A program made the position numbers and the translations under genes. This document shows positions 1 through 64,000 of a stretch of 64,000 nucleotides of DNA, in pieces. Every line of letters begins with the position of its first letter. The first letter of the stretch is position 1. The DNA comes from Taxawa tesnikishii (nom. ined.) (taxonomy: Eukaryota; Ascomycota; Dothideomycetes; Dothideales): NCBI GenBank assembly GCA_030247885.1, contig JAPDRO010000017.1, forward strand, positions 372,001 to 436,000, written 5' to 3'. The notes below the pieces were generated by a model. That model made no database searches, was not told the DNA's origin, and saw only the letters and a list, made by a program, of their open reading frames with translations.

Positions 1-1
1 C

Positions 2-2068
2 CAGCATGTCTTCCTGCATGCCACGAACTATGAAGCCCTGGACAGTTCTGCAAGGGAAGGCTGTTGCTTATGCCAACTTGTGACAAGCGTATGGAATAAC
101 GAACGAGACAGCACGTGCGATTTGCAATGCCATAGGCCGCAGAAGCAAATTGTGATAATGTCTTCGACCGCATACAGCCGCCATGAAGCTTGCTGGTCGG
201 GATTTGCTGTGGGATATCTCGTTTCTCGGGTTATTGAACCAATCGACGGATGGCCACGATTTGAGATTTTCTTAGACAGAGCCTGGGTGCCTCCTCTCGA
301 TGAAATCTGGCCGGGTATGCAACGTGATTCCACAGGAAACCCAGACTGTTATCCTCGAGGGATGTCGAAAAATTTTCACCAATCAAATACAGCCATGCGT
401 TGGTTGCAACACTGTGAATCCAATCACAAAACATGCAAGAATCGAACGACTTCACGTCTACCTACTCGGGTCATCGATGTCGGTCCGGCAAATGGTTCAC
501 GTGAGCCATTCCTTAAGATCACCAGGGTGATCTTGGTCAGTATGCGGCGTTGAGTCATTGCTGGGGGCCCAAAGGCCCGTCTATCAAAACTACCACGGAC
601 ACATATGACCAGCGGTGCTCAGGGATGTCAATGAACGAGCTACCAGAGACTTTCAGAGATGCGATACAGATCACCCGTGCATTGGGAATTCGGTATCTCT
701 GGATAGATGCGCTCTGCATTGTCCAAGGCGACAAGGAGGATTGGACAAGAGAAGCCGCGGCTATGGCTGCCGTATACGGCAGCTCGCGCGTGACGATATC
801 AGCGCTTGACTCCGAAGACAGTATGAAGGGCTTGTTTCTAACGAAACAGAAGACCGTGTGGGGCGTTGGTCCGTTACCACACTGTACAGATGCAGCAGGC
901 TTCGACGCATACGTCCGTTCAGCGCAACGGACACTCGATTCGGTCGTTGAGCGGGCTCCGCTTAACCAGCGTGGCTGGGCATTACAAGAACGCATAGTTG
1001 CGCCGAGGGTCCTTCATTTCAGCAAACAACAAGTTTTCTGGGAATGCCGGACTCGCTACTACGCCGAAAGTGGAGACAGCGCGACAGTGAAGCCGCTTCT
1101 CAAGACCATGTACGGCTGGTTACCCGGTCTTCTGGGAGATCTTATCGACAGTGACCTTTACCTGTCGTGGTATGCGCTAGTAGAAGATTATACCATGCGT
1201 GAGCTGACCTACGACACGGACAAGCTGCCAGCTGTCCTTGCTTTGGCTGTTGAATTCGAGGCAAGACTCGATTGCGCCTATATTCATGGATTGTGGAATG
1301 CGGATCTGAACCGGGGCCTGCTCTGGCACACCAACGCTCCCCATAGAATCCGGTCACGCCGTCGCTCGGTTCCAGAGCCACTGAGGGCCCCCGCCACCAT
1401 ATAGCTCCGAGCTGGAGTTGGGCTTCCGTCGCCAACCCTGTAACTTGGGAATGGCTTACGAAACGCAACATGCAAGCAGTTCCCACACCATACGACTGCC
1501 AAGTGGAAACACAGAGACTGAGGCACAGCCACCCTGGCCTTGGAGAGATGCTCCGCTCACTACCTTGCCGCGGCTTTCTCGTAAGAGTCAAGTATCTCTC
1601 GGGCATAGCCTCGGAGGACGGCGCTTGGAGCAGTAGCATAGAGGGATTCCCTCCGTCTACGTATGCTGGAATGATTATATTCCGGAAGGGCACCACTGCT
1701 GGGCTTTACGAATGAGCACATGGTACGGGGCGGAAGACACTGACTTCTCACGGGCCTCCATCCATACACACCGGACGATTACCTACTACCTACTTCTAGA
1801 TATTGTTGCAGGGCGGGAACGCACTTATCGCCGCATTGGGTTTGCAAAGTCGTTGGATGGCACAGCCCACAAGCTCTGTGACATCTGCGGTGTCCGAGTC
1901 ATCTCGGTGTACTGGCATTGCGATATCTGTTCCGACGGAGACTTTGATGTTTGCAACGCTTGCAGAGAGAAAGGTGCATCGTGCCTGCATGACTCCCACC
2001 AGCTGCGTCGCGGAAGCGACCTAAACGATTCGCTTGCCTTCGAGGAACAAGAACTTGTTCTGGTCTGA
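2..2068 (+). CDS. HET-domain protein with C-terminal ZZ zinc finger (5' partial, three 1-base frameshifts)
   Basis: Heterokaryon-incompatibility (HET) protein, a family controlling cell death after fusion of unlike hyphae. The frame is open from base 2 with no start, so the N-terminus lies outside the window. Visible blocks are LPTRVIDVG (about 460), ALSHCWG (about 550), the RYLWIDALCI box (about 690-720), RGWALQER (about 975) and APSWSWASV (about 1404), all in the order expected of HET. A ZZ-type zinc finger with paired CxxC motifs (CDIC, CDIC, CNAC) follows at 1876-2010. The reading frame changes three times, at G517, AA1347-1348 and AA1670-1671. Each change is repaired by one extra base in that run, and family motifs continue on both sides. 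I read this as one intact gene with consensus errors, although true decay is possible because HET genes are dispensable. Confidence 0.85.
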
Positions 2069-2464
2069 GCATGGGGGCTGGCTTCGATTTTCTGCTTGGG
2101 AGGACACCGCGTGGACAAAGATGTTCCGCCTGATACAATGTACGCAAACGCGGCTCTCAAACATAGTTCTTGAATTTGGTAACACCTTTCGAACCACAAA
2201 CTCCGAGCAGTGACGATCAGTCTCATGGAGACTCCTCGGAAGATGAATGGAGTACTTTCGGAACTCAGGCGCCACTCCGGGAGTGTGCAGCAGGGCCAAC
2301 ACTAATGTTGCGCGCTCCGGCTACGAAACAAGGACGACAAAGAGCGCTTCGTTTAGATCTGTGTTCACTCTAATCTATCCGCTCGTTGCGCGACGTCTAT
2401 CGGAATTGTGTGGTTTTGCCTGAAAACAGTCGATGATTGTTGCGTTACTACGAGCATGCTCGAC
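2069..2464. other. Convergent intergenic spacer
   Basis: Lies between the 3' ends of the HET-ZZ gene and the poly(A) polymerase gene. No gene, repeat or RNA is recognisable. Confidence 0.5.
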
Positions 2465-4611
2465 CTACGTATCCGCTTCAGTCCCTGCTCTAAAAATGGA
2501 ACGGTTCCTGGAAAGGGAATTACGGATGGTCGTCATTCCTGCGCGAACGTTCTTCTCTTCGAGCACCTGAGACGGGAGCCGTTGATTGTGCTCTCCACCT
2601 GCCATACACTCCTCGCCATACAGTTCCATGTCAGCCCTCCTCGGATCATAAATACGATCGCACGTGCCCACAGCGTTAGTCAGAATCGACGAGTTGTTGG
2701 GTGGCGGGCCCGCAGCGAGTTGGTCTTTAAGCTGGTTGTGTACCTCCCGCATGGTGGCTTGCACGTATTTGATCGCGAAGCTCTGTCTTCCGAGATCATT
2801 GTGCGGATCGGCGGGATCCTGCAAGCACAGCAGGTATTCAAAGTCTTTGTGTCTCCACATGATGCTGTCTTGAGCTGCAATGGCCTGAATCACTGGGTCA
2901 GTAGAGCTCCAAGCGGGCTGTCAGGATTTCGGTTCTCTTACTGGGTCGCGGAGTGCTGCTGTATGCCATCCCACAGGCAGTTGTGCGCCGTACCTCCTTT
3001 TGGAAAGTTCATGGGCGGCTCCACGGAGATGCCGCTATTTATTGTATCGAAGTTGCCGATAAAATCGAGGACATCGAGCAGTTGTTGCCCAATACTTTTG
3101 TTCTGTTGACCGGATTTTGCGAGGCTGGCTATAATCATCATGAAAATGCTGTACGAGCCAAAACCGCCATTGTAGACATCTGTAAGGTCGCGCATATCGA
3201 ACATTGTCTTGACGACGCTATACAGTGCCTTCAGGTTGGGGTACTGGGCGAGATACGTCCGAACAACTTCTTGACTATGCTTCGTAGATGGACCTGCGAC
3301 GATTTGAACATCCATGCCGGTGCGTGCGTGTGTAACCGCCAGAAGCGGGGCACGAGCGCTGGAGTAGAAGCGAATGTTGGTGAAATCGGACCGTTCTTTG
3401 AAAGATTCAACAAGCGCCTCGATAGGCAGAGCCTCGTTAGAGGTCAGGGTTGAGTCGCCAGAGTTGGGAGCCAGAGTTGGGTCTCCCTCGTTGTGAACTA
3501 AAGCCGGGTCTTCATCGCTGAAACTCAAGTCCGACTCGCCTTCTTTGAAGTCGTCTCGATGAACACGGATATCGACGTCCGACATGGGCAATGCTAGGCC
3601 AGTGACGTGAGAGCCATACACATCTGTCGAGATGTCTGGTAGCGTCTCATGAATGACTTGCATGGCTTCTTCAATAACCTCATTCCTGGCAGCGATCTCA
3701 GATGGGTGAAGTCCCATCCATTGCGCAAAAGCCACGATTTCTCGATCTAATCTATGTACCGGTTAGCTGATAGCATCATGGTAGAAACTGCGGTTCTTCT
3801 ACCTTTCGAGCCCTTGCAGTTCTTGTACACCTCCGTCGCGTATCCATTCTGGCCCGGCATCTTGCCGTCTGATTCCTAGCTTCGGGTGGACAGACGTTCC
3901 ATGGTATTGCAATATATCCTTCCGCGGCAGATTCTTTCTTTTTTCTACTCTCCTTTACGATCACACTGCACCGACGTATTATTTTCAGTACTGCAGTATG
4001 GCTCAGGTCGTTCTTGTCAATCTCTCCAAGGAATGGTTTTTCAAGCCGTTGTACCAGGTTCATCCTGAGTCGGTGAAGTTTGAGGTGCTCCTCCTCAGCA
4101 TCAGAGAGGCTTCCAAGCGTTGACTGGATCTCGGCCCTCTGATTCTTCCATGGAAAGGGCTTGTGGCTCGTCTCATCTTTGCCAACCCGGGTCTCATGGG
4201 CTTCTTTTTCCCACCTTTCCCGCTTCTTTGTGTCTATGCCACCTGATTTGGGCCGAAAAAACCATCATTGTTGGCGCTCGCGTTGATCCGTCGAATCAGA
4301 AATGCAGCATTGGCATCGCGATGAGCGTCTAGTGTGGCTGAAAGGTCATTGGTAACAACGGCATCCTTGAACCGCTCATCTACCTTATTCTTCTCCTGAT
4401 TGATCATCCATTTTTCCCTGGTTTTGTGCCTGGAGACATTCCGGAGACTATCCGAGGGATCCCGCAACAGAATCTTCCTGACTATGATCTTATCCTTCGT
4501 CTCAGAGTAAAGACGTCGCGGTGGCAGGGGCCGGGGAGCTGTGGGCGTAAGAGATGGCTGACGAGCGCTACCGCGCAGCACGTATCGTCTCGATAGGATG
4601 GTGCATGGCAT
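2465..4611 (-). CDS. Mitochondrial-type poly(A) RNA polymerase, TRF4/Cid1-like nucleotidyltransferase (frameshifted, one in-frame TGA)
   Basis: Non-canonical poly(A) polymerase that would add nucleotides to RNA 3' ends. Two exons, 4611-3803 and 3751-2465, flank a 51-nt intron with a GCTAAC branch site. The N-terminus is Arg/Ser-rich and looks like a mitochondrial presequence (RRYVLRGSARQ, then RRLYSE). The catalytic core shows the GS motif (YGSHVTG), the metal-binding pair SDVDIRV and a third Asp in GMDVQIV. The PAP-associated block LCLQDPADPHNDLGR lies near the C-terminus. Frame breaks at TTTGGG 4247-4252 (one base missing), T-run 3939-3944 (one extra) and GG 2950-2951 (one missing) are repaired by single-base edits. 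A TGA at 2921-2923 stands where Trp would fit. The repaired length is about 698 residues. Mitochondrial location is inference from the presequence. Confidence 0.75.
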
Positions 4612-5157
4612 GAATCGAGACACTGTTGCAAGAGACCTGTTGCTTAGCGCTATGCGATGCTATGCTGTGCCGTATCTGCTGTATGCACTCACCAACACAA
4701 AGTTATGTTGACTGGCGGCTAAGGTAGGGTTGGAATGCAGAACCTCAAGATCTTGTCTTATCAATGCCAAGAAGTGCCATATCAGGCTGGAGAAAGCGTT
4801 CGCGGAGATCGTGGATGACAGATCCACTCGTTGACTGAACCAGGGTCTCATGAACGTCATTGCAAATGCCGTTGTCGGTTACATAGGACTACCGGTGGAT
4901 AAACATGTAGTGCTCATGGCCACGTCGTGACTCCATTTCCCTTTCTCCTGCGAAACTCGCGACTGAAACATCCCGGTCAGCCAAGTGCAGCTGAGGAGCT
5001 CTCGTGTAGCTACTTCACTTCTTTAGTCACGCTGACTGAGCAACTCTTGTGATTGGGGTCCGACTGTACATTAACCCTTGACCGTACTGCCAACTACATT
5101 CCGTCTACACGAGCCTGTTGCCATCGAGTCCCGAATCACAGCATACAACACAGTAGA
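4612..5157. promoter_or_regulatory. Divergent intergenic promoter region
   Basis: 546 bp between the start codons of the poly(A) polymerase (-) and the GH15 gene (+); it must hold both promoters. An in-frame ATG at 5053 could extend the GH15 protein by 35 residues, but that extension looks unlike the family. No other element is recognised. Confidence 0.5.
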
Positions 5158-7384
5158 ATGGAGCACACTGCTGAGGGGTCAATAGTTGACCCTACCGGTC
5201 TTCGAGGCCAGAATGGGTACATGGTGAGCTTCTTGCTTCTACTCGAAGGCCTAGTGTGCGAATTGGGGGGATCAGCTGACGTTTTGTAGCCAATTGAGCA
5301 TTATGGTCTCATTGGCAACATGAGAACATCGGCCCTGGTAGCTATCGATGGAGGTCTAGATTTCATGTGCTGGCCGGAATTTGACTCGCCATCCGTCTTC
5401 TGTAGGATGCTCGACAAGGATAAGGGCGGTCATTTTACCATCAGCCCGCCGCGCCAGCTCCACCTCACAACGAAACAGCAATATCTCCCGAGTAGCAACA
5501 TACTCCAGACAAGATACTTGCACGAGGATGGCGTTCTCAACATTCTGGATTTCTTTCCCAGGCCGGCCAAGCCACCGGCCAGCCGAGTAGCCCAGCAGCC
5601 TCTGGGTTCCCACTCTTTGGATCATTCCCTTGTCGATAGCATTCTCAAGAAGTGGTTGGTCCGCCGAGTGGAGTGTATCAGGGGAGAAATTGACGTTGAG
5701 ATTGATGTGTTCCCTGCATTCAACTACGCTCGCGACAGCCATACGACGGAGATCATCACCAAGAAGGATTGCCAAAACGGCGAAGCACCTCAAACGGTAA
5801 CTTTCAGATCAAAGGACCTTTCCCTGCAACTGAACACCACAATTGACTGTGGAGATGACGACGACGAGCACCCATGCCCAAGACTGCATTTCGAAAAACA
5901 CGACGAGGCATCTGGCCTCGGCCAAAGCGTGCACGCAAAAGTCCACCTCGTGGAAGGCCAATCTATCTCTTTTGTGCTGCGGGATCTCGAGGACCAGCAC
6001 GCTGGCGAACATCTCACGACCGCTGTAATCGATGAGGCCCAGAAGGAGACCGCCAGCTTCTGGTATAATTGGATTTCGAAGTCAAAGTACAAAGGTCGCT
6101 GGCGAGAAATTGTTAACCGCAGTCTGATGATACTCAAGCTCCTTACATATGAGCCCACAGGAGCTATCGTTGCAGCTCCGACCTTTTCTCTGCCGGAAGA
6201 CATCGGAGGCGGCCGGAACTGGGATTACCGGTTCTCTTGGGTGCGGGATAGTTCATTCACAATCTATATCCTCCTAAGGATGGGTTACACAGAGGAGGCT
6301 GAAGCGTATATGGGCTTCATCAGTGACCGCATCCGTTACTCCCGCACGAAGGAAGGTGCTCTTCCAATCATGTTCTCCATCCGGGGTTCTACAGATCTGC
6401 CCGAGATCGAGCTCGAACATTTGGACGGCTACAGCGGCAGCAAACCCGTCCGGATAGGCAACGGTGCGGCTTTCCACAAGCAACTCGACATCTACGGCGA
6501 GCTGATGGATGCCGTTTACCTTTACAACAAGTATGGAAAACCTGTGAGCTACGACCAGTGGATATCGGTACGCGACTTGACAGACTACGTCTGTGGAATC
6601 TGGAAAGAAACGGATATGTCCATCTGGGAAGTCCGTGGACAGACTCAGAACTTCGTCTACAGCAAGATCTTGTTGTGGGTTGCTCTCGATCGGGCGCTGC
6701 GTCTTGCCGAAAAGCGCTGTTTCCCTTGTCCCCGCCGGCTGCAGTGGCTTGCGGTGCGGGATGAGATCTGCGAAGACGTTATGGACAAGGGCTACAACAA
6801 AGAAATGAACACATTTGTTCAGAGTTACGAGAACAACGAGATCTTGGACAGTGCTGTCTTGATCGCGCCGTTGGTCTTTTCATCGCACCAAATGACCCTC
6901 GCTTCACGAGCACCCTTGAGGCAATCTTGAGGCCACCGGAGAAGGGAGGACTAACAAGCACAGGGCTGGTGTACAGATACAACTGGCTAAAGAGTGACGA
7001 CGGTAAGTCATGACTGATTCTCATATTCTCACACCAGTCTGCCTTTCTAACAGGGCTATTGAGCGTGTTATCTGTGAAAAACGTACTGTATGCTAATGTT
7101 ATCAACTAGGCGTCGGAGGCCGCGAAGGCGCTTTCAGCATGTGCACTTTCTGGCTAGTCGAAGCGCTGACGCGTGCCGGTGCCTATGACAAGAGGTATCT
7201 CGTCAAGGCGATCAACATCTTCGAAAACATGCTCTCGTTCTCCAACCACCTTAACATGTTCTCTGAAGAGATTGCGCGTTCTGGTGAGCAGCTTGGCAAC
7301 ACGCCCCAGGCCTTCAGTCACCTGGCGTTGATCAGTGCGGCATTCAATCTGGACAGGGTTAGTGGGGGTAGCGGAGGTATGTAG
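5158..7384 (+). CDS. Glycoside hydrolase family 15, bacterial type (glucoamylase/trehalase-like), one frameshift
   Basis: Predicted alpha-glucoside hydrolase of family GH15. Three exons, 5158-5223, 5290-7002 and 7110-7384, are separated by introns of 66 and 107 nt. The start gives MEHTAEG, running into [13 protein letters not shown] and [14 protein letters not shown], the usual N-terminal lid of the bacterial-type branch. The core contains [26 protein letters not shown] with catalytic-region acids, and the terminal block [17 protein letters not shown]. There is no signal peptide, so the enzyme is probably cytosolic, unlike secreted starch-degrading glucoamylases. The frame breaks at the T-run 6877-6880; one additional T joins the halves into a protein of about 684 residues. 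The substrate (trehalose, maltosides or other) cannot be told from sequence. Confidence 0.85.
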
Positions 7385-8398
7385 GGACCAGAGTTGGATG
7401 TCGGCGAAATCACGACAGAGATGCTCCAGTACGGAAGTCGGAAAACGATACGTATACAGGGTGGATTGCTTCGCCGTGTGTGGAAGCCTTTTACATTGGA
7501 TGACGAACAAGCTGGACTAAATGTACTCCCATTTCCCTCCGATAATAGGAAGCGAACGTCTCATGTGAGGTTCAGATGAAGTTTGAGTGAAAAGGTTCAA
7601 ACAACGCTCCAGTAAGGCATCGGTGAAGCTTGTTCACGATTGTGCAACCCGTCATCTTGTATCGAGGCATGGTTGCGCACGCAATAAGGCAATCGGCCAC
7701 GCAATGACCATTATTAGGGACGGGTGTTGCGTTGCGTTACATCGTGGATCTGCAGCAGTAAACGCTTCCCCGGACCGCTCTAGCCAATCATCTTGCGTTG
7801 TTCACAAACCAGAAACCGAGCGGCAGAAGTCGTTGTATCCGCCTTTTCTTCTCCGCAGGGCGGTTTCTCTTCCTAATACGGCTGTTTTGACTCAGCCTGG
7901 TTCGTAAGACAGTGCGCACACCAATCACTGTGTTCATCCAGACACACTCCCCTCTCTTCTCATGATAAGTCGTCTCTTTCTTATACAGTAACCAACCGTT
8001 CTGACGGCAGGGCGTTATCTATACTCCACGCCGGCGTCTCGGGACAGTTTGCGGCTCGATCCGGCCTGTACTCAAGGCGCCTCTATCTGCAGCTAACCAT
8101 GCAACCCGACAAGTCGCGTGTGATCTGCATTTAGGTGACTAGATTTCCCATCCCGAACTTCCTTTCCCTCCTCTCGCTCCTCTTCCTTCTCTTGTCTTAT
8201 TTGAGTCTTAATCCCCTCCCTATATACCCGGATACATCTCTCCCTCAACTCCTGAGCTTGACAACAGCTCGCCGCGAGGTATACACGCATTGAACAGTCA
8301 ACAATAGCTTATTGTCTACGCCGACCGGCCCCCAGGCCATTTGACACTGCCTCTTGCGCACATGTCATGCTGAGGTCACACACGTTGGGTTGCCATCA
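7385..8398. other. Intergenic region
   Basis: About 1 kb between the GH15 gene and the next gene on the same strand. It is pyrimidine-rich near 8150-8240, as is common for fungal promoters. Short open frames exist but none has recognisable protein character. Confidence 0.5.
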
Positions 8399-11182
8399 AT
8401 GGCGACCTTCCGCCTCGGTAGCATCGGCCAATCGAGCTTAGGAAATCCACAATTACTACCCAACGGACCATGCGGCTACAAGGATCTCAACATTGGGCCG
8501 CGCGCCCCTGTTTGTGGTTGTCGGAGATTCTGGCTCGACAAGAGCAGAGGTGGTGAAGTGAATGATGGTGATGAAAGAGCTTGGTGCTTTTGTGGGCATC
8601 ACGCCTGCTTCCACGATTGTGTAGCAGGGAAGAAAGTAGAAACGACCCCAACAACAAGCTTGAAGACGGATGGAGCAATACCAGAGACGGATTCTTTGGG
8701 GCTCTTAACTGGATATGATGCAATTCCGGATCGCAATGCGCAGCCAAGCAACATCTACAACGCTGTGCTTCCTCGCCCCGCTATGGACACTTCACAACCG
8801 ACGCAAGCGAGCGCTGTACATTGCCAGCCTACCGGACTTGGTCTGCGCATGAACAATGGCCCAAAACCGAGTGTCTGGGACGCACTCAACGCGTTTGCGC
8901 GCCACCAAGATGACGACTCGATAACCACATCCAGATTACCTTCCACTGCTGCACCAAGCATTGCGGGAAGCCAGAGGCTCAACCCGAGTCGCATGTTTAA
9001 AGGCCACACATCCCAACATCCGGCCCGCATAGGGCTTCCATTGATCGTTCCGGGTGGAAAGGGTAGTGAACACCCAACAGAAGACCTGATTGCTAGTGCA
9101 ACCGAGGTTGCTACGCCTAGCATAACTGGCACTCCTGACATACGCATCCAAGAAGTTGTACCTCCTAGCCAACCTAGGAACCCTGCTCTTCAGGCGAACG
9201 ACCAGTGCGTGGGACAAGAGCAAGTTGCGACATCAGTGAATACCAGGAATGCGTCGCAAACAGCACCGAAGGATGACACACCAATGCCTGTCGAGCTCCA
9301 AAATCTCGTGAGAAGTTGTGTTCAACGCCTGGATATCCTAGAAAGCTATTCATTCTCTAACGTCCCAGTGCAGGAGATAGAGGATAAGTTCGAACTGTTT
9401 GAGGGCAGACTTCTCGATCTGGAAGGCTGGAGAGCGGACCATGAGGCACACTCTGGTTCGTTCGAGAACGGATCACGAAGCACCAGAAAGAATCGAAGAC
9501 TCCTACCTGCCGAAATGGATTCTTTCTCGTCCAATACGTCCTCTTCCAGCAAGACCTCGGCACATATCTCGGCCGTGACTCTGGCTGCAACGGCTGAGAT
9601 GGAAGCAAAGCACATTGAGAGAGCCAACGAGTTGGAGGAGAGAATCCAGGCGTTGGAGGAAAGAACACCTTCATATGGCCGTCCGTGGCACGTTGAAGTC
9701 GTACTTCTCCCATGGGGCCGGAATCTGGGCGGCATTTGGTCCGCTTACGAAAATCCAGCAGCAGACAGCTCCAGAGCGCCAACGCAGACATCCGAAGAAT
9801 GGAACGGAGTAGGTTCACCTGCGAAAACGAGTTTCGTGGATGCCTCCGCTCAGAACAGTGGCTGGACAACGGACTCCATCAGGGCGTGGGCGGATGCTGC
9901 AGAAGACTGGCTCAGTCCCAAAGCGTGTGGACCCAACGGCGTCGTCTACAAGCGTCTGCAAAGTCGAGGTCTGGTGCGTAAGGTTACGTTGAACGGCACG
10001 GACGCCCACGGAGTCATCGCTGCCATCATGCGTGTCTTCTCAGAGTTCTTCAATGAAGTGTCGCCTGCAGAGATCGACCTTTATGCGAAAGACAAATTTC
10101 AAGCGCTCGGAGAATGCGTTATCCCTCTGCGCAAGGTTCGCAAGTCCTCCAGATTACGGTTTCTCAATCCTGCCGAAATGGTCACCTCTGCTACCTGGGA
10201 TGCTCTCTTCTTGGATGCTAGCGTCTTTATGAAGGCCAAAGGAGGACAGCAAAGACTGTACGTCACGACACCAGCAGCTTACGTTCAGGCTGGCATCGAA
10301 GGTTGGACATGGCAGAAGCTCCGGGAGCTACCGCGTGTTCGCTCAAACAACCATTCAGATGGCGAAGTGACAGTTGGTGAAGCCGACGCGCTGGAGCCGT
10401 ATTGGGCACACCACCCTACTCTCGACCCTCCGAGTGTCCAGACCTCCTTTGGTTCAAACTTCAGCCATCAATCCCAGTGGAGCACTCGCAGCCAGACATC
10501 ACAGCATGCTCAGTCCCAAGACGGAGAGCAACTAGCACACGAGCTTTCTTCTGTGGCACCTGTTGTAACACCCGCCTCCGAACTCCGGCTTACAGTCGAC
10601 ACCCGCCGTCAAACGGTCTCCCTTCCGGCTTCCTCAGCCGAGCTTCCTTCTTTTCCAAACCTCAAACGCCGTGTCGCCTCCTTCGAACAAACCAGCACCT
10701 CCTCGACCCACCATCAGCAACACCACAAACGCCCTCGTATGTCCAAGTCTCCCGAAGCGGAACGCGGGCACGGCGTAAACTTCACTCCTCGCTGGTCACG
10801 AGAACCGCCATCTCCTTTTACATCCGAAGTATATGGCGAAACGAGGAGTCAAGCCCAAGCTGCTGCTGCTGCTGCTGCGAAGAAGAGAGGTGGTACCCCA
10901 TTTGCTTACGCGACTCCACACAGCAACACAGTCATCACGATGCCTTTCATCAGCAGCGGCGGGGACACCGAGGCAGATTCGAGTGTCGCAAGGAGCGAGA
11001 ACGGAGAGGAGGAGTGGGAAGGTGTAGTTGATGAAGATATGCAGGTTGACGCGAGCGAGACGGAAGACAAGACTGGAGCAAGTGGTGATATTGCAGACTC
11101 GGATGGCGATGATGGCGATGACTACAATGAAGATCTGGAGGATGAGGGTTTGACTATCTACGAGGAACGACTTTTGGATTGA
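8399..11182 (+). CDS. Fungal protein of unknown function with N-terminal Cys/His cluster and acidic C-terminus
   Basis: A 927-residue single-exon protein that I cannot assign to a named family. The first ATG in frame is at 8399; the open frame extends upstream only through a non-ATG codon. The N-terminal 80 residues contain a dense Cys/His set (VCGCRRFW, then WCFCGHHACFHDC) that could bind one or two zinc ions. A low-complexity Ser/Thr/Pro linker follows. Around residues 320-440 there is a heptad-like stretch (NLVRSCVQRLDILE; ERANELEERIQALEERT), suggesting a coiled coil. A folded, Trp-rich region follows at about 445-660 (WHVEVVLLPWGRNLGGIWSAY; WTTDSIRAWADAAEDWL). The C-terminal third is disordered with basic patches (KRPRMSK), an Ala run encoded by GCT repeats and a strongly acidic tail. 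A nuclear scaffold or regulator is possible, but this is inference only. Confidence 0.8.
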   Translation: MATFRLGSIGQSSLGNPQLLPNGPCGYKDLNIGPRAPVCGCRRFWLDKSRGGEVNDGDERAWCFCGHHACFHDCVAGKKVETTPTTSLKTDGAIPETDSLGLLTGYDAIPDRNAQPSNIYNAVLPRPAMDTSQPTQASAVHCQPTGLGLRMNNGPKPSVWDALNAFARHQDDDSITTSRLPSTAAPSIAGSQRLNPSRMFKGHTSQHPARIGLPLIVPGGKGSEHPTEDLIASATEVATPSITGTPDIRIQEVVPPSQPRNPALQANDQCVGQEQVATSVNTRNASQTAPKDDTPMPVELQNLVRSCVQRLDILESYSFSNVPVQEIEDKFELFEGRLLDLEGWRADHEAHSGSFENGSRSTRKNRRLLPAEMDSFSSNTSSSSKTSAHISAVTLAATAEMEAKHIERANELEERIQALEERTPSYGRPWHVEVVLLPWGRNLGGIWSAYENPAADSSRAPTQTSEEWNGVGSPAKTSFVDASAQNSGWTTDSIRAWADAAEDWLSPKACGPNGVVYKRLQSRGLVRKVTLNGTDAHGVIAAIMRVFSEFFNEVSPAEIDLYAKDKFQALGECVIPLRKVRKSSRLRFLNPAEMVTSATWDALFLDASVFMKAKGGQQRLYVTTPAAYVQAGIEGWTWQKLRELPRVRSNNHSDGEVTVGEADALEPYWAHHPTLDPPSVQTSFGSNFSHQSQWSTRSQTSQHAQSQDGEQLAHELSSVAPVVTPASELRLTVDTRRQTVSLPASSAELPSFPNLKRRVASFEQTSTSSTHHQQHHKRPRMSKSPEAERGHGVNFTPRWSREPPSPFTSEVYGETRSQAQAAAAAAAKKRGGTPFAYATPHSNTVITMPFISSGGDTEADSSVARSENGEEEWEGVVDEDMQVDASETEDKTGASGDIADSDGDDGDDYNEDLEDEGLTIYEERLLD

Positions 11183-12205
11183 AGTGGGGTTTCGAGCAGG
11201 TGCGAGAGGAGAGAAAACAAGCGCGGAGTTTGACGGCGTTGGTTCGGTCCCAGAGTAGCAAACTGGACTATCTCGACTTCTTCTTTTGCAACATTGAAAT
11301 CGTATATGAGTGACAGCTAAAAGCATGCCCCACTTCTGTAGCATATATAAATGGATAAACAATCTACTCTTACATACCACACGTTGATCCGCCTCACATC
11401 TATTGATGTCATCAGCGGCGACGTAGCCGATGCTGCTAGAGCGAACCACGGCGAGGCCGGGTACATCTGTTATCCACCAAGAACGTTAGGTCTTATTCTG
11501 ACGTTTTCCAGATGGTCATCTGCCAGTTCGTGTTTGATATGAACGGAGTCCTAGTGTTCTTCCCGGTCCGTCCGATTTTCGCGAAAGGAGCTGAGATGGC
11601 GCCAAGACCTGACCTCTCGACGCTGAAGCAATTCCCCCACCGCGACATTTGCGCGCATAACCATCTGCAGCACCTCAGCAGTCGAATGATATATATACTG
11701 CATCAAACGCAAACTTCAAGAGCTAAATGATTATGACGAATCCGGCGATGGCAATGAGGCTGGATGCCTTGAACGCTTTTCAGGGCTGTCGGGCCCGTTC
11801 GGAATGTCATCTTGCTTAGTACGACCGCTTACAGGAACATCCAGCGCGGGCGTGGCGCTCTTGGGTTCCACCTTTGACGTCCACCGATATCGAACGACGG
11901 CTGTGCTGCGAAAAGTTCTCAGGTCATGCGAAGGACAGCTACGATTGGTTTGTCTGTCGGCGGAGTCAGCGACTTGCGGCGAATAGGCAATCCGAGAATA
12001 GCTCGTATGCATCGCGTCCTCCAAACGGGTCTGCGAATGCGCCCATAGAAGTTGTTTGCTCAGTCGTAGTCTGCTCAGTGTGGCTCAAGAGGTATATATT
12101 AGGTCAGTACCTCGATTGTTTCTTACTACTGTCCAGACATCGTATCAAATCTCGGGCTACAATATTATCAACATCTACTTTCGTATCACTCTGTCCAACA
12201 CCTCA
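11183..12205. other. Intergenic region with candidate TATA element for alternative oxidase
   Basis: About 1 kb with no convincing coding content. A TATATATT element at 12093-12100 lies about 110 bp before the alternative oxidase ATG. A minus-strand open frame at 11731-12024 has no family character. Confidence 0.45.
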
Positions 12206-13395
12206 ATGTACAGCACAAGGACGGTGACTGTCTCTGCTGGTGTTTTGTCGAAGCAGTCCGGCATCCAGATTGCCAAAGCCTTCTACGGCACTCAAACCAA
12301 GAACGGAGTACGCCCCTTTTGTCTGGTTGCACAACAGCAGCTGTCCGCTCCTAGAAGACAGTTTAGCTCAACGCCAGCCAGCCGTATAAAGGAATTCTTC
12401 CCCGAACCTGACGCTCCAAACATCAAAACGACAAAGGCGGCATGGCCACATCCAATGTGAGATATGACCGGCAGACAATCACCACTTAACAATCTTTCTG
12501 ACTATCTATCCTAGTTATACCGAAGACGAAATGAACAAGGTCATTGTCGCACACAGAAAGGCCGAGACCTGGTCCGATTGGGTCGCGCTTGCCATGATCA
12601 GAACACTTCGTTGGGGCATGGACCTCGCGACTGGCTACAAGCACGATAAAGCAGTGTCGCTGGGCCACAAGGATGCAGCAAAAGCGAACCAAAAATATGC
12701 AATGACGGAGCGGAAGTACATGATCCGGAACGTCTTTCTGGAGTCTGTGGCAGGCGTACCGGGAATGGTGGCCGGAATGCTCAGGCATCTACACAGTATG
12801 AGACGCATGAAGAGAGACAACGGCTGGTGAGTGCATCTTTCCCGATCGACTGAAGCGCGTGAAGTAGAAGTTAAATTGGCGTAGGATCGAAACACTGCTC
12901 GAGGAATCGTACAACGAGCGTATGCACCTCCTGACCTTCCTGAAGATGGCTGAGCCAGGCTTGTTCATGCGCGTGATGGTCCTCGGAGCGCAGGGTGTCT
13001 TCTTCAACGCCTTCTTCGTCAGTTATCTGTTGTCTCCAAGAACCTGCCACCGTTTCGTTGGTTATCTCGAGGAGGAAGCCGTCTTGACCTATACGAGGGA
13101 AATCGCAGACCTAGACGCTGGAAGACTGCCGATGTGGGAGAAGACAAACGCTCCGGACATCGCCATCAAGTACTGGAACATGCCTGAGGGCCACCGGACG
13201 ATGCGAGATCTGCTCCTGTACATCAGGGCGGACGAAGCGAAACACAGGGAAGTCAACCACACTCTCGGCAACCTCGACCAGAAGAACGACCCCAATCCTT
13301 TCGTCAGCGAATACAAGGACCCGACGCAGCCCCATCCATCGAAGGGTATTGAATATCTACAGCCTACCGGCTGGGAGAGGAAAGATGTAATCTAA
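12206..13395 (+). CDS. aox1: Alternative oxidase, mitochondrial
   Basis: Cyanide-resistant ubiquinol oxidase of the inner mitochondrial membrane. It passes electrons from ubiquinol to O2, bypassing complexes III and IV. Three exons, 12206-12456, 12515-12826 and 12885-13395, are separated by two 58-nt introns and encode 357 residues with no frame errors. The N-terminus is a basic, Ser-rich presequence ending near APRRQFSST. All di-iron carboxylate motifs are present: [32 protein letters not shown] and [12 protein letters not shown]. The length matches fungal AOX. It stands alone on the + strand, upstream of the peroxisomal alcohol oxidase. Such genes are commonly induced by respiratory or oxidative stress, but I see no diagnostic regulatory site. 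Confidence 0.97.
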
Positions 13396-15477
13396 ATTGG
13401 GGTTTTTGGGAGACAGGAAGGGCACCCATCTCGACTCAGAGCGACATCAACGGCGTTACTTAGGATTTTATCCCTTGACAAGGTGCAAGCGTTGGCGCAC
13501 ATGGCATGGCTTGTAACATATACCAGCATGGGGTTTTGGTTTTACAGAAGGTGGTCATCAATCAGCCAGCGGTCGAAATGACTGCTGTACTTCTTCAGGA
13601 AGGCTACTATCACAGCGTTCTGTGCAGTTCTGGAATATGGTTCAGCATTTTATCGTCTACCTCAGCGGGAGATCAAGGGTCATCACAGTACTTGACGGAC
13701 AGGCATTCTTCACTGCAGCTCAACCGACCTCCTGGTTCAAGGCACCTTTCCTGGGCTCGCTTAGGTGGCACAGCCTTCCTATTAGATACTGTACCGGCTA
13801 ATCTAACAAAGGCCCCACGCCTATGAAGCAGGGAGAACCCTGCGATTTTTCAGTCACTCCACGGGAATAATGGCGATCCGTGGCACAGCAGATAGATCCG
13901 TCAGCTGTGTTTTCTTATACGGAGGAGCGAGTGCGTGAATGGCTGCTGATAGCGGGGTTTCAGAAGCAGCTATTAGCCGTTGACTCTCTTCGCGAGTCCG
14001 TGGGAATGCAGGCTGAGAAGCTCATCCGGTCACAGGCTTCACAGCAGTGCTGGTGTACGGCAAGCTCAGTCTGAGCATCTCTCCAAGACGGGGAGTTCCA
14101 GCTTTCGGCAGAGTCGGAATACGGTTTGCATCAATGGCGGGGTCGCGCTTGGTGACGAGGCCTGCGGGCGTTTCTGACTCGAAGAGACGGTTGTGACACG
14201 CCGCGATCCGCACGCGATCCGCACGCGATCCCAGGCTATGGACATGCTGTCTCGCCCCTGATTGAGAGCACGCACTCACAAATTGCGAGTTTGATGTGGG
14301 GGTGTTTCCTTTTGAGACGACTACATCGGAATGCTGATGAACTCTTCCTAGTTTGTTGTATGCCATGTCTTTTGGCCCCAGCTTCGACTGCCTTAACACA
14401 GAACAGCTCTTGCAACAGGTTCAGGGTTCCCCGCAGGAGCCAATCCTTCAGCTGCACTTCGCCCCATAACTGAGAAGGTACGTCCACATATGTACTTACC
14501 CCGAGCACCTGTTGTATTTCTGTCTCCGCCAGTTGGGCAAAATGCATGGCTTGGACGCGGGGAAGACGAACTCAAACCCCACATTAAGCCACCTTCGCGG
14601 CGGTTGCGGGCCCGACCCTAATGAACATTAGCGCTGCTTGCCGGGGCGCGGCACGGCATGAAGCCCTGAGCAACCACCTTGGCCCATGCTCATGCTCGAG
14701 AGCTGGTTGAGAGCTACAGCTTCCTGGTCGTAGACACTACACCCCCCGATGGAAAGTCACCAAGATCCAGCCATGGTTAACACTCTCAACGGTCGACTGA
14801 TTGCCAATCCACAAGGTCATTGCTCCCCTAGACGCCAGCTAACGCGCCCAGACTGAGCTCTGGATGCTCGAGAGTGAAACGCTTCTGCCGTCTTACATCT
14901 TGCAGCTGTTAAGCTGCTATCTCCAATCCCTGCAGACGCAGATACGCAGGTGTGGGGGATCGTTAGCGGACCCTGTTGCACCCCGGGTTCTCCGCATCGT
15001 CCTGCACAAGAGCGGACTGTTAAGGGCGGCGTTGCAACGCTGTTGGGTGCCTCTGTTATGGAACGGCTAGCGTCACGCCATGGCGCGAACGCCAGCAAGG
15101 GCTCCTTCATCCGGACCCTTTGCTACAGGCCGCGTAAATCCGACTGCGCTTCGTGAAGGCTCGTCCTTGGTCGACGATCCCAGGCGAGCATCGAGTCAGC
15201 GGACGCTGTACGTTGATTCCCTTGTCTGTGGATGCACCTCTCGTCCAGTGATCAACTCAGTGCTACTGGATCTGGAGCAACCTCCTGCGGGACCTCCACA
15301 TCTCCTTCTCTCCGAACTGCCTTGCGATGCGGGGCATAGAGTTCCACATCCCTCTCCTCGAGCTATAAGATGTAGGATTCCAAGTACCATGTCTTTCCTC
15401 TCCCATCCGCTTCCCTCTCCTTCTCTTTCTAGCTATACCTTTGAACCCGGTCACAAAGTTTTACTCAAAACGCCAAG
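13396..15477. promoter_or_regulatory. Long (2.1 kb) intergenic region upstream of alcohol oxidase
   Basis: The longest gene-free stretch in the window. It contains an 11-bp tandem repeat (see 14202-14231) and, near its end, the sequence CTATAAGA at 15363-15370, about 110 bp before the alcohol oxidase ATG and well placed for a TATA box. No coding content is supported. Confidence 0.55.
14202..14231. repeat. Short tandem repeat, CGCGATCCGCA x 2.7
   Basis: Two perfect copies of an 11-bp unit and a third 8-bp partial copy, in the spacer upstream of the alcohol oxidase gene. The function is unknown. Confidence 0.9.
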
Positions 15478-17732
15478 ATGACTATCCCAGATGAGGTTGA
15501 TATCATTGTCTGCGGTGGAGGATCATGTGGTTGCGTCGTCGCTGGTCGACTGGCCAATCTTGACCACAACCTCCAGGTTATGCTCATTGAGGCCGGAGAG
15601 AGCAACCTAAACAACCCATGGGTGTACCGACCAGGTATCTACCCACGCAACATGGTTAGTTTCCGCCCGCTATCACAACAGCTCATGCTTACTCGAGCAT
15701 GTTAGAAACTGGACAGCAAGACAGCAAGTTTCTACTACTCTCGTCCATCTGAATGGCTAGGTGGCAGACGTGCTGTCGTTCCCTGCGCCCACGTCTTGGG
15801 TGGCGGCTCGTCCATCAACTTCATGATGTACACCCGTGCCTCTGCTTCTGACTACGATGACTTCCAAGCCAAGGGCTGGACCACCAAGGAGCTCATCCCA
15901 CTCATGAGAAAGCACGAGACCTACCAGCGTGCCTGTAACAACCGTGACATCCACGGATTTGAAGGTCCGATCAAGGTTTCCTTCGGCAACTACACCTACC
16001 CGATCATGCAGGACTTCCTTAGAGCAGTCGAATCACAGGGCATCCCAACAACAGATGACTTGCAGGATCTCGTTACCGCCCACGGTGCTGAGCACTGGCT
16101 GAAATGGATCAACCGGTAAGTTTGCGCAAGCCATCAGTTTCTTGCGTCTGCTAACGAGGTTCAGTGACACCGGTCGCCGCTCGGACTCCGCACACGGCTA
16201 TATCCACAGCACCCGCGCCCACCACCAGAACCTCCACCTCGTCTGCAACACCAAGGTGGAGAAGATTGTTCTCGAGGGAGACCGAGCAGTTGGTGTCAAG
16301 ACTGTCCCAACGAAGCCTTTGTCTCCTGGTCAAGACCAGTCCAAGACCTACAGGGCCCGCAAGCAGATCATCGTCAGTGGTGGTACCCTTAGTTCGCCAC
16401 TTATCCTTCAACGATCTGGCATTGGTAAGTACACTCGCACGACATGCTGGTCTTTCGCTGACACGCCACAGGTAACCCAGAGAAGCTCCGCAAGGCCGGC
16501 GTCAAGCCTCTCGTCGACCTTCCCGGTGTCGGTCTCAACTTCCAAGACCACTACCTTACCTTCTCAACTTACCGCGCCAAGCCAAACGTGGAGTCCTTCG
16601 ATGACTTCGTTCGTGGTGATCCAGTTGTTCAGAAGACCGTCTTCGACCAATGGAACATCAACGGCACTGGCCCGCTGGCAACCAACGGCATTGAAGCGGG
16701 TGTGAAGATCAGGCCTACTCAGGAGGAGCTCGACTGGATGAATACTTGGCCATACCCAGAGTTCAGCCAGTCTGGTTGGGACAGCTACTTCAAGAACAAG
16801 CCAGACAAGCCAGTCATGCACTACTCGGTTATTGCTGGGTAGGCCCTCGTGAATACCGTCTGCTGAGTGCCAATGCTAACGAATATACAGTTGGTTCGGT
16901 GACCACATGCACATGCCACCAGGGAAGTTTTTCAGTATGTTCCACTTCCTCGAGTACCCATTCTCTCGTGGAGAGACACACATCGTCTCTCCAAGCGCAT
17001 ACGACGCGCCCGACTTCGATGCTGGCTTCATGAACGACATGAGGGACATGGCACCCATGGTTTGGGGTACGTGAAGACCTACGTATGCAATGTCTCTGAG
17101 ATATCGGGCTGACACCTGTGCAGGATACATCAAGTCCCGTGAGACGGCCCGCCGCATGGATGCCTACGCCGGTGAGGTGACATCCATGCACCCATTCTAC
17201 GCCTACGACTCCCCAGCGCGCGCTGGACATGGATCTTACCACAACCAACGCCTACGCTGGCCCCAACCACATCACAGCCAACATTCAGCACGGCAGCTGG
17301 ACGTCGCCACTCGAGCCCGGCAAGACACCCCAGACCAGCTTCCTCAACAGCAACAAGCAAGAGATCCGCGAGGACTTGCCCTACTCAACCGAGGACCTCA
17401 AGCACGTCGAGGAGTGGGTCAAGCGCCACGTCGAGACGACATGGCACTCGCTCGGCACTTGCTCGATGGCGCCCAAGGAGGGCAACAGCATCGTCAAGCA
17501 CGGTGTGCTGGACGAGCGCCTCAACGTGCACGGAGTCAAGGGTCTCAAGGTTGCCGACTTGTCCATCTGTCCCGACAACGTCGGCTGCAACACCTACAGC
17601 ACTGCCCTGCTGATTGGCGAGAAGTGCGCCGTCCTTGTTGGCGAGGACTTGGGCTACTCTGGCAGTGCCCTTGACATGAAGGTGCCAAACTACCACGCGC
17701 CGAGAGAAATTGCCGGCTTGAGCCGCTTGTAA
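15478..17732 (+). CDS. mox: Peroxisomal methanol/alcohol oxidase (GMC family), one 2-bp frameshift
   Basis: FAD-dependent alcohol oxidase of the GMC family. It oxidises methanol or other short alcohols to aldehyde and H2O2 in peroxisomes. Six exons (15478-15654, 15706-16115, 16165-16424, 16472-16838, 16891-17066, 17124-17732) have introns of 47-57 nt. Motifs include the FAD-binding GGGSCGCVVAGRLA at residues 13-26, PCAHVLGGGSSINFMMY, NNPDIHGFEG-like NNRDIHGFEG, and ETTWHSLGTCSMAP with the catalytic His region. CPDNVGCNTYSTALLIGEK lies near the end. The last three residues are SRL, a PTS1 peroxisomal signal. The frame breaks in the (GC)4 run 17216-17223; one more GC unit restores the family sequence SPARAL-DMDL and gives 666 residues. 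Family resemblance to yeast methanol oxidases is very strong along the whole length. Confidence 0.95.
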
Positions 17733-18348
17733 TGGGAGAACGTTGATGTCCGGCTGTGATGGTTGTCTGATGTGTATGTTCTCTCGTACATAGTTCCCCA
17801 ACATGGATAGTATACCAACTTTCCTGTGTGCTACTTCGGTCGTTTGCCCAATTCATACGGTGAAGATCAGCGGTCTCAACAATCAAACTTCACTGTACGA
17901 CAACCACCGCAGGATTCCTACGTAGAGCTATGTAGGTATAACAGGGCCTTACGCGTCAAGGTGTATTGTCTCTGTAGCTGCGTCTAAGGATCAGGGGCCC
18001 TCGACAGCAGGGCACCCAATTCCTCTTCCCCTTCTTTACCTAAAGTTTCACGGACTTTTTCTGGGTTAACCCTACCTCGCAAGTTGCACTGGTCTTCATG
18101 CCTTTTGAGCAAAGACACTCCGTTTGGATCAAACACTGAATAAACTGACAACTTTTGACATAAGCACTACTGGATCTACGGATCACTCACCTCGAGCCAA
18201 CCACGGCAGCGACTACATGGGCGAATGATGTGATACAAACAACATGATAATGTCTGATGTCAATTCTACACGTCTTTCCCCCTCAACAGAACCACGAACG
18301 CCGATGCTATGCTCACAGACACATGAAACTACAGCCTACAGCAACCAC
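17733..18348. other. Convergent intergenic spacer
   Basis: 616 bp between the 3' ends of the alcohol oxidase and RPA190 genes. No gene or repeat is recognised. Confidence 0.5.
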
Positions 18349-21300
18349 TCACTCGCTCTCGTCGCTGTCATCACTCTCGGAGTCAACATCCATCCTATCC
18401 GTCTTCTGCTCCCGCTTTTTCTCCGTCTCCTTCTGGGCAATCGGCAACAGCACATCAAAGCCACCCGTTCCGATCTTCCCAACCTTACCAACGACAATCC
18501 TACCACTAGGACCCCTCAGATCATCAAAGTCCTCCTCGAGGACGGCGTCGCGCAGGAAGCCAACCGTGGTCTCGAAGCTCATCTTCATGAACGGAGAAGT
18601 GTTGCCCTTGATGCCCTGTCTGCTGAAGGCCTGATACCCGCCGCCGCGCGTCATGTAGTCAGCGATGAGGTTCAAGTGACGGTTATCGACGCTGATTCCG
18701 TGACCGGCGAAGACGGCACCGACTTCGCGTACGATGGTCGCACGTGCGGCTTCGACGCCGTACAGCCGCAGCATGGACGCGATGTCGTTGGTGAACATCT
18801 TGTTAGGGTTGATGATGTCTTGGTATTCGCGCATCGCTATCAGGTTCACGCCTTCGGTCAGGACCACAGGTACCTTGACGTCCTGGCCTGTGAGGGGGTC
18901 CGTTTCCTTCTCTTCAGAGCGTGTGCAGTCGGATAGGCCGGGCACGGATTGGATGAGAGCATCTCTTGCGGCGGACTCGACGAGGTGCAGCATGAGCAGC
19001 TTGGCGGTCTCCGAGGAGTATTCGAGCGTGAAGGTGCAGGAGGCACCTGTTTTGTCGTCGAAGTGGAAGGACGAGACGTCGTTGGTGTACTTGCTGGCCT
19101 TGATGCGCTCTTCGCGGTCTTTAGCACCCGATGCGACGGACGGGCCGTCATTCTCGTCGTCGGAACCGTCCGATGTGTGCGGGCTGCCCCCATACGCTTC
19201 GTCTTCCGGCTCATCCTCTTCAGGCTCTGCCTCCCTGCGTCCTTGAGCAGCTATAACCTCTTCGTTGTCATCCGGAGCTGCGTAACCTCCTTGTCCCTTG
19301 TTGGCCTTCGCCTTGTCCTTGGTGGCATCGTCATCGCCTTCATTGTCCGAGTCGTCGTCTCCACCCTCAGCCTCGGCTTCACTGCGACCAATTTCTTGGT
19401 CGATGGTACCTGCAGACTTCCCGATCTCAGGCATAGCGTCAGATTTCGCGGCAGCCTTCAAAGTTTTCTCGTCACCCTTCTTCTTGAGTTGCTTCCGGAT
19501 AATGGCTTGCAACCTTGGCAAGAATCTACTCTCAATTGTCCTGACAACGTCTGCAACAGTAATGGCATACTCGGCACAGTATTCGTCCGAGGGGAAAAGG
19601 TCCAAGCGAATGGTGTACATCTTGGCTTGTCCGTATGCGACACCCCTTCCGAGCTTCTCGGTCACCTGGACCTTTTCAGGACCTCGGCCAGACTAAGCCT
19701 GCTGATACCCTTGGCGAACTGTTCCCCGTGCTCCTTGGAGATCTCGGAGTTCAGGTAGAGAGTCATTGTCGGAGTGGCGATGCTTGCGCTTGCAGTCATG
19801 ACAATTTCACGCAGACGGGGAATACCCAGCGTCACGTTCTTTGCCGAGTGACCAGCCAAATGGAAAGTGTTGAGCGTCATTTGAGTAGAGGGCTCACCAA
19901 CAGACTGTCCAGCAACAACACCAACAGCCTCACCAGGCTCGACCGTGGACTTGAGATATCTGGCATTGATTATGGCTTCGAAGCTCTTCTTGGTAAGACC
20001 GTTGACACCTTCGACGTTCTTCTTCTTGTCCTTGACCAGCTTGTCCGGATTTGCGTCGAGATAGTTCTTGAACGATCGGTAGACCTTCTCTGACTTGGCG
20101 CCAGCATACTTGCCAGGGTTCCAGTTGGCAAGAGCAGGATCGCTGGCACCGAGGTCACCAGTCTTCCTGTACTTCCTCTCCGCCTCCTTGGTGTCTTCTG
20201 CTGCTTTGTCGTTGTAGATGCGCGGGAACTCATCCCGCATGCCCAGAGCATGAACCATGGACATGTAATTTTCTCCCAAGAACTTGAAGTCGTTGAGATA
20301 CTTTGCCTTCGACACATCCAGGCCGTCCTCACCGTACAAGAATTGGATGACGGAGCCATCGGCGTCGCGAACGGAAGTGTCATACTCAACCTTCATGCCT
20401 TCCATACCCTTGATCAAACAACGTTGCAGATATCCGGAACGAGAAGTTTTGACAGCAGTATCAATGAGGCCTTCTCTTCCAGCCATTGCGTGGAAGTAGT
20501 ATTCTTGTGGCCTGACTCCTGTCAAGAAACGATCCACGATGTAACCACCGGCTCTGACGCTAGGCTCAAAAGGCTTAAAACACGGCAATGTTTTGCCGCT
20601 GACCATGACTGGAACTCTCCGGCCTTCCAAAACTTGTTGTCCGAGATTGCAAGAAATCTGGTTGGCATTGACTTGGGAACCTTTGGCTCCAGATCCAGTC
20701 ATAGCTTGCATTTGGTTCTTGGGGAAAGGCTTCACCAGGGCAGCAGGCAGACAGTTCTTCGTAACCGTAGAAGAAAGGCCAGCTGTTTGGCCGTTCATCA
20801 TGGTATCGAGACCTGCCTGCTTTGTGTCGTCGCGAAGCACGTCTTCCAGGCGTCTTCGCAGTTCTGGATCATTGCTCTCAGGCTTTTCGCTCTGCAAAGA
20901 TACGTACTTTGCAGCGACCTCCAATCCTACCGTGTTGGCACCGCTGAGGGCGTCCCTTCGAATATCTTCACCTTCCCTAGTGAAAACCAGATCCTCAACA
21001 CCGCAAGAGAAAGCGCGCATGTGTTCCATCTTGGTCAGGAGCCGACCAAGGACACTCAGCAGTTTGCCAGCGATGGTGTGTCCGTATACTTCGTATACTG
21101 CGTTGACAAAGCCACCAGCAGCAGGTCCAATCTGAGCCTTGTCAAGAATGCCGCACAGCAAGTCTCCGTCCTTGAAAATGACTGTTTGTTCTTCTGACTT
21201 CGGACCCCACCTATCCGCGCCGGTCGATGACTTGGAAGAGAGCGTCAGACCGGGATGGTTTTCCGGTTTAATGTTCTTCAGTATCGTAGTAACGACTTGT

Positions 21301-23617
21301 TTGCCGGTCCACAACGGCCTTGGCTTGAGAATCGCGGGTCTCACAGTCTCTAACCGCCCAGTCGAAGTATGGTTGCTCTCTGGCCTGAGCGCCGCATAGA
21401 GTAATTGCTGATAGTCTTCTCGGTTGAAGAACGTATCCCGGTTTGTGAGCCATACACCCATCGAGATGTGATCTTGGATCAGACCTCTGAGCGGCTTTCC
21501 AGCGGTACCTGACAAGTACTGGTGATCAGTGTCGGCGATGCCGACAGCTTCCGCACGGGCAATCTCGTTCTGAGGGAAATGCATATTCATTTCGTCACCA
21601 TCGAAGTCGGCATTATAGGTGTTACAATTAGCGTAGTGCATGCGAAGGGTCTTCTCTCCGGGCAGAACACGAGCGCGATGGCACATCATGGATGGTTTGT
21701 GAAGGGTAGGCTGCCGGTTCATGATGACAATATCGCCGTTGTTGAGATGGCGATGCACCTTCTTGTTCTTCGCTCCACTGATGTTAGTGGCGGACGGTGA
21801 TAGAAGCTGGTTTGCTAATGCAGTGCGCTCCTCCTTGTTCTTGAGCTGCAAGTTGATGACCTGGCCGTTCTCATTTTCAATAGCGACGGCACCTGGCCAC
21901 TTGTACGGTCCATTCATAACCGCCTCCTTCAGTTCGTAGTAGTTATGCTCGGTGACCGGCTCGGGGTAGGTGAGCTTGACTGCGAACACAGGAGGGACAC
22001 CAATCTCGTTTGTCTCGATATTCGGATCCGGAGAAATGACTGTACGGGCAGCAAAGTTGACACGTTTGCCCATCATGTTCTTACGGAACAGACCTTCCTT
22101 CTTTTCGAGCCTTTGCTTGATACCGTCGGGATTTGATTTGCCTGCGCCGCCTTGAACTGGATTCCGGTCCCGGTCGATTAAAGAGTTCACCGCATCCTGC
22201 AACCGTACCCATGCGTCCTGAAAATCGGCATAATTCCGGCTCCGGCGTCCAGCTTCTGCCACGGTAGTACCGTTCAGCTCCTTGTGGATTTGTCCCATCA
22301 GCTCGCACGTGTTGAGGATGTTCTTGTACAAAGTATTCTCCTGGGCCTCCGCGATTTCGCCTTCTCCCATACGAGCCTCGGGCCTGAAGCGATTTGGCGG
22401 GACCAGTAAATCTTTGATGAAAAACATGTCTGCGCTCACTGAAGGACCCTTCTTTGACCGTGAGTGCGGCCCGTAGACCATACCCATAATCTCCTGCTCT
22501 TGGTTGAACAGATGGACAAGCGCAGCATGCACCTGGCCCGCATTGACATAGATCTGGTCAGAGTCGGATTTTTGGCTTTTTTGTCCTGCCTGAGCTTGCT
22601 TCCGTCTCCAACACGTTTCCACCTGCCACCTCTTGTTCGATATCCAGCATTTCGATGTCTTCGCCCTCGCCCTCGGACTCTCCAGATGGGTCTTCCAGAT
22701 CGGCAACACCCTCGTCCTGCTCGAGGCCCCTCTTTTGTCCGCAGCCGCAGCAGCCTGCCTCTGCTTCTTTAGCAACAACATCGGATCTTGTGCCTTGAAG
22801 CCTCCTTGCACCATAGCAATCCTGTCCTTCTCCGGCAGAGGCTTCTGAAAAATCTTAACAAAGCGGTCCTTGCGATAGCTGGGAGAGACACCACCACAGT
22901 TTCCGCACTTCTTGCCCTTTGTAATCTCATAGAGGAACTCCTTGACAAGAGCTCTCCTCTCGTCGGCTACGGCTTCGATCTTGGCTGTTGTCTTGTCCTC
23001 CATGTTCTTACTCAGCCCTGCCAGCTTGATGCATTTCTTCACGAAGCGATTCCTGCGCTCAATAATGTCTTTCGTATCCTGGTCCAGACCGGACTCATCG
23101 TCATCATCCGCCTCCCTCGCGGCGCTTTTCGAGATTGGGATAGAATTGAGCTCTTCCAGATCGTAACACTCTTTGATGAGCCCATACTTGATTAGGCGAA
23201 ACTTGCAGGTAAAGCGGTTGACTTCCTGGCGGGACATCTTGAGGTGGTGACAGTATATACATTTGGCGCGGAGTAGTCGCAAACACTGGTCCATAAAGGT
23301 GGGGTTATATACGTGTACCGGCATCTCGATATGACCGCAGTGGCCGGGACAACCAAATTTGAGATTACATGTTCCGCATCTGCAAATACTGTTAGCTTGC
23401 CCCCAGCATACTGTTGCCCGAAGAGTCTTGCTCACGCATTGTCGCCAAACGCGCCAAGGGCTGCATCATAAAGACCTCCAGGTACAGGATTGAGGAGGGT
23501 ATCGAAGGTCGTGGGGTTCGTAACTCTCTTCACAGAGAGTGCTCTGATCTCGTCCGCCGCGAGAATGCCGAACTCGACGCCTCCAATAGCGGAGGAGACG
23601 GGCTGTGAGATGTTCAT
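18349..23617 (-). CDS. RPA190: DNA-directed RNA polymerase I largest subunit (three homopolymer frameshifts)
   Basis: Largest catalytic subunit of RNA polymerase I, which transcribes rRNA in the nucleolus. Exon 1 (23617-23436) encodes the N-terminus MNISQPVSSAIGGVEFGI. A 56-nt intron with a GCTAAC branch site follows, then one long exon to 18349. The zinc site CGTCNLKFGCPGHCGH follows the intron directly. The active-site block NADFDGDEMNMHFPQ lies near residue 650, and the bridge-helix and trigger-loop region has AGQSVGEPSTQMTLNTFH. The C-terminal jaw contains the acidic insert typical of Pol I and ends in an acidic tail. The frame breaks at T-run 19673-19676, at one of the T-runs 22569-22573 or 22577-22582, and at C-run 22737-22740. 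Each is repaired by a one-base change, giving about 1,737 residues. The gene is essential, so these must be sequence errors. Confidence 0.95.
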
Positions 23618-23897
23618 AGTTGTGGATTGACTGAAAGCAACGGTTCACAGCTCGAGTAGTCTTCTCTTGTCTTGCGCAGTCGGATGCGCTTGGCTCGGGC
23701 GCAAGTCGAGTGGCAGTGGTTCCATCCAGACTTTTTTCGAAGATTGAAGCTCACTATCCCGCGCCTCGGCAGGTTCCGAACCTGCGCAAAGCCGCACACG
23801 CGACGCTTGCACTGGTGCCTGCTTTGCTTCTGACAAACTTCCACGAAAGCGGTGCAATCAACCTTCGCCGCAGACACCTCGTCTGCGCTCAGCAAAC
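23618..23897. promoter_or_regulatory. Bidirectional promoter, RPA190 / PRP3
   Basis: 280 bp between the two divergent start codons. It joins the gene for the Pol I catalytic subunit with a U4/U6 snRNP gene. No TATA box is seen, as is usual for housekeeping promoters. Confidence 0.65.
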
Positions 23898-25667
23898 ATG
23901 CCGGAAAAGCGCCCGTATCCCGCGGATGGTGTCGAGAATGGTGACAACAAGAGGTCGCGCTCAATCAATGGATCGCCTGCTCCACCTCCGAGCGCAAATG
24001 GAGCAGAGACGGACATTGAAAGAAAGAGGAGGGAGGCAGAGCAGAGGATAGCGGAACTGAAGGCGAAGATGGCGGCCAAGCGCGGTGCAGCGCCTACACC
24101 ACCAGCTCCTGCAGCGCAGAATAATGCTATGGACGCGAAGGCCAGGATAGAGGCCATGAAGGCAAAATTGAACCTGGGAAAGTCAGCGGCAGCAGCTCCA
24201 GCCCCTCCAGCCGCGGCATCTCCCTCTCCAGCGCCAGCTTCGCCAGCTCCGGAACCTACAGGAGTGATAAGGGATCCCGCCTTGCAGGCGAGGTTGGCTG
24301 CACTCAGAGAGAAGTTCAGCAAGCCTCGCGAGCCAGCTGCGGCCGTTCCAACACCACCTCCAGTCCGGGAGGACGCGTCCAGGGTTGCAAGAGGTGGACT
24401 TGGTGTTGGTCTGCACCCTAGTCTGATGGGAGATCTAAGTGCCCCGGCAGCGAGGGGAAAGGGTCCACAGAGAGGAGGCAGGGAGGCAGAAAAAGCTGCA
24501 AAGGCCAACCCATATCTCTCCACGGATACGGCGGATGAACAAGCAAGAAACGATCCGTACTATGATGCGGGACTGCAGAGGCAGAAGAATCGCGTGCCAA
24601 GGGCGCTCCTGATTAATCAAAAGGGTAAATACATCAACCAGGCCAATGCCATCCGCCAGCAAGAGAGGATAGAGGCCATGAAACGAGAAATCCAGGAGCA
24701 GGCACGGAAACAGGCTATCGAGCAAGCTACGGAAAAGTCATTCTTGGTTGCTGCACCTCCGGATATCGAATGGTGGGATGAAGGTCTTGTGAACGGTAAA
24801 GACTACAACGACCTAGACGCGCCAGGCAAGCTCAACTTCGACGTTATCACCCAGTATGTGCAACACCCAGTTCTGCTCGACCCGCCACAAGACAAGAATA
24901 TGCCCGCGCCCAAGCCACTGCCCCTCACGAAAACGGAGCAGGCCAAGCTGCGGCGTCAGCGCCGTATGGCAGACCACAAGGAGGAGCAGGCGAAGATCAG
25001 ACTAGGTCTTAAGCCGCCGCCACCACCAAAGGTCAAGAAGTCCAACCTCATGCGCGTGCTAGGACAGGAAGCCGTCAAAGACCCCACGGCCGTCGAAGCG
25101 CGCGTCAACCGCGAGATCGCGCAGCGTGCTGCTGATCACGAGGCTGCAAACGAGGAACGCAAGTTGACGAAGGAGCAAAGGAACGAGAAACTGGCAGCGC
25201 AGCAGGAAGCTGACGCGGCGAAGGGAATGAAGATCTCGGTCTACAAGATAGACAATTTGAGCAACGGCAAGCATCGCTACAAGGTTCAGGTCAACGCGAC
25301 CCAGAACGCACTGACTGGATGTTTCATCATCAACCCGAAGATGAATCTGGTGATTGTTGAAGGTGGAGCGCATAGTATCAACTTCTACAGAAAGCTGATG
25401 CTGAACCGCATCAAATGGGATGAGAACGCGCCTCCGACCGAGGGCGGCAAGGCGCCCGAGGCGGAGTGGTTGAATCCAATGGACGAGAGGGGCCAGTTGA
25501 AAGATCTGAGTTCCAACAAGTGCACGCTGGTGTGGGAAGGCGAGGAGAAGGATCGAGCGTTCAAGAGGCTCGGAACTAGGGTTTGTGAGACGGACGGAGA
25601 AGCGAAGGACTTTCTCAGCAGGTACAAGATGGAGAACATGTGGACGCTGGCGCAGAGCATGGAGTGA
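23898..25667 (+). CDS. PRP3: U4/U6 small nuclear ribonucleoprotein Prp3
   Basis: Spliceosomal protein that binds the U4/U6 duplex and helps form the U4/U6.U5 tri-snRNP. A single exon encodes 589 residues. The N-terminal 170 residues are low-complexity, rich in Ala, Pro and Lys, with charged helices (ERKRREAEQRIAELKAKM). The central Prp3 domain shows NPYLSTDTADEQARNDPYYD and AIRQQERIEAMKREIQEQ, then PDIEWWDEGLV. The C-terminal DUF1115 RNA-binding domain (about 440-585) contains SVYKIDNLSNGKHRYKVQVNA, NLVIVEGGAHSINFYRKLML and LVWEGEEKDRAFKR. The length fits the family and no frame errors are seen. Confidence 0.96.
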   Translation: MPEKRPYPADGVENGDNKRSRSINGSPAPPPSANGAETDIERKRREAEQRIAELKAKMAAKRGAAPTPPAPAAQNNAMDAKARIEAMKAKLNLGKSAAAAPAPPAAASPSPAPASPAPEPTGVIRDPALQARLAALREKFSKPREPAAAVPTPPPVREDASRVARGGLGVGLHPSLMGDLSAPAARGKGPQRGGREAEKAAKANPYLSTDTADEQARNDPYYDAGLQRQKNRVPRALLINQKGKYINQANAIRQQERIEAMKREIQEQARKQAIEQATEKSFLVAAPPDIEWWDEGLVNGKDYNDLDAPGKLNFDVITQYVQHPVLLDPPQDKNMPAPKPLPLTKTEQAKLRRQRRMADHKEEQAKIRLGLKPPPPPKVKKSNLMRVLGQEAVKDPTAVEARVNREIAQRAADHEAANEERKLTKEQRNEKLAAQQEADAAKGMKISVYKIDNLSNGKHRYKVQVNATQNALTGCFIINPKMNLVIVEGGAHSINFYRKLMLNRIKWDENAPPTEGGKAPEAEWLNPMDERGQLKDLSSNKCTLVWEGEEKDRAFKRLGTRVCETDGEAKDFLSRYKMENMWTLAQSME

Positions 25668-26570
25668 GGGGCCGCTGGGGGATAGATGAAGCACGAGAAT
25701 ACTTGGTGTGTGTAAGCTGACATGCTGCCGTTGCGGCTGGTGGAGGGCTGGTACGTGATGGCGGGGCTTGATAGGCGGCCAGAGTGCCACTGATGTGGTA
25801 CGGAACAGCGTGCTGGCCTAGGATCGAGGCTGCTGGGTCGAGGATACGGAGCATCGGTAGTGGAGGGATAAGCAAACGCAAATGCGGAGAGGCGCGCGCA
25901 CGTGCAGTGGTTGGCTTTTGGCGCGCCTCGCGTAGCCTGAAACAACACCTTTGCCCCCTGTAACAATGTGTATACCCAGAGTAAACTTGCCAACCTTGCC
26001 AATTTCCCAAAACGTAACGATTCACTCGAAGATTTCGCGGTGTACACAAGTCCGGTCGGAGTACTCATGAGGTCCCCGGAGACGTGCAATGGATCTACGC
26101 TGTAAGAAGGGGCTGTCTGTTCGCAGTCTGTCAGTGCACAGAAATAGCCAGCAGCGTTTCATGTTCAGCCATTGCTGCCACAAGGGCGCGTAACACAGCC
26201 TCTGTTTGCACGCCGGGCAAGCATCTGGTCAGCTCTAGACGACCGTCAGTTGCTAGCCTTGGTGCAGCATGGGTACTAAGCATCCACAGATATAGCGCTT
26301 TTGCCGCAAGCCCTAACCAGTCTCATCACCCTTCATCTCGCCACGAACCACGCACGACTTGCGGGTAGCTGTGCGCAAGAGTGGCTGTCTCAGAACGCCA
26401 TGCCTAGCTTCACCTTCCGAACCATGATATAGAGGGCGGCCGTACCCAAGGCGCATGTAGGTTTGCCATTGTCGCCCTGCTTCTCGTTCGCGTTTTCGCT
26501 CCTCTTCCAGTCGCTCGTTTTTAGTTGTCCGCAAGTAGATCTTGCGTCCACTCTTTGACTATCTTTCAAA
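25668..26570. other. Intergenic region upstream of the GH131 gene
   Basis: 0.9 kb with no convincing gene. The final 60 bp before the GH131 ATG are pyrimidine-rich, as expected for a fungal 5' leader. Confidence 0.5.
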
Positions 26571-28294
26571 ATGTTCTCTTCCGTCGCTGCTCTCGGTGCC
26601 CTGGTTGGCACCGCCATGGCTGGTATGGCGACTTGCGACCGCAGCAACAGTAGCAGTACTGACGCTCGTAGGCACTGTCCTCTGGGATGGCCGCTTCAAC
26701 GACATGACCTCCAGCACTGACCTGAACAACTGTACGCACATCCAACAGCCTAAAACTACCTGCAGTATTCTCACGCGAATGCGCGCATAGGGAGCTTCTC
26801 GAACGAGGTCGGACCTTATCAGTACTACATCCACGGCACTGGCCCGGTCACCGACTACGTCAACCTGGACTCCACCTACAAGAACCCGGCCGACAGCAGC
26901 TCGAAGCAGGGTGTCAAGATTACTCTTGACCAGACCGCCGTTTGGAACAATGATGGAATGCTTCGCACCGAGCTGATCCCCCAGACCTCCGCTGCCATCA
27001 ACAAGGGCAAGGTGTACTACCACTTCAGCATGCAGCACACCGGTGTGAACCCACCATCCCAGTACGAGGAGCACCAGGTGTGCTTCTTCGAGTCGCACTT
27101 TACGGAGATGAAGTACGGCCTCATCAGCGGTGAGCAGGCGACCAGCGACAACCGCCTGCAGTGGATGGTTGGAGGTGTCGGTAAGTGGGAGACCAACTTT
27201 ACCGCCGGCGAATGGCACAACGTCGCCTACGAGATCGACTTCGACGCTAGCACTGTTGCCTACTACCACTCCACCGGTGCTGAGGACCTTACCCTGACCG
27301 CTGGTCCCTTCTCCGCCAGCACTTCCTCTGTAAGCTCGTCGAGACCGGACATGGACGAGGAAAGGCGCTGACTCACTGATTCTAGAACGGCGCTGACTGG
27401 CACCTCGGTGTCCTCCGCCTCGCCTCCTCGACTGGCCGCAGCGACACCGCCGCCGAGGACTGGCACTTCTCGGGCGTTTACATCGAGAGCGGTGACCTGA
27501 CCACCTCCGTCAGTGGACCAGGTGGTGCCGCCTCCTCCGGCTCTGCATCTGTTGCTCCTTCTACTGCCGCTGCTGTCGAGGCCACCAGCCTTGCCGACTA
27601 CGCCTCCTCTTCCTCCGCCGCCGCTGCCGCCGCCGCTGTCTCCACCTCCTCTGCCGTCGAGGTTGCAGCAACCGGTCTTTCTGCTTACTCAAGCTCGGCT
27701 GCTGCCTCCACCGTTTTTGCGGCCAGCACCGTGACCCTCTCTCCAGTCCCAGTCTCCACCGAGTCCACCGCATCCTCCGCCGCCACCGCCGTCTCCGATT
27801 ACGGCAGCGTGTCTGCCGCTGCGACTTCCTCCAGCGAGGCCGCGTCAATCCCCACCTCCGCTTCCTCTGCCGCGCCTGTTGAGACCGAGAGCATCTACTC
27901 CTTCAGCCTGGCCTCCACCTACGGCTACACGAGTGTGCCCACGACTCTCGCTACCGTCGTCAGCACCTCCTCCTCTTCTGCCGCCGCCGCAGTGACCACC
28001 TCCGAAGCCTCCGCCCCAACCACTGCCTCCGTCCCTTACTTGCCCACCACCGTGTCCGCCTTCACCAGCGCTCTGATCTCGAATAGTATCGACACGACCG
28101 TCGTCTCGGGAACCCAGGTCTCCTCGTTCCTGCCTTCAACCTCCACTGCTGCCGCCGCCGCCGTCCCGACCTCGTCGGAGCTGCCATCCGGATACGGTTC
28201 CGTCCCGGCTGCGACTTCTTCCACCCCTGCTGCCCCGGCCGAGACGGGTGCGGGTGAGGGCGTCTGCCATATCGAGTACGTGTACGAGGATTGA
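26571..28294 (+). CDS. Secreted GH131 family glycoside hydrolase with long Ser/Thr/Ala-rich tail
   Basis: Secreted beta-glucanase of family GH131, acting on beta-1,3/1,4/1,6-glucans of plant or fungal walls. Four exons (26571-26622, 26672-26731, 26791-27329, 27386-28294) encode 519 residues. The N-terminus is a signal peptide (MFSSVAALGALVGTAMAG), followed at once by the GH131 start TVLWDGRFNDM. Other family blocks are GPYQYYIHG, RTELIPQT, VYYHFSMQHT, EEHQVCFFESHFTEMKYG and DWHFSGVYIESG. After about residue 245 a 270-residue tail is almost wholly Ser, Ala, Thr, Val and Pro, probably O-glycosylated. The tail ends in CHIEYVYED, with no GPI-anchor hydrophobic segment and no recognised carbohydrate-binding module. 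No frame errors are seen. Confidence 0.88.
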
Positions 28295-28907
28295 GCGGGT
28301 TCCATCTTTACTGAGCCGCCGCGGCCTTTTCTTCTTTGTTCCCGCCCGGAGGCTTGTCGCCTGCGGGACGGGGGGAAGGGGTTTCTCCTTCATTTAAGCG
28401 ATGTGTGTTGGACGTGGACGTTGATTAGATGTCGGTCGTCTTGTTTTGCTATGATGCAAAGACAAATTCTAAGAAGCGGTTGTTCTCTTTCTCCCCCCCC
28501 ACCCCCAGGAGTTGTCGTTTTCCTTAGTTTCTGTTAGAAGTGTAATGATGTTTCCGAGAGAAAAACGTGTTTCTCAGGGTGGACGAAAACAAAAAAAATT
28601 GATCCCCGACTCATTTCCCCATGCCCAAAACGGGCACGTCTACGGTGTTGGCAAACTCACGTTCTCGAGCGACGGGGTTCTTTGACCGGATATTTGCGTG
28701 TTGTAAGGCGGCGGCAGCAACAATTGCATACTCCGATACCATAGTGTAAGTTTACAGCTTAGCAGGCCTAGGGTAGTGCTTCCCCCACCCCTGTTGTACT
28801 AGATGGCACCTCCAGAATTGAAGCAGGTCCGGGCATTGTGAGGGCCGGAACGAGGGGGAAAACAGGCATCTTCGTGTAGTCTGGTGTCATTGGGTTGGGT
28901 ATATCTA
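28295..28907. other. Convergent intergenic spacer
   Basis: 613 bp between the 3' ends of the GH131 and SCJ1 genes. It holds a poly-C run near 28494 and an A-run near 28591. No gene is seen. Confidence 0.5.
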
Positions 28908-30308
28908 TCACAATTCATCACGGGCGGCGGGTCTCCCGCTATCCTTTGCGAGATCGACGCCCTTCTTCCTCCTCCACTTCTCCCACGTGTCCCAGAACTC
29001 CTTCTCCATGCCCTTGTCCATCTGATCCGGTAGCACGACGACGTAGTCGACGAAGAGGCTGCCGAATTCGGGCCCGGACTCGTGGCGCCAGACGGGCATG
29101 CCCTCGCCCGCTACCGTCTCGACGGTTCCCGGTTGCACGACCTGGCCGCGCTTGCGCGAGAGCTGGACCACGTGACCGTCCAAGTGCGTCAGGTTGCGCG
29201 TCCAATCGCCCATCCACGCCTCGCGCAGACTGAGCACTTCGCGCCAGTAAAGATCCGTGCCTTTGCGTCTGAAGAAGGTGCCGTCCGTGCGATCGTTCTT
29301 CTCCTTCCCGCTGCCCAACTCCGGCTCCTTCTCCGAGAGCGTGACGAACAGGTCTCCGGCCACGTAGTCCGGGCTCTCGTCGCCCTCGTTCTCGAACTGT
29401 ATCCGCGCGCCCTTGGGCACGCCCTTCTCGATGACCAGCGTGTGGGATTCTTCCTCGCGCACGACGCGCTTGCCGTCGCACACCTTGCACTTGTGTTTTA
29501 TCGTGGTGCCCTGTCCGCCGCACACGTCGCACGCCATCTGCATCTGCTGGAAGATGCCCGGCGCCAGCTGCGCCTTCTGGATGATCATCCCTTGCCCGTT
29601 GCACCGTCCGCACCGCTCCCGATGGCCGTCTTCGCTGCCGGACCCCTCGCACGCGGAGCATATCGCCTGCTTCTCGATGGTGATCTCGTGCTCCGCGCCC
29701 GTGTAGAAGTCCCGCAAGGGCATGTGAACGTTCACTTGCATGTTGGGACCCCGTCGGACGCCGGGCTGTCCGAAGTGGCCGCCGCCGCCGAAGAAGCGGG
29801 AGAAGAGGTCGAAGGGGTCGTGTTGGGGGCGTCCGCCGCCTTGTTTGTGTTGTTGCAGGCCTTCGTGGCCGTATTGGTCGTAGATTTTGCGCGTGGACGG
29901 CTCGATGAGGGCTTCGTAGGCTTCGGCTACTTCGACGAACTTTTGGTGCGCGGTTTCGTCGCCGCTGAGAAAGGATTAGTTGGTCTCCGAAGAGTGTTGT
30001 AGTCTGAGGGCTGGTGGGAAGGCGAAAGTGGATGCATAGCATGGGCAGAGGAGAGGTGAGGAGGGGACGGGAGAGGGAGGACGTACGGGTTCTTGTCCGG
30101 GTGGTACTTTTGCTGAGGTTCCGGTAGGCCTTCTTGAGCTCTTTATCAGAGGCACTCTTATCGACCCCGAGGAGCTGTGTCGTCGAGTCAGGAGCGAGAT
30201 CTCAGTGTTTTGAGAGGATTTGATTGTGCAGACCTTGTAATAGTCCTCGGCGCAGAGGGCCAACAAAGGCAGGAGGCACAGCAGTGCCAATGTGTGTAAC
30301 CAGAGCAT
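28908..30308 (-). CDS. SCJ1: ER-lumenal DnaJ/Hsp40 co-chaperone (SCJ1 type), one frameshift
   Basis: Co-chaperone of the ER Hsp70 BiP, acting in folding and degradation of secretory proteins. Three exons, 30308-30234, 30174-30087 and 29964-28908, have introns of 59 and 122 nt. The signal peptide (MLWLHTLALLCLLPLLALCA) leads into the J-domain (EDYYK, then LLGVDKSASDKELKKAYR and HPDKNP). A Gly-rich segment (RFFGGGGHFGQ) and the four CxxCxGxG-type zinc repeats follow (CSACEGSGSE, CGRCNGQG, CDVCGGQG, CKVCDGKR), then the C-terminal substrate-binding domains. The protein ends in RDEL, an HDEL-like retrieval signal. The frame breaks in the T-run 30108-30111, right at the HPD region; one more base restores SKKYHPDKNP and a 406-residue product. 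Confidence 0.93.
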
Positions 30309-31403
30309 GTTGCCGACTTTATCTGAGGATGCGACTATATGCGAGGCTCTGAGAAATCCCAGATCTTGGAGTTGATCGCGGAGATGTTGGGTTGCGATTC
30401 GTTTCCCGGATTATATCATGCTGTCTCTGACGGCAAGGTTCTTTCAGAAAAGAACAGGACGGGTTGAGAAAGGAAGGTATATGCAAAGGACCGTACCGTA
30501 GTTTGGAAAAGGTAAGGCGTTGTGTACCTAATTGACTTCCCTGACACGGCGAACTTCACAGCTGTCCTGAATGCGGCTCTGCTTTGCCGAAGTCCGCACA
30601 TGTTCCTGCAGGGTGCAGGACAGAGTGTATGAAACACTTTACCATGTGAACATGCACAGTACAACATCAGCCTCAGTGATTACACAAGCAACGGATGGGC
30701 TTATCCATTTTGGGGTGTCTTTTCTATCGCGTGCCGGAAGACAGAGATTGCCAAAGCCGGTTTGGTTTACGGTATGAGGGCACAAAGGAAAACTACAATA
30801 CCCTCTTCCCTCTCCCATGGACTCCTCACGCCGGGATAGGGATCGACAAGAGCATCCCCTGCCAGACCGGGTATTGTAAAGAGCTACTGTATGCTGCGAT
30901 AGTGCTCAGGGTGTCGGACTGCCCACCTTGCTGGCCGCGAGGGGACAGTGGCCAACATCATAGTCACGCATTAGGCAGGTACTCGCCATGTTCCTCAGTG
31001 GGTCAGCCTTATCAGCATTCGGCCAACGTTGGCTATGGAGTGCGATAACCATCCTGGCCCGCCAAGCAAACAGCAATAGCAACAGCAACAGCAACAACCA
31101 GATAGGACCTCTGACCACAGCACGCTGTCGCCACCGTGGGTCTCCAGATACCGCAAGAAGACAGTCGGTCCACACAACAACACTTTGTCCACGTTGCCAA
31201 GTGCCGCCTTGTCGTAGCGGATCCGGTTTTCCATCCTGCTCCGGCGCCCCATTCTCAACGTATGATAGCAATCCTTACACATGAACGGAACCGCACACGT
31301 AGGTATATAACTAGGTAGGCGCTCTTTGTTCCATGTTCTCCTATCGTGTTCCTCTGAGTCAGCAACCACGACTGGAAAGAGGTAGTAGCTGCTCACTTAC
31401 ACC
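30309..31403. other. Divergent intergenic region, SCJ1 / permease
   Basis: 1.1 kb holding both promoters. A TATATAA element at 31304-31310 lies about 95 bp before the permease ATG. An AGCAAC-type microsatellite sits at 31068-31098. No gene is supported; the minus-strand open frames here are Cys-rich only because of the microsatellite. Confidence 0.55.
31068..31098. repeat. AGCAAC-type imperfect microsatellite
   Basis: About five imperfect copies of AGCAAC/AGCAAT in the intergenic region upstream of the permease gene. Confidence 0.85.
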
Positions 31404-32979
31404 ATGGCCGAGTTGAACCCGAAGGCCGTCGAGACCTGTTCGCCTTCTGATGGAACGACCAGAAAATTGGCCAAGGGAGAAGTACAGGAGGTCATCTACA
31501 TCGACGCCGAACAGGAACGACTTACCCTCCGGAAATTCGACAAGTACTTGCTGCCTCCGCTTGCCGTTATCCTTCTTATCGCGTACCTGGACCGGTCGAA
31601 TCTGGGTGTGTGTTCGAACGCAGATCACCAGTGTTCCTTTTCATTAACCTTAGCAACGCAGGAAACGCAAAGGTTTTCGGATTTGAAGACGGCATTGGAC
31701 TAAAAGGCAACCAGTTCAACACCGTCTCTACCCTCTTCTACCCCACGTATGTCTTACTCGAGACCCCTTGGACCATGGCCGTCAAGCGATTCGGTGCCAA
31801 ACACGTCCTAGGCGTCGCCATGATCGCCTGGAGCGTCATCACCCTTAGCACAGGCTTCGTCCAGAACTATTCACAGGCCATCGCCGTGCGCATCCTACTC
31901 GGCACCTTCGAGGCCGGTCTAGTGCCCAGCGTCGTCTTCGTCATCTCTACCATCTGGTCGCGCGAAGACCAAGCCAAGCGCAACGCCATCATCTACGGCT
32001 GCAACTGTCTCTCCGGTGCTTTCGGCGGACTGATTGCTTATGGGATCGAAACCATGGGCACCAGACGCGGCCTTGAAGCCTGGAGATGGTTGTTCATCGT
32101 CGAGGGCGCCTTCTCCATCGTACTCTGTGGCATCTGCTGGTGTTTGCTGCCCAGCACCGCAGAGCACGCGTGGTTTCTCAACGCTGAAGAAAAGGCACTC
32201 ATGCGAGCCAGGAAACAGCGCGACGTTGTCAACAGGGGCGATGAGCACTTTGACTGGAAGTACGCACGCATGGCTTTTACGGATGCCTGCGTCTACGTGT
32301 CGGCGCTCGCGTTCTTCTGCTCGTCGATTGCGCTGTTCGGCTTCGGCACATTCTTGCCCACAATCATCAAGGGTCTTGGGTGAGCGACCCATTCCACTCT
32401 GTCGCCAACGACATCTACTAACATCCGCCGCTCGCAGATACACGTCACTCCAAGCCAACTATCTCACCATCCCCGTCTACCTCTTCGCCACGGTAACCCT
32501 CTTCATCGCAACCGCCGCCTCCGACCGACTCAAGAAGCGCGCCGTCGTCCTCGTGATCGCTCCCATCCCCGTCATCATCGGCTACGTAATCGTCTGCAGC
32601 ACCGCCTCCCACGCCGCCGGCTACTTCGCCATGTTCCTCTGCGGCTCCGGCATCTACGCCTACAACTGCACCATCCTGACCTGGGTCTCGAACAACCTGG
32701 CGCCGGATTACAAACGCAGCGTCGGCGTGCCGTTTTTCGTCTCCCTCGCCAATGTCTCGGGCGTCGTGTCGAGTAATATCTACCCCAGTACGGACAGCCC
32801 CAGATATTTGATGGGGAACGCCGTCAGTGCGGGCATGGAGACGTTGGCGTTGTGCGGCGTGCTGGCTATTTGCTGGGTGTTGAGGAGGAGGGAGGAGGTG
32901 AAGGAGGTGTTGAGGAGGCAGGGGTGGTGGAGAACGGGTTGGAGGGGACAGGGCGCTTGGGTTTGTGTACAATCTTTAG
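31404..32979 (+). CDS. MFS transporter, DAL5/allantoate permease family (two frameshifts near C-terminus)
   Basis: Proton-coupled anion permease of the DAL5/TNA1 group (allantoate, nicotinate, pantothenate and similar carboxylates) in the plasma membrane. Exons are 31404-31605, 31662-32379 and 32438-32979, with introns of 56 and 58 nt. About twelve hydrophobic segments start at KYLLPPLAVILLIAYLDRSNLG. The family blocks GFEDGIGLKGNQFNTV, TPWTMAVKRFGAK, RILLGTFEAGLVPSVVF, EAWRWLFIVEGAFSIV and YLTIPVYLFATV follow. Two G deletions (after G32912 and in G-run 32944-32947) throw off the last 25 codons. With them repaired the protein ends GDRALGFVYNL at TAG 32977-32979, the usual family terminus, giving 487 residues. 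The unrepaired frame runs on to 33098 as non-family sequence. The substrate is not predictable. Confidence 0.88.
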
Positions 32980-33250
32980 GTTCGGGGCGTGCGTTCGAGT
33001 TCCATATGCAAGGCTCCCGTCACATTTCTCATACAATGGCCAAGATGGAAAGTAGCGGCGAGAAAGCAATCTCCAAAGATGCAACGCTGAACCTGTGAAC
33101 CAATAGGAGCACAGTTGTCAGGGACTGCCTTCTTACGCCAAGCAATTCATGTTAAAGCCTTTCAAAACTTTGTCAGGATGAGAGCAAAGCTTGACCGCTG
33201 CATTGGTCTCTACACCATTGTCACGATTGTGGAGCAAAAGCAAAATATGA

Positions 33251-33354
33251 TGGACTAGCCGCGAGTCGAACGCGGAACCTTCTCCATCTCAGAACCCAGG
33301 TCTCGAGAGACGCCCGAATGCTAAGAAGATGTCATACCGCTAGACCACAAGCCC
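33251..33354 (-). tRNA. tRNA-Ala(AGC) with 32-nt intron
   Basis: The minus strand reads acceptor GGGCTTG pairing with CTAGTCC. This includes a G3-U70 wobble, the alanine identity pair, and one T-T mismatch at position 6-67. The D-arm is GTCTAGCGGTATGAC. Anticodon stem TCTTC/GGAGA carries loop TTAGCA-T with anticodon AGC. The T-arm is CCGCG-TTCGACT-CGCGG and the discriminator is A. A 32-nt intron sits one base 3' of the anticodon, the canonical place. A T-rich Pol III terminator follows. Mature length is 72 nt. Confidence 0.8.
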
Positions 33355-34534
33355 TTGTTATTGATATTAGTTTCTAGAGATTATATGACAATTTGGCCAA
33401 AATGGGAAGGAGCGACCCAGCAAGGCGTGCCTCCCGTTTTGGCATCGAGCACGCCTACTCAGCACTCAATCCCGTCAAGGGTCGCCGAGAGCCGCAAGTC
33501 GCAAATTCGTTTAGACGACAAGCCCATGATGTTTCAGGAGTTGATCAACCAGTGAATTGCTCGCCTAGTGTTGGTGGCATTGTCCGCTTTACAACGTGAA
33601 CAACGCTTGCGTGGTACGCTGCACTATGCAAGCAACGCATGGATTACGGTCATGGCTCTCCGAGTGAGTTGGAGAGCACGTTGGTGACAAGGACTGGCTG
33701 CCTGTGCCCTTTGCACCTCAGCTGGCATGGTGGAACCGATTGTGGCTCTGCAAGGTGGGATGCCGGTCCATGGTCTTGGTCTCAACAAAGCTGGTCTTTG
33801 CCGCATGAGGAGACAAACATGAAGCAAGCAACGCATCTACATGCCAGTAGGTGGTGTTGAGTCGATGTACAGGTTGGAGGAGCGGAGAACCGGTTGCCGT
33901 GTTGAGGACTCTCAGAGGGTTATGCCGCTTGCTCTCGAAAGCTTCGCTATGAACGGAACTGAAACCCGGTGCGAAACTGGTGTAACTAGCTGTGTCTTCA
34001 TGGCGTGCCTTGTCCATGATCAAGACCCAGACACGACCAGTGACGCAGGACGATTATTGGTTACTTGCATACTGAATCAGGCTGTCCGTCCGTTCGCAAC
34101 GGCTATGCATGCTCCGAAATAGCGCGCCCCAAGCAGGCAAGCGAGCACGCGAGCAGGAGGTGGTGTCCTCTTGTGCAGGTACGCCCTCGTCGCGCACAAG
34201 ATCCACAAAAACTACTGTCGACATCTCTTGCACTATTTCCACGTGCTCAGCAGTATGCGATAACTCATGTTGAGGGCGGTTCTTCCGATATGATCGTGTA
34301 AAGGTGTTGCAGTTATCGATCCGTTCTTGCCTCTCGTCCATTGCCCAACAAAGTTTGCCGGATTGCGGAGGTTCTCCAGCCGTCCTGCGTCATTGGTGAA
34401 CCATTCAAGTCCAGCTCGTCGGCGAACTCCATCGCGCTGAAAACTCACTCTCGTATCTCCTAACACATCCGGTTCGCATTATTCTGCTCCACGACCGCTC
34501 AATACCTGATTGCCTTTGCATCCGCTACACGGCC
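33355..34534. other. Intergenic region
   Basis: 1.2 kb upstream of the CorA-type gene. No coding or repeat content is recognised. Confidence 0.5.
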
Positions 34535-37312
34535 ATGGACCAGAAGAGCGCGCTCGACAAGATCAGAGGCTCCGACGACATGGCTGCACCTTCACGCAGT
34601 AATGGATCCAACGCCGCGTCCTCTTCTCGCGATCCGAACATGTCCAGCAACTCCCAACCTAGCACCGGAGGAGGTCAAAAGAAAAAGAGACACCGGGGCG
34701 GCAAGAAAAGGAGGAACCGCAGACAGAGTTTCATTGCCCCAGACGAGAGCGTAGCTGAGAGCGAAGTGGAACAGAGGCCGAGTCTGCTGGATGCACCAAG
34801 ACCTTCTGCGAACACTAGCTTCTACAGGCTGAAGAACGGCGGACGCAGCAGCACCAGTCTGGAAAGCGAGGCATTGCTCGATCATAGGTAGGTCATGTTG
34901 TTATTTGGAGCGACCTTCAAAGCTGCGTGTACTGACGATAACCCTGCAGAGACCAGCCTACCGGCCTCCGCCCTCGGAGGCAGAGCAATTCGCAGAGCAT
35001 GTTTAAGTCACGTCCGACGCCCTACCGCGCTTCGTTCCAGCCTTCGAGTCCTAACAAGACTCGACGTCCTAACCCGCGCGAAATGATCAGCGAAGACGAA
35101 GATGAGGGCAACGAGCGTACGCCACTCATTGCAAGCTCTCACCGTGACAGGCCTGGCTTCTCAAGACACGGATCTGGTTTCGGTTATGGTAGTCATGAGC
35201 ACAGGACCCCCGCAGAAACTCGAAGGGCATTTCTCCTGTGTCCAGCAGAAGCAGAAGGAGTAAGAAGTCGGATGACGAAGACTACGATGTCAACAACCCT
35301 CCTTCGGTTCCTGGATCTCCTAAGATGGGCACGCTGGATGATGTCATGATTGCCGAAGAATACACCAGGTCGCCACGCGATAGCCGTGACGCGGTCATAG
35401 ACATCGACAAGGACGATAACGAAGACCGGTTTGCAGGCCCTTCTCCAACAACACCCCGTGGGGATGACTATAGGCGTACGTTTCAGGATTTGGCCGAGAA
35501 GGATGTCTGTTATCCTGGAGAACTGTCCGAGATTGGAGAGGACGAAGTGGCGGAACAGCAGCGCAGTAGCAGCAGACGGAGTCCTCGTAGGCGAAGGCAT
35601 CGCCAGTGGCCGGACTTGGATATTTTGGATGAATGGAGCCGCGAGGAGAAAGAGGAGCGTAACCAGGAGCAGATCCGCGCGAAGAAGATCAGTGAGCCGA
35701 TGTTGGTCGGCGGCAGGTTGCGACCTACGAAGACCATTTGGCACAGAGAGGAGGACGACGCGCCGTACAGATACACGTACTTCAACGAGACTTTCGATGG
35801 TACGATTCACAGCAGGACGATCAGTGAGCTATGCCAATTTGGAGCTACTTTCCAGGACCTCTTCAAACCCGAACAGCCGGAGTTGAGCGATAGCAGCGAT
35901 GATGAAGATGAGCAGAACGGATCAGCAGTTCCGACAATAGCACCACCGGTTCCGGAACAGACCCGAGGAAGGGAGTCCAGGGAAGGTTCGGTGATGAGTG
36001 AGGGGAAGCCAGACGAGACCTCCGGTTCAAGGACGCCCGCCCAGTCACACACACCACGGGCAAAGCAAAAGCGTTATGGGCCGAGGCCAGTGTTCTGGCT
36101 CGACGTGCTAAGTCCTACAGAAACAGAGATGAAGGTCCTTTCCAAGGCGTTTGGCATTCATCAACTTACCACCGAGGACATCATGATGCAGGAGCAACGC
36201 GAGAAGGTCGAGCTTTTCCAGAATTACTACTTTGTCAACTACCGGAGTTTCGAGCAGGACAAGGACAGCGATGACTACTTGGAGCCCGTCAATATGTATT
36301 TTGTGGTGTTCAGGGAAGCAGTGATCAGTGTAAGTCCACCGAGTGCTTGTTCCGTGTTACGTTCAATTGGCGGGTGTGCTGACACACTTTCTAGTTCCAC
36401 TTTTCCATGACGCCTCATCCAGCCAATGTTCGCCGTCGTATCCGCCAGCTCAATGATTACATGTCTCCCACTTCGGACTGGATCTCGTACGCCATCATCG
36501 ACGATATTACAGACGTTTATGCACCACTAGTCTCCCAGATCGAGGATGAAGTCGACGAGATCGACGAAGTCATTCTGGACATGCACTCCTACGACGAAAA
36601 CGAAGACGAAAAGCCCAAGAAGTCCGGCAAGGCCAAGGAGCTCGAATACGAAAAGCAGAACAAGAACGCCAGCGACAATCGGTCCGAGAAGGGCGAGCTG
36701 ATGACCGGAGACAGTGGCGGAGACATGCTGCGTCGCGTTGGCGAGTGCCGCAAGAAGGTTATGAGCCTTTACCGCCTGCTCGGCAACAAGGCAGATGTCA
36801 TCAAGGGCTTTGCCAAGAGGTGCAATGAGCACTGGGAGGTGGCGCCCAGGAGCGAGATTGGTCTGTATCTGGGCGATATCCAGGATCATATCGTGACAAT
36901 GACGGGCAACTTGTCTCACTACGAGAAGTAAGTCACGGCGGGGCTGGGAAAAACGAAACATTCGCTGACGATTGACCGAAAGCCTCCTCTCTCGCGCTCA
37001 CGGCAACTACCTGGCGCAGATTAACATTCGCATGAACGAGCGTGCTGAGCAGACCAACGATGTCCTCGGCAAGCTCACTGTTCTGGGTACCATCGTTCTG
37101 CCTATGAACATCGTTACGGGATTGTGGGGAATGAAGTAAGTACAAGTACGCCCTCGGTGTATGTAGTGTCGGGAACGCTAACGTGAAACAGCGTCCTTGT
37201 CCCTGGCCAGGACGGCGATAGCTTGACCTGGTTCTGGTGCCTCACGGGTGGTTTGTTCGGATTCGGACTTCTCAGTTATCTCATCGCGAAGAAGCTTTAT
37301 GGTATTGTGTAA
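34535..37312 (+). CDS. CorA/ALR1/MNR2-type magnesium transporter, one frameshift
   Basis: Pentameric Mg2+ channel of the CorA superfamily, eukaryotic ALR1/MNR2 branch (plasma membrane or vacuole). Five exons (34535-34887, 34950-36329, 36395-36927, 36983-37135, 37192-37312) have introns of 55-65 nt. A long, highly charged cytosolic N-terminus contains a Lys/Arg patch (KKKRHRGGKKRRNRRQ) and acidic tracts. The CorA domain begins around FWLDVLSPTETEMKVLSKAFGIH and continues with LTTEDIMMQEQREKVELF and SYAIIDDITDVYAPLV. Two C-terminal membrane helices follow. The pore motif GMN is split by the last intron (TGLWGM-N). The frame breaks at A-run 35216-35218; one more A gives 846 residues. The extended N-terminus resembles vacuolar MNR2 more than ALR1, but I cannot decide between them. 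Confidence 0.92.
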
Positions 37313-38023
37313 AGGTCACTGGGGTACAAGGGTGTGTAACAAACGAAGAGGATTTAATATGGTAACTTACTGCCCATGGTTTAGCGGTTGCAGGCGTCGA
37401 GCAAGGGTTGGTGTTCTTGGAATCTGTTTGTTGGATTCATAAGCGTACTACTTTGGCAGTGGCCAAGGAATACAAGCTCGTCTAACCGGACTACTACGTG
37501 AAGAACTGCTAGTTAAGCCATCTCCACAAAGCAGATTGTTCCTGAGCTTGCTGCTTTGCCGATCCAACCACGACAATCCCCTCGGGCTCTGCTGACACTC
37601 CTGCCGGCGGCCCACCTAGGGCCTTGATACCAGTTCTTCTCAAATGATGCATGTCGGCCTGGCCGTCCCCTGTCACAACGCGAAGGTCTCCTGACCGCCC
37701 TCTTGCTTCCCAAATCACCAGAGTCTGCTCCGCGATGCTATTTCTGAGTGATGTAGAAGCGAGGGGCAGAAGGAGAGAAGAGGAAACCAAGGTTGGCTGC
37801 CAAGCCTCATCGCTTACGCCATTGTGCAGGCGTCCTCCACGGGGCACGGGGGACGGGAAGGAAGAAAGCGGGGCCGAACAAAACCGCCGTTTATCCCCAA
37901 AGGGTCTCGTCGCACCCAGTCGTGTCGGTTCCATAGCATAGTTCTGGGCCTTTGAACTCTACAGCGCAAATCCGTGTAGCAGCGCTTGCAGACCGCCAAT
38001 GAGATCTGTCTGGTAGTGGAGTT
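37313..38023. other. Intergenic region
   Basis: 711 bp between the Mg transporter and the zinc-cluster factor, both on the + strand. No gene is recognised. Confidence 0.5.
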
Positions 38024-40787
38024 ATGGCGGCACCACCGGCCGGAGGCGAATCCCGTATTAACAACTTACCAAGACGACCGTTCAGCGCGACGGATCCTCT
38101 TGCGGCTCGGCAGGAAGCGCCTGTGCGACGAGAAAGGCCTTCAGAACGCGAGAAGCGGACGTATCGCGCCTGTCTGCATTGCAGGTCGCGCAAGGGGAGA
38201 TGTGATCTGTGAGTAGACTTCCTGTTTATGCTATCGCAGGGCGTCCGTTCATACGCCGTCTTATACCGTGTATTCGGCCCTAATATCTGTAACAAACAAC
38301 AAACCATGTGAATAAGCGGCAACACATGGTTGTCATTATCGCGTAGCCAGGTCTACATCTTCGATTGGCTTGAGTCTCAAAGAGGCCCTTTACAGCTTCT
38401 GACCCGGTTCCGCATCACAGGTACAGCAGCGGCACGCCCGGTGCACCACCATGCGAGCGATGCATCCGTGAGCAGAGGGAGTGTATACTGGGCGGATCGC
38501 GCCGTGGGGGCAGGCGCGTAAAGAGAACTCAGACCAACCCAGAAACCTCGAGTGCACCACCACATCCATCGAACAGCGAAAGCAGTGTCGTGTCACCGCA
38601 TGCTACTCGATCGGACCAAGATGTCAGTCCTGGCACATCGGAAACGCGTCTGCCATCATGGCCAGCTTTTGCCAGGGAGGCCAAATCTCTGCCCTTGCCG
38701 CAGGAACCTCCTCTCCATCTCGGGATATCTCATGCTAAGCTGACAGTCGACGAAACGATTGCCTCTGCCGACTTGCAGAACCCTTCTGATGCGCTTGAAT
38801 TTCTGGCACATGTTGCAGATCGAGCAGAAGGCAACCAGTTGCCGCCGATGCAGGCTTTTCGTCCTTACTATCGCCAATCCGTAAGCACTCCTGGCCTTCC
38901 AAGCGGGCATTCAGGCTCCGGTCCGAACATCGATTTCCCACCGCTTAACAGAGGTCAACTCAATTTGGATGTCATGCACGAGTTGCTGAGAAGGTAACGG
39001 AACCGCGGCAAGCTACCTCCAACACTATGCTGACGGTCTGTAGATATGAGGAGCGCTACCATCCATTCTTCCCTCTTGCTAGCGCCGAAGCAATGAACCC
39101 GGCACATCTACCCAGGATAGCAGCAAAGGAGCCGCATCTGCTAGCCGCCATTTGCACGGTGGCATCAAAAGACGATCCCTCATGGTGGCAAGTACACGAG
39201 GCTTGCTCATCACACATGCAACAGCTGATAGCGAGCCTTGTCTACTGCGGAGGTGGAACAGTTGGAGCTGTGGAAGCCCTGTTGATTCTTGCGGAGTGGG
39301 TGCCTCGACCGCCACACTCCACTCCGGCAATCGGCCGTGGTGAGGAGGACCAAGCAGCTTGGATGTTTGTCGGCAATGCAATACGACTAGGCTATCTCCT
39401 TGGGCTCGACAGAACAGGCTTTCGCAGTGAAACTGATCCGCAAATTCGGGAACTCAACCGTAAACGACTGGCTTGGGCTGGTACGTAAAACGCTCCTCAG
39501 CCCTCCGCCCATCTCTTGCTGACCCTGGGAAGCGTGCTACATGAGCGACCGTCAGATCTCAATCCGCATTGGTAAAGCCTTCTGGTCTCGAGGTCCTGGA
39601 CCTATGACTGGTCTGGATGCTCGAGACTTCCCGAGCCTGCAGCCTCGTGGGGACTCTGTGGATGATTTTGCCGCCATATTCGAGGCGAATTTGGAGCTCA
39701 CTCAGCTCTTCAGCAACGCGCATGATGTGCTGTACGCTTCGAAGAACCGGACAAGTCAACTGAACGCAGGCGGAGAATACGTCAAATACATCGTAAGTAC
39801 AACCACACCAACAAGTTCGTCTCGAACCTGACACATGCAGGACGACTTCCGTGTCGCCATTCGAGCGTGGTACACCCGCTGGGGGACATTGAGTTGTAAG
39901 TGTCATTACATCGTCTTCGACGATAATCCAACTGACCAGGTACAGGCTCCGCACCTCTAAAGGCAAGCCTGATCCTCTCATACGAATATCTTCGCCTCTA
40001 CTGCAACGCCTTTGCATACCAAGCAACCCTTAGCCGCATGGCCCTGAACGCGGCAGCCCAGTCCCGTCAACCGGGCCACCGCTCCTCCTCCACAGTCTCA
40101 CAGTTCCCCTTCACGGACTTTGTCGCCGCAACTCCGGACGCGCGCTTCATCTACGACTCCATCGAAGCAGCAAAGAGCATCTTGAGCACCTTCAACAGCT
40201 TCATCGATCCGGAAAAGACTTTCCGCTACATGCCACTGAAGTACTACCTTTGCGTCATCTACTCAGCCTGCTTCTTGTACAAGGCGCGGTCGACGGGCGT
40301 GCTGGGCGGCGAACGTGGCAGCGTCAAGCGCATGATCGGAGACGCTGTCGACAGGTTGCAGAAAGCGAGCGCTTGCACAAACGATGTCGGGGACAGGTAT
40401 TCCCGCCTCATCCGCCTGCTGTGGAGGAAAGCACCCGGACAGGGCTCGATTTCCGCGCCCGTGGACACGGCGGGCGGCGCGCCGAATGCGCAGCCCCAGG
40501 GGCAGGGAGCGGCGCCAAGCGTGCCGGAGCAGCAGGAGAGTCAAATGGGGTTCGATATGGTACAGCAGCCCATCTCGCTCAACGCGTTTTCGTGGCTCGA
40601 CCTGGGCGCCGTGGGCGATTTTGCGACAACTAACAATGGGATCGCGGGCAGCACTGGCAGTGGCATGGATCTCGACCAGTTCGAAGATGGGTCTGTGGAT
40701 GGTTGGTCTACGCTGGATCCGGGACTCATGGATCATCAGCAGTTTGGGACATGGAACGGGATCGAACCGCCCGGGATCATCTTCTGA
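38024..40787 (+). CDS. Zn2Cys6 (Gal4-type) transcription factor with fungal-specific regulatory domain
   Basis: Nuclear DNA-binding regulator. Six exons (38024-38208, 38421-38993, 39044-39480, 39533-39792, 39841-39895, 39946-40787) encode 783 residues with consistent phases. The zinc cluster lies at residues 51-84: CLHCRSRKGRC, a loop, then CERCIREQREC. A basic linker (RRGGRRVKR) follows. The cluster is interrupted by the first intron (212 nt), longer than the other introns (48-52 nt), immediately after the third Cys. The middle region (about 255 onward) carries the fungal_trans homology (YHPFFPLAS, LLAAICTVAS, GNAIRLGYLLGLDRTGF, RKRLAWAACYMSDRQISIRIG). The C-terminus is Gln/Asp-rich and may be an activation domain. 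The target pathway is unknown; the neighbours give no clue. Confidence 0.92.
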
Positions 40788-40914
40788 CGGATGGCAGAGA
40801 ATCAATATTCATGGTCACAAGGAGAGAGGGGGTGGGAGAGGGGCGGACGTGCCGGCTGCGACGTCTTCGAAGACATACGGCAACTGACGGTTACATTTGT
40901 CCTCGGACGAAAGT

Positions 40915-41721
40915 CTACGAAGGATTGCCGGCCGCCGCCTCCTTCTTGGATTTCTCGTCCCTCATTGCGACAAACTTCCTCAGCATACCCACACGCAGCG
41001 GGAACGGCTGTCCCATCCAAGTCGCTAGTTGTGTGTGATCTCGTACGTCATCCCCGGTGTTGGGATGCACGAGCGCAGACAGTGGACCACGGTTTATAAC
41101 CAGCCAGGGGATAAAAGCGCCAAACTGGGCCGGAGTGAAGAGATTGACTTCAAACATTCCGACCGGATGCGGGCCTACAGGACGCGGAAACACGCTGTAG
41201 ATGCGGAGTTCGGGGACTGCAAAAGCACCAGCATCACCCGTCAACCCAAAGCGAACCAGAACGGAAGCCGTAGGAACATGATTTGGCGCGGGGAAAAAGA
41301 AGGTGGGATGGAGGAGAGGGAGAAGGTAGAAGAAACTCACATTCCCTGCGTATCCTCTCCCACAACTCGGTCGCGAACTTGACTTCGTCGTCCTCGGTCT
41401 GCTGGAAGTAAATGTGCACGTCGAAGCCACCGCGTCGGCCGTTTGTGATGGGCGCGGTGAAGGACTCGTATGCCGGGCTGAGTCTTTCGGCGGGCGGGTT
41501 GATGTAGGATTTGCCGTCGGCGGCTTTTTCACTGTGGAGGGGAATTGATTGTTAGGATTATGATACCCATTTGGTTTGTTCCGTTAGGACGGAAGAATGA
41601 TTGTAACTCGGAAATATTAGAGGGGAGAGAGAGGGAGATAAGTGACTCACTCTGGTAGTGGTTTTGAGGTATCGATGCCCTCGAGTGGAGAGGGGTAGCT
41701 GTACAGTGAGGGGTCGGCCAT
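40915..41721 (-). CDS. DOPA 4,5-dioxygenase-family protein
   Basis: Small protein of the DOPA-dioxygenase family (extradiol-type, metal-dependent; named for betalain and muscaflavin synthesis but widespread in fungi and bacteria with unclear substrates). Three exons, 41721-41651, 41531-41341 and 41216-40915, have introns of 119 and 124 nt, twice the usual size here. They encode 187 residues. Motifs include GGFDVHIYFQQ with a likely metal-ligand His, PRPVGPHPVGMFEVNL with a second His, and FIPWLVINRGPLSALVHPNTGDDVRDH with further His residues. The start MADPSLYSYPSPLEGI is typical. A TATATAA element lies about 125 bp upstream. The product need not be DOPA-specific. Confidence 0.88.
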
Positions 41722-42202
41722 GATGGTGCGTAGTATCCGTTTTTGGATATCGGAAAGAAGCCCTGTTCTGGTAGACAGGGGAGAGAGGGGACGAACAGTA
41801 TACTTGTTCTATAAAGGGACAGATGGGCTAGATGCATTTACCTTATATAGGGATTGTTAGTAAGCGTATCGGAATGACCCCGCGATGGTGCAAGACATGG
41901 ATGGAGAGATGCGGCTACATCTCTCGGCGGCACAAAGTCAGTTGAGACTGTAGTGCTGGTATCACCGCGGACGTGTTTCGTAGGGCAGCGTTGTCGTTCC
42001 GCTGTCCTCTCACGATGCCATGTAAACTTGAGTCGTTGTGCTTGCGGGTTGAAGTGGGAGGGAGTGGTGATGAGCTAGATCGGGGCTGATGTCATTTTCG
42101 GCAATCTCGAGCGCGGAAAGTGTAGCGCGCGACGCGTCCGTAAAGCAGAACCGCCGAAACCAGCCCGTCTCGTCTGGTCTCTTCTCCGAATCACACACAA
42201 AC
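41722..42202. promoter_or_regulatory. Divergent promoter region, dioxygenase / SLD2
   Basis: 481 bp between divergent starts. On the minus strand CTATATAAGG (41841-41850) is placed as a TATA box for the dioxygenase gene. An in-frame upstream ATG-like start for SLD2 at 42089 is less likely than the ATG at 42203, which begins MSKEETL. Confidence 0.55.
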
Positions 42203-43859
42203 ATGTCCAAGGAAGAGACTCTAACCCAAGACCGGATCGTTGCTCTTCGTCAAGAACTGAAAGCTTGGGAGAAGTCGTTCTCAGCTGCCAATGCAGGACG
42301 CAAACCCGGTCGTGATGATATCAAGCAAAATGCCGCCATAGGTATGCATGCGCCCGTGTATGGTGAAAGTACAAGCGCATCTCTGACAGACACAAGCGGC
42401 CAAATACAAAGAATATGACCGCCTGCGCCGTCCACAGCCTCAAAAGAGGCAGGCACAAGCCAGTACACCTCGTAAACGCGCCGCCTCACCACCCACTCCC
42501 CAAGCTGCCAAACTCGCAGCACCCATCCACGCGACTCCCCGAAAGAACACCTCACCTTCTGCCTACAACCACGACAACAGACTTCCCCACGAGCCAGAAG
42601 AGGAAAAGCAGGAGGAGGAGGAGGAGGAGGAGGAAGACTCGGAACCCGAACCCACCCCGCCGCAATCCGTCAATTCCTCGGTCCTACGCCTCAAAAAGAC
42701 GGCCAGATCCTCAGTCTCTTCGACTGCTTATCGTCCGGCACGCCGTCGAAACCTCAACGGACGTTTTTGTTCCCAGAGGACAGCGCTGTCGCCTGCACGC
42801 CCAGCAAGCCCCAGAATACCACCGCGCTGTTCGGGGACGAGGACGGAGGACGGGCACGGCTGAGCCGGACGCCCGCATCGAGCGGGAAACGCTTCATGCT
42901 GGACGCCTTCGCCACGCCTCGGAAGCGGAAATCGGACGATATGGACGGGGCTGCGGGGAGGATACGCCGGTCAAGGAGTTCGCTACGCCGGCGTTTTTGC
43001 GGCGGAGCACGAGTCTTGCAAGGCTGGAGGCGTTGACCGAGGAGGCGGAGGAGGCGGGTATTGGACTGGGTATGAGGAGGATGAGGGAGCCGCCGTTCAA
43101 AAAGAGAGGATTGGTGAGGAGTTTGAGCAGTATCATCAAGGGGCTGAGGGAGCAGGAGGAACAGAGGATGGACGACGAGATGGATATGCTGCGGGAAATG
43201 GAGATGGGGTCAGGGGAAGTGCTGCAGAAACAAGGGCGCAGAAGACGACCGAAGTGGGAGAGGTGCAGGAGCCTGAGGTGCAGGTCGAGGATAGCCAAGC
43301 GGCTGATATGCCACTGGGCCCGGACCGGAATGCGGAATCCGAAGAGGAAGCGGAGGAAGAGGGACAAGGACTGGATGCGGAGGGTAGACCGAGGAAGGTG
43401 TGGAAGAAGAAAGGACTGAAACGACAGACTAGAAGGGTTATCAGTAAGTTGTGTTGCATTCATGTCGCTGATTACGACGCTGACATGCTACTTGCAGTGC
43501 GTCCCGTCCTTCACAAACCCAAAAAGCAGCAAGTTAGGGAGCCGCTCTCCGACGGTGACGCAGATCCAGTCTCCGAAACTCAGCTCCAAGCACACGCACA
43601 GAATCCTTCAGAAGAAGGCAAGGAGAACGATCCCGAAGAACAAGCATCAGGGGATAGCGAATATGACGAGGGCACAAACGCCGTGCCAGTAAAAGCCAAG
43701 AAGCCAACAAAATCCACGAAACAAGAGAAGAAGAAGGAAGGCGCGGCGAAGAAAGCGCCACGCAAGATCAGCGCCACGGCGCACGCCAACTTTGTGAAGT
43801 TGAAGATCAAGAACAAGAATTCGAAGGGGAAGGGCAGGGGACGGTTTGGGAGGAGGTGA
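42203..43859 (+). CDS. SLD2: DNA replication regulator Sld2 (three homopolymer frameshifts)
   Basis: Replication-initiation factor. When phosphorylated by CDK it binds Dpb11 and helps assemble the CMG helicase (fungal counterpart of RecQL4's N-terminus). Exons are 42203-42341, 42397-43443 and 43498-43859, with introns of 55 and 54 nt. The N-terminus LTQDRIVALRQELKAWEKSF, then AAKYKEYDRLR, is the Sld2 signature. A Glu run, the block FLGPTPQKDGQILSLFD and several TP/SP CDK-type sites (RTPASSGKR, FATPRKRK, EDTPVKEFATPAF) follow. The C-terminus has KRQTRRVIMRPV and a Lys/Arg tail. The frame steps back three times (GG at 42662, G-run 42955-42958, A-run 43228-43230). Adding one base at each gives 516 residues. 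The frame order 0, 2, 1, 0 is what three successive deletions predict. Confidence 0.9.
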
Positions 43860-44498
43860 GGCTGGCCGGACGATCGGATTCGCTGTATACCCCAAAGAAA
43901 ATTTTCAATCTTGTTTTGAAAGAAAAAAAGATTGACGAGCGCTGCAGTGTGTGTAGGGGATTCGCTTGTTCTTTGTGTGTGCTGAACGAAGGACGGTGCT
44001 GTATTTCTGCGGTGATTATTGATGTCAGGGCCGACCCGCAATGTCGTTCTGGTTGTCTCGATACGGGAAACCTTGGTGTTTGTATTGATCGGTCTGCTTG
44101 AGCTGAAAGATGAGGGCCTATGTGGTCATTAGAGTATGCCTACTATGCAGCAATGCGGACAGCTGCGCCTCCACGGCAAGGCAGGACTGAGGGTGGACAG
44201 CTTGATGCATCCAGCTCGCTTGCCGCTGCGATGCGTCAAAGGTGTAGAACACCGCGTCCTGGTTAGTCGAATACCCTGCGGTGCTGCATGACCTCAACAA
44301 CCTTTTCCGACATACACATGAACTGTTCCCGTCTTCGCCCCAGAATGTGTCCGACTTACGCACGTGTAGATGAGATAAAGAGGTAGGGGTGTGTGAATGC
44401 CAAGGGAGAAACTCGCCCGTGGCGCGGCGGTACGAATGGACGTGCGTTATAGTTTTATAAAGTATATATATTTTACAAAAGCCATCCAAGTCTCAATG
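43860..44498. other. Intergenic region between SLD2 and tRNA-Leu
   Basis: 639 bp. AT-rich just before the tRNA (44455-44480). No gene is recognised. Confidence 0.5.
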
Positions 44499-44609
44499 GG
44501 CGAAGTGGCCGAGTGGTTATGGCGGTGGATTCAAGTTACTTGAATAACTTAGCTGTTGAACAGCTTCCCACTCTCGAAAGAGGCAGGGGTTCGAATCCCC
44601 TCTTCGTCA
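44499..44609 (+). tRNA. tRNA-Leu(CAA), class II, with intron
   Basis: Acceptor GGCG-AAG pairs with CTTCGTC (one G-T wobble); discriminator A, as in leucine rather than serine tRNAs. The A box GGCCGAGTGG and B box GGTTCGAATCC are clear. A long variable arm (CTCTCGAAAGAG) marks class II. The anticodon loop TTCAAG is complementary to CTTGAA just inside the intron, the classic anticodon-intron pairing of fungal tRNA-Leu(CAA). A T-run (44614-44617) follows. The exact intron ends are uncertain because the 3' anticodon stem pairs imperfectly. Confidence 0.8.
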
Positions 44610-45357
44610 ACATCTTTTGATCTTTGGCAAGACTGTCTGTCATCCGGGAAGACCAGACAAGTTCGCGAAGGCGTTGCAGGATTTTTGCTCCGGGGTTGTC
44701 CGTTGTCCATCAAGCACGTTTCTAGCTCGCGTCAGGATCGGACAAAATGACCACACGCAATGTCATCCATCCACTCACGCAGTCATCTTCCCATATGTTC
44801 CTTCGAGCTACATGTCTTCCTCCTCGCAGATTCGGGTCATCTTTACACGTCTCTTCAAGCTGCGTAAGGGGGCTCGCTCACTTCAGATGGTGAGACGTGC
44901 TAGTGGAACGACAACTACACCAGTTAAGATTACCACATTACACGGTAGTCTAAGCTGCGGTTTCTGTCAAACCAAACTGATTTTATCCTCCTCACCTGCA
45001 TCTGGCAGTACTGAGAAGGATCATGAAGAGCATTGCTCGCGTTGGGCAAGCAATGCTCTACATACGAAGAGCCCTGGACCGTGACCTTCTTACACGCTTC
45101 TTACGGCATTCTGAGTAAGATTCCGAAAGAAGTTGAATGTGCTCCAAGGCACCCAGCGTTTCACAAGCTACGTACCAGTCTAGACACTGGAAGCCTTATG
45201 CGTTGCAGCAAATCCCACCTTTCGTTAAATCAAGACGTTGGTTCTAGTAGCACGTCGTAAACATATATATTCCCATCTCTCATTCTGGTATCTCTACTCA
45301 TACTTCTGTCGTACCGCAAGACGCAGGGACCTCCGCTCGGAGTGGACCAAGGACTCC
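44610..45357. other. Intergenic region with candidate TATA element
   Basis: 748 bp between tRNA-Leu and the monooxygenase gene. TATATAT at 45263-45269 lies about 90 bp before the monooxygenase ATG. No gene is supported. Confidence 0.5.
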
Positions 45358-47392
45358 ATGGAAGACATACTTAACGGCAAGGCCAACAGCAATGGCATCC
45401 ATCAGGAGCACGACTCGAGTTGGGTACCCGTTGTGGAGCAGCCTTTATTCCAACCGCGCAGGCTTAAGGTCATCTGCATCGGCGCAGGTACACATAGGTC
45501 TTACACTACTCGCCTTGGATACACACTAAGTCTTGTTCAGGAGTGTCCGGCCTCATGGTCTCTTACAAGCACAAGTATGCACCAGCAGTAGCCGACTACA
45601 TGGACTTGATCATTTACGAGAAGAACCGCATGTTATCCCCGGACTGCATAAACACAGGAGTGCTGACGATGTCTAGACGATGTCGGGGGCACCTGGCTCA
45701 ACAACACGTTCCCTGGCGTGGGGTGCGATGTAAGGATGAGCTATCACCGTCGTAAGGTGTCTATTCTTACAAGACATAGGTCCCAGCACATATATACACC
45801 TTTCCCTTTGCTCCAAACCCGAGTGCGTAACTCCGTCGGTGGCCGGTCGACCTCCGCTAACGCCGCCAAGATTGGAGTAGGTTCTATGTGCCAGGTGCGG
45901 AAGTCTGGCAGTACATCAAGGACACTACATCCAAGTATGGTCTGGACGAGACAGTACGGTTCAATAGCAAAATCATCGAAGCCATCTGGAACAACACCGA
46001 CGGGAAATGGGATATCAAGATCGAGGCCAATGGCGAGATCATATCTGATCGAGCAGACGTCCTCATCAACAGCTCAGGGCTCCTCAGCCGACATCGTTGG
46101 CCAGACATCAAGGGCTTGGAATCGTTCCAAGGGAAACTAACGCACAGCGCCGCATGGGACCCTGAGCTCACTTGGGAAGGCAAGCGGGTCGCCATCATTG
46201 GCAACGGTGCTTCCGGCATACAGATCCTGCCACAGATGCGTAAGACAGCTGCACACGTTACAACGTACATCCGGAGCGCGACCTGAATTGCGCCTCCCGT
46301 AGCTTTACATCTGACCAAGAGTGGAAGAAACTTCAAGTATACGGAGGAGGAGAAGCAAGAGTTCCGTGACAATCCCGCCAAGCTGACGGAGGTGCGTAAG
46401 CAAATCGAGCACGCGTTCAATAGTTTTTACTATGCTCTCTTCAAAGACAGCCCTGCACACAAGGACATAGCGGCCGCTGTCAAGAAGCAAATGGAGGATT
46501 GGTTGAACAGAGACCCGGAACTGTGCAGGAAGCTTATCCCGGAGTATGATGTTGGGTGTCGTCGCTTGACGCCTGGTGAGAGTTATCTGGAAGCACTGCA
46601 GGAGGACAATGTAAGCATGCAGTTCGGTGAGATCCTGGAGATCACACCGACGGGCATCCCCACCAAAGGCGGCATCGAGGAATTCCATGTGATAGTGTGC
46701 GCCACCGGCTTTGACCTCTCATTCCGACCGCCCTGGATACAGGTTGGGAAGAACGGTACTGATCTTGCGACATTGTGGGCTGATGAACCGGTACGTGAAT
46801 CTCGAAAAGACCGAACCGGGGAGATCTCACTGACGGACTTGTGACTTTAGGAGTCCTACATGGCAATCTGTGTGCCGGACATGCCCAACTTCTTCATGTT
46901 CTTAGGCCCAGGTTCTCCGGTCGGACAGGGATCTACGTTCGCTGTCCTTGACTGCGCAAGCGATTACGTTTTCAGATGGATCCGCAAGATTGCTACACAG
47001 GGTATCAAGTACGCACATCGTCGCTGACCTAATATCCAGCATGTTAGGACTTGTGCTAACCAGTAATCTCCGTCTCCAGATCTGCCAGTGTATCCTATTC
47101 CACCGTCCACGATTACAACGTCTACTCGCAAGAAATTCTCAAACGCCTGGTCTGGTCATTGCACTGTCGCACTTGGTACAAGGCTAGCAGAACCGACCCT
47201 TCCAAAGTCACCTCCCTGTACGCCGGCTCCGTCCTCCACTTCAGGGAGATGTTGGAGGAGATCCGGGGCGAGGAGTTCGAGATTGAGTATCGCAGCAAGA
47301 ACCGATTTTCGTTCATGGGCAATGGGATGACGACCTATGAGGTGAAGGATGGCATTGGAAAGGTGGATTTAGCGTACTACATGAGGCTCTGA
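45358..47392 (+). CDS. Baeyer-Villiger-type FAD monooxygenase with an in-frame TGA
   Basis: NADPH/FAD-dependent monooxygenase that would insert oxygen into ketones or steroid-like substrates. Seven exons (45358-45487, 45541-45627, 45677-45729, 45780-45822, 45871-46790, 46851-47008, 47080-47392) have fully consistent phases and 567 codons. The first FAD site is IGAGVSG (split by intron 1), followed by DVGGTWL. The fingerprint FQGKLTHSAAWDPE fits FxGxxxHxxxW, and IIGNGASG is the NADPH site. CATGFDLSFRPPW and FLGPGSPVGQGS follow. Intron 2 appears to use a GC donor (45628) with AG acceptor. TGA at 46284-46286 replaces the Trp of the family block T-W-I-x-P-P; all downstream sequence stays in frame and family-like. 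It could be a recent nonsense mutation or a base-call error. Confidence 0.88.
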
Positions 47393-47967
47393 GGGCGACA
47401 GCCAATACAATCTCGTCTTTCAGAGTTCACGTCTCACGGGTTGTGGTTCACCGCATGCATACATGGAAGCATGCCCTGCTTCTGAATGTTCATGCCGAAG
47501 GCATAACTTCCGTTTCTCCACCGCCATCGACACCGCCAGCTGCAGCGACACCAGCTCTAGCGACACTGAAAACACCACCCGTGACCCCACCCACCAAATC
47601 AATCAACTCTCCGTCTCCTTGCCGTCAGCCAGTGCTTCGATCAATTTGTCTGCCCTACCAGTCGGCTTTTTGGGCACCGCTTTTGCCGCAGATGAAGAAA
47701 CGCAACCCCCACCTGGAGAAACACAGACGACTCGGCCCCTTGCCATTTCAAGCTGACACTATCCGAGATTCAAAGAAAATCCAAGTCGCTCAAAGGACCT
47801 CAAACACACCTTGCGATGCTCGGTGAACCAATGACGCGCCGGCATCTTTTGCTCAAAGACGAGACGGTCGGTGGCTTCGGCTCCCGCGTGCTTGTCCATG
47901 CCGGCAAAGGCAACAGAAGGGGTCCATCGCTTGCGCTAGGGACCAAAAGAGAAAAAAGAGATTGAGA
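47393..47967. other. Intergenic region
   Basis: 575 bp downstream of the monooxygenase. Short Pro/Ser/Thr-rich open frames at 47443-47826 lack family character, so I do not call them genes. Confidence 0.45.
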
Positions 47968-48093
47968 TGGAGCTGGCAGGACTCAAACTCTGCACCTTCC
48001 TCCCTGCTGCCTCTGATCCTACTCCGGCCCCAAAGGGGTTTTGAAGCACGGGACGTTGAACCAAGGATGTTCTGCCGATTGGACTACAGCTCC
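47968..48093 (-). tRNA. tRNA-like gene, isotype undetermined, probably with an intron of about 50 nt
   Basis: On the minus strand a perfect 7-bp acceptor (GGAGCTG/CAGCTCC) encloses 126 nt. An A-box-like TAGTCCAATCGG and a T-arm-like GCAG-AGTTTGAGT-CCTGC follow at the right distances, with a T6 run just downstream that would end Pol III transcription. The D-stem has a mismatch, the T-arm seems one base too long, and no anticodon stem fits with U33 in place. It may be an intron-bearing tRNA with base errors, or a decayed copy. Confidence 0.5.
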
Positions 48094-48288
48094 TGGTCTT
48101 GAACAAAGCGTATTGCAACATTCGTCATATACCGTGGCCTAGAAAACAGAGCGCCGAGCAGGTGCGCGCCTCCGCGCACCTTCCCAGAACGGCTTCTACT
48201 TCCCTTGTACCGCTCCAACGATACGTCTGGACAGCCAAGCCCGCAGCCGCTTATCCATCGCGCGAACCATCTCAGGACCACGGCTTCA

Positions 48289-49549
48289 TCATGTCTGTAA
48301 CATGTCTCCCCTCTTCGTCCTCGCTTGAGCAGGTCCGGGATTGCTGTGTTTCCCGAAGAACCTGACAATTTCCTCGCTAGCATCGAAGCACGCCCTATTG
48401 TCTTTCCCGCCCTTGTGGTTCTCGCCATTCCGCCCCTTCGCAGGCCAGATGTGTCCCAAGCCGCCAACCGGATAATGCTGCACCAGCCCACCTCCGCCTC
48501 CACAAGTCCAGGTGTAGTGCTCTGTAGGCTTTCCGTCACGATCGCATAGCGTTTCGTCGTGTACGGCAGTGCATCCGTTCCGCTGCGCCCAGGCGGCCAT
48601 GGTTGCCTCAGCTTCTTCGAGAGTCCCGTTGAGCACCGGTGCAACAGAGTAGTTGCAGCTCACACTCGTAGTGTCGTTGTTGCTACAATTTCGTCCCGGG
48701 ATTTGGTCACGACTCTGATCGTCCAAGCCGCCGTTGTACGGAACCGTCTTATCATCCAAACCATGGAACTCCATTATCGGAATCGGTTTGTGTGGCTGGC
48801 AGTCTGGGATTGTATAGTTGGTCGAGTTGAGGGTATAAATTGCTGCGGAAACGGGAGCGAAGGCGGCGAAGCGGGAGGAGGTGGAGGCGTCGCAGGCCAG
48901 CTGGTTCACGAAGCCGCCACCATTGGATTTACCGGTCGCGTAGATGCGGGTAGGGTCGATGCAGTAGCGGGAGAGTAGATAGGTAAGGAGCGTATTGGTG
49001 AAAGAGATGTCGTTGACGAAGGGGTCCGCGGTAGGGTTCCACCAGGGGTCACCATACCAGGACCGGAGACGTTTGCCGTCTTGAGGGAAGGGAGGCTGGT
49101 GGAATTGTGAGATGGCAAAATGGACTGTGGAGCAAAAGGGAGGAAGCAGGAAAATGTTCTGTTGTCGGATACTTTCAGGGGGATGAACCTACCTTCACAC
49201 CTTCTGGATAGACAACCACCATGCCGCCGTTGATACTATTGAACTTGTCGTGTGTCAATTGATCCACGCTTTCCTGCTTTGTCGCATCTGATCCTCTGCC
49301 ATGAAAGCTCAATACCAACGGCATTGGCATATCCACGGTGTAATTCTTCGGCACATAAATGTAGTAGCTTCGGGTGTAATTCTTGTCATCGATGTGCATG
49401 AGAGTGGCATTGCCGCCTGCGGTCACGCTCTCTGGTAAAGCATGGCCACATCCAAGGGCTCCAAGGCGTGCTTGGGTGGACGTCGAAGCGTAAGACAGGG
49501 AGAGAAGTAAGAGAGAGGCGAAGGCGACGGGGAGGAAGAAAGGCTGCAT
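48289..49549 (-). CDS. Secreted CE1-type esterase (feruloyl esterase / polyhydroxybutyrate depolymerase-like)
   Basis: Secreted serine esterase of the alpha/beta-hydrolase fold, related to type-B feruloyl esterases and LpqC-like depolymerases. Two exons, 49549-49193 and 49095-48289, flank a 97-nt intron and encode 375 residues. A signal peptide (MQPFFLPVAFASLLLLSLSYA) is followed by the oxyanion strand VLSFHGRGSDA, the nucleophile elbow ATGKSNGGGF (Ser in GKSNG), an acid region HGLDDKTVPYNGG and the catalytic His in GGLGHIWP. Cys residues suggest disulfides, and several NxT/NxS sites fit secretion. An alternative acceptor further upstream would add a few residues but breaks the frame. Substrate (cell-wall feruloyl or acetyl esters) is inferred from family only. 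Confidence 0.87.
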
Positions 49550-50387
49550 GGTAGATTGACGTTCCAGCTGCGCGCTGGGGGAGTAGGCAAGCAAATGAGA
49601 CGGAGGGATAGGTGAAGGCGCACGAATGATATACAGGAAGCAAGCAAAGTCGTTCTCACCGCCGATATGGATTTGAAACGGAGAAGCCTCGCAGCTGACA
49701 GCCGACCAGAGCTGAAAATCTGACAAAGACGCGGCATGTTCATGAAGCGGTTGAACCTTCCTTACCACGAAGGGCCAACAGTCGTATATGCAGAGCTGAG
49801 CAACTTACCCATACCGCCTTTGTACGAGTACACTGACCGAACCGTGTCAACGCGGGGCGTGCTCTTTGCGGTGTATTATGTCAGCCCTGTTGACTGCGCC
49901 ATGCAGGGTGGCGAGGAACGTGTGCTGGTGGTTTCTGTTGCAGCAGAGGCCTGGAGAGAGGCGCTGGTGACATGCGTGGAAACTGTGTGATCGAAGTTGG
50001 ACATTGGGAGCAGACATAATAGTCGCAGGTTGATGTCGAGTATATAGAGTGGAGCCGTCCGTGAAGGCCAACGCTCTTGGCGCACAAAATGTAGAACTCA
50101 AGCCGCACTCTTCAATCTGCTCCACAAACAGTCAAGCCATCTTTGTATCGTTTCAGAGAACGAGGATTAACTGGAGATCAGTATTTGTTGTACAGAAAAC
50201 AGTATCGCAACCTGGTAATCGCAAAGCAAAGCAGACCACAAGACGACCGGGTATCCGAACTGGGTATCCATCCAAAAACAAAAACAAGAAAGAAAGCAGA
50301 GATCATCACGGCATATCCTCCTGGCAGCAATCTCCTTCCCTTTGATCATGACGCATCCATGCTCGTCATACAAGCGGCAGCACCACT
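49550..50387. other. Intergenic region
   Basis: 838 bp between the esterase start and the stomatin-like gene's stop, both minus strand. It holds the esterase promoter. No gene is supported. Confidence 0.5.
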
Positions 50388-51565
50388 TTACATGTTCTCA
50401 ACAACTCTGGAGTTGATGGCGCTCTGGAAGCCCTGAGTGCCCTGACCGAAGTCCTCTCCAACGCCATTCTGGGCCGGCTCGCGGTATCTGCTTGGGCCCT
50501 CGCCGTACTGATCCGCCATCGCAAGCTGGCTCTGAACGGTCTGGTTTTGCGCCTGTTTGTTTCGTTAGCTCTAGCTCAAGCTCAATCGTGCGTGCGGGGA
50601 CTTTATTGGTTGTCGAAAAGGTACTCACCGGCAGGAAGATGACCTTGCTGTTCGCCGTCTTAGCCATCTGCTGCATGGCCTCGAGGTATCTGATCTGCAT
50701 AGCGGGCGCGCTGGACAGGATATCAGCGGCCTGGCGCATGAGCTTGGCGCTCTCAACCTCGGCGCGTGCCGCGATGACCTTGGCCTCTCCCGTTCTCTTG
50801 CTCTGCGCGGCCATGCTTAGGCTGTCTTGCAGCTCTTGACTGAAGATGATATCCTTGATCAACATGCTCTCGACAGCCACGCCCCAGCCTGCAGCCGTAT
50901 CTTCGATAATTTCGCGGATCGATTGCGCAATCTCCTCCCGACGCTCGATAACATCCTGCAGCACGCGCGCGCCGATGACGTGGCGAAGGGTTGTTTGAGT
51001 GCGCTCGACGAGGGCTTGGCGGATGTTGGCGATGCCGAAGGCGGCCTTGTGAGGGGAGGTGATGTGGTAGTATATGACTGACGTGAGGTGCAGGTTCACG
51101 TTATCCTTGGTCATGCAGACCTGCTTGGGGACCTCTGTATGCAACGTTAGCACGAATCCAACTACTTCTTCGAGATAGAAGCGCAAGCATACCGACAATC
51201 TGAATCTTGACATCGACCTGGACCAGGCGCTCTGACAGCGGGTTGATCTTGACGAGACCAGGGTCAACGGCTCTCGAGAAGCGTCCGAACTTGGTCACGA
51301 GACCGACATTACCCTGCTCGACTGGCTTGTACGGGTTGGGGCAAACAACGCAGCATGGGACGGCGCCGAGAGTACCAACGATGGCGCCGAGAGAGTTGAT
51401 CATGGACCCATACCAGCCATGCTGAGCGGCGTCTTCGGTGTCTGGCTTGATGACCTGTGCGTAGGAAGGCTGGAGATCTTCGCGACGTGGAGGTTGGACC
51501 TTCACAATGGGTCTGTCAGAGCCGCTGGCGTCGCTGGCGGGTGCCTTGGCGGATGAGCCGTTCAT
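50388..51565 (-). CDS. Stomatin-like SPFH/band 7 membrane protein
   Basis: Membrane scaffold protein of the stomatin group, forming oligomers that organise membrane microdomains. Three exons, 51565-51193, 51134-50629 and 50552-50388, have introns of 58 and 76 nt and encode 347 residues. The N-terminal 60 residues are soluble. A short hydrophobic hairpin (MINSLGAIVGTLGAVPCCVVC) precedes the SPFH domain: YKPVEQGNVGLVTKFGRFSRAVDPGL, then QVCMTKDNVNLHLTSVIYY, RHVIGARVLQDVIERREEIAQ and WGVAVESMLIKDI. A long amphipathic helix follows (SKRTGEAKVIAARAEVESAKLM). It has no mitochondrial presequence, so it is closer to plasma-membrane stomatin than to SLP-2. No frame errors. Confidence 0.93.
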
Positions 51566-52531
51566 TTTTGATAGCTGGCGGGATTCAAAAAAACTAAAAA
51601 CTGATGTAGGTCTGTTGATATAGTCGAGCTATGTAAGATGCTTGCTTTGTTGTGGATGCTAAGGGTGACTGGGGGAAAGGCGCCTGATATGTACTACTCT
51701 TAGCGAAGATGTAGTACTGAAGTAACGGTGAAACGTGTGATGCAGCAAGAATCGCCTCACGATGAGGAGCACACCCATCGCATATATATCGACGTGATAG
51801 ACAAATCCCCGACCGTGCTCAGGGTCGCACTAGCGGAAGGCTAAGACGGACTTGGCAAGCGCGACTGTGGAGAGGGCTGCGCCATGCAGTAAGGACCGCC
51901 GGGTGCTGTCAGGCCGGCCAAGCATTTGTCGCCCGCAAAGAAGGTTGTGTGCTTCGATAGCGTGCATCAATCGTGGCGATGCGCTGCAATCTCTCAAACC
52001 CCTCGCTGTAGCGCACTAGACAGAAAAGCGCGGAGAATGCACATGCACGCGGGATCACTCAGGGTCACACGTTAATCAATCCCAAGAATCGGAAGCTCGG
52101 CAAGCCACCGGTTGCCGGAGATCCGTTCTGTCTAATCGACGCCCGCCGAGCGCTTGTGTCTTCTGGGTCATTATCTCATAGCCGCCTTGGAAACCTGAGG
52201 TAGAGAAACTGCATCCTTCGCGCGAGGCTGTGTCGCGCCTTAGAACGTTCCTCGCAGCGACTCCTAAGATCACGAGGACGTTACATGCAAACTAAGGTAA
52301 AACACTGCTATTCTCGGACGCTTGTGTACAGGGGAAACAAGACGGGTAGTTAGAAGATCTACCTCATGCTGTGCCGTGAGCCCGACTCCGTAGACAAAAT
52401 CTGTTAGTCAACCCTGCACAGCCTTGCTGGCTTGCAAGCGAGGACCTCAGTGGTAGAGGAATCGAGCAATTGAGCGATCCGTCACCCTGGCATAGCCTGT
52501 CCATAGCATAGCAAAGTTTGACATCACTTCG
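51566..52531. other. Intergenic region
   Basis: 966 bp upstream of the stomatin-like gene and downstream of the ABC-class ATPase gene (both minus strand). TATATAT-like sequence at 51780-51788 is far from the start. No gene is supported. Confidence 0.5.
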
Positions 52532-54801
52532 CTAAGATGCAGTGATGCCCCTCATACGAGAGATCGCAGCAGCCATCTCGAATCTTCTGACTGCGACAAG
52601 GTCTCCTCCTTCGAGTGAGGCAGACATGCATTGATCCATCGCAGCCTCCTGTTCGACCATCGTCAGGTGGGCAGAAAGCTGCTTACCCTGCACATCAGAC
52701 TCGGCCAGCCGATACAGGTAATGAGCGATTGTTCTACTTTGGCCGACCTCAACTAACTGATCCAGGCCAGACAAGTCAACACCAGGCTCCGCTTCTGCTG
52801 GATTCTTGATGGGGTCAGGACCCGAGGAGAAGGTGACGAAGGCCTTACGACGAGCAAAAGGAGGCTTCCCTGTAGAACGTCCTGCGGGTAGTGGATGTTA
52901 CGCTGCGGCAATGCACCGTACTGCGAATCCTGATGCACATGGGTAGGGAGTTGCTGGACGATGTTGGCAGCGTCTGATGTCAACATCCGTGGAACGTAGG
53001 ATTCCATACCGATCACAAAGTCAGCAACGGAGAGCCAGTCACCTAGGCCACCAATGACGATGACGGTGCTGACACCATGCTGGCTGTAGAGCGCTCGTAC
53101 TTTGGACACAAGGGGCGTGATGGGCTCATGGCGCACGAGCTGCTGCATGCGTTGGTCCCTAACCAGAAGGTTTGTTGCCGATGAGTCTTCGTCAATGAGG
53201 AGGGCCTTGCAACCAGACTCCAACGCTTCCTGGATGTTGGCAGCCATGGAAGTCGATCCGCTAGCATCGTCAGTGGCAAACTTCTTGGTACTCTTACCAC
53301 CAGGGAGGTTGCTGATAAAAGGACTGATATCTGTTGCAGTAACGCTTCGGCCATCTTCGGCTCGAACTTTGACGGCGGTTCTGTCGCTGACGATAAGTTC
53401 CCTGCCGTCACCGGGGATATGGTCATACACGCTAAGCTCCAGCGCTTCCAATAGCGTAGATTTTCCATGAAAACCGCCTCCAGTTAGAAGGGTGACACCA
53501 TGAGGGATACCCATGCCGCGGACACCAGCACCGTGCTTGCGTTTAAGCACAACTTCAAGATCAGGAGGGGATTGAAATGGAACAACGCCTTGGCCGGTCA
53601 TCGGACGCGCTGACGAACCGCTCGCTCTTGGTAGTACTGCGCCGTTAGCAACAAAGGCTACCAGTCCTCTTTCTTGAAGCTGTGAGCGCATGAAGTGTTG
53701 ATCCTCCACGGCATGCAAATGCCTGGCAATGTGGTCTTTGTTGTGGGATTGATACATCAACACCGAGCGGACCAGATCTGGTAATTTAACATGTAGGATG
53801 CTGAGAGCCTGCTGCCCTAGGATAGTGCGTCCCCTCGCCGGCAGAGCGACGGTAAAGCGCAGCTCAATTGTTCGGTTCGGATGTGTGTTTGAGACGACGG
53901 CACTCGTGCGAGGAAGTACCTCCTGTCCGGGAGCATTAATGTTGAAGGCACCTCCCTTAGGACCCGACCAGCCTGTGCCAGAACTTGACTGGTCTATGTA
54001 GTTCCGACTAATGTAACTTGCAGCCGCTCGAGTTACGTAGTCTCCGAGTGCTATTCGTCTGATGTCGGATTCGGCAAATTCATCTGGAAAACCAGTGTTC
54101 GACTACGTCAAGTCAGGATTGCTATGCGATATGAATGAGAAGACCGACACTTAACATTTTACTTACCCATTGGCAGATGGCCCGGACTCTTGAGGGTGGT
54201 GCGTATGCATCACCTTGCACATGGTCGACCAAGAGCGTAAAGGATGGTGAGGTACACTGATACTTGCCTCGAAGTCGATTGTAGGCACCTGAAGAACTTT
54301 GCTTAGTATGCTTTTTGCGATGCCTCTTATTCTATTCACGTAGGCAAAGTCCTTCCACAGCTTCCGCTGTCAGAAGAAAATCCACGGCACAATCATGGTA
54401 GGACCGATGAGCGGTCGCCAAGGAAGACATGCTGGATTAGGGCACAGGACGCCGCGCTCTGCTGAGATGCCCTCGCCCACTCGCTGAAACTGACTGTTGG
54501 GGAAAAGAAACCATGTTTCCGCTTACCGTACGGTTGGCCGTCGATGCTTCTCAAATCGCGCTGGAGGGAGTCCCAATCGCTTGTTCCTGTGTTACCGTGG
54601 TTCACCCCGTCGTTACTATCACGAGCTGACGCTGCCTCATCGGCGCCATTAGCGCGGGAATTAGCATGAGCCGTTCCACGCCCTCCGCCGTATTTGGCTT
54701 TGTAGTGGGCGCCCCGCCCCCGTCCTCCTCGTCCTGTGAGTGCTGTCAGTCGAAAGAGACAAACGAGCGGAGCGAGAGGTGTGGCACTGTATACCAGACA
54801 T
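52532..54801 (-). CDS. Predicted ATPase of the ABC class (PF09818 family), with 7-nt first coding exon
   Basis: Soluble P-loop ATPase of the 'predicted ATPase of the ABC class' family, function unknown. Four exons: 54801-54795 (only ATG TCT G), 54733-54527, 54288-54167 and 54083-52532; the third intron boundary is one base out of phase. The N-terminus is RG-rich (GRGGRGRGAHYKAKYGGGRG), suggesting RNA or nucleic-acid contact. Family blocks are QRDLRSIDGQPYGAY, FTLLVDHVQGDAYAPPSRVRA and DIRRIALGDYVTRA. Walker A is LTGGGFHGKSTLLEAL, the signature-like block is NLPGGKST, and Walker B is ALLIDEDSSATN. The C-terminal block is GLDQLVEVGQSRTIA. Frame errors at the C-run 54166-54168 (exon 3 edge) and T-run 52866-52867 each need one base. 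The repaired length is 629 residues. Confidence 0.87.
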
Positions 54802-55141
54802 GAGTGGTCAGAGTGACTGGCGAACGGCTGTTGTTGGCGGAAGAAATGAATGTCGCTTGTGTGCGTGGGATAGTATGACGACGAATGAAGGGTCTTGGTT
54901 TGCTCCCGAGCCCGTGGCTGCGCTAGCGGGCGGATCCTGGCAGAGTCTCGCTCCACGCATCCCATTCCTCACTCGATCTGCCTTCCGCTTTCCGCACGTC
55001 TCTCGTAGCTAGTCGAGCACATTCCGGTGAAACGAGCCGCAACCAATTTGACTTCCAGATTAGACTAGGGCTCCCCAAATTTGGATTACGCCCTGTATCG
55101 CACGCTCGATTACCGCGGATAGGCGCCCTCACCGCCCAATC
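54802..55141. promoter_or_regulatory. Divergent promoter region, ABC-class ATPase / SSXT-like
   Basis: 340 bp between divergent start codons. No TATA box is obvious. Confidence 0.5.
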
Positions 55142-56235
55142 ATGAACCAGATAGATTACGGTCACAACCCGCAGGCCTTCCTGTCGAACGCTCCACCTGT
55201 CAGCGTACAAGCTTTCCCGCAGTCGCTCTATCCCGGTCCACAGCACCGGTTCCAGCCTGCGGCACATCATCAGCATGGCTCCTCGCTCGGGAGTGGCTTT
55301 GCTCCAAATGGAGGGATGATGCAGCAGCAGCAGCAGCAACAGCAGCTCGCTGGTGAGTGGAGAGATACCCGTGCCTGACTGCCAAGCAGCCGTGATGCTT
55401 TGCGACTCGCCGAGGGGCATCCCTCCAGATCAAGGCGTTTTGCTGATCCACTGTCATCTGTAGGCCCGCAGAACCCGTACACCACCGCTCCCTATTCGCA
55501 GTCCATACCTGCCCCCACTGGAACCCCAGTGCAAAGAGCCGGAACACATTCCGTTTCTCCCCACGGCACGCTTCACCGCATGTCGCCGGCCTGAATTCGC
55601 AACACGTACAAGCTCAGACACCGCAGAAGGGCTCCATGGCCGCTCCGTCGCCGGCACGACCTCAGTCCGGACCTCAAACTCCAGCGAAGCCGCCTTCCCA
55701 GCCTCAGTCACCACAGTCGGCGCAGTCTGCCGCGAACTATACGCGTGAAAGAGAGAGGTTAGCGCTGCTGCTTGAAATCAACGTCGAGTTGCTCCACGAG
55801 ATCAACAAACTCCAGTCGCAAGGTCAGGGCGGGGCTACAAACCCGCAGCAGGCTGTGTTGTTCAGGGCACAAGGTATGCCAGACAAGATGGCGTCGGAAG
55901 ACTACTTGCAGTAAGCATAAACCGTTCTGTACTACCGTCCACACGATATGCTAACACGTTCCAGTACCTTCAACAGATTACATGCTAATCTTGGATATCT
56001 GTGCGCCCAGTCCGACACGCATCAGAACAAGCCTGGACAGAAGCCACCTCACCCACCCAACTACATGATGCCCCCACCGAACATGCCTGGTCTCTCGGGA
56101 AAGTATGCCACGCTGAGGAAGCTGTTCCCTGACTGGACCGCTAGAGACGTTCAGCCGATGAACATGAATGGCGCTGGCGCCGTTACCACATCTGCCCCTA
56201 CTCCAGCGACCGCATCCACTCCTATCGCTGCTTGA
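55142..56235 (+). CDS. SSXT/SS18-like protein (possible chromatin-remodelling subunit), one frameshift
   Basis: Gln/Pro/Ser-rich protein with a conserved C-terminal helical block resembling the SSXT domain of animal SS18, a SWI/SNF partner. Exons are 55142-55352, 55464-55910 and 55965-56235, with introns of 111 and 54 nt. The N-terminal half is low complexity with a Gln run (eight residues, MMQQQQQQQQ). The conserved part reads RERERLALLLEINVELLHEINKLQSQG, then DYLHTFNRLHANLGYLCAQSD and KPPHPPNYMMPPP. This matches the pattern of two helices with an internal 'NLxYL' motif. The frame breaks at GG 55588-55589; one more G gives 309 residues. The SS18 relation is inferred from pattern and should be tested by profile search. 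Confidence 0.75.
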
Positions 56236-57933
56236 GACGTCAACTCGATTGAACTCAGGTTTTCGTAATGTGTCCAGAGAACTTGGGCCTCTTTGTTTTT
56301 GTAATACTCTGTACGATCGGTGACCCTTTTGGTACTTAACGAGCGGTATACCCCTTTTAACTTGTGGCTAGGAGGTGTGCGATCGGGCGGGTTCATTCAG
56401 GATTTGTCGTTGGAAAGGCAGTCTGCAAGGGAGCATAACTCCACTTATAATGTAACTTCACTCCTTGTAACCTCTGATGTACCTTAAGTTGGTACTCATG
56501 GCTGATCTATCTGGCTATCGCTTCGTTGTATCTGCTTGTCAAATTCTGCTTGTCAAATCCTCCATCTTCTTTTGATGCCGGTTGCGTGTACGTGCTTCAT
56601 CCACCGTAGCACGTGGATCTTCGCCAAGCCCCAAGGTTTCTCAAAACTAGCTAAACCCCTACGATTACTTTTACCGTTGCAACACGGGGCTAGTTCATCA
56701 CAACAGTATTGACTTGACGAGTCCCCATCATGAATGACTACAGAGCGAAAGATCTACCCTCAATCAAAGACTTTGCTAGGCATAGCGCTTTGTGCAAGCT
56801 GCAACATCAGCACTGCGCCTTCCAATACCCGACCGACGATCAGCCCACCGCTTGTTGAGTGATATCCTACAAAGACTTGCTCGTAAACGAGGACTTGGAC
56901 ATGAATGTTTCGTGTTCGTTTCCGTCGCTCAAGAGGCATTGATGCCTGGGGCAGCACACATCATATACAACAACCGCGACAGCTGCCCTGGTCAGAACAG
57001 CAGTTTCGTTGGTCGCTCATATAACAAACAACGGTTGCTTGTATGGCTTTGACTTGCTATCTGCATGTCTGATCATTCCTGAGTGATCCTTCTGCAGCAC
57101 ATGGCAAGGTTCACACCCGGATGCCGACGATGTCAACATTGTCCGAATGATCAAGGCACGAATCCGGGGAGTTTAAGACAATCATGCCAAATACCGATCA
57201 AGCGAACCGTTGGTCATACCTACGATACTGCTCGACCTACGAGCCGTGCGGACCGGACGCCAACCCCGTCAGCATACTTCGGAACCAGTCTTACTGTCAC
57301 ATCCTTTGACGACCTCCCCAATGCACTTCAGGATGTCATGAAGGCCACGACGATCCTCGGGGTCGATTGTTTTGGATAGATGCTCCATGTATCATCCAGG
57401 ATTCGGCCTTGGATTGACAACATGAAGCACTTCCTTACTCAAGCAACAGGCCACCGAAACTCGACATAAGACGTCCGCTCGTTGATCCTTGTGAACCTGA
57501 ATCGAAGACATTGCCGGATGAAGAGCGCTTACTTCATGTGAAGGTGCATCAGAAATCCCAGGTGCAGTCGCGTGAAGCGTTTTACATGGAGGACTGGGGA
57601 GAGTGCAGTCTTTGGATGGATTCAACGAGGAAGCTACAACCATTGTCTAGACTGAGGTTGCGCGTCCTTTCCACCTCTTAGCTCTTTTGTCTCTTTACAA
57701 TTCCTTCACTCAATTATATCACGTCAACTCTCTTGCGTCACTTTGTTCACATCTTTGGCTCTGGGTGGAGTTTCCTTCTAATCAGTTCTCCCCTGCATCT
57801 GCATGATAAGCCGGTTGCTCAAGTCTGCGGAAGTGTTGGAAGCGCTTTGCTTCCGCCTCCCTTTCTGAATTTTCATCCTCTCACCACCTTTCTTCGACTT
57901 AAGCTACAGGGGTTCTGCACCGACGACAAGAGC
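56236..57933. other. Intergenic region containing a HET relic
   Basis: 1.7 kb gap downstream of the SSXT-like gene. Apart from the HET-like fragment listed separately I see no gene. The last 200 bp before the BTB-like gene are pyrimidine-rich. Confidence 0.5.
57245..57480 (+). pseudogene. HET-domain relic (fragment)
   Basis: A short stretch keeps the order of the HET core: SFDDLPNALQDVMKATTILGV, then, after one base is added to the T-run 57370-57373, FWIDAPCIIQDSALD, matching the family block LWIDSLCIIQDS. Next comes TGA (57415-57417) where Trp is expected. No upstream SHCWG box or downstream RGWxxQE box is visible. This is the remains of a HET gene, not an active gene. Confidence 0.65.
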
Positions 57934-58924
57934 ATGAAAGGCCGACAGGCTAAGCCATCTCGTGCGACTTCACCCACTAGCACCAGCACTCAAGCTGATA
58001 CTCCGTCCACTCCAATTCCAATCCCAACCAGTCGCACAAGTTCAGATATGCCGCCAAAAAACGCAAGTCAACCTACACCGCCGCGCCAGCAACGAAAAAG
58101 CTTCTGTAAGTTGCGGTAGCTTCAACTATGTAATAGCTTTTGCTGACACATGGCAGCATCTCCCAGACGCACGTTCTTTGGCTCAAATTCGCCGAGGGGA
58201 AGAAGATCGTTCCTGTCCACGCAGACGTGTTTTCAGGCCGCTCGAGGCTCCTTCAGCAAACCTTCACCGACGTGCTGAAGCAATGCAAGGAAACCGAAGA
58301 CCACACCATCAAATTCCCAATGTCAATTACCGGATACACGCCTACCGACTTCATTGAGTACAATACCTGGCTCAACACCCAAACCTTCACATTCCAGTAC
58401 GACGATCTTACGAACAGCAACCCAGACCGCGCATTCGATGAAGCAATTCGCGTCTACAGTCTCGGTGAGTACATGCGGGACTCCGCCCTCCAGAATCTGG
58501 CCATGGATGAGATCACCCGCCTTGCCAAATTCTTCGGCAAACCTCCATTGAAACTATTATCACCGGCCGGTCTCAAAAACAAGGACATGCTCCAAAAGCT
58601 CTGCCTCGATCTTTGCAAGACCTATCTCACCCAGGAGCAAGTCACGACTAGCAACATGTCTAGGGAAATGATGGCGGGCCTCCTCGGACACTTCATCAAC
58701 GCCGCCAAAGGGGTGCTGCTGCGAACATGGCGGCGCTTGAGGGTCCTTGTGCCTACCATGTTCACGATGAGACGTCGCTGTGCGGTGCCCAGACACGCCG
58801 TGATGGTGCTGCAGAGCCGAGAAAGCAACCAGCGGAAGAGAACAAGGAAGAGCGAACGGAGATGGAGGACAACCTGAATTCGGGAGAGGCGGAGGCAGAG
58901 GCGGAGACGGGTGGTGCGGCGTGA
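57934..58924 (+). CDS. BTB/POZ-like fungal protein (frameshifted)
   Basis: Probable protein-interaction factor with a divergent BTB/POZ domain. The start is ATG 57934. Exon 1 has a Ser/Thr/Pro-rich leader ending near 58105-58115, then an intron ends at 58156. With the strong GTAAGT donor at 58106 one base (probably in A-run 58095-58099) is missing; a weaker donor at 58116 keeps frame with a 41-nt intron. The domain reads VLWLKFAEGKKIVPVHADVFSGRS, then AIRVYSLGEYMRDSALQNLAMDEI, typical of BTB strand-helix order. The frame breaks in the G-run 58710-58713; one more G gives a Cys/His motif (GPCAYHVHDETSLCGA) and an acidic tail ending at TGA 58922-58924. The repaired length is about 313 residues. 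Confidence 0.65.
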
Positions 58925-59275
58925 GGAAGGGTTGAGAGTAGATGCAGAAGCATAAGTACTTTTGAAGGGAGTTTGGGGACAAATGTAACACTAGAACGTA
59001 GCTGCTGCCCGCATTAAGATTGTTCCTAGTGGCGCCACAGAGTGTGGCTGTGCAATCGGGATACGGCCTCTCTCCTTCCGTGGTTCTTCCCCGCCGTTTC
59101 CTTGGCTGGCCCCTCCGTTTGCTGCCCTCTTCCTCTCTTGCCGATTCCGCGACGTCACCCTCTCTGCCCTGGAAACACAACATTGCAATAGCGGACGAGG
59201 CTTAGCAGGAGGACCACGCGTACTTCTGCACATATCCGAGTCGCATTTCAGGCACCCGGATAATTTGTATTCAGT

Positions 59276-59299
59276 ACCACCACCACCACCACCACCACC
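59276..59299. repeat. (ACC)8 microsatellite in fimbrin leader
   Basis: Eight perfect ACC units about 55 bp before the fimbrin ATG, probably within the 5' untranslated region. The rest of the 58925-59353 spacer holds nothing recognisable. Confidence 0.9.
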
Positions 59300-59353
59300 G
59301 CTCCGTCTGTACATACCCCCACCCATTGCGACACCCACACGCAGACAGCCAAC

Positions 59354-61486
59354 ATGAACGTTCTCAAGCTGCAGAGGTGAGCATTGCGCCGGACGAAGTG
59401 ACGAACCTGTACTGATGCATTTGGCAGGAAGTATCCTCAGTTTCAGCAGAACGAAATCTTCCAGCTGCAGGATGCCTTCCGGAAACTGGACGTCGACGAC
59501 AAGGGCTACCTCGACGAGGGAACCGTGATCAAGGCCACACAGACGTCGGAAAGACAGCCATACGACGTCGTCCGACAAGCCCTAAAGGAGGTCGAGCTGG
59601 ACAGCTCGAGGAGAGTCGAGCTGGACGATTATGTAGACGTATGCTTTCCCACCCGACTATCTCCGCGCGCACACTGACACCCTCCACAGCTCATCTCCAA
59701 GCTTCGCCAATCCTCCCCAGCGCAGCAGCGCATGTCTACCGGCCCTACACGCCCGCGTGGACTGAGCGGCGCAGCGGGTAACATCCCCTCATCACCAGGC
59801 CACGCATCAAAAGGCAGCATAGGCGGCGGCGGCGGCGGAGGCGGCCGGATTACAACTGGAGGATCGACTGCAAGCTCGCAACACACAATCAACGAAGATG
59901 AGCGAACGGAATTCACGCGACACATCAATGCCGTGCTTGCCGGCGATCAGGACATTGGCGACAAGCTGCCCTTCCCTACAGACACGTTCGAGATGTTCGA
60001 CCAGTGCAAGGATGGCTTGGTGCTCGCTAAGCTCATCAATGACAGCGTGCCGGATACGATCGATGAGCGTGTACTCAACAGGCCAGGAAAGAAGATCAAG
60101 CAGCTCAATGCCTTCCACATGACGGAGAACAACAACATTGTCATTGAGTCGGCAAAGGGTATCGGATGCTCGGTGGTCAATATTGGAAGTGGAGACATTA
60201 TCGAGGTTCGCGAGCACCTGATCCTGGGTCTGATCTGGCAGATCATCCGGAGAGGTCTGCTTGGCAAGATTGACATCAAGCTGCATCCTGAGCTTTACAG
60301 ACTGTTGGAGGAGGATGAGACCCTGGAGCAGTTCTTGCGGTTACCGCCTGAGCAGATCCTGTTGAGGTGGTTCAACTACCATCTGAAAAACGCCAAGTGG
60401 CACCGCACGTAAGTTCCGGTGTAGTTGAGGATATCTCAGTTCTCGAAAGACTAACAGTCGTGCAGCGTCTCCAACTTCTCGAGCGATGTCAAAGACGGCG
60501 AGAACTACACCGTTCTCATGAACCAGCTGAAGCCCGAAATCTGCTCTCGGGCACCACTGCAGACCGGTGACCTCCTCCAACGCGCCGAACAAGTCCTACA
60601 AAACGCAGATAAGCTCGATTGCCGCAAGTTCCTGACGCCCAAGTCCCTTGTTGCCGGAAACCCAAAGCTGAATCTGGCGTTCGTGGCGAACCTGTTCAAC
60701 AATCACCCAGGCCTGGATCCAATCACGGAGGAGGAAAAGGCCGACATCGAAGACTTCGACGCCGAAGGCGAGCGCGAAGCCCGCGTCTTCACCCTCTGGC
60801 TCAACAGTCTGGATGTGCAACCGACCGTGGTCTCCTTCTTCGACGACTTGCGCGACGGTACCATCCTTCTCCAAGCCTACGACAAGGTCATCCCAAACTC
60901 AGTCAACTGGCGGCACGTGAACAAGCGGCCCGCACACGGCGGCGAATTGATGCGCTTCAAGGCGGTCGAGAACACAAACTACGCCGTCGAGCTGGGCAAA
61001 CAGAACCGCTTCTCGCTCGTGGGTATCCAGGGCGCCGACATCACCGACGGCCAGCGCACCCTCACGCTCGGCATGGTGTGGCAACTCATGCGCCGCGACA
61101 TCGTCTCCACACTCGGCGCGCTCGCCCAACGCATGGGCAAGCGCGAGATCAGCGACGCCGATATGGTCACCTGGGCGAACAACATGTCCAAGAAGGGCGG
61201 TCGGGGTTCCTCGATCCGCAGTTTCAAGGACCAGAGTCTCGGCAATGGAATCTTTTTGCTGGACGTGCTGAACGGAATGAAGAGCAGCTACGTCGACTAT
61301 GACCTCGTTGCCAATGGAAGGACGGATGAGGAGGCGTACGCCAACGCGAAGCTGGCTATCAGTATTGCGAGAAAGATGGGTGCCACGATTTGGCTCGTGC
61401 CCGAGGATATCACGGCTCTGAGGAGTAGACTTATTGTTACCTTCATTGGCAGTCTGATGGCCACGGCGGAGAAGATGGGTATGTAG
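59354..61486 (+). CDS. SAC6: Fimbrin (actin-bundling protein)
   Basis: Actin filament cross-linker of cortical patches, needed for endocytosis and polarity. Exons are 59354-59376, 59428-59638, 59690-60408 and 60466-61486, with introns of 51, 51 and 57 nt. They encode 657 residues with no frame errors. The N-terminus carries an EF-hand-like pair (LQDAFRKLDVDDKGYLDEG; VELDDYVDLISKL). A Gly-rich linker with eight consecutive Gly follows, then four calponin-homology domains: NAVLAGDQDIGDKLPFP to NIGSGDIIEVREHLILGLIWQII; QILLRWFNYHLKNA to KLNLAFVANLFNNHPGL; ARVFTLWLNSLDVQP to TLGMVWQLMRRDIV; and WANNMSKKGG to the end, TFIGSLMATAEKMGM. The length and domain order match yeast Sac6. Confidence 0.96.
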
Positions 61487-62214
61487 ATGGGGGAAATAGT
61501 GAAGGGATGATCCGAGATGTCGATCAGCGTCAACCGGGGGGGGGGCTTGTGCTTAGTCTTTAATAGAAGCGCAGCGCTAGCTATCTCGTCAAAAGCGAGC
61601 GAGATACATGTCCTTTCATTTCTCCATGATTCCAGTCTCCGACGTTGTCATGAGATCCTGTTGCCTTATGCGTTCCCGACACTGGTGTAGAGCAGCGTGA
61701 TGGGTGGGAAACTACTATTTCTCACCTCTATACGCTGCCGTCCGGATGGGAGAAGGAAACGGATCTTGAATTCCTCTTCATTTAACTGAACTGCGTGTGC
61801 TTGGACGCACCAACACGTGAATGCATGAATCCATATTCTCTATGCTGCGCTAAGCGGAGCAGTGTCTGGGGAAAAGTCCGGGGGTGCGGGGATCCAGGAT
61901 CGACAAGACCAGACCGAGGAGACCGGCCATCAGTAGCAAACCCTCTGCCCCTCATCTCAAGGAGGAGTCTTATCCCCGGGGGGTCTGGTGAGGGGCAGTA
62001 GGGATTCGGACTGAACGCGTACACACGGAGGAGTGAATTCCAAGTAGGCGATGTGTAGGTCTCCATTTGCCCGTTCTATAAACTCGCGACCTTTCCGTCT
62101 CTTGTTCCCTTCTTCCTGTTGCTTTTCACTGTATCTGTTCACAGAGCTAGCTGGTTTACTCCGTTGAGCTGCGATTTCACCTTATCGACTGTACTCTTGT
62201 CGCTGTCGAACATC
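61487..62214. promoter_or_regulatory. Intergenic region with TATA element for GMC gene
   Basis: 728 bp. TCTATAAA at 62085-62092 lies about 125 bp before the GMC oxidoreductase ATG and is well placed for a TATA box. A G9 run near 61537-61545 is noted. No other gene is seen. Confidence 0.55.
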
Positions 62215-64000
62215 ATGGCCAGCAGCAGTAACACTCCCTCAGCCCTCTGCTCCATCGAGGAGTTTCTGGCAGAAACATACGACTATGTGATTGTAGGCGG
62301 CGGCACGGTAAGACTTCCCTCTTCACAGTTCAGATCATTCCTCACGATGCTTACCCGATACAGGCGGGCCTCTGCGTCGCGGCGCGCTTGACCGAGAACC
62401 CGGACGTCAAAGTCGCTGTGCTCGAAGCCGGTGCCGACCGCATGGACGATCCTGCAATCTCGACTCCTAGCTTGTATCCGACTCTGATCGGACGCGAGAA
62501 GTACGATTGGTGCATGACGAGCACCCCACAGGTGAATTTTGTCTTGCTGTGGAGTTGGGAGGCGAACAGGAAGATGAAGGTTGATTGGTGAAACTAGGAA
62601 ACGGCAGGGAACAAGACCTACTCCATGCCTCGGGGAAAGGTTCTTGGTGGTTCGTCGGCGATCAACTATCTCAGTAAGTTGTGTAGTCCGAATTTGCGGT
62701 GAACGGGTATTGAGACGACCCGAACAGTGTACGTCCGCGGTTCTCGAGCAGACTACGATGGCTGGCGCAGTCTCGGCAATGAGGGATGGGGTTGGGATGA
62801 CCTCGCACCCTATTTCAGCAAACACCAGACGTTAGTAAAACATTCGAACCACGATCTCGGCGTGTGATTTCAGAGCTAATTGAAGCACATAGGCTCGATT
62901 CACCGGAGACTACGCCTCCAAACCCACAGTTCATGCCCCATGCCGCTGCAGACAAGTACCACGGTACGTCCGGTCCAATCCACACGAGTTTCAATGACTT
63001 CTACGCGCCCTTCGAGGAAGACTTTGTGACTGCTGCATACGAAGTCGGCGGCACAGGCAACACGCTCGTTGATGCTTGGAGCGGAGATCACCTGGGGTTC
63101 TACTCGAGCCTCGGCGCCGTCAACCGGACGACCGATCCGGGCAAGAGAAGCTATGCTGCAACCGGTTATCTGCGTCCTAATCTGGGCAGGAAGAACTTGA
63201 AAGTTCTCACGGAGGCGCAGGCCACGAGAATCGTGCTTGATGGGACCAGAGCAACTGGAATTGAGTTCGTACACAAAGGGGTGAGACACCAGGTATCTGC
63301 CGCTCATGAGGTTATCTTGAGCGCAGGCGTCATCCAAAGCCCGCAGCTGCTCGAGCTTTCCGGTATTGGCGACCCAGACGTCTTGAGAGCAGCAGGCGTC
63401 GAGTGTGTTGTAGAAAACAACCGGGTAGGCGCGAACTTCCAGGATCATGTGCTAGGCGGCATGTTGTTCGACCTGGCAGATGGTGTCCAGTCGATGGATG
63501 CATTGCAAGGCGCTGAATATGCGAAGGCCCAGCAGGAGTTGTATGAGAAGACCAACAAGGGACCATACGGGAGTCCCGGAATGCTGATGGGTTTCGTGTC
63601 ATATGCCTCGCTCGTCTCGAAGGAGCAGCTTGACGCGACAATTGCGGAAATACGAGAAAACTCACTGGCACAGACTGACTTTGAAAAAGCACAAGAGCAG
63701 GTATGGGAGAAACCTTCGAGCAAAAAGAAGGCCAAGGAGCATTGACTTACCGACTCACTGCCAGGTTATCGTTAACCAACTATCGGACCCAACGTTCGCA
63801 AACATCCAGGCCTTTTGCATCCCATGCCAGCTCGACGTCAGTGCAGGCTCGGATCAGACAAAGTTTTTCTCTGCCCCACCGGCCGAGAAGAACCGCTGTT
63901 CGCTGCTCGTCTGCTTGGAGCACCCTCTGTCGCGTGGAAGCGGTACGTTTTCCCCATTTTCTGTCATGGTGACATAGAAAGAAGCTGATCTGTCTAGTAC
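62215..64000 (+). CDS. GMC oxidoreductase (choline dehydrogenase/aryl-alcohol oxidase-like), 3' partial
   Basis: FAD-dependent alcohol oxidase or dehydrogenase of the GMC family. Exons are 62215-62307, 62364-62531, 62598-62673, 62728-62830, 62893-63700, 63765-63942 and a start of another at 63998, with introns of 54-66 nt. The coding sequence runs off the right edge. The FAD site YDYVIVGGGTAGLCVAARL is split after Thr by intron 1. GMC signature 1 is PRGKVLGGSSAINYLMYVRG and signature 2 is GVIQSPQLLELSGIG. No signal peptide is seen, so it is probably intracellular. The catalytic His/Asn region is beyond the window. It differs from the methanol oxidase at 15.5 kb: it is of the choline dehydrogenase type, and the two are not recent duplicates. 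Confidence 0.92.

What the first reader, a model, noticed from the sequence alone, without database searches (positions are those of the whole stretch)
1..64000. About 23 single-step frameshifts, nearly all one-base losses in short homopolymers, spread through otherwise complete genes
Breaks occur at 517, 1347, 1670, 2950, 3939, 4247, 6877, 17216 (a GC unit), 19673, 22569/22577, 22737, 30108, 32912, 32944, 35216, 42662, 42955, 43228, 52866, 54166, 55588, 58095 (possible) and 58710. In each gene the protein family continues on both sides, and after one-base repairs the total exon length is divisible by three. Losses greatly outnumber gains. This fits consensus errors of an under-polished long-read assembly and would make automatic annotation report false pseudogenes and split genes.
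Basis: partly seen in the sequence, partly recalled or inferred. Interest (0 to 1): 0.7.

Follow-up and report, generated by a model that had tools for sequence, protein, structure and literature searches.

The report
Sequencing errors posing as broken genes
Many genes in this stretch of a fungal genome look broken by missing single letters, but similar breaks appear elsewhere in the same assembly and in genes a cell cannot live without, so they are most likely mistakes of the genome assembly and not biology.

Summary
The window lies in a 29.37 Mb, 34-contig assembly of what its genes and introns suggest is a filamentous fungus. Five of these have family matches in different frames on both sides. 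Two (2950, 54166) are ordinary GT-AG introns. Two (55588, 58095) are unconfirmed. Sixteen of 19 step as if one base were missing.

The pattern is not confined to the window. A frame-aware coding model finds 28 shifts in 77,867 coding bases of twenty 10-kb samples: 21 losses, 7 gains, 14 within 8 bases of a run of 4 or more (random coding positions 11%). Three of the 28 have an intron candidate. Model-generated sequence gave no shifts, and 98 of 126 spiked indels were recovered. Genes known as essential are hit with no room for an intron: the largest RNA polymerase I subunit in the window and RNA polymerase III RPC2 in a sample. Slippery heptamers are few (3 of 25) and run phases even (6:4:5), against programmed frameshifting. 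Best reading: residual homopolymer consensus errors. No reads were available.

The parts
517..550 (+). frame change (one-base-short kind) just before the HET domain of a HET gene
   Evidence: stop-bounded interval, no intron candidate; HET domain downstream at 541-990
1347..1401 (+). frame change (one-base-short kind) in the HET gene
   Evidence: stop-bounded interval, no intron candidate; translation
1637..1712 (+). frame change (one-base-short kind) in the HET gene, upstream of a weak ZZ-finger match
   Evidence: ZZ E=0.0016, below Pfam's cut-off
   Evidence: donor, branch point and acceptor reconcile the frames
   Evidence: interval and no intron candidate; gene family downstream
   Evidence: GH15 positions 4-254 end at 6876, 310-426 resume in another frame at 7109; coding model 2.0; no intron candidate
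   Evidence: GMC_oxred_C downstream in its own frame; coding model 3.2; no intron candidate
19665..19692 (-). frame change (one-base-short kind) in the largest RNA polymerase I subunit
   Evidence: chain residues 322-1289 in one frame, 1278-1685 in the next; coding model 8.3; no intron candidate
   Evidence: the alignment drops out at query 296-366; acidic linker-like reading in another frame; not proven, the frame stays open
   Evidence: DnaJ positions 5-26 end at 30109 in one frame, 35-63 resume after an intron in another; translation; intron scans
   Evidence: intervals and no intron candidate; translation; MFS domain upstream
   Evidence: CorA match downstream
   Evidence: Pfam Drc1-Sld2 matched in three frames, hand-overs 29 nt apart and overlapping; downstream piece of 42662 scores; no intron candidates
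   Evidence: ABC_ATPase in one frame, MRB1590_C (below cut-off) in the next; no intron candidate
   Evidence: coding model places a shift at 58764, but no gain at 58710 itself; no intron candidate

Best explanation
The frame breaks are residual consensus errors of the genome assembly, mostly short homopolymer runs written one base too short, scattered at about one per 3-5 kb of coding sequence. The living fungus very probably has intact genes at these places. Shown here: frame changes without introns, clustering at runs, an excess of losses, presence in samples from ten contigs, breaks in RNA polymerase subunit genes. Inferred: that noisy long reads were used and under-polished, since no reads could be examined.
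For: Sample: 28 shifts in 77,867 coding bases, 21 losses, 14 of 28 near runs of 4 or more against 114 of 1,017 random positions (binomial p=4e-7). 25 of the 28 have no intron candidate; of these 20 are losses and 13 lie near runs. Controls: 0 shifts in 103,354 decoded coding bases of model-generated sequence; 98 of 126 spiked indels found, all with the right sign, 9 of 98 near runs. RPA1 and RPC2 change frame with overlapping homology. Coding runs of 6 or more are rarer, relative to codon shuffles, than in E. coli K-12. Precedent in a nanopore-only fungal assembly (PMC7500977, passages).
Against: No reads or metadata. The model's seven events in the window itself are 4 losses and 3 gains, 3 of 7 near runs. 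The coding model supports only 4 of 24 listed coordinates. In conserved families scanned genome-wide only two hand-overs are too tight for an intron, and proteasome genes show none, so the rate is uneven or lower than the model says. Long poly-A/T runs do survive in the assembly. E. coli also lacks long G/C runs to a degree. In PMC7500977 polishing brought more insertions than deletions. The null sequence came from the model itself.
Confidence: 0.95

Rival explanations
1. Ordinary introns: the frame changes are spliced out and the reader missed the splice sites.
For: True for 2950 and 54166, and likely for one sampled event, L017:3043, with a 53-nt candidate. Most hand-overs in the chaperonin, HSP70 and proteasome tables are intron-sized.
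Against: 18 of 21 entries and 25 of 28 sampled events have no candidate; random coding positions give one in 9 of 348. RPA1, RPC2 and Sld2 hand over with no missing residues.
Confidence: 0.03
2. Real mutations: decaying genes or a mismatch-repair mutator that shortens runs.
For: Run contraction is what a mismatch-repair defect would give (general knowledge). Breaks cluster at runs.
Against: RNA polymerase I and III subunits, known as essential, are broken. Sequence after the break is conserved (RPA1: 282 bits). The RPA1 frame of 1,257 codons has no internal stop before its break.
Confidence: 0.015
3. Programmed -1 frameshifting or slippage: the run lengths are real and the fungus decodes them.
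For: A missing base is formally the same as a -1 shift. Breaks favour runs. In-phase slippery heptamers are commoner than background, 3 of 25 against 3 of 380.
Against: 22 of 25 loss events lack a heptamer, and the 15 runs found lie in all three phases, 6:4:5. Gains also occur, 7 of 28. The Sld2 gene needs three shifts that sum to a whole codon.
Confidence: 0.005

Closest known systems
Homopolymer indel errors in nanopore-only fungal assemblies (Drechmeria coniospora, PMC7500977; passages seen)
   Same: Most errors lie in homopolymers and alter reading frames of conserved genes; gene accuracy falls with the number of runs of 4 or more; fewer than one-sixth of 305 conserved genes were full length in the initial assemblies.
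   Different: There, polishing brought more insertions than deletions. Here losses prevail in the sample, and the platform is unknown.
Systematic nanopore errors treated by Homopolish (PMC8011154; passages seen)
   Same: Mainly indels in homopolymers that shift reading frames and survive polishing.
   Different: That paper has reads and references; here neither was available.
Frequent +1 frameshifting in Euplotes ciliates (PMC10235951; start of abstract seen in the listing)
   Same: Many genes need a frame change to be read through.
   Different: There the shift is +1 at internal stop codons. Here most are of the -1 kind, and in Sld2 the open frame 42415-43419 runs across two of the changes without a stop.

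Membership tests
Homopolymer consensus errors of a long-read assembly | single-base frame steps concentrated at homopolymer runs | tested here: met
   14 of 28 sampled shifts near runs of 4 or more, against 114 of 1,017 random positions and 9 of 98 spiked indels; 3 of 7 in the window
Homopolymer consensus errors of a long-read assembly | spread over the assembly, regardless of gene function | tested here: met
   12 of 20 sampled stretches; RNA polymerase I and III subunits affected; rate uneven, none seen in proteasome genes
Homopolymer consensus errors of a long-read assembly | long runs shortened throughout | tested here: inconclusive
   coding runs of 6 or more: G/C 0 of 26.6 and A/T 3 of 17.1 expected, E. 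coli 6 of 21.5 and 75 of 99.2; but no fungal reference, and runs of 12 or more exist
Homopolymer consensus errors of a long-read assembly | accurate reads disagree with the assembly | not testable with these tools
   no reads available
Spliceosomal introns | donor, branch point and acceptor that reconcile the frames | tested here: not met
   none at 18 of 21 entries; met at 2950 and 54166; one poor candidate at 30108
Programmed -1 frameshifting | slippery heptamer in a fixed phase | tested here: not met
   3 of 25 loss events; run phases 6:4:5
Pseudogenes | dispensable gene with relaxed conservation after the break | tested here: not met
   RPA1 and RPC2 remain conserved after the break; essentiality is general knowledge, not a call

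The most novel reading that the evidence does not exclude
The run lengths are real, and this fungus routinely decodes short-run frame shifts in essential genes by slippage of ribosome or polymerase: a counterpart of Euplotes with mostly the opposite direction and no fixed site.
Probability: 0.005. Interest if true: 0.95.

Novelty: not a real feature. Interest (0 to 1): 0.1.

Why it matters
It matters for data use, not for biology. Automatic annotation of this assembly would report false pseudogenes, split genes and spurious tiny introns, and could mislead work on gene loss. At 0.22 shifts per coding kb in the window and 0.36 in the samples, many longer genes would be affected.

Tried and rejected
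Introns, real mutation and programmed frameshifting were tested and rejected as general explanations.

Weak or failed lines. The coding model alone supports 4 of 24 coordinates. Pfam found nothing for the short pieces at 6877 and 17216, for the region of 55588 or for the continuation after 2950. Of nine sampled regions tested, four show a family or neighbouring domains in two frames (L007, L011, L014, L017) and five do not; only L014 (RPC2) is too tight for an intron, L007 and L011 leave about 400 bases, and L017:3043 is probably an intron. Two sampled events (L002:107, L013:4213) have stops that do not fit a single step. In family tables I first took several hand-overs for breaks; allowing for overlap of matches, most are intron-sized, and only one chaperonin (C1, near 528262) and one HSP70-like gene (C3, near 494623) are not (arithmetic by hand on the tables). 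A further HSP70-like step (C1, near 1374200; about 38 nt) is borderline. Comparison of rDNA copies and naming of the species failed: the rRNA family search did not complete and two primer patterns found nothing. Paper searches by assembly size and contig number did not name the source.
Full report
What the window is. It is positions 372001-436000 of contig C9 in an assembly of 29,367,862 bases and 34 contigs. Short GT-AG introns (median of 65 decoded introns 59 nt) and genes such as HET, GMC oxidoreductases, GH131 and alternative oxidase suggest a filamentous fungus; the species could not be named.

Checking the list. Frames were searched apart, with X at stops, against Pfam and, for one gene, against solved structures. 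The clearest case is the largest RNA polymerase I subunit: residues 322-1289 of rpa1 (7aoc) match in one frame and 1278-1685 in the next, so the change lies within about ten residues, at 19665-19692, with nothing missing. The Drc1/Sld2 gene is matched in three frames, with hand-overs 29 bases apart and overlapping. In the DnaJ gene, model positions 5-26 end at 30109 and 35-63 resume at 29963 in another frame. The eight positions between fit the 24 bases up to a GTACGT donor at 30086, where the HPD motif (recalled as the J-domain hallmark) is read one frame off. The ABC-class ATPase at 52866 also has matches in two frames, the second below Pfam's cut-off.

Introns. One search scanned 21 entries. 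Eighteen have no candidate, and 2950 and 54166 are ordinary introns. The candidate at 30108 leads to a frame other than that of the downstream DnaJ match, and a direct link has none. The bound used for 32944 was faulty; the rescan found none. 55588 and 58095 were not scanned and stay unconfirmed.

How strong the rest are. Twelve of the 19 lack family matches on both sides and rest on stop pattern and translation. The coding model alone favours a shift at 4 of 24 coordinates; none of 60 control positions exceeds 0.5. In RPA1 around 22551-22763 the frame stays open.

Special to this window? No. A coding model with introns and frame-shift states was trained on the window and twenty 10-kb stretches, two from each of ten contigs. 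It finds 7 shifts in 32,129 coding bases of the window (4 losses, 3 gains, 3 near runs) and 28 in 77,867 of the sample (21 losses, 7 gains, 14 near runs), in 12 of 20 stretches. The model has no term for runs; random coding positions lie near runs in 114 of 1,017 cases. At penalties of -7 and -12 the sample gives 35 and 22 shifts. Model-generated sequence gave 0 shifts in 103,354 decoded bases, a generous null; of 126 random spiked indels 98 were found, all with the right sign, 9 near runs. Intron candidates exist for 3 of 28 sampled shifts, against 9 of 348 random positions; the other 25 are 20 losses and 5 gains, 13 near runs.

Homology in the sample. Four of nine tested regions show a family or neighbouring domains in two frames; only RPC2 (L014) is too tight for an intron: Rpb2_6 positions 1-330 and 326-373 in different frames, the downstream part matching RPC2 of 5fj8 at 227 bits. 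Tables for chaperonins, HSP70, class I tRNA synthetases and proteasome subunits show mostly intron-sized steps; one chaperonin and one HSP70-like gene step frames with no room for an intron. This suggests a lower or uneven rate in highly conserved genes and is told as a result against a uniform rate.

Run lengths. In decoded coding sequence G/C runs of 6 or more are absent against about 35 in codon shuffles, and A/T runs of 6 or more number 3 against about 21. In intact ORFs the figures are 0 of 26.6 and 3 of 17.1, against 6 of 21.5 and 75 of 99.2 in 150 kb of E. coli K-12. Exact G/C runs of six number 747 in the assembly, against 11,321 expected from composition alone. Runs of 12 or more A/T do exist, at 216 overlapping positions. 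Without an accurate fungal reference this supports the reading but does not decide it.

Biological rivals. In-phase slippery heptamers occur at 3 of 25 loss events (background 3 of 380), and the runs lie in all three phases, 6:4:5. Decay is unlikely for RPA1 and RPC2, because sequence after the break is conserved and these genes are known to be essential (general knowledge).

Known precedent. Passages of PMC7500977 describe the same picture in a nanopore-only fungal assembly. Passages of PMC8011154 describe indels in homopolymers that shift frames and survive polishing. Direction depends on base caller and polisher; in the first paper polishing brought more insertions.

Verdict.

Noticed in passing
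window 44499-44609, + strand: A tRNA gene (Rfam 44.4 bits) of 111 bases, hence probably intron-bearing; ARAGORN did not report it.
   Followed up: no
   Followed up: no
sampled stretches L002-L021: Shift counts are uneven, 0 to 5 per 10 kb (variance/mean about 2), as if read depth or accuracy varied.
   Followed up: no
L021 (C10:400001-410000): An AT-rich stretch, 36% G+C against 52-57% in the other nineteen samples.
   Followed up: no
whole assembly G000: Two universal fungal rDNA primer patterns have no match, one exact and one with up to two mismatches; the rDNA may be missing, withheld or altered by indels.
   Followed up: partly
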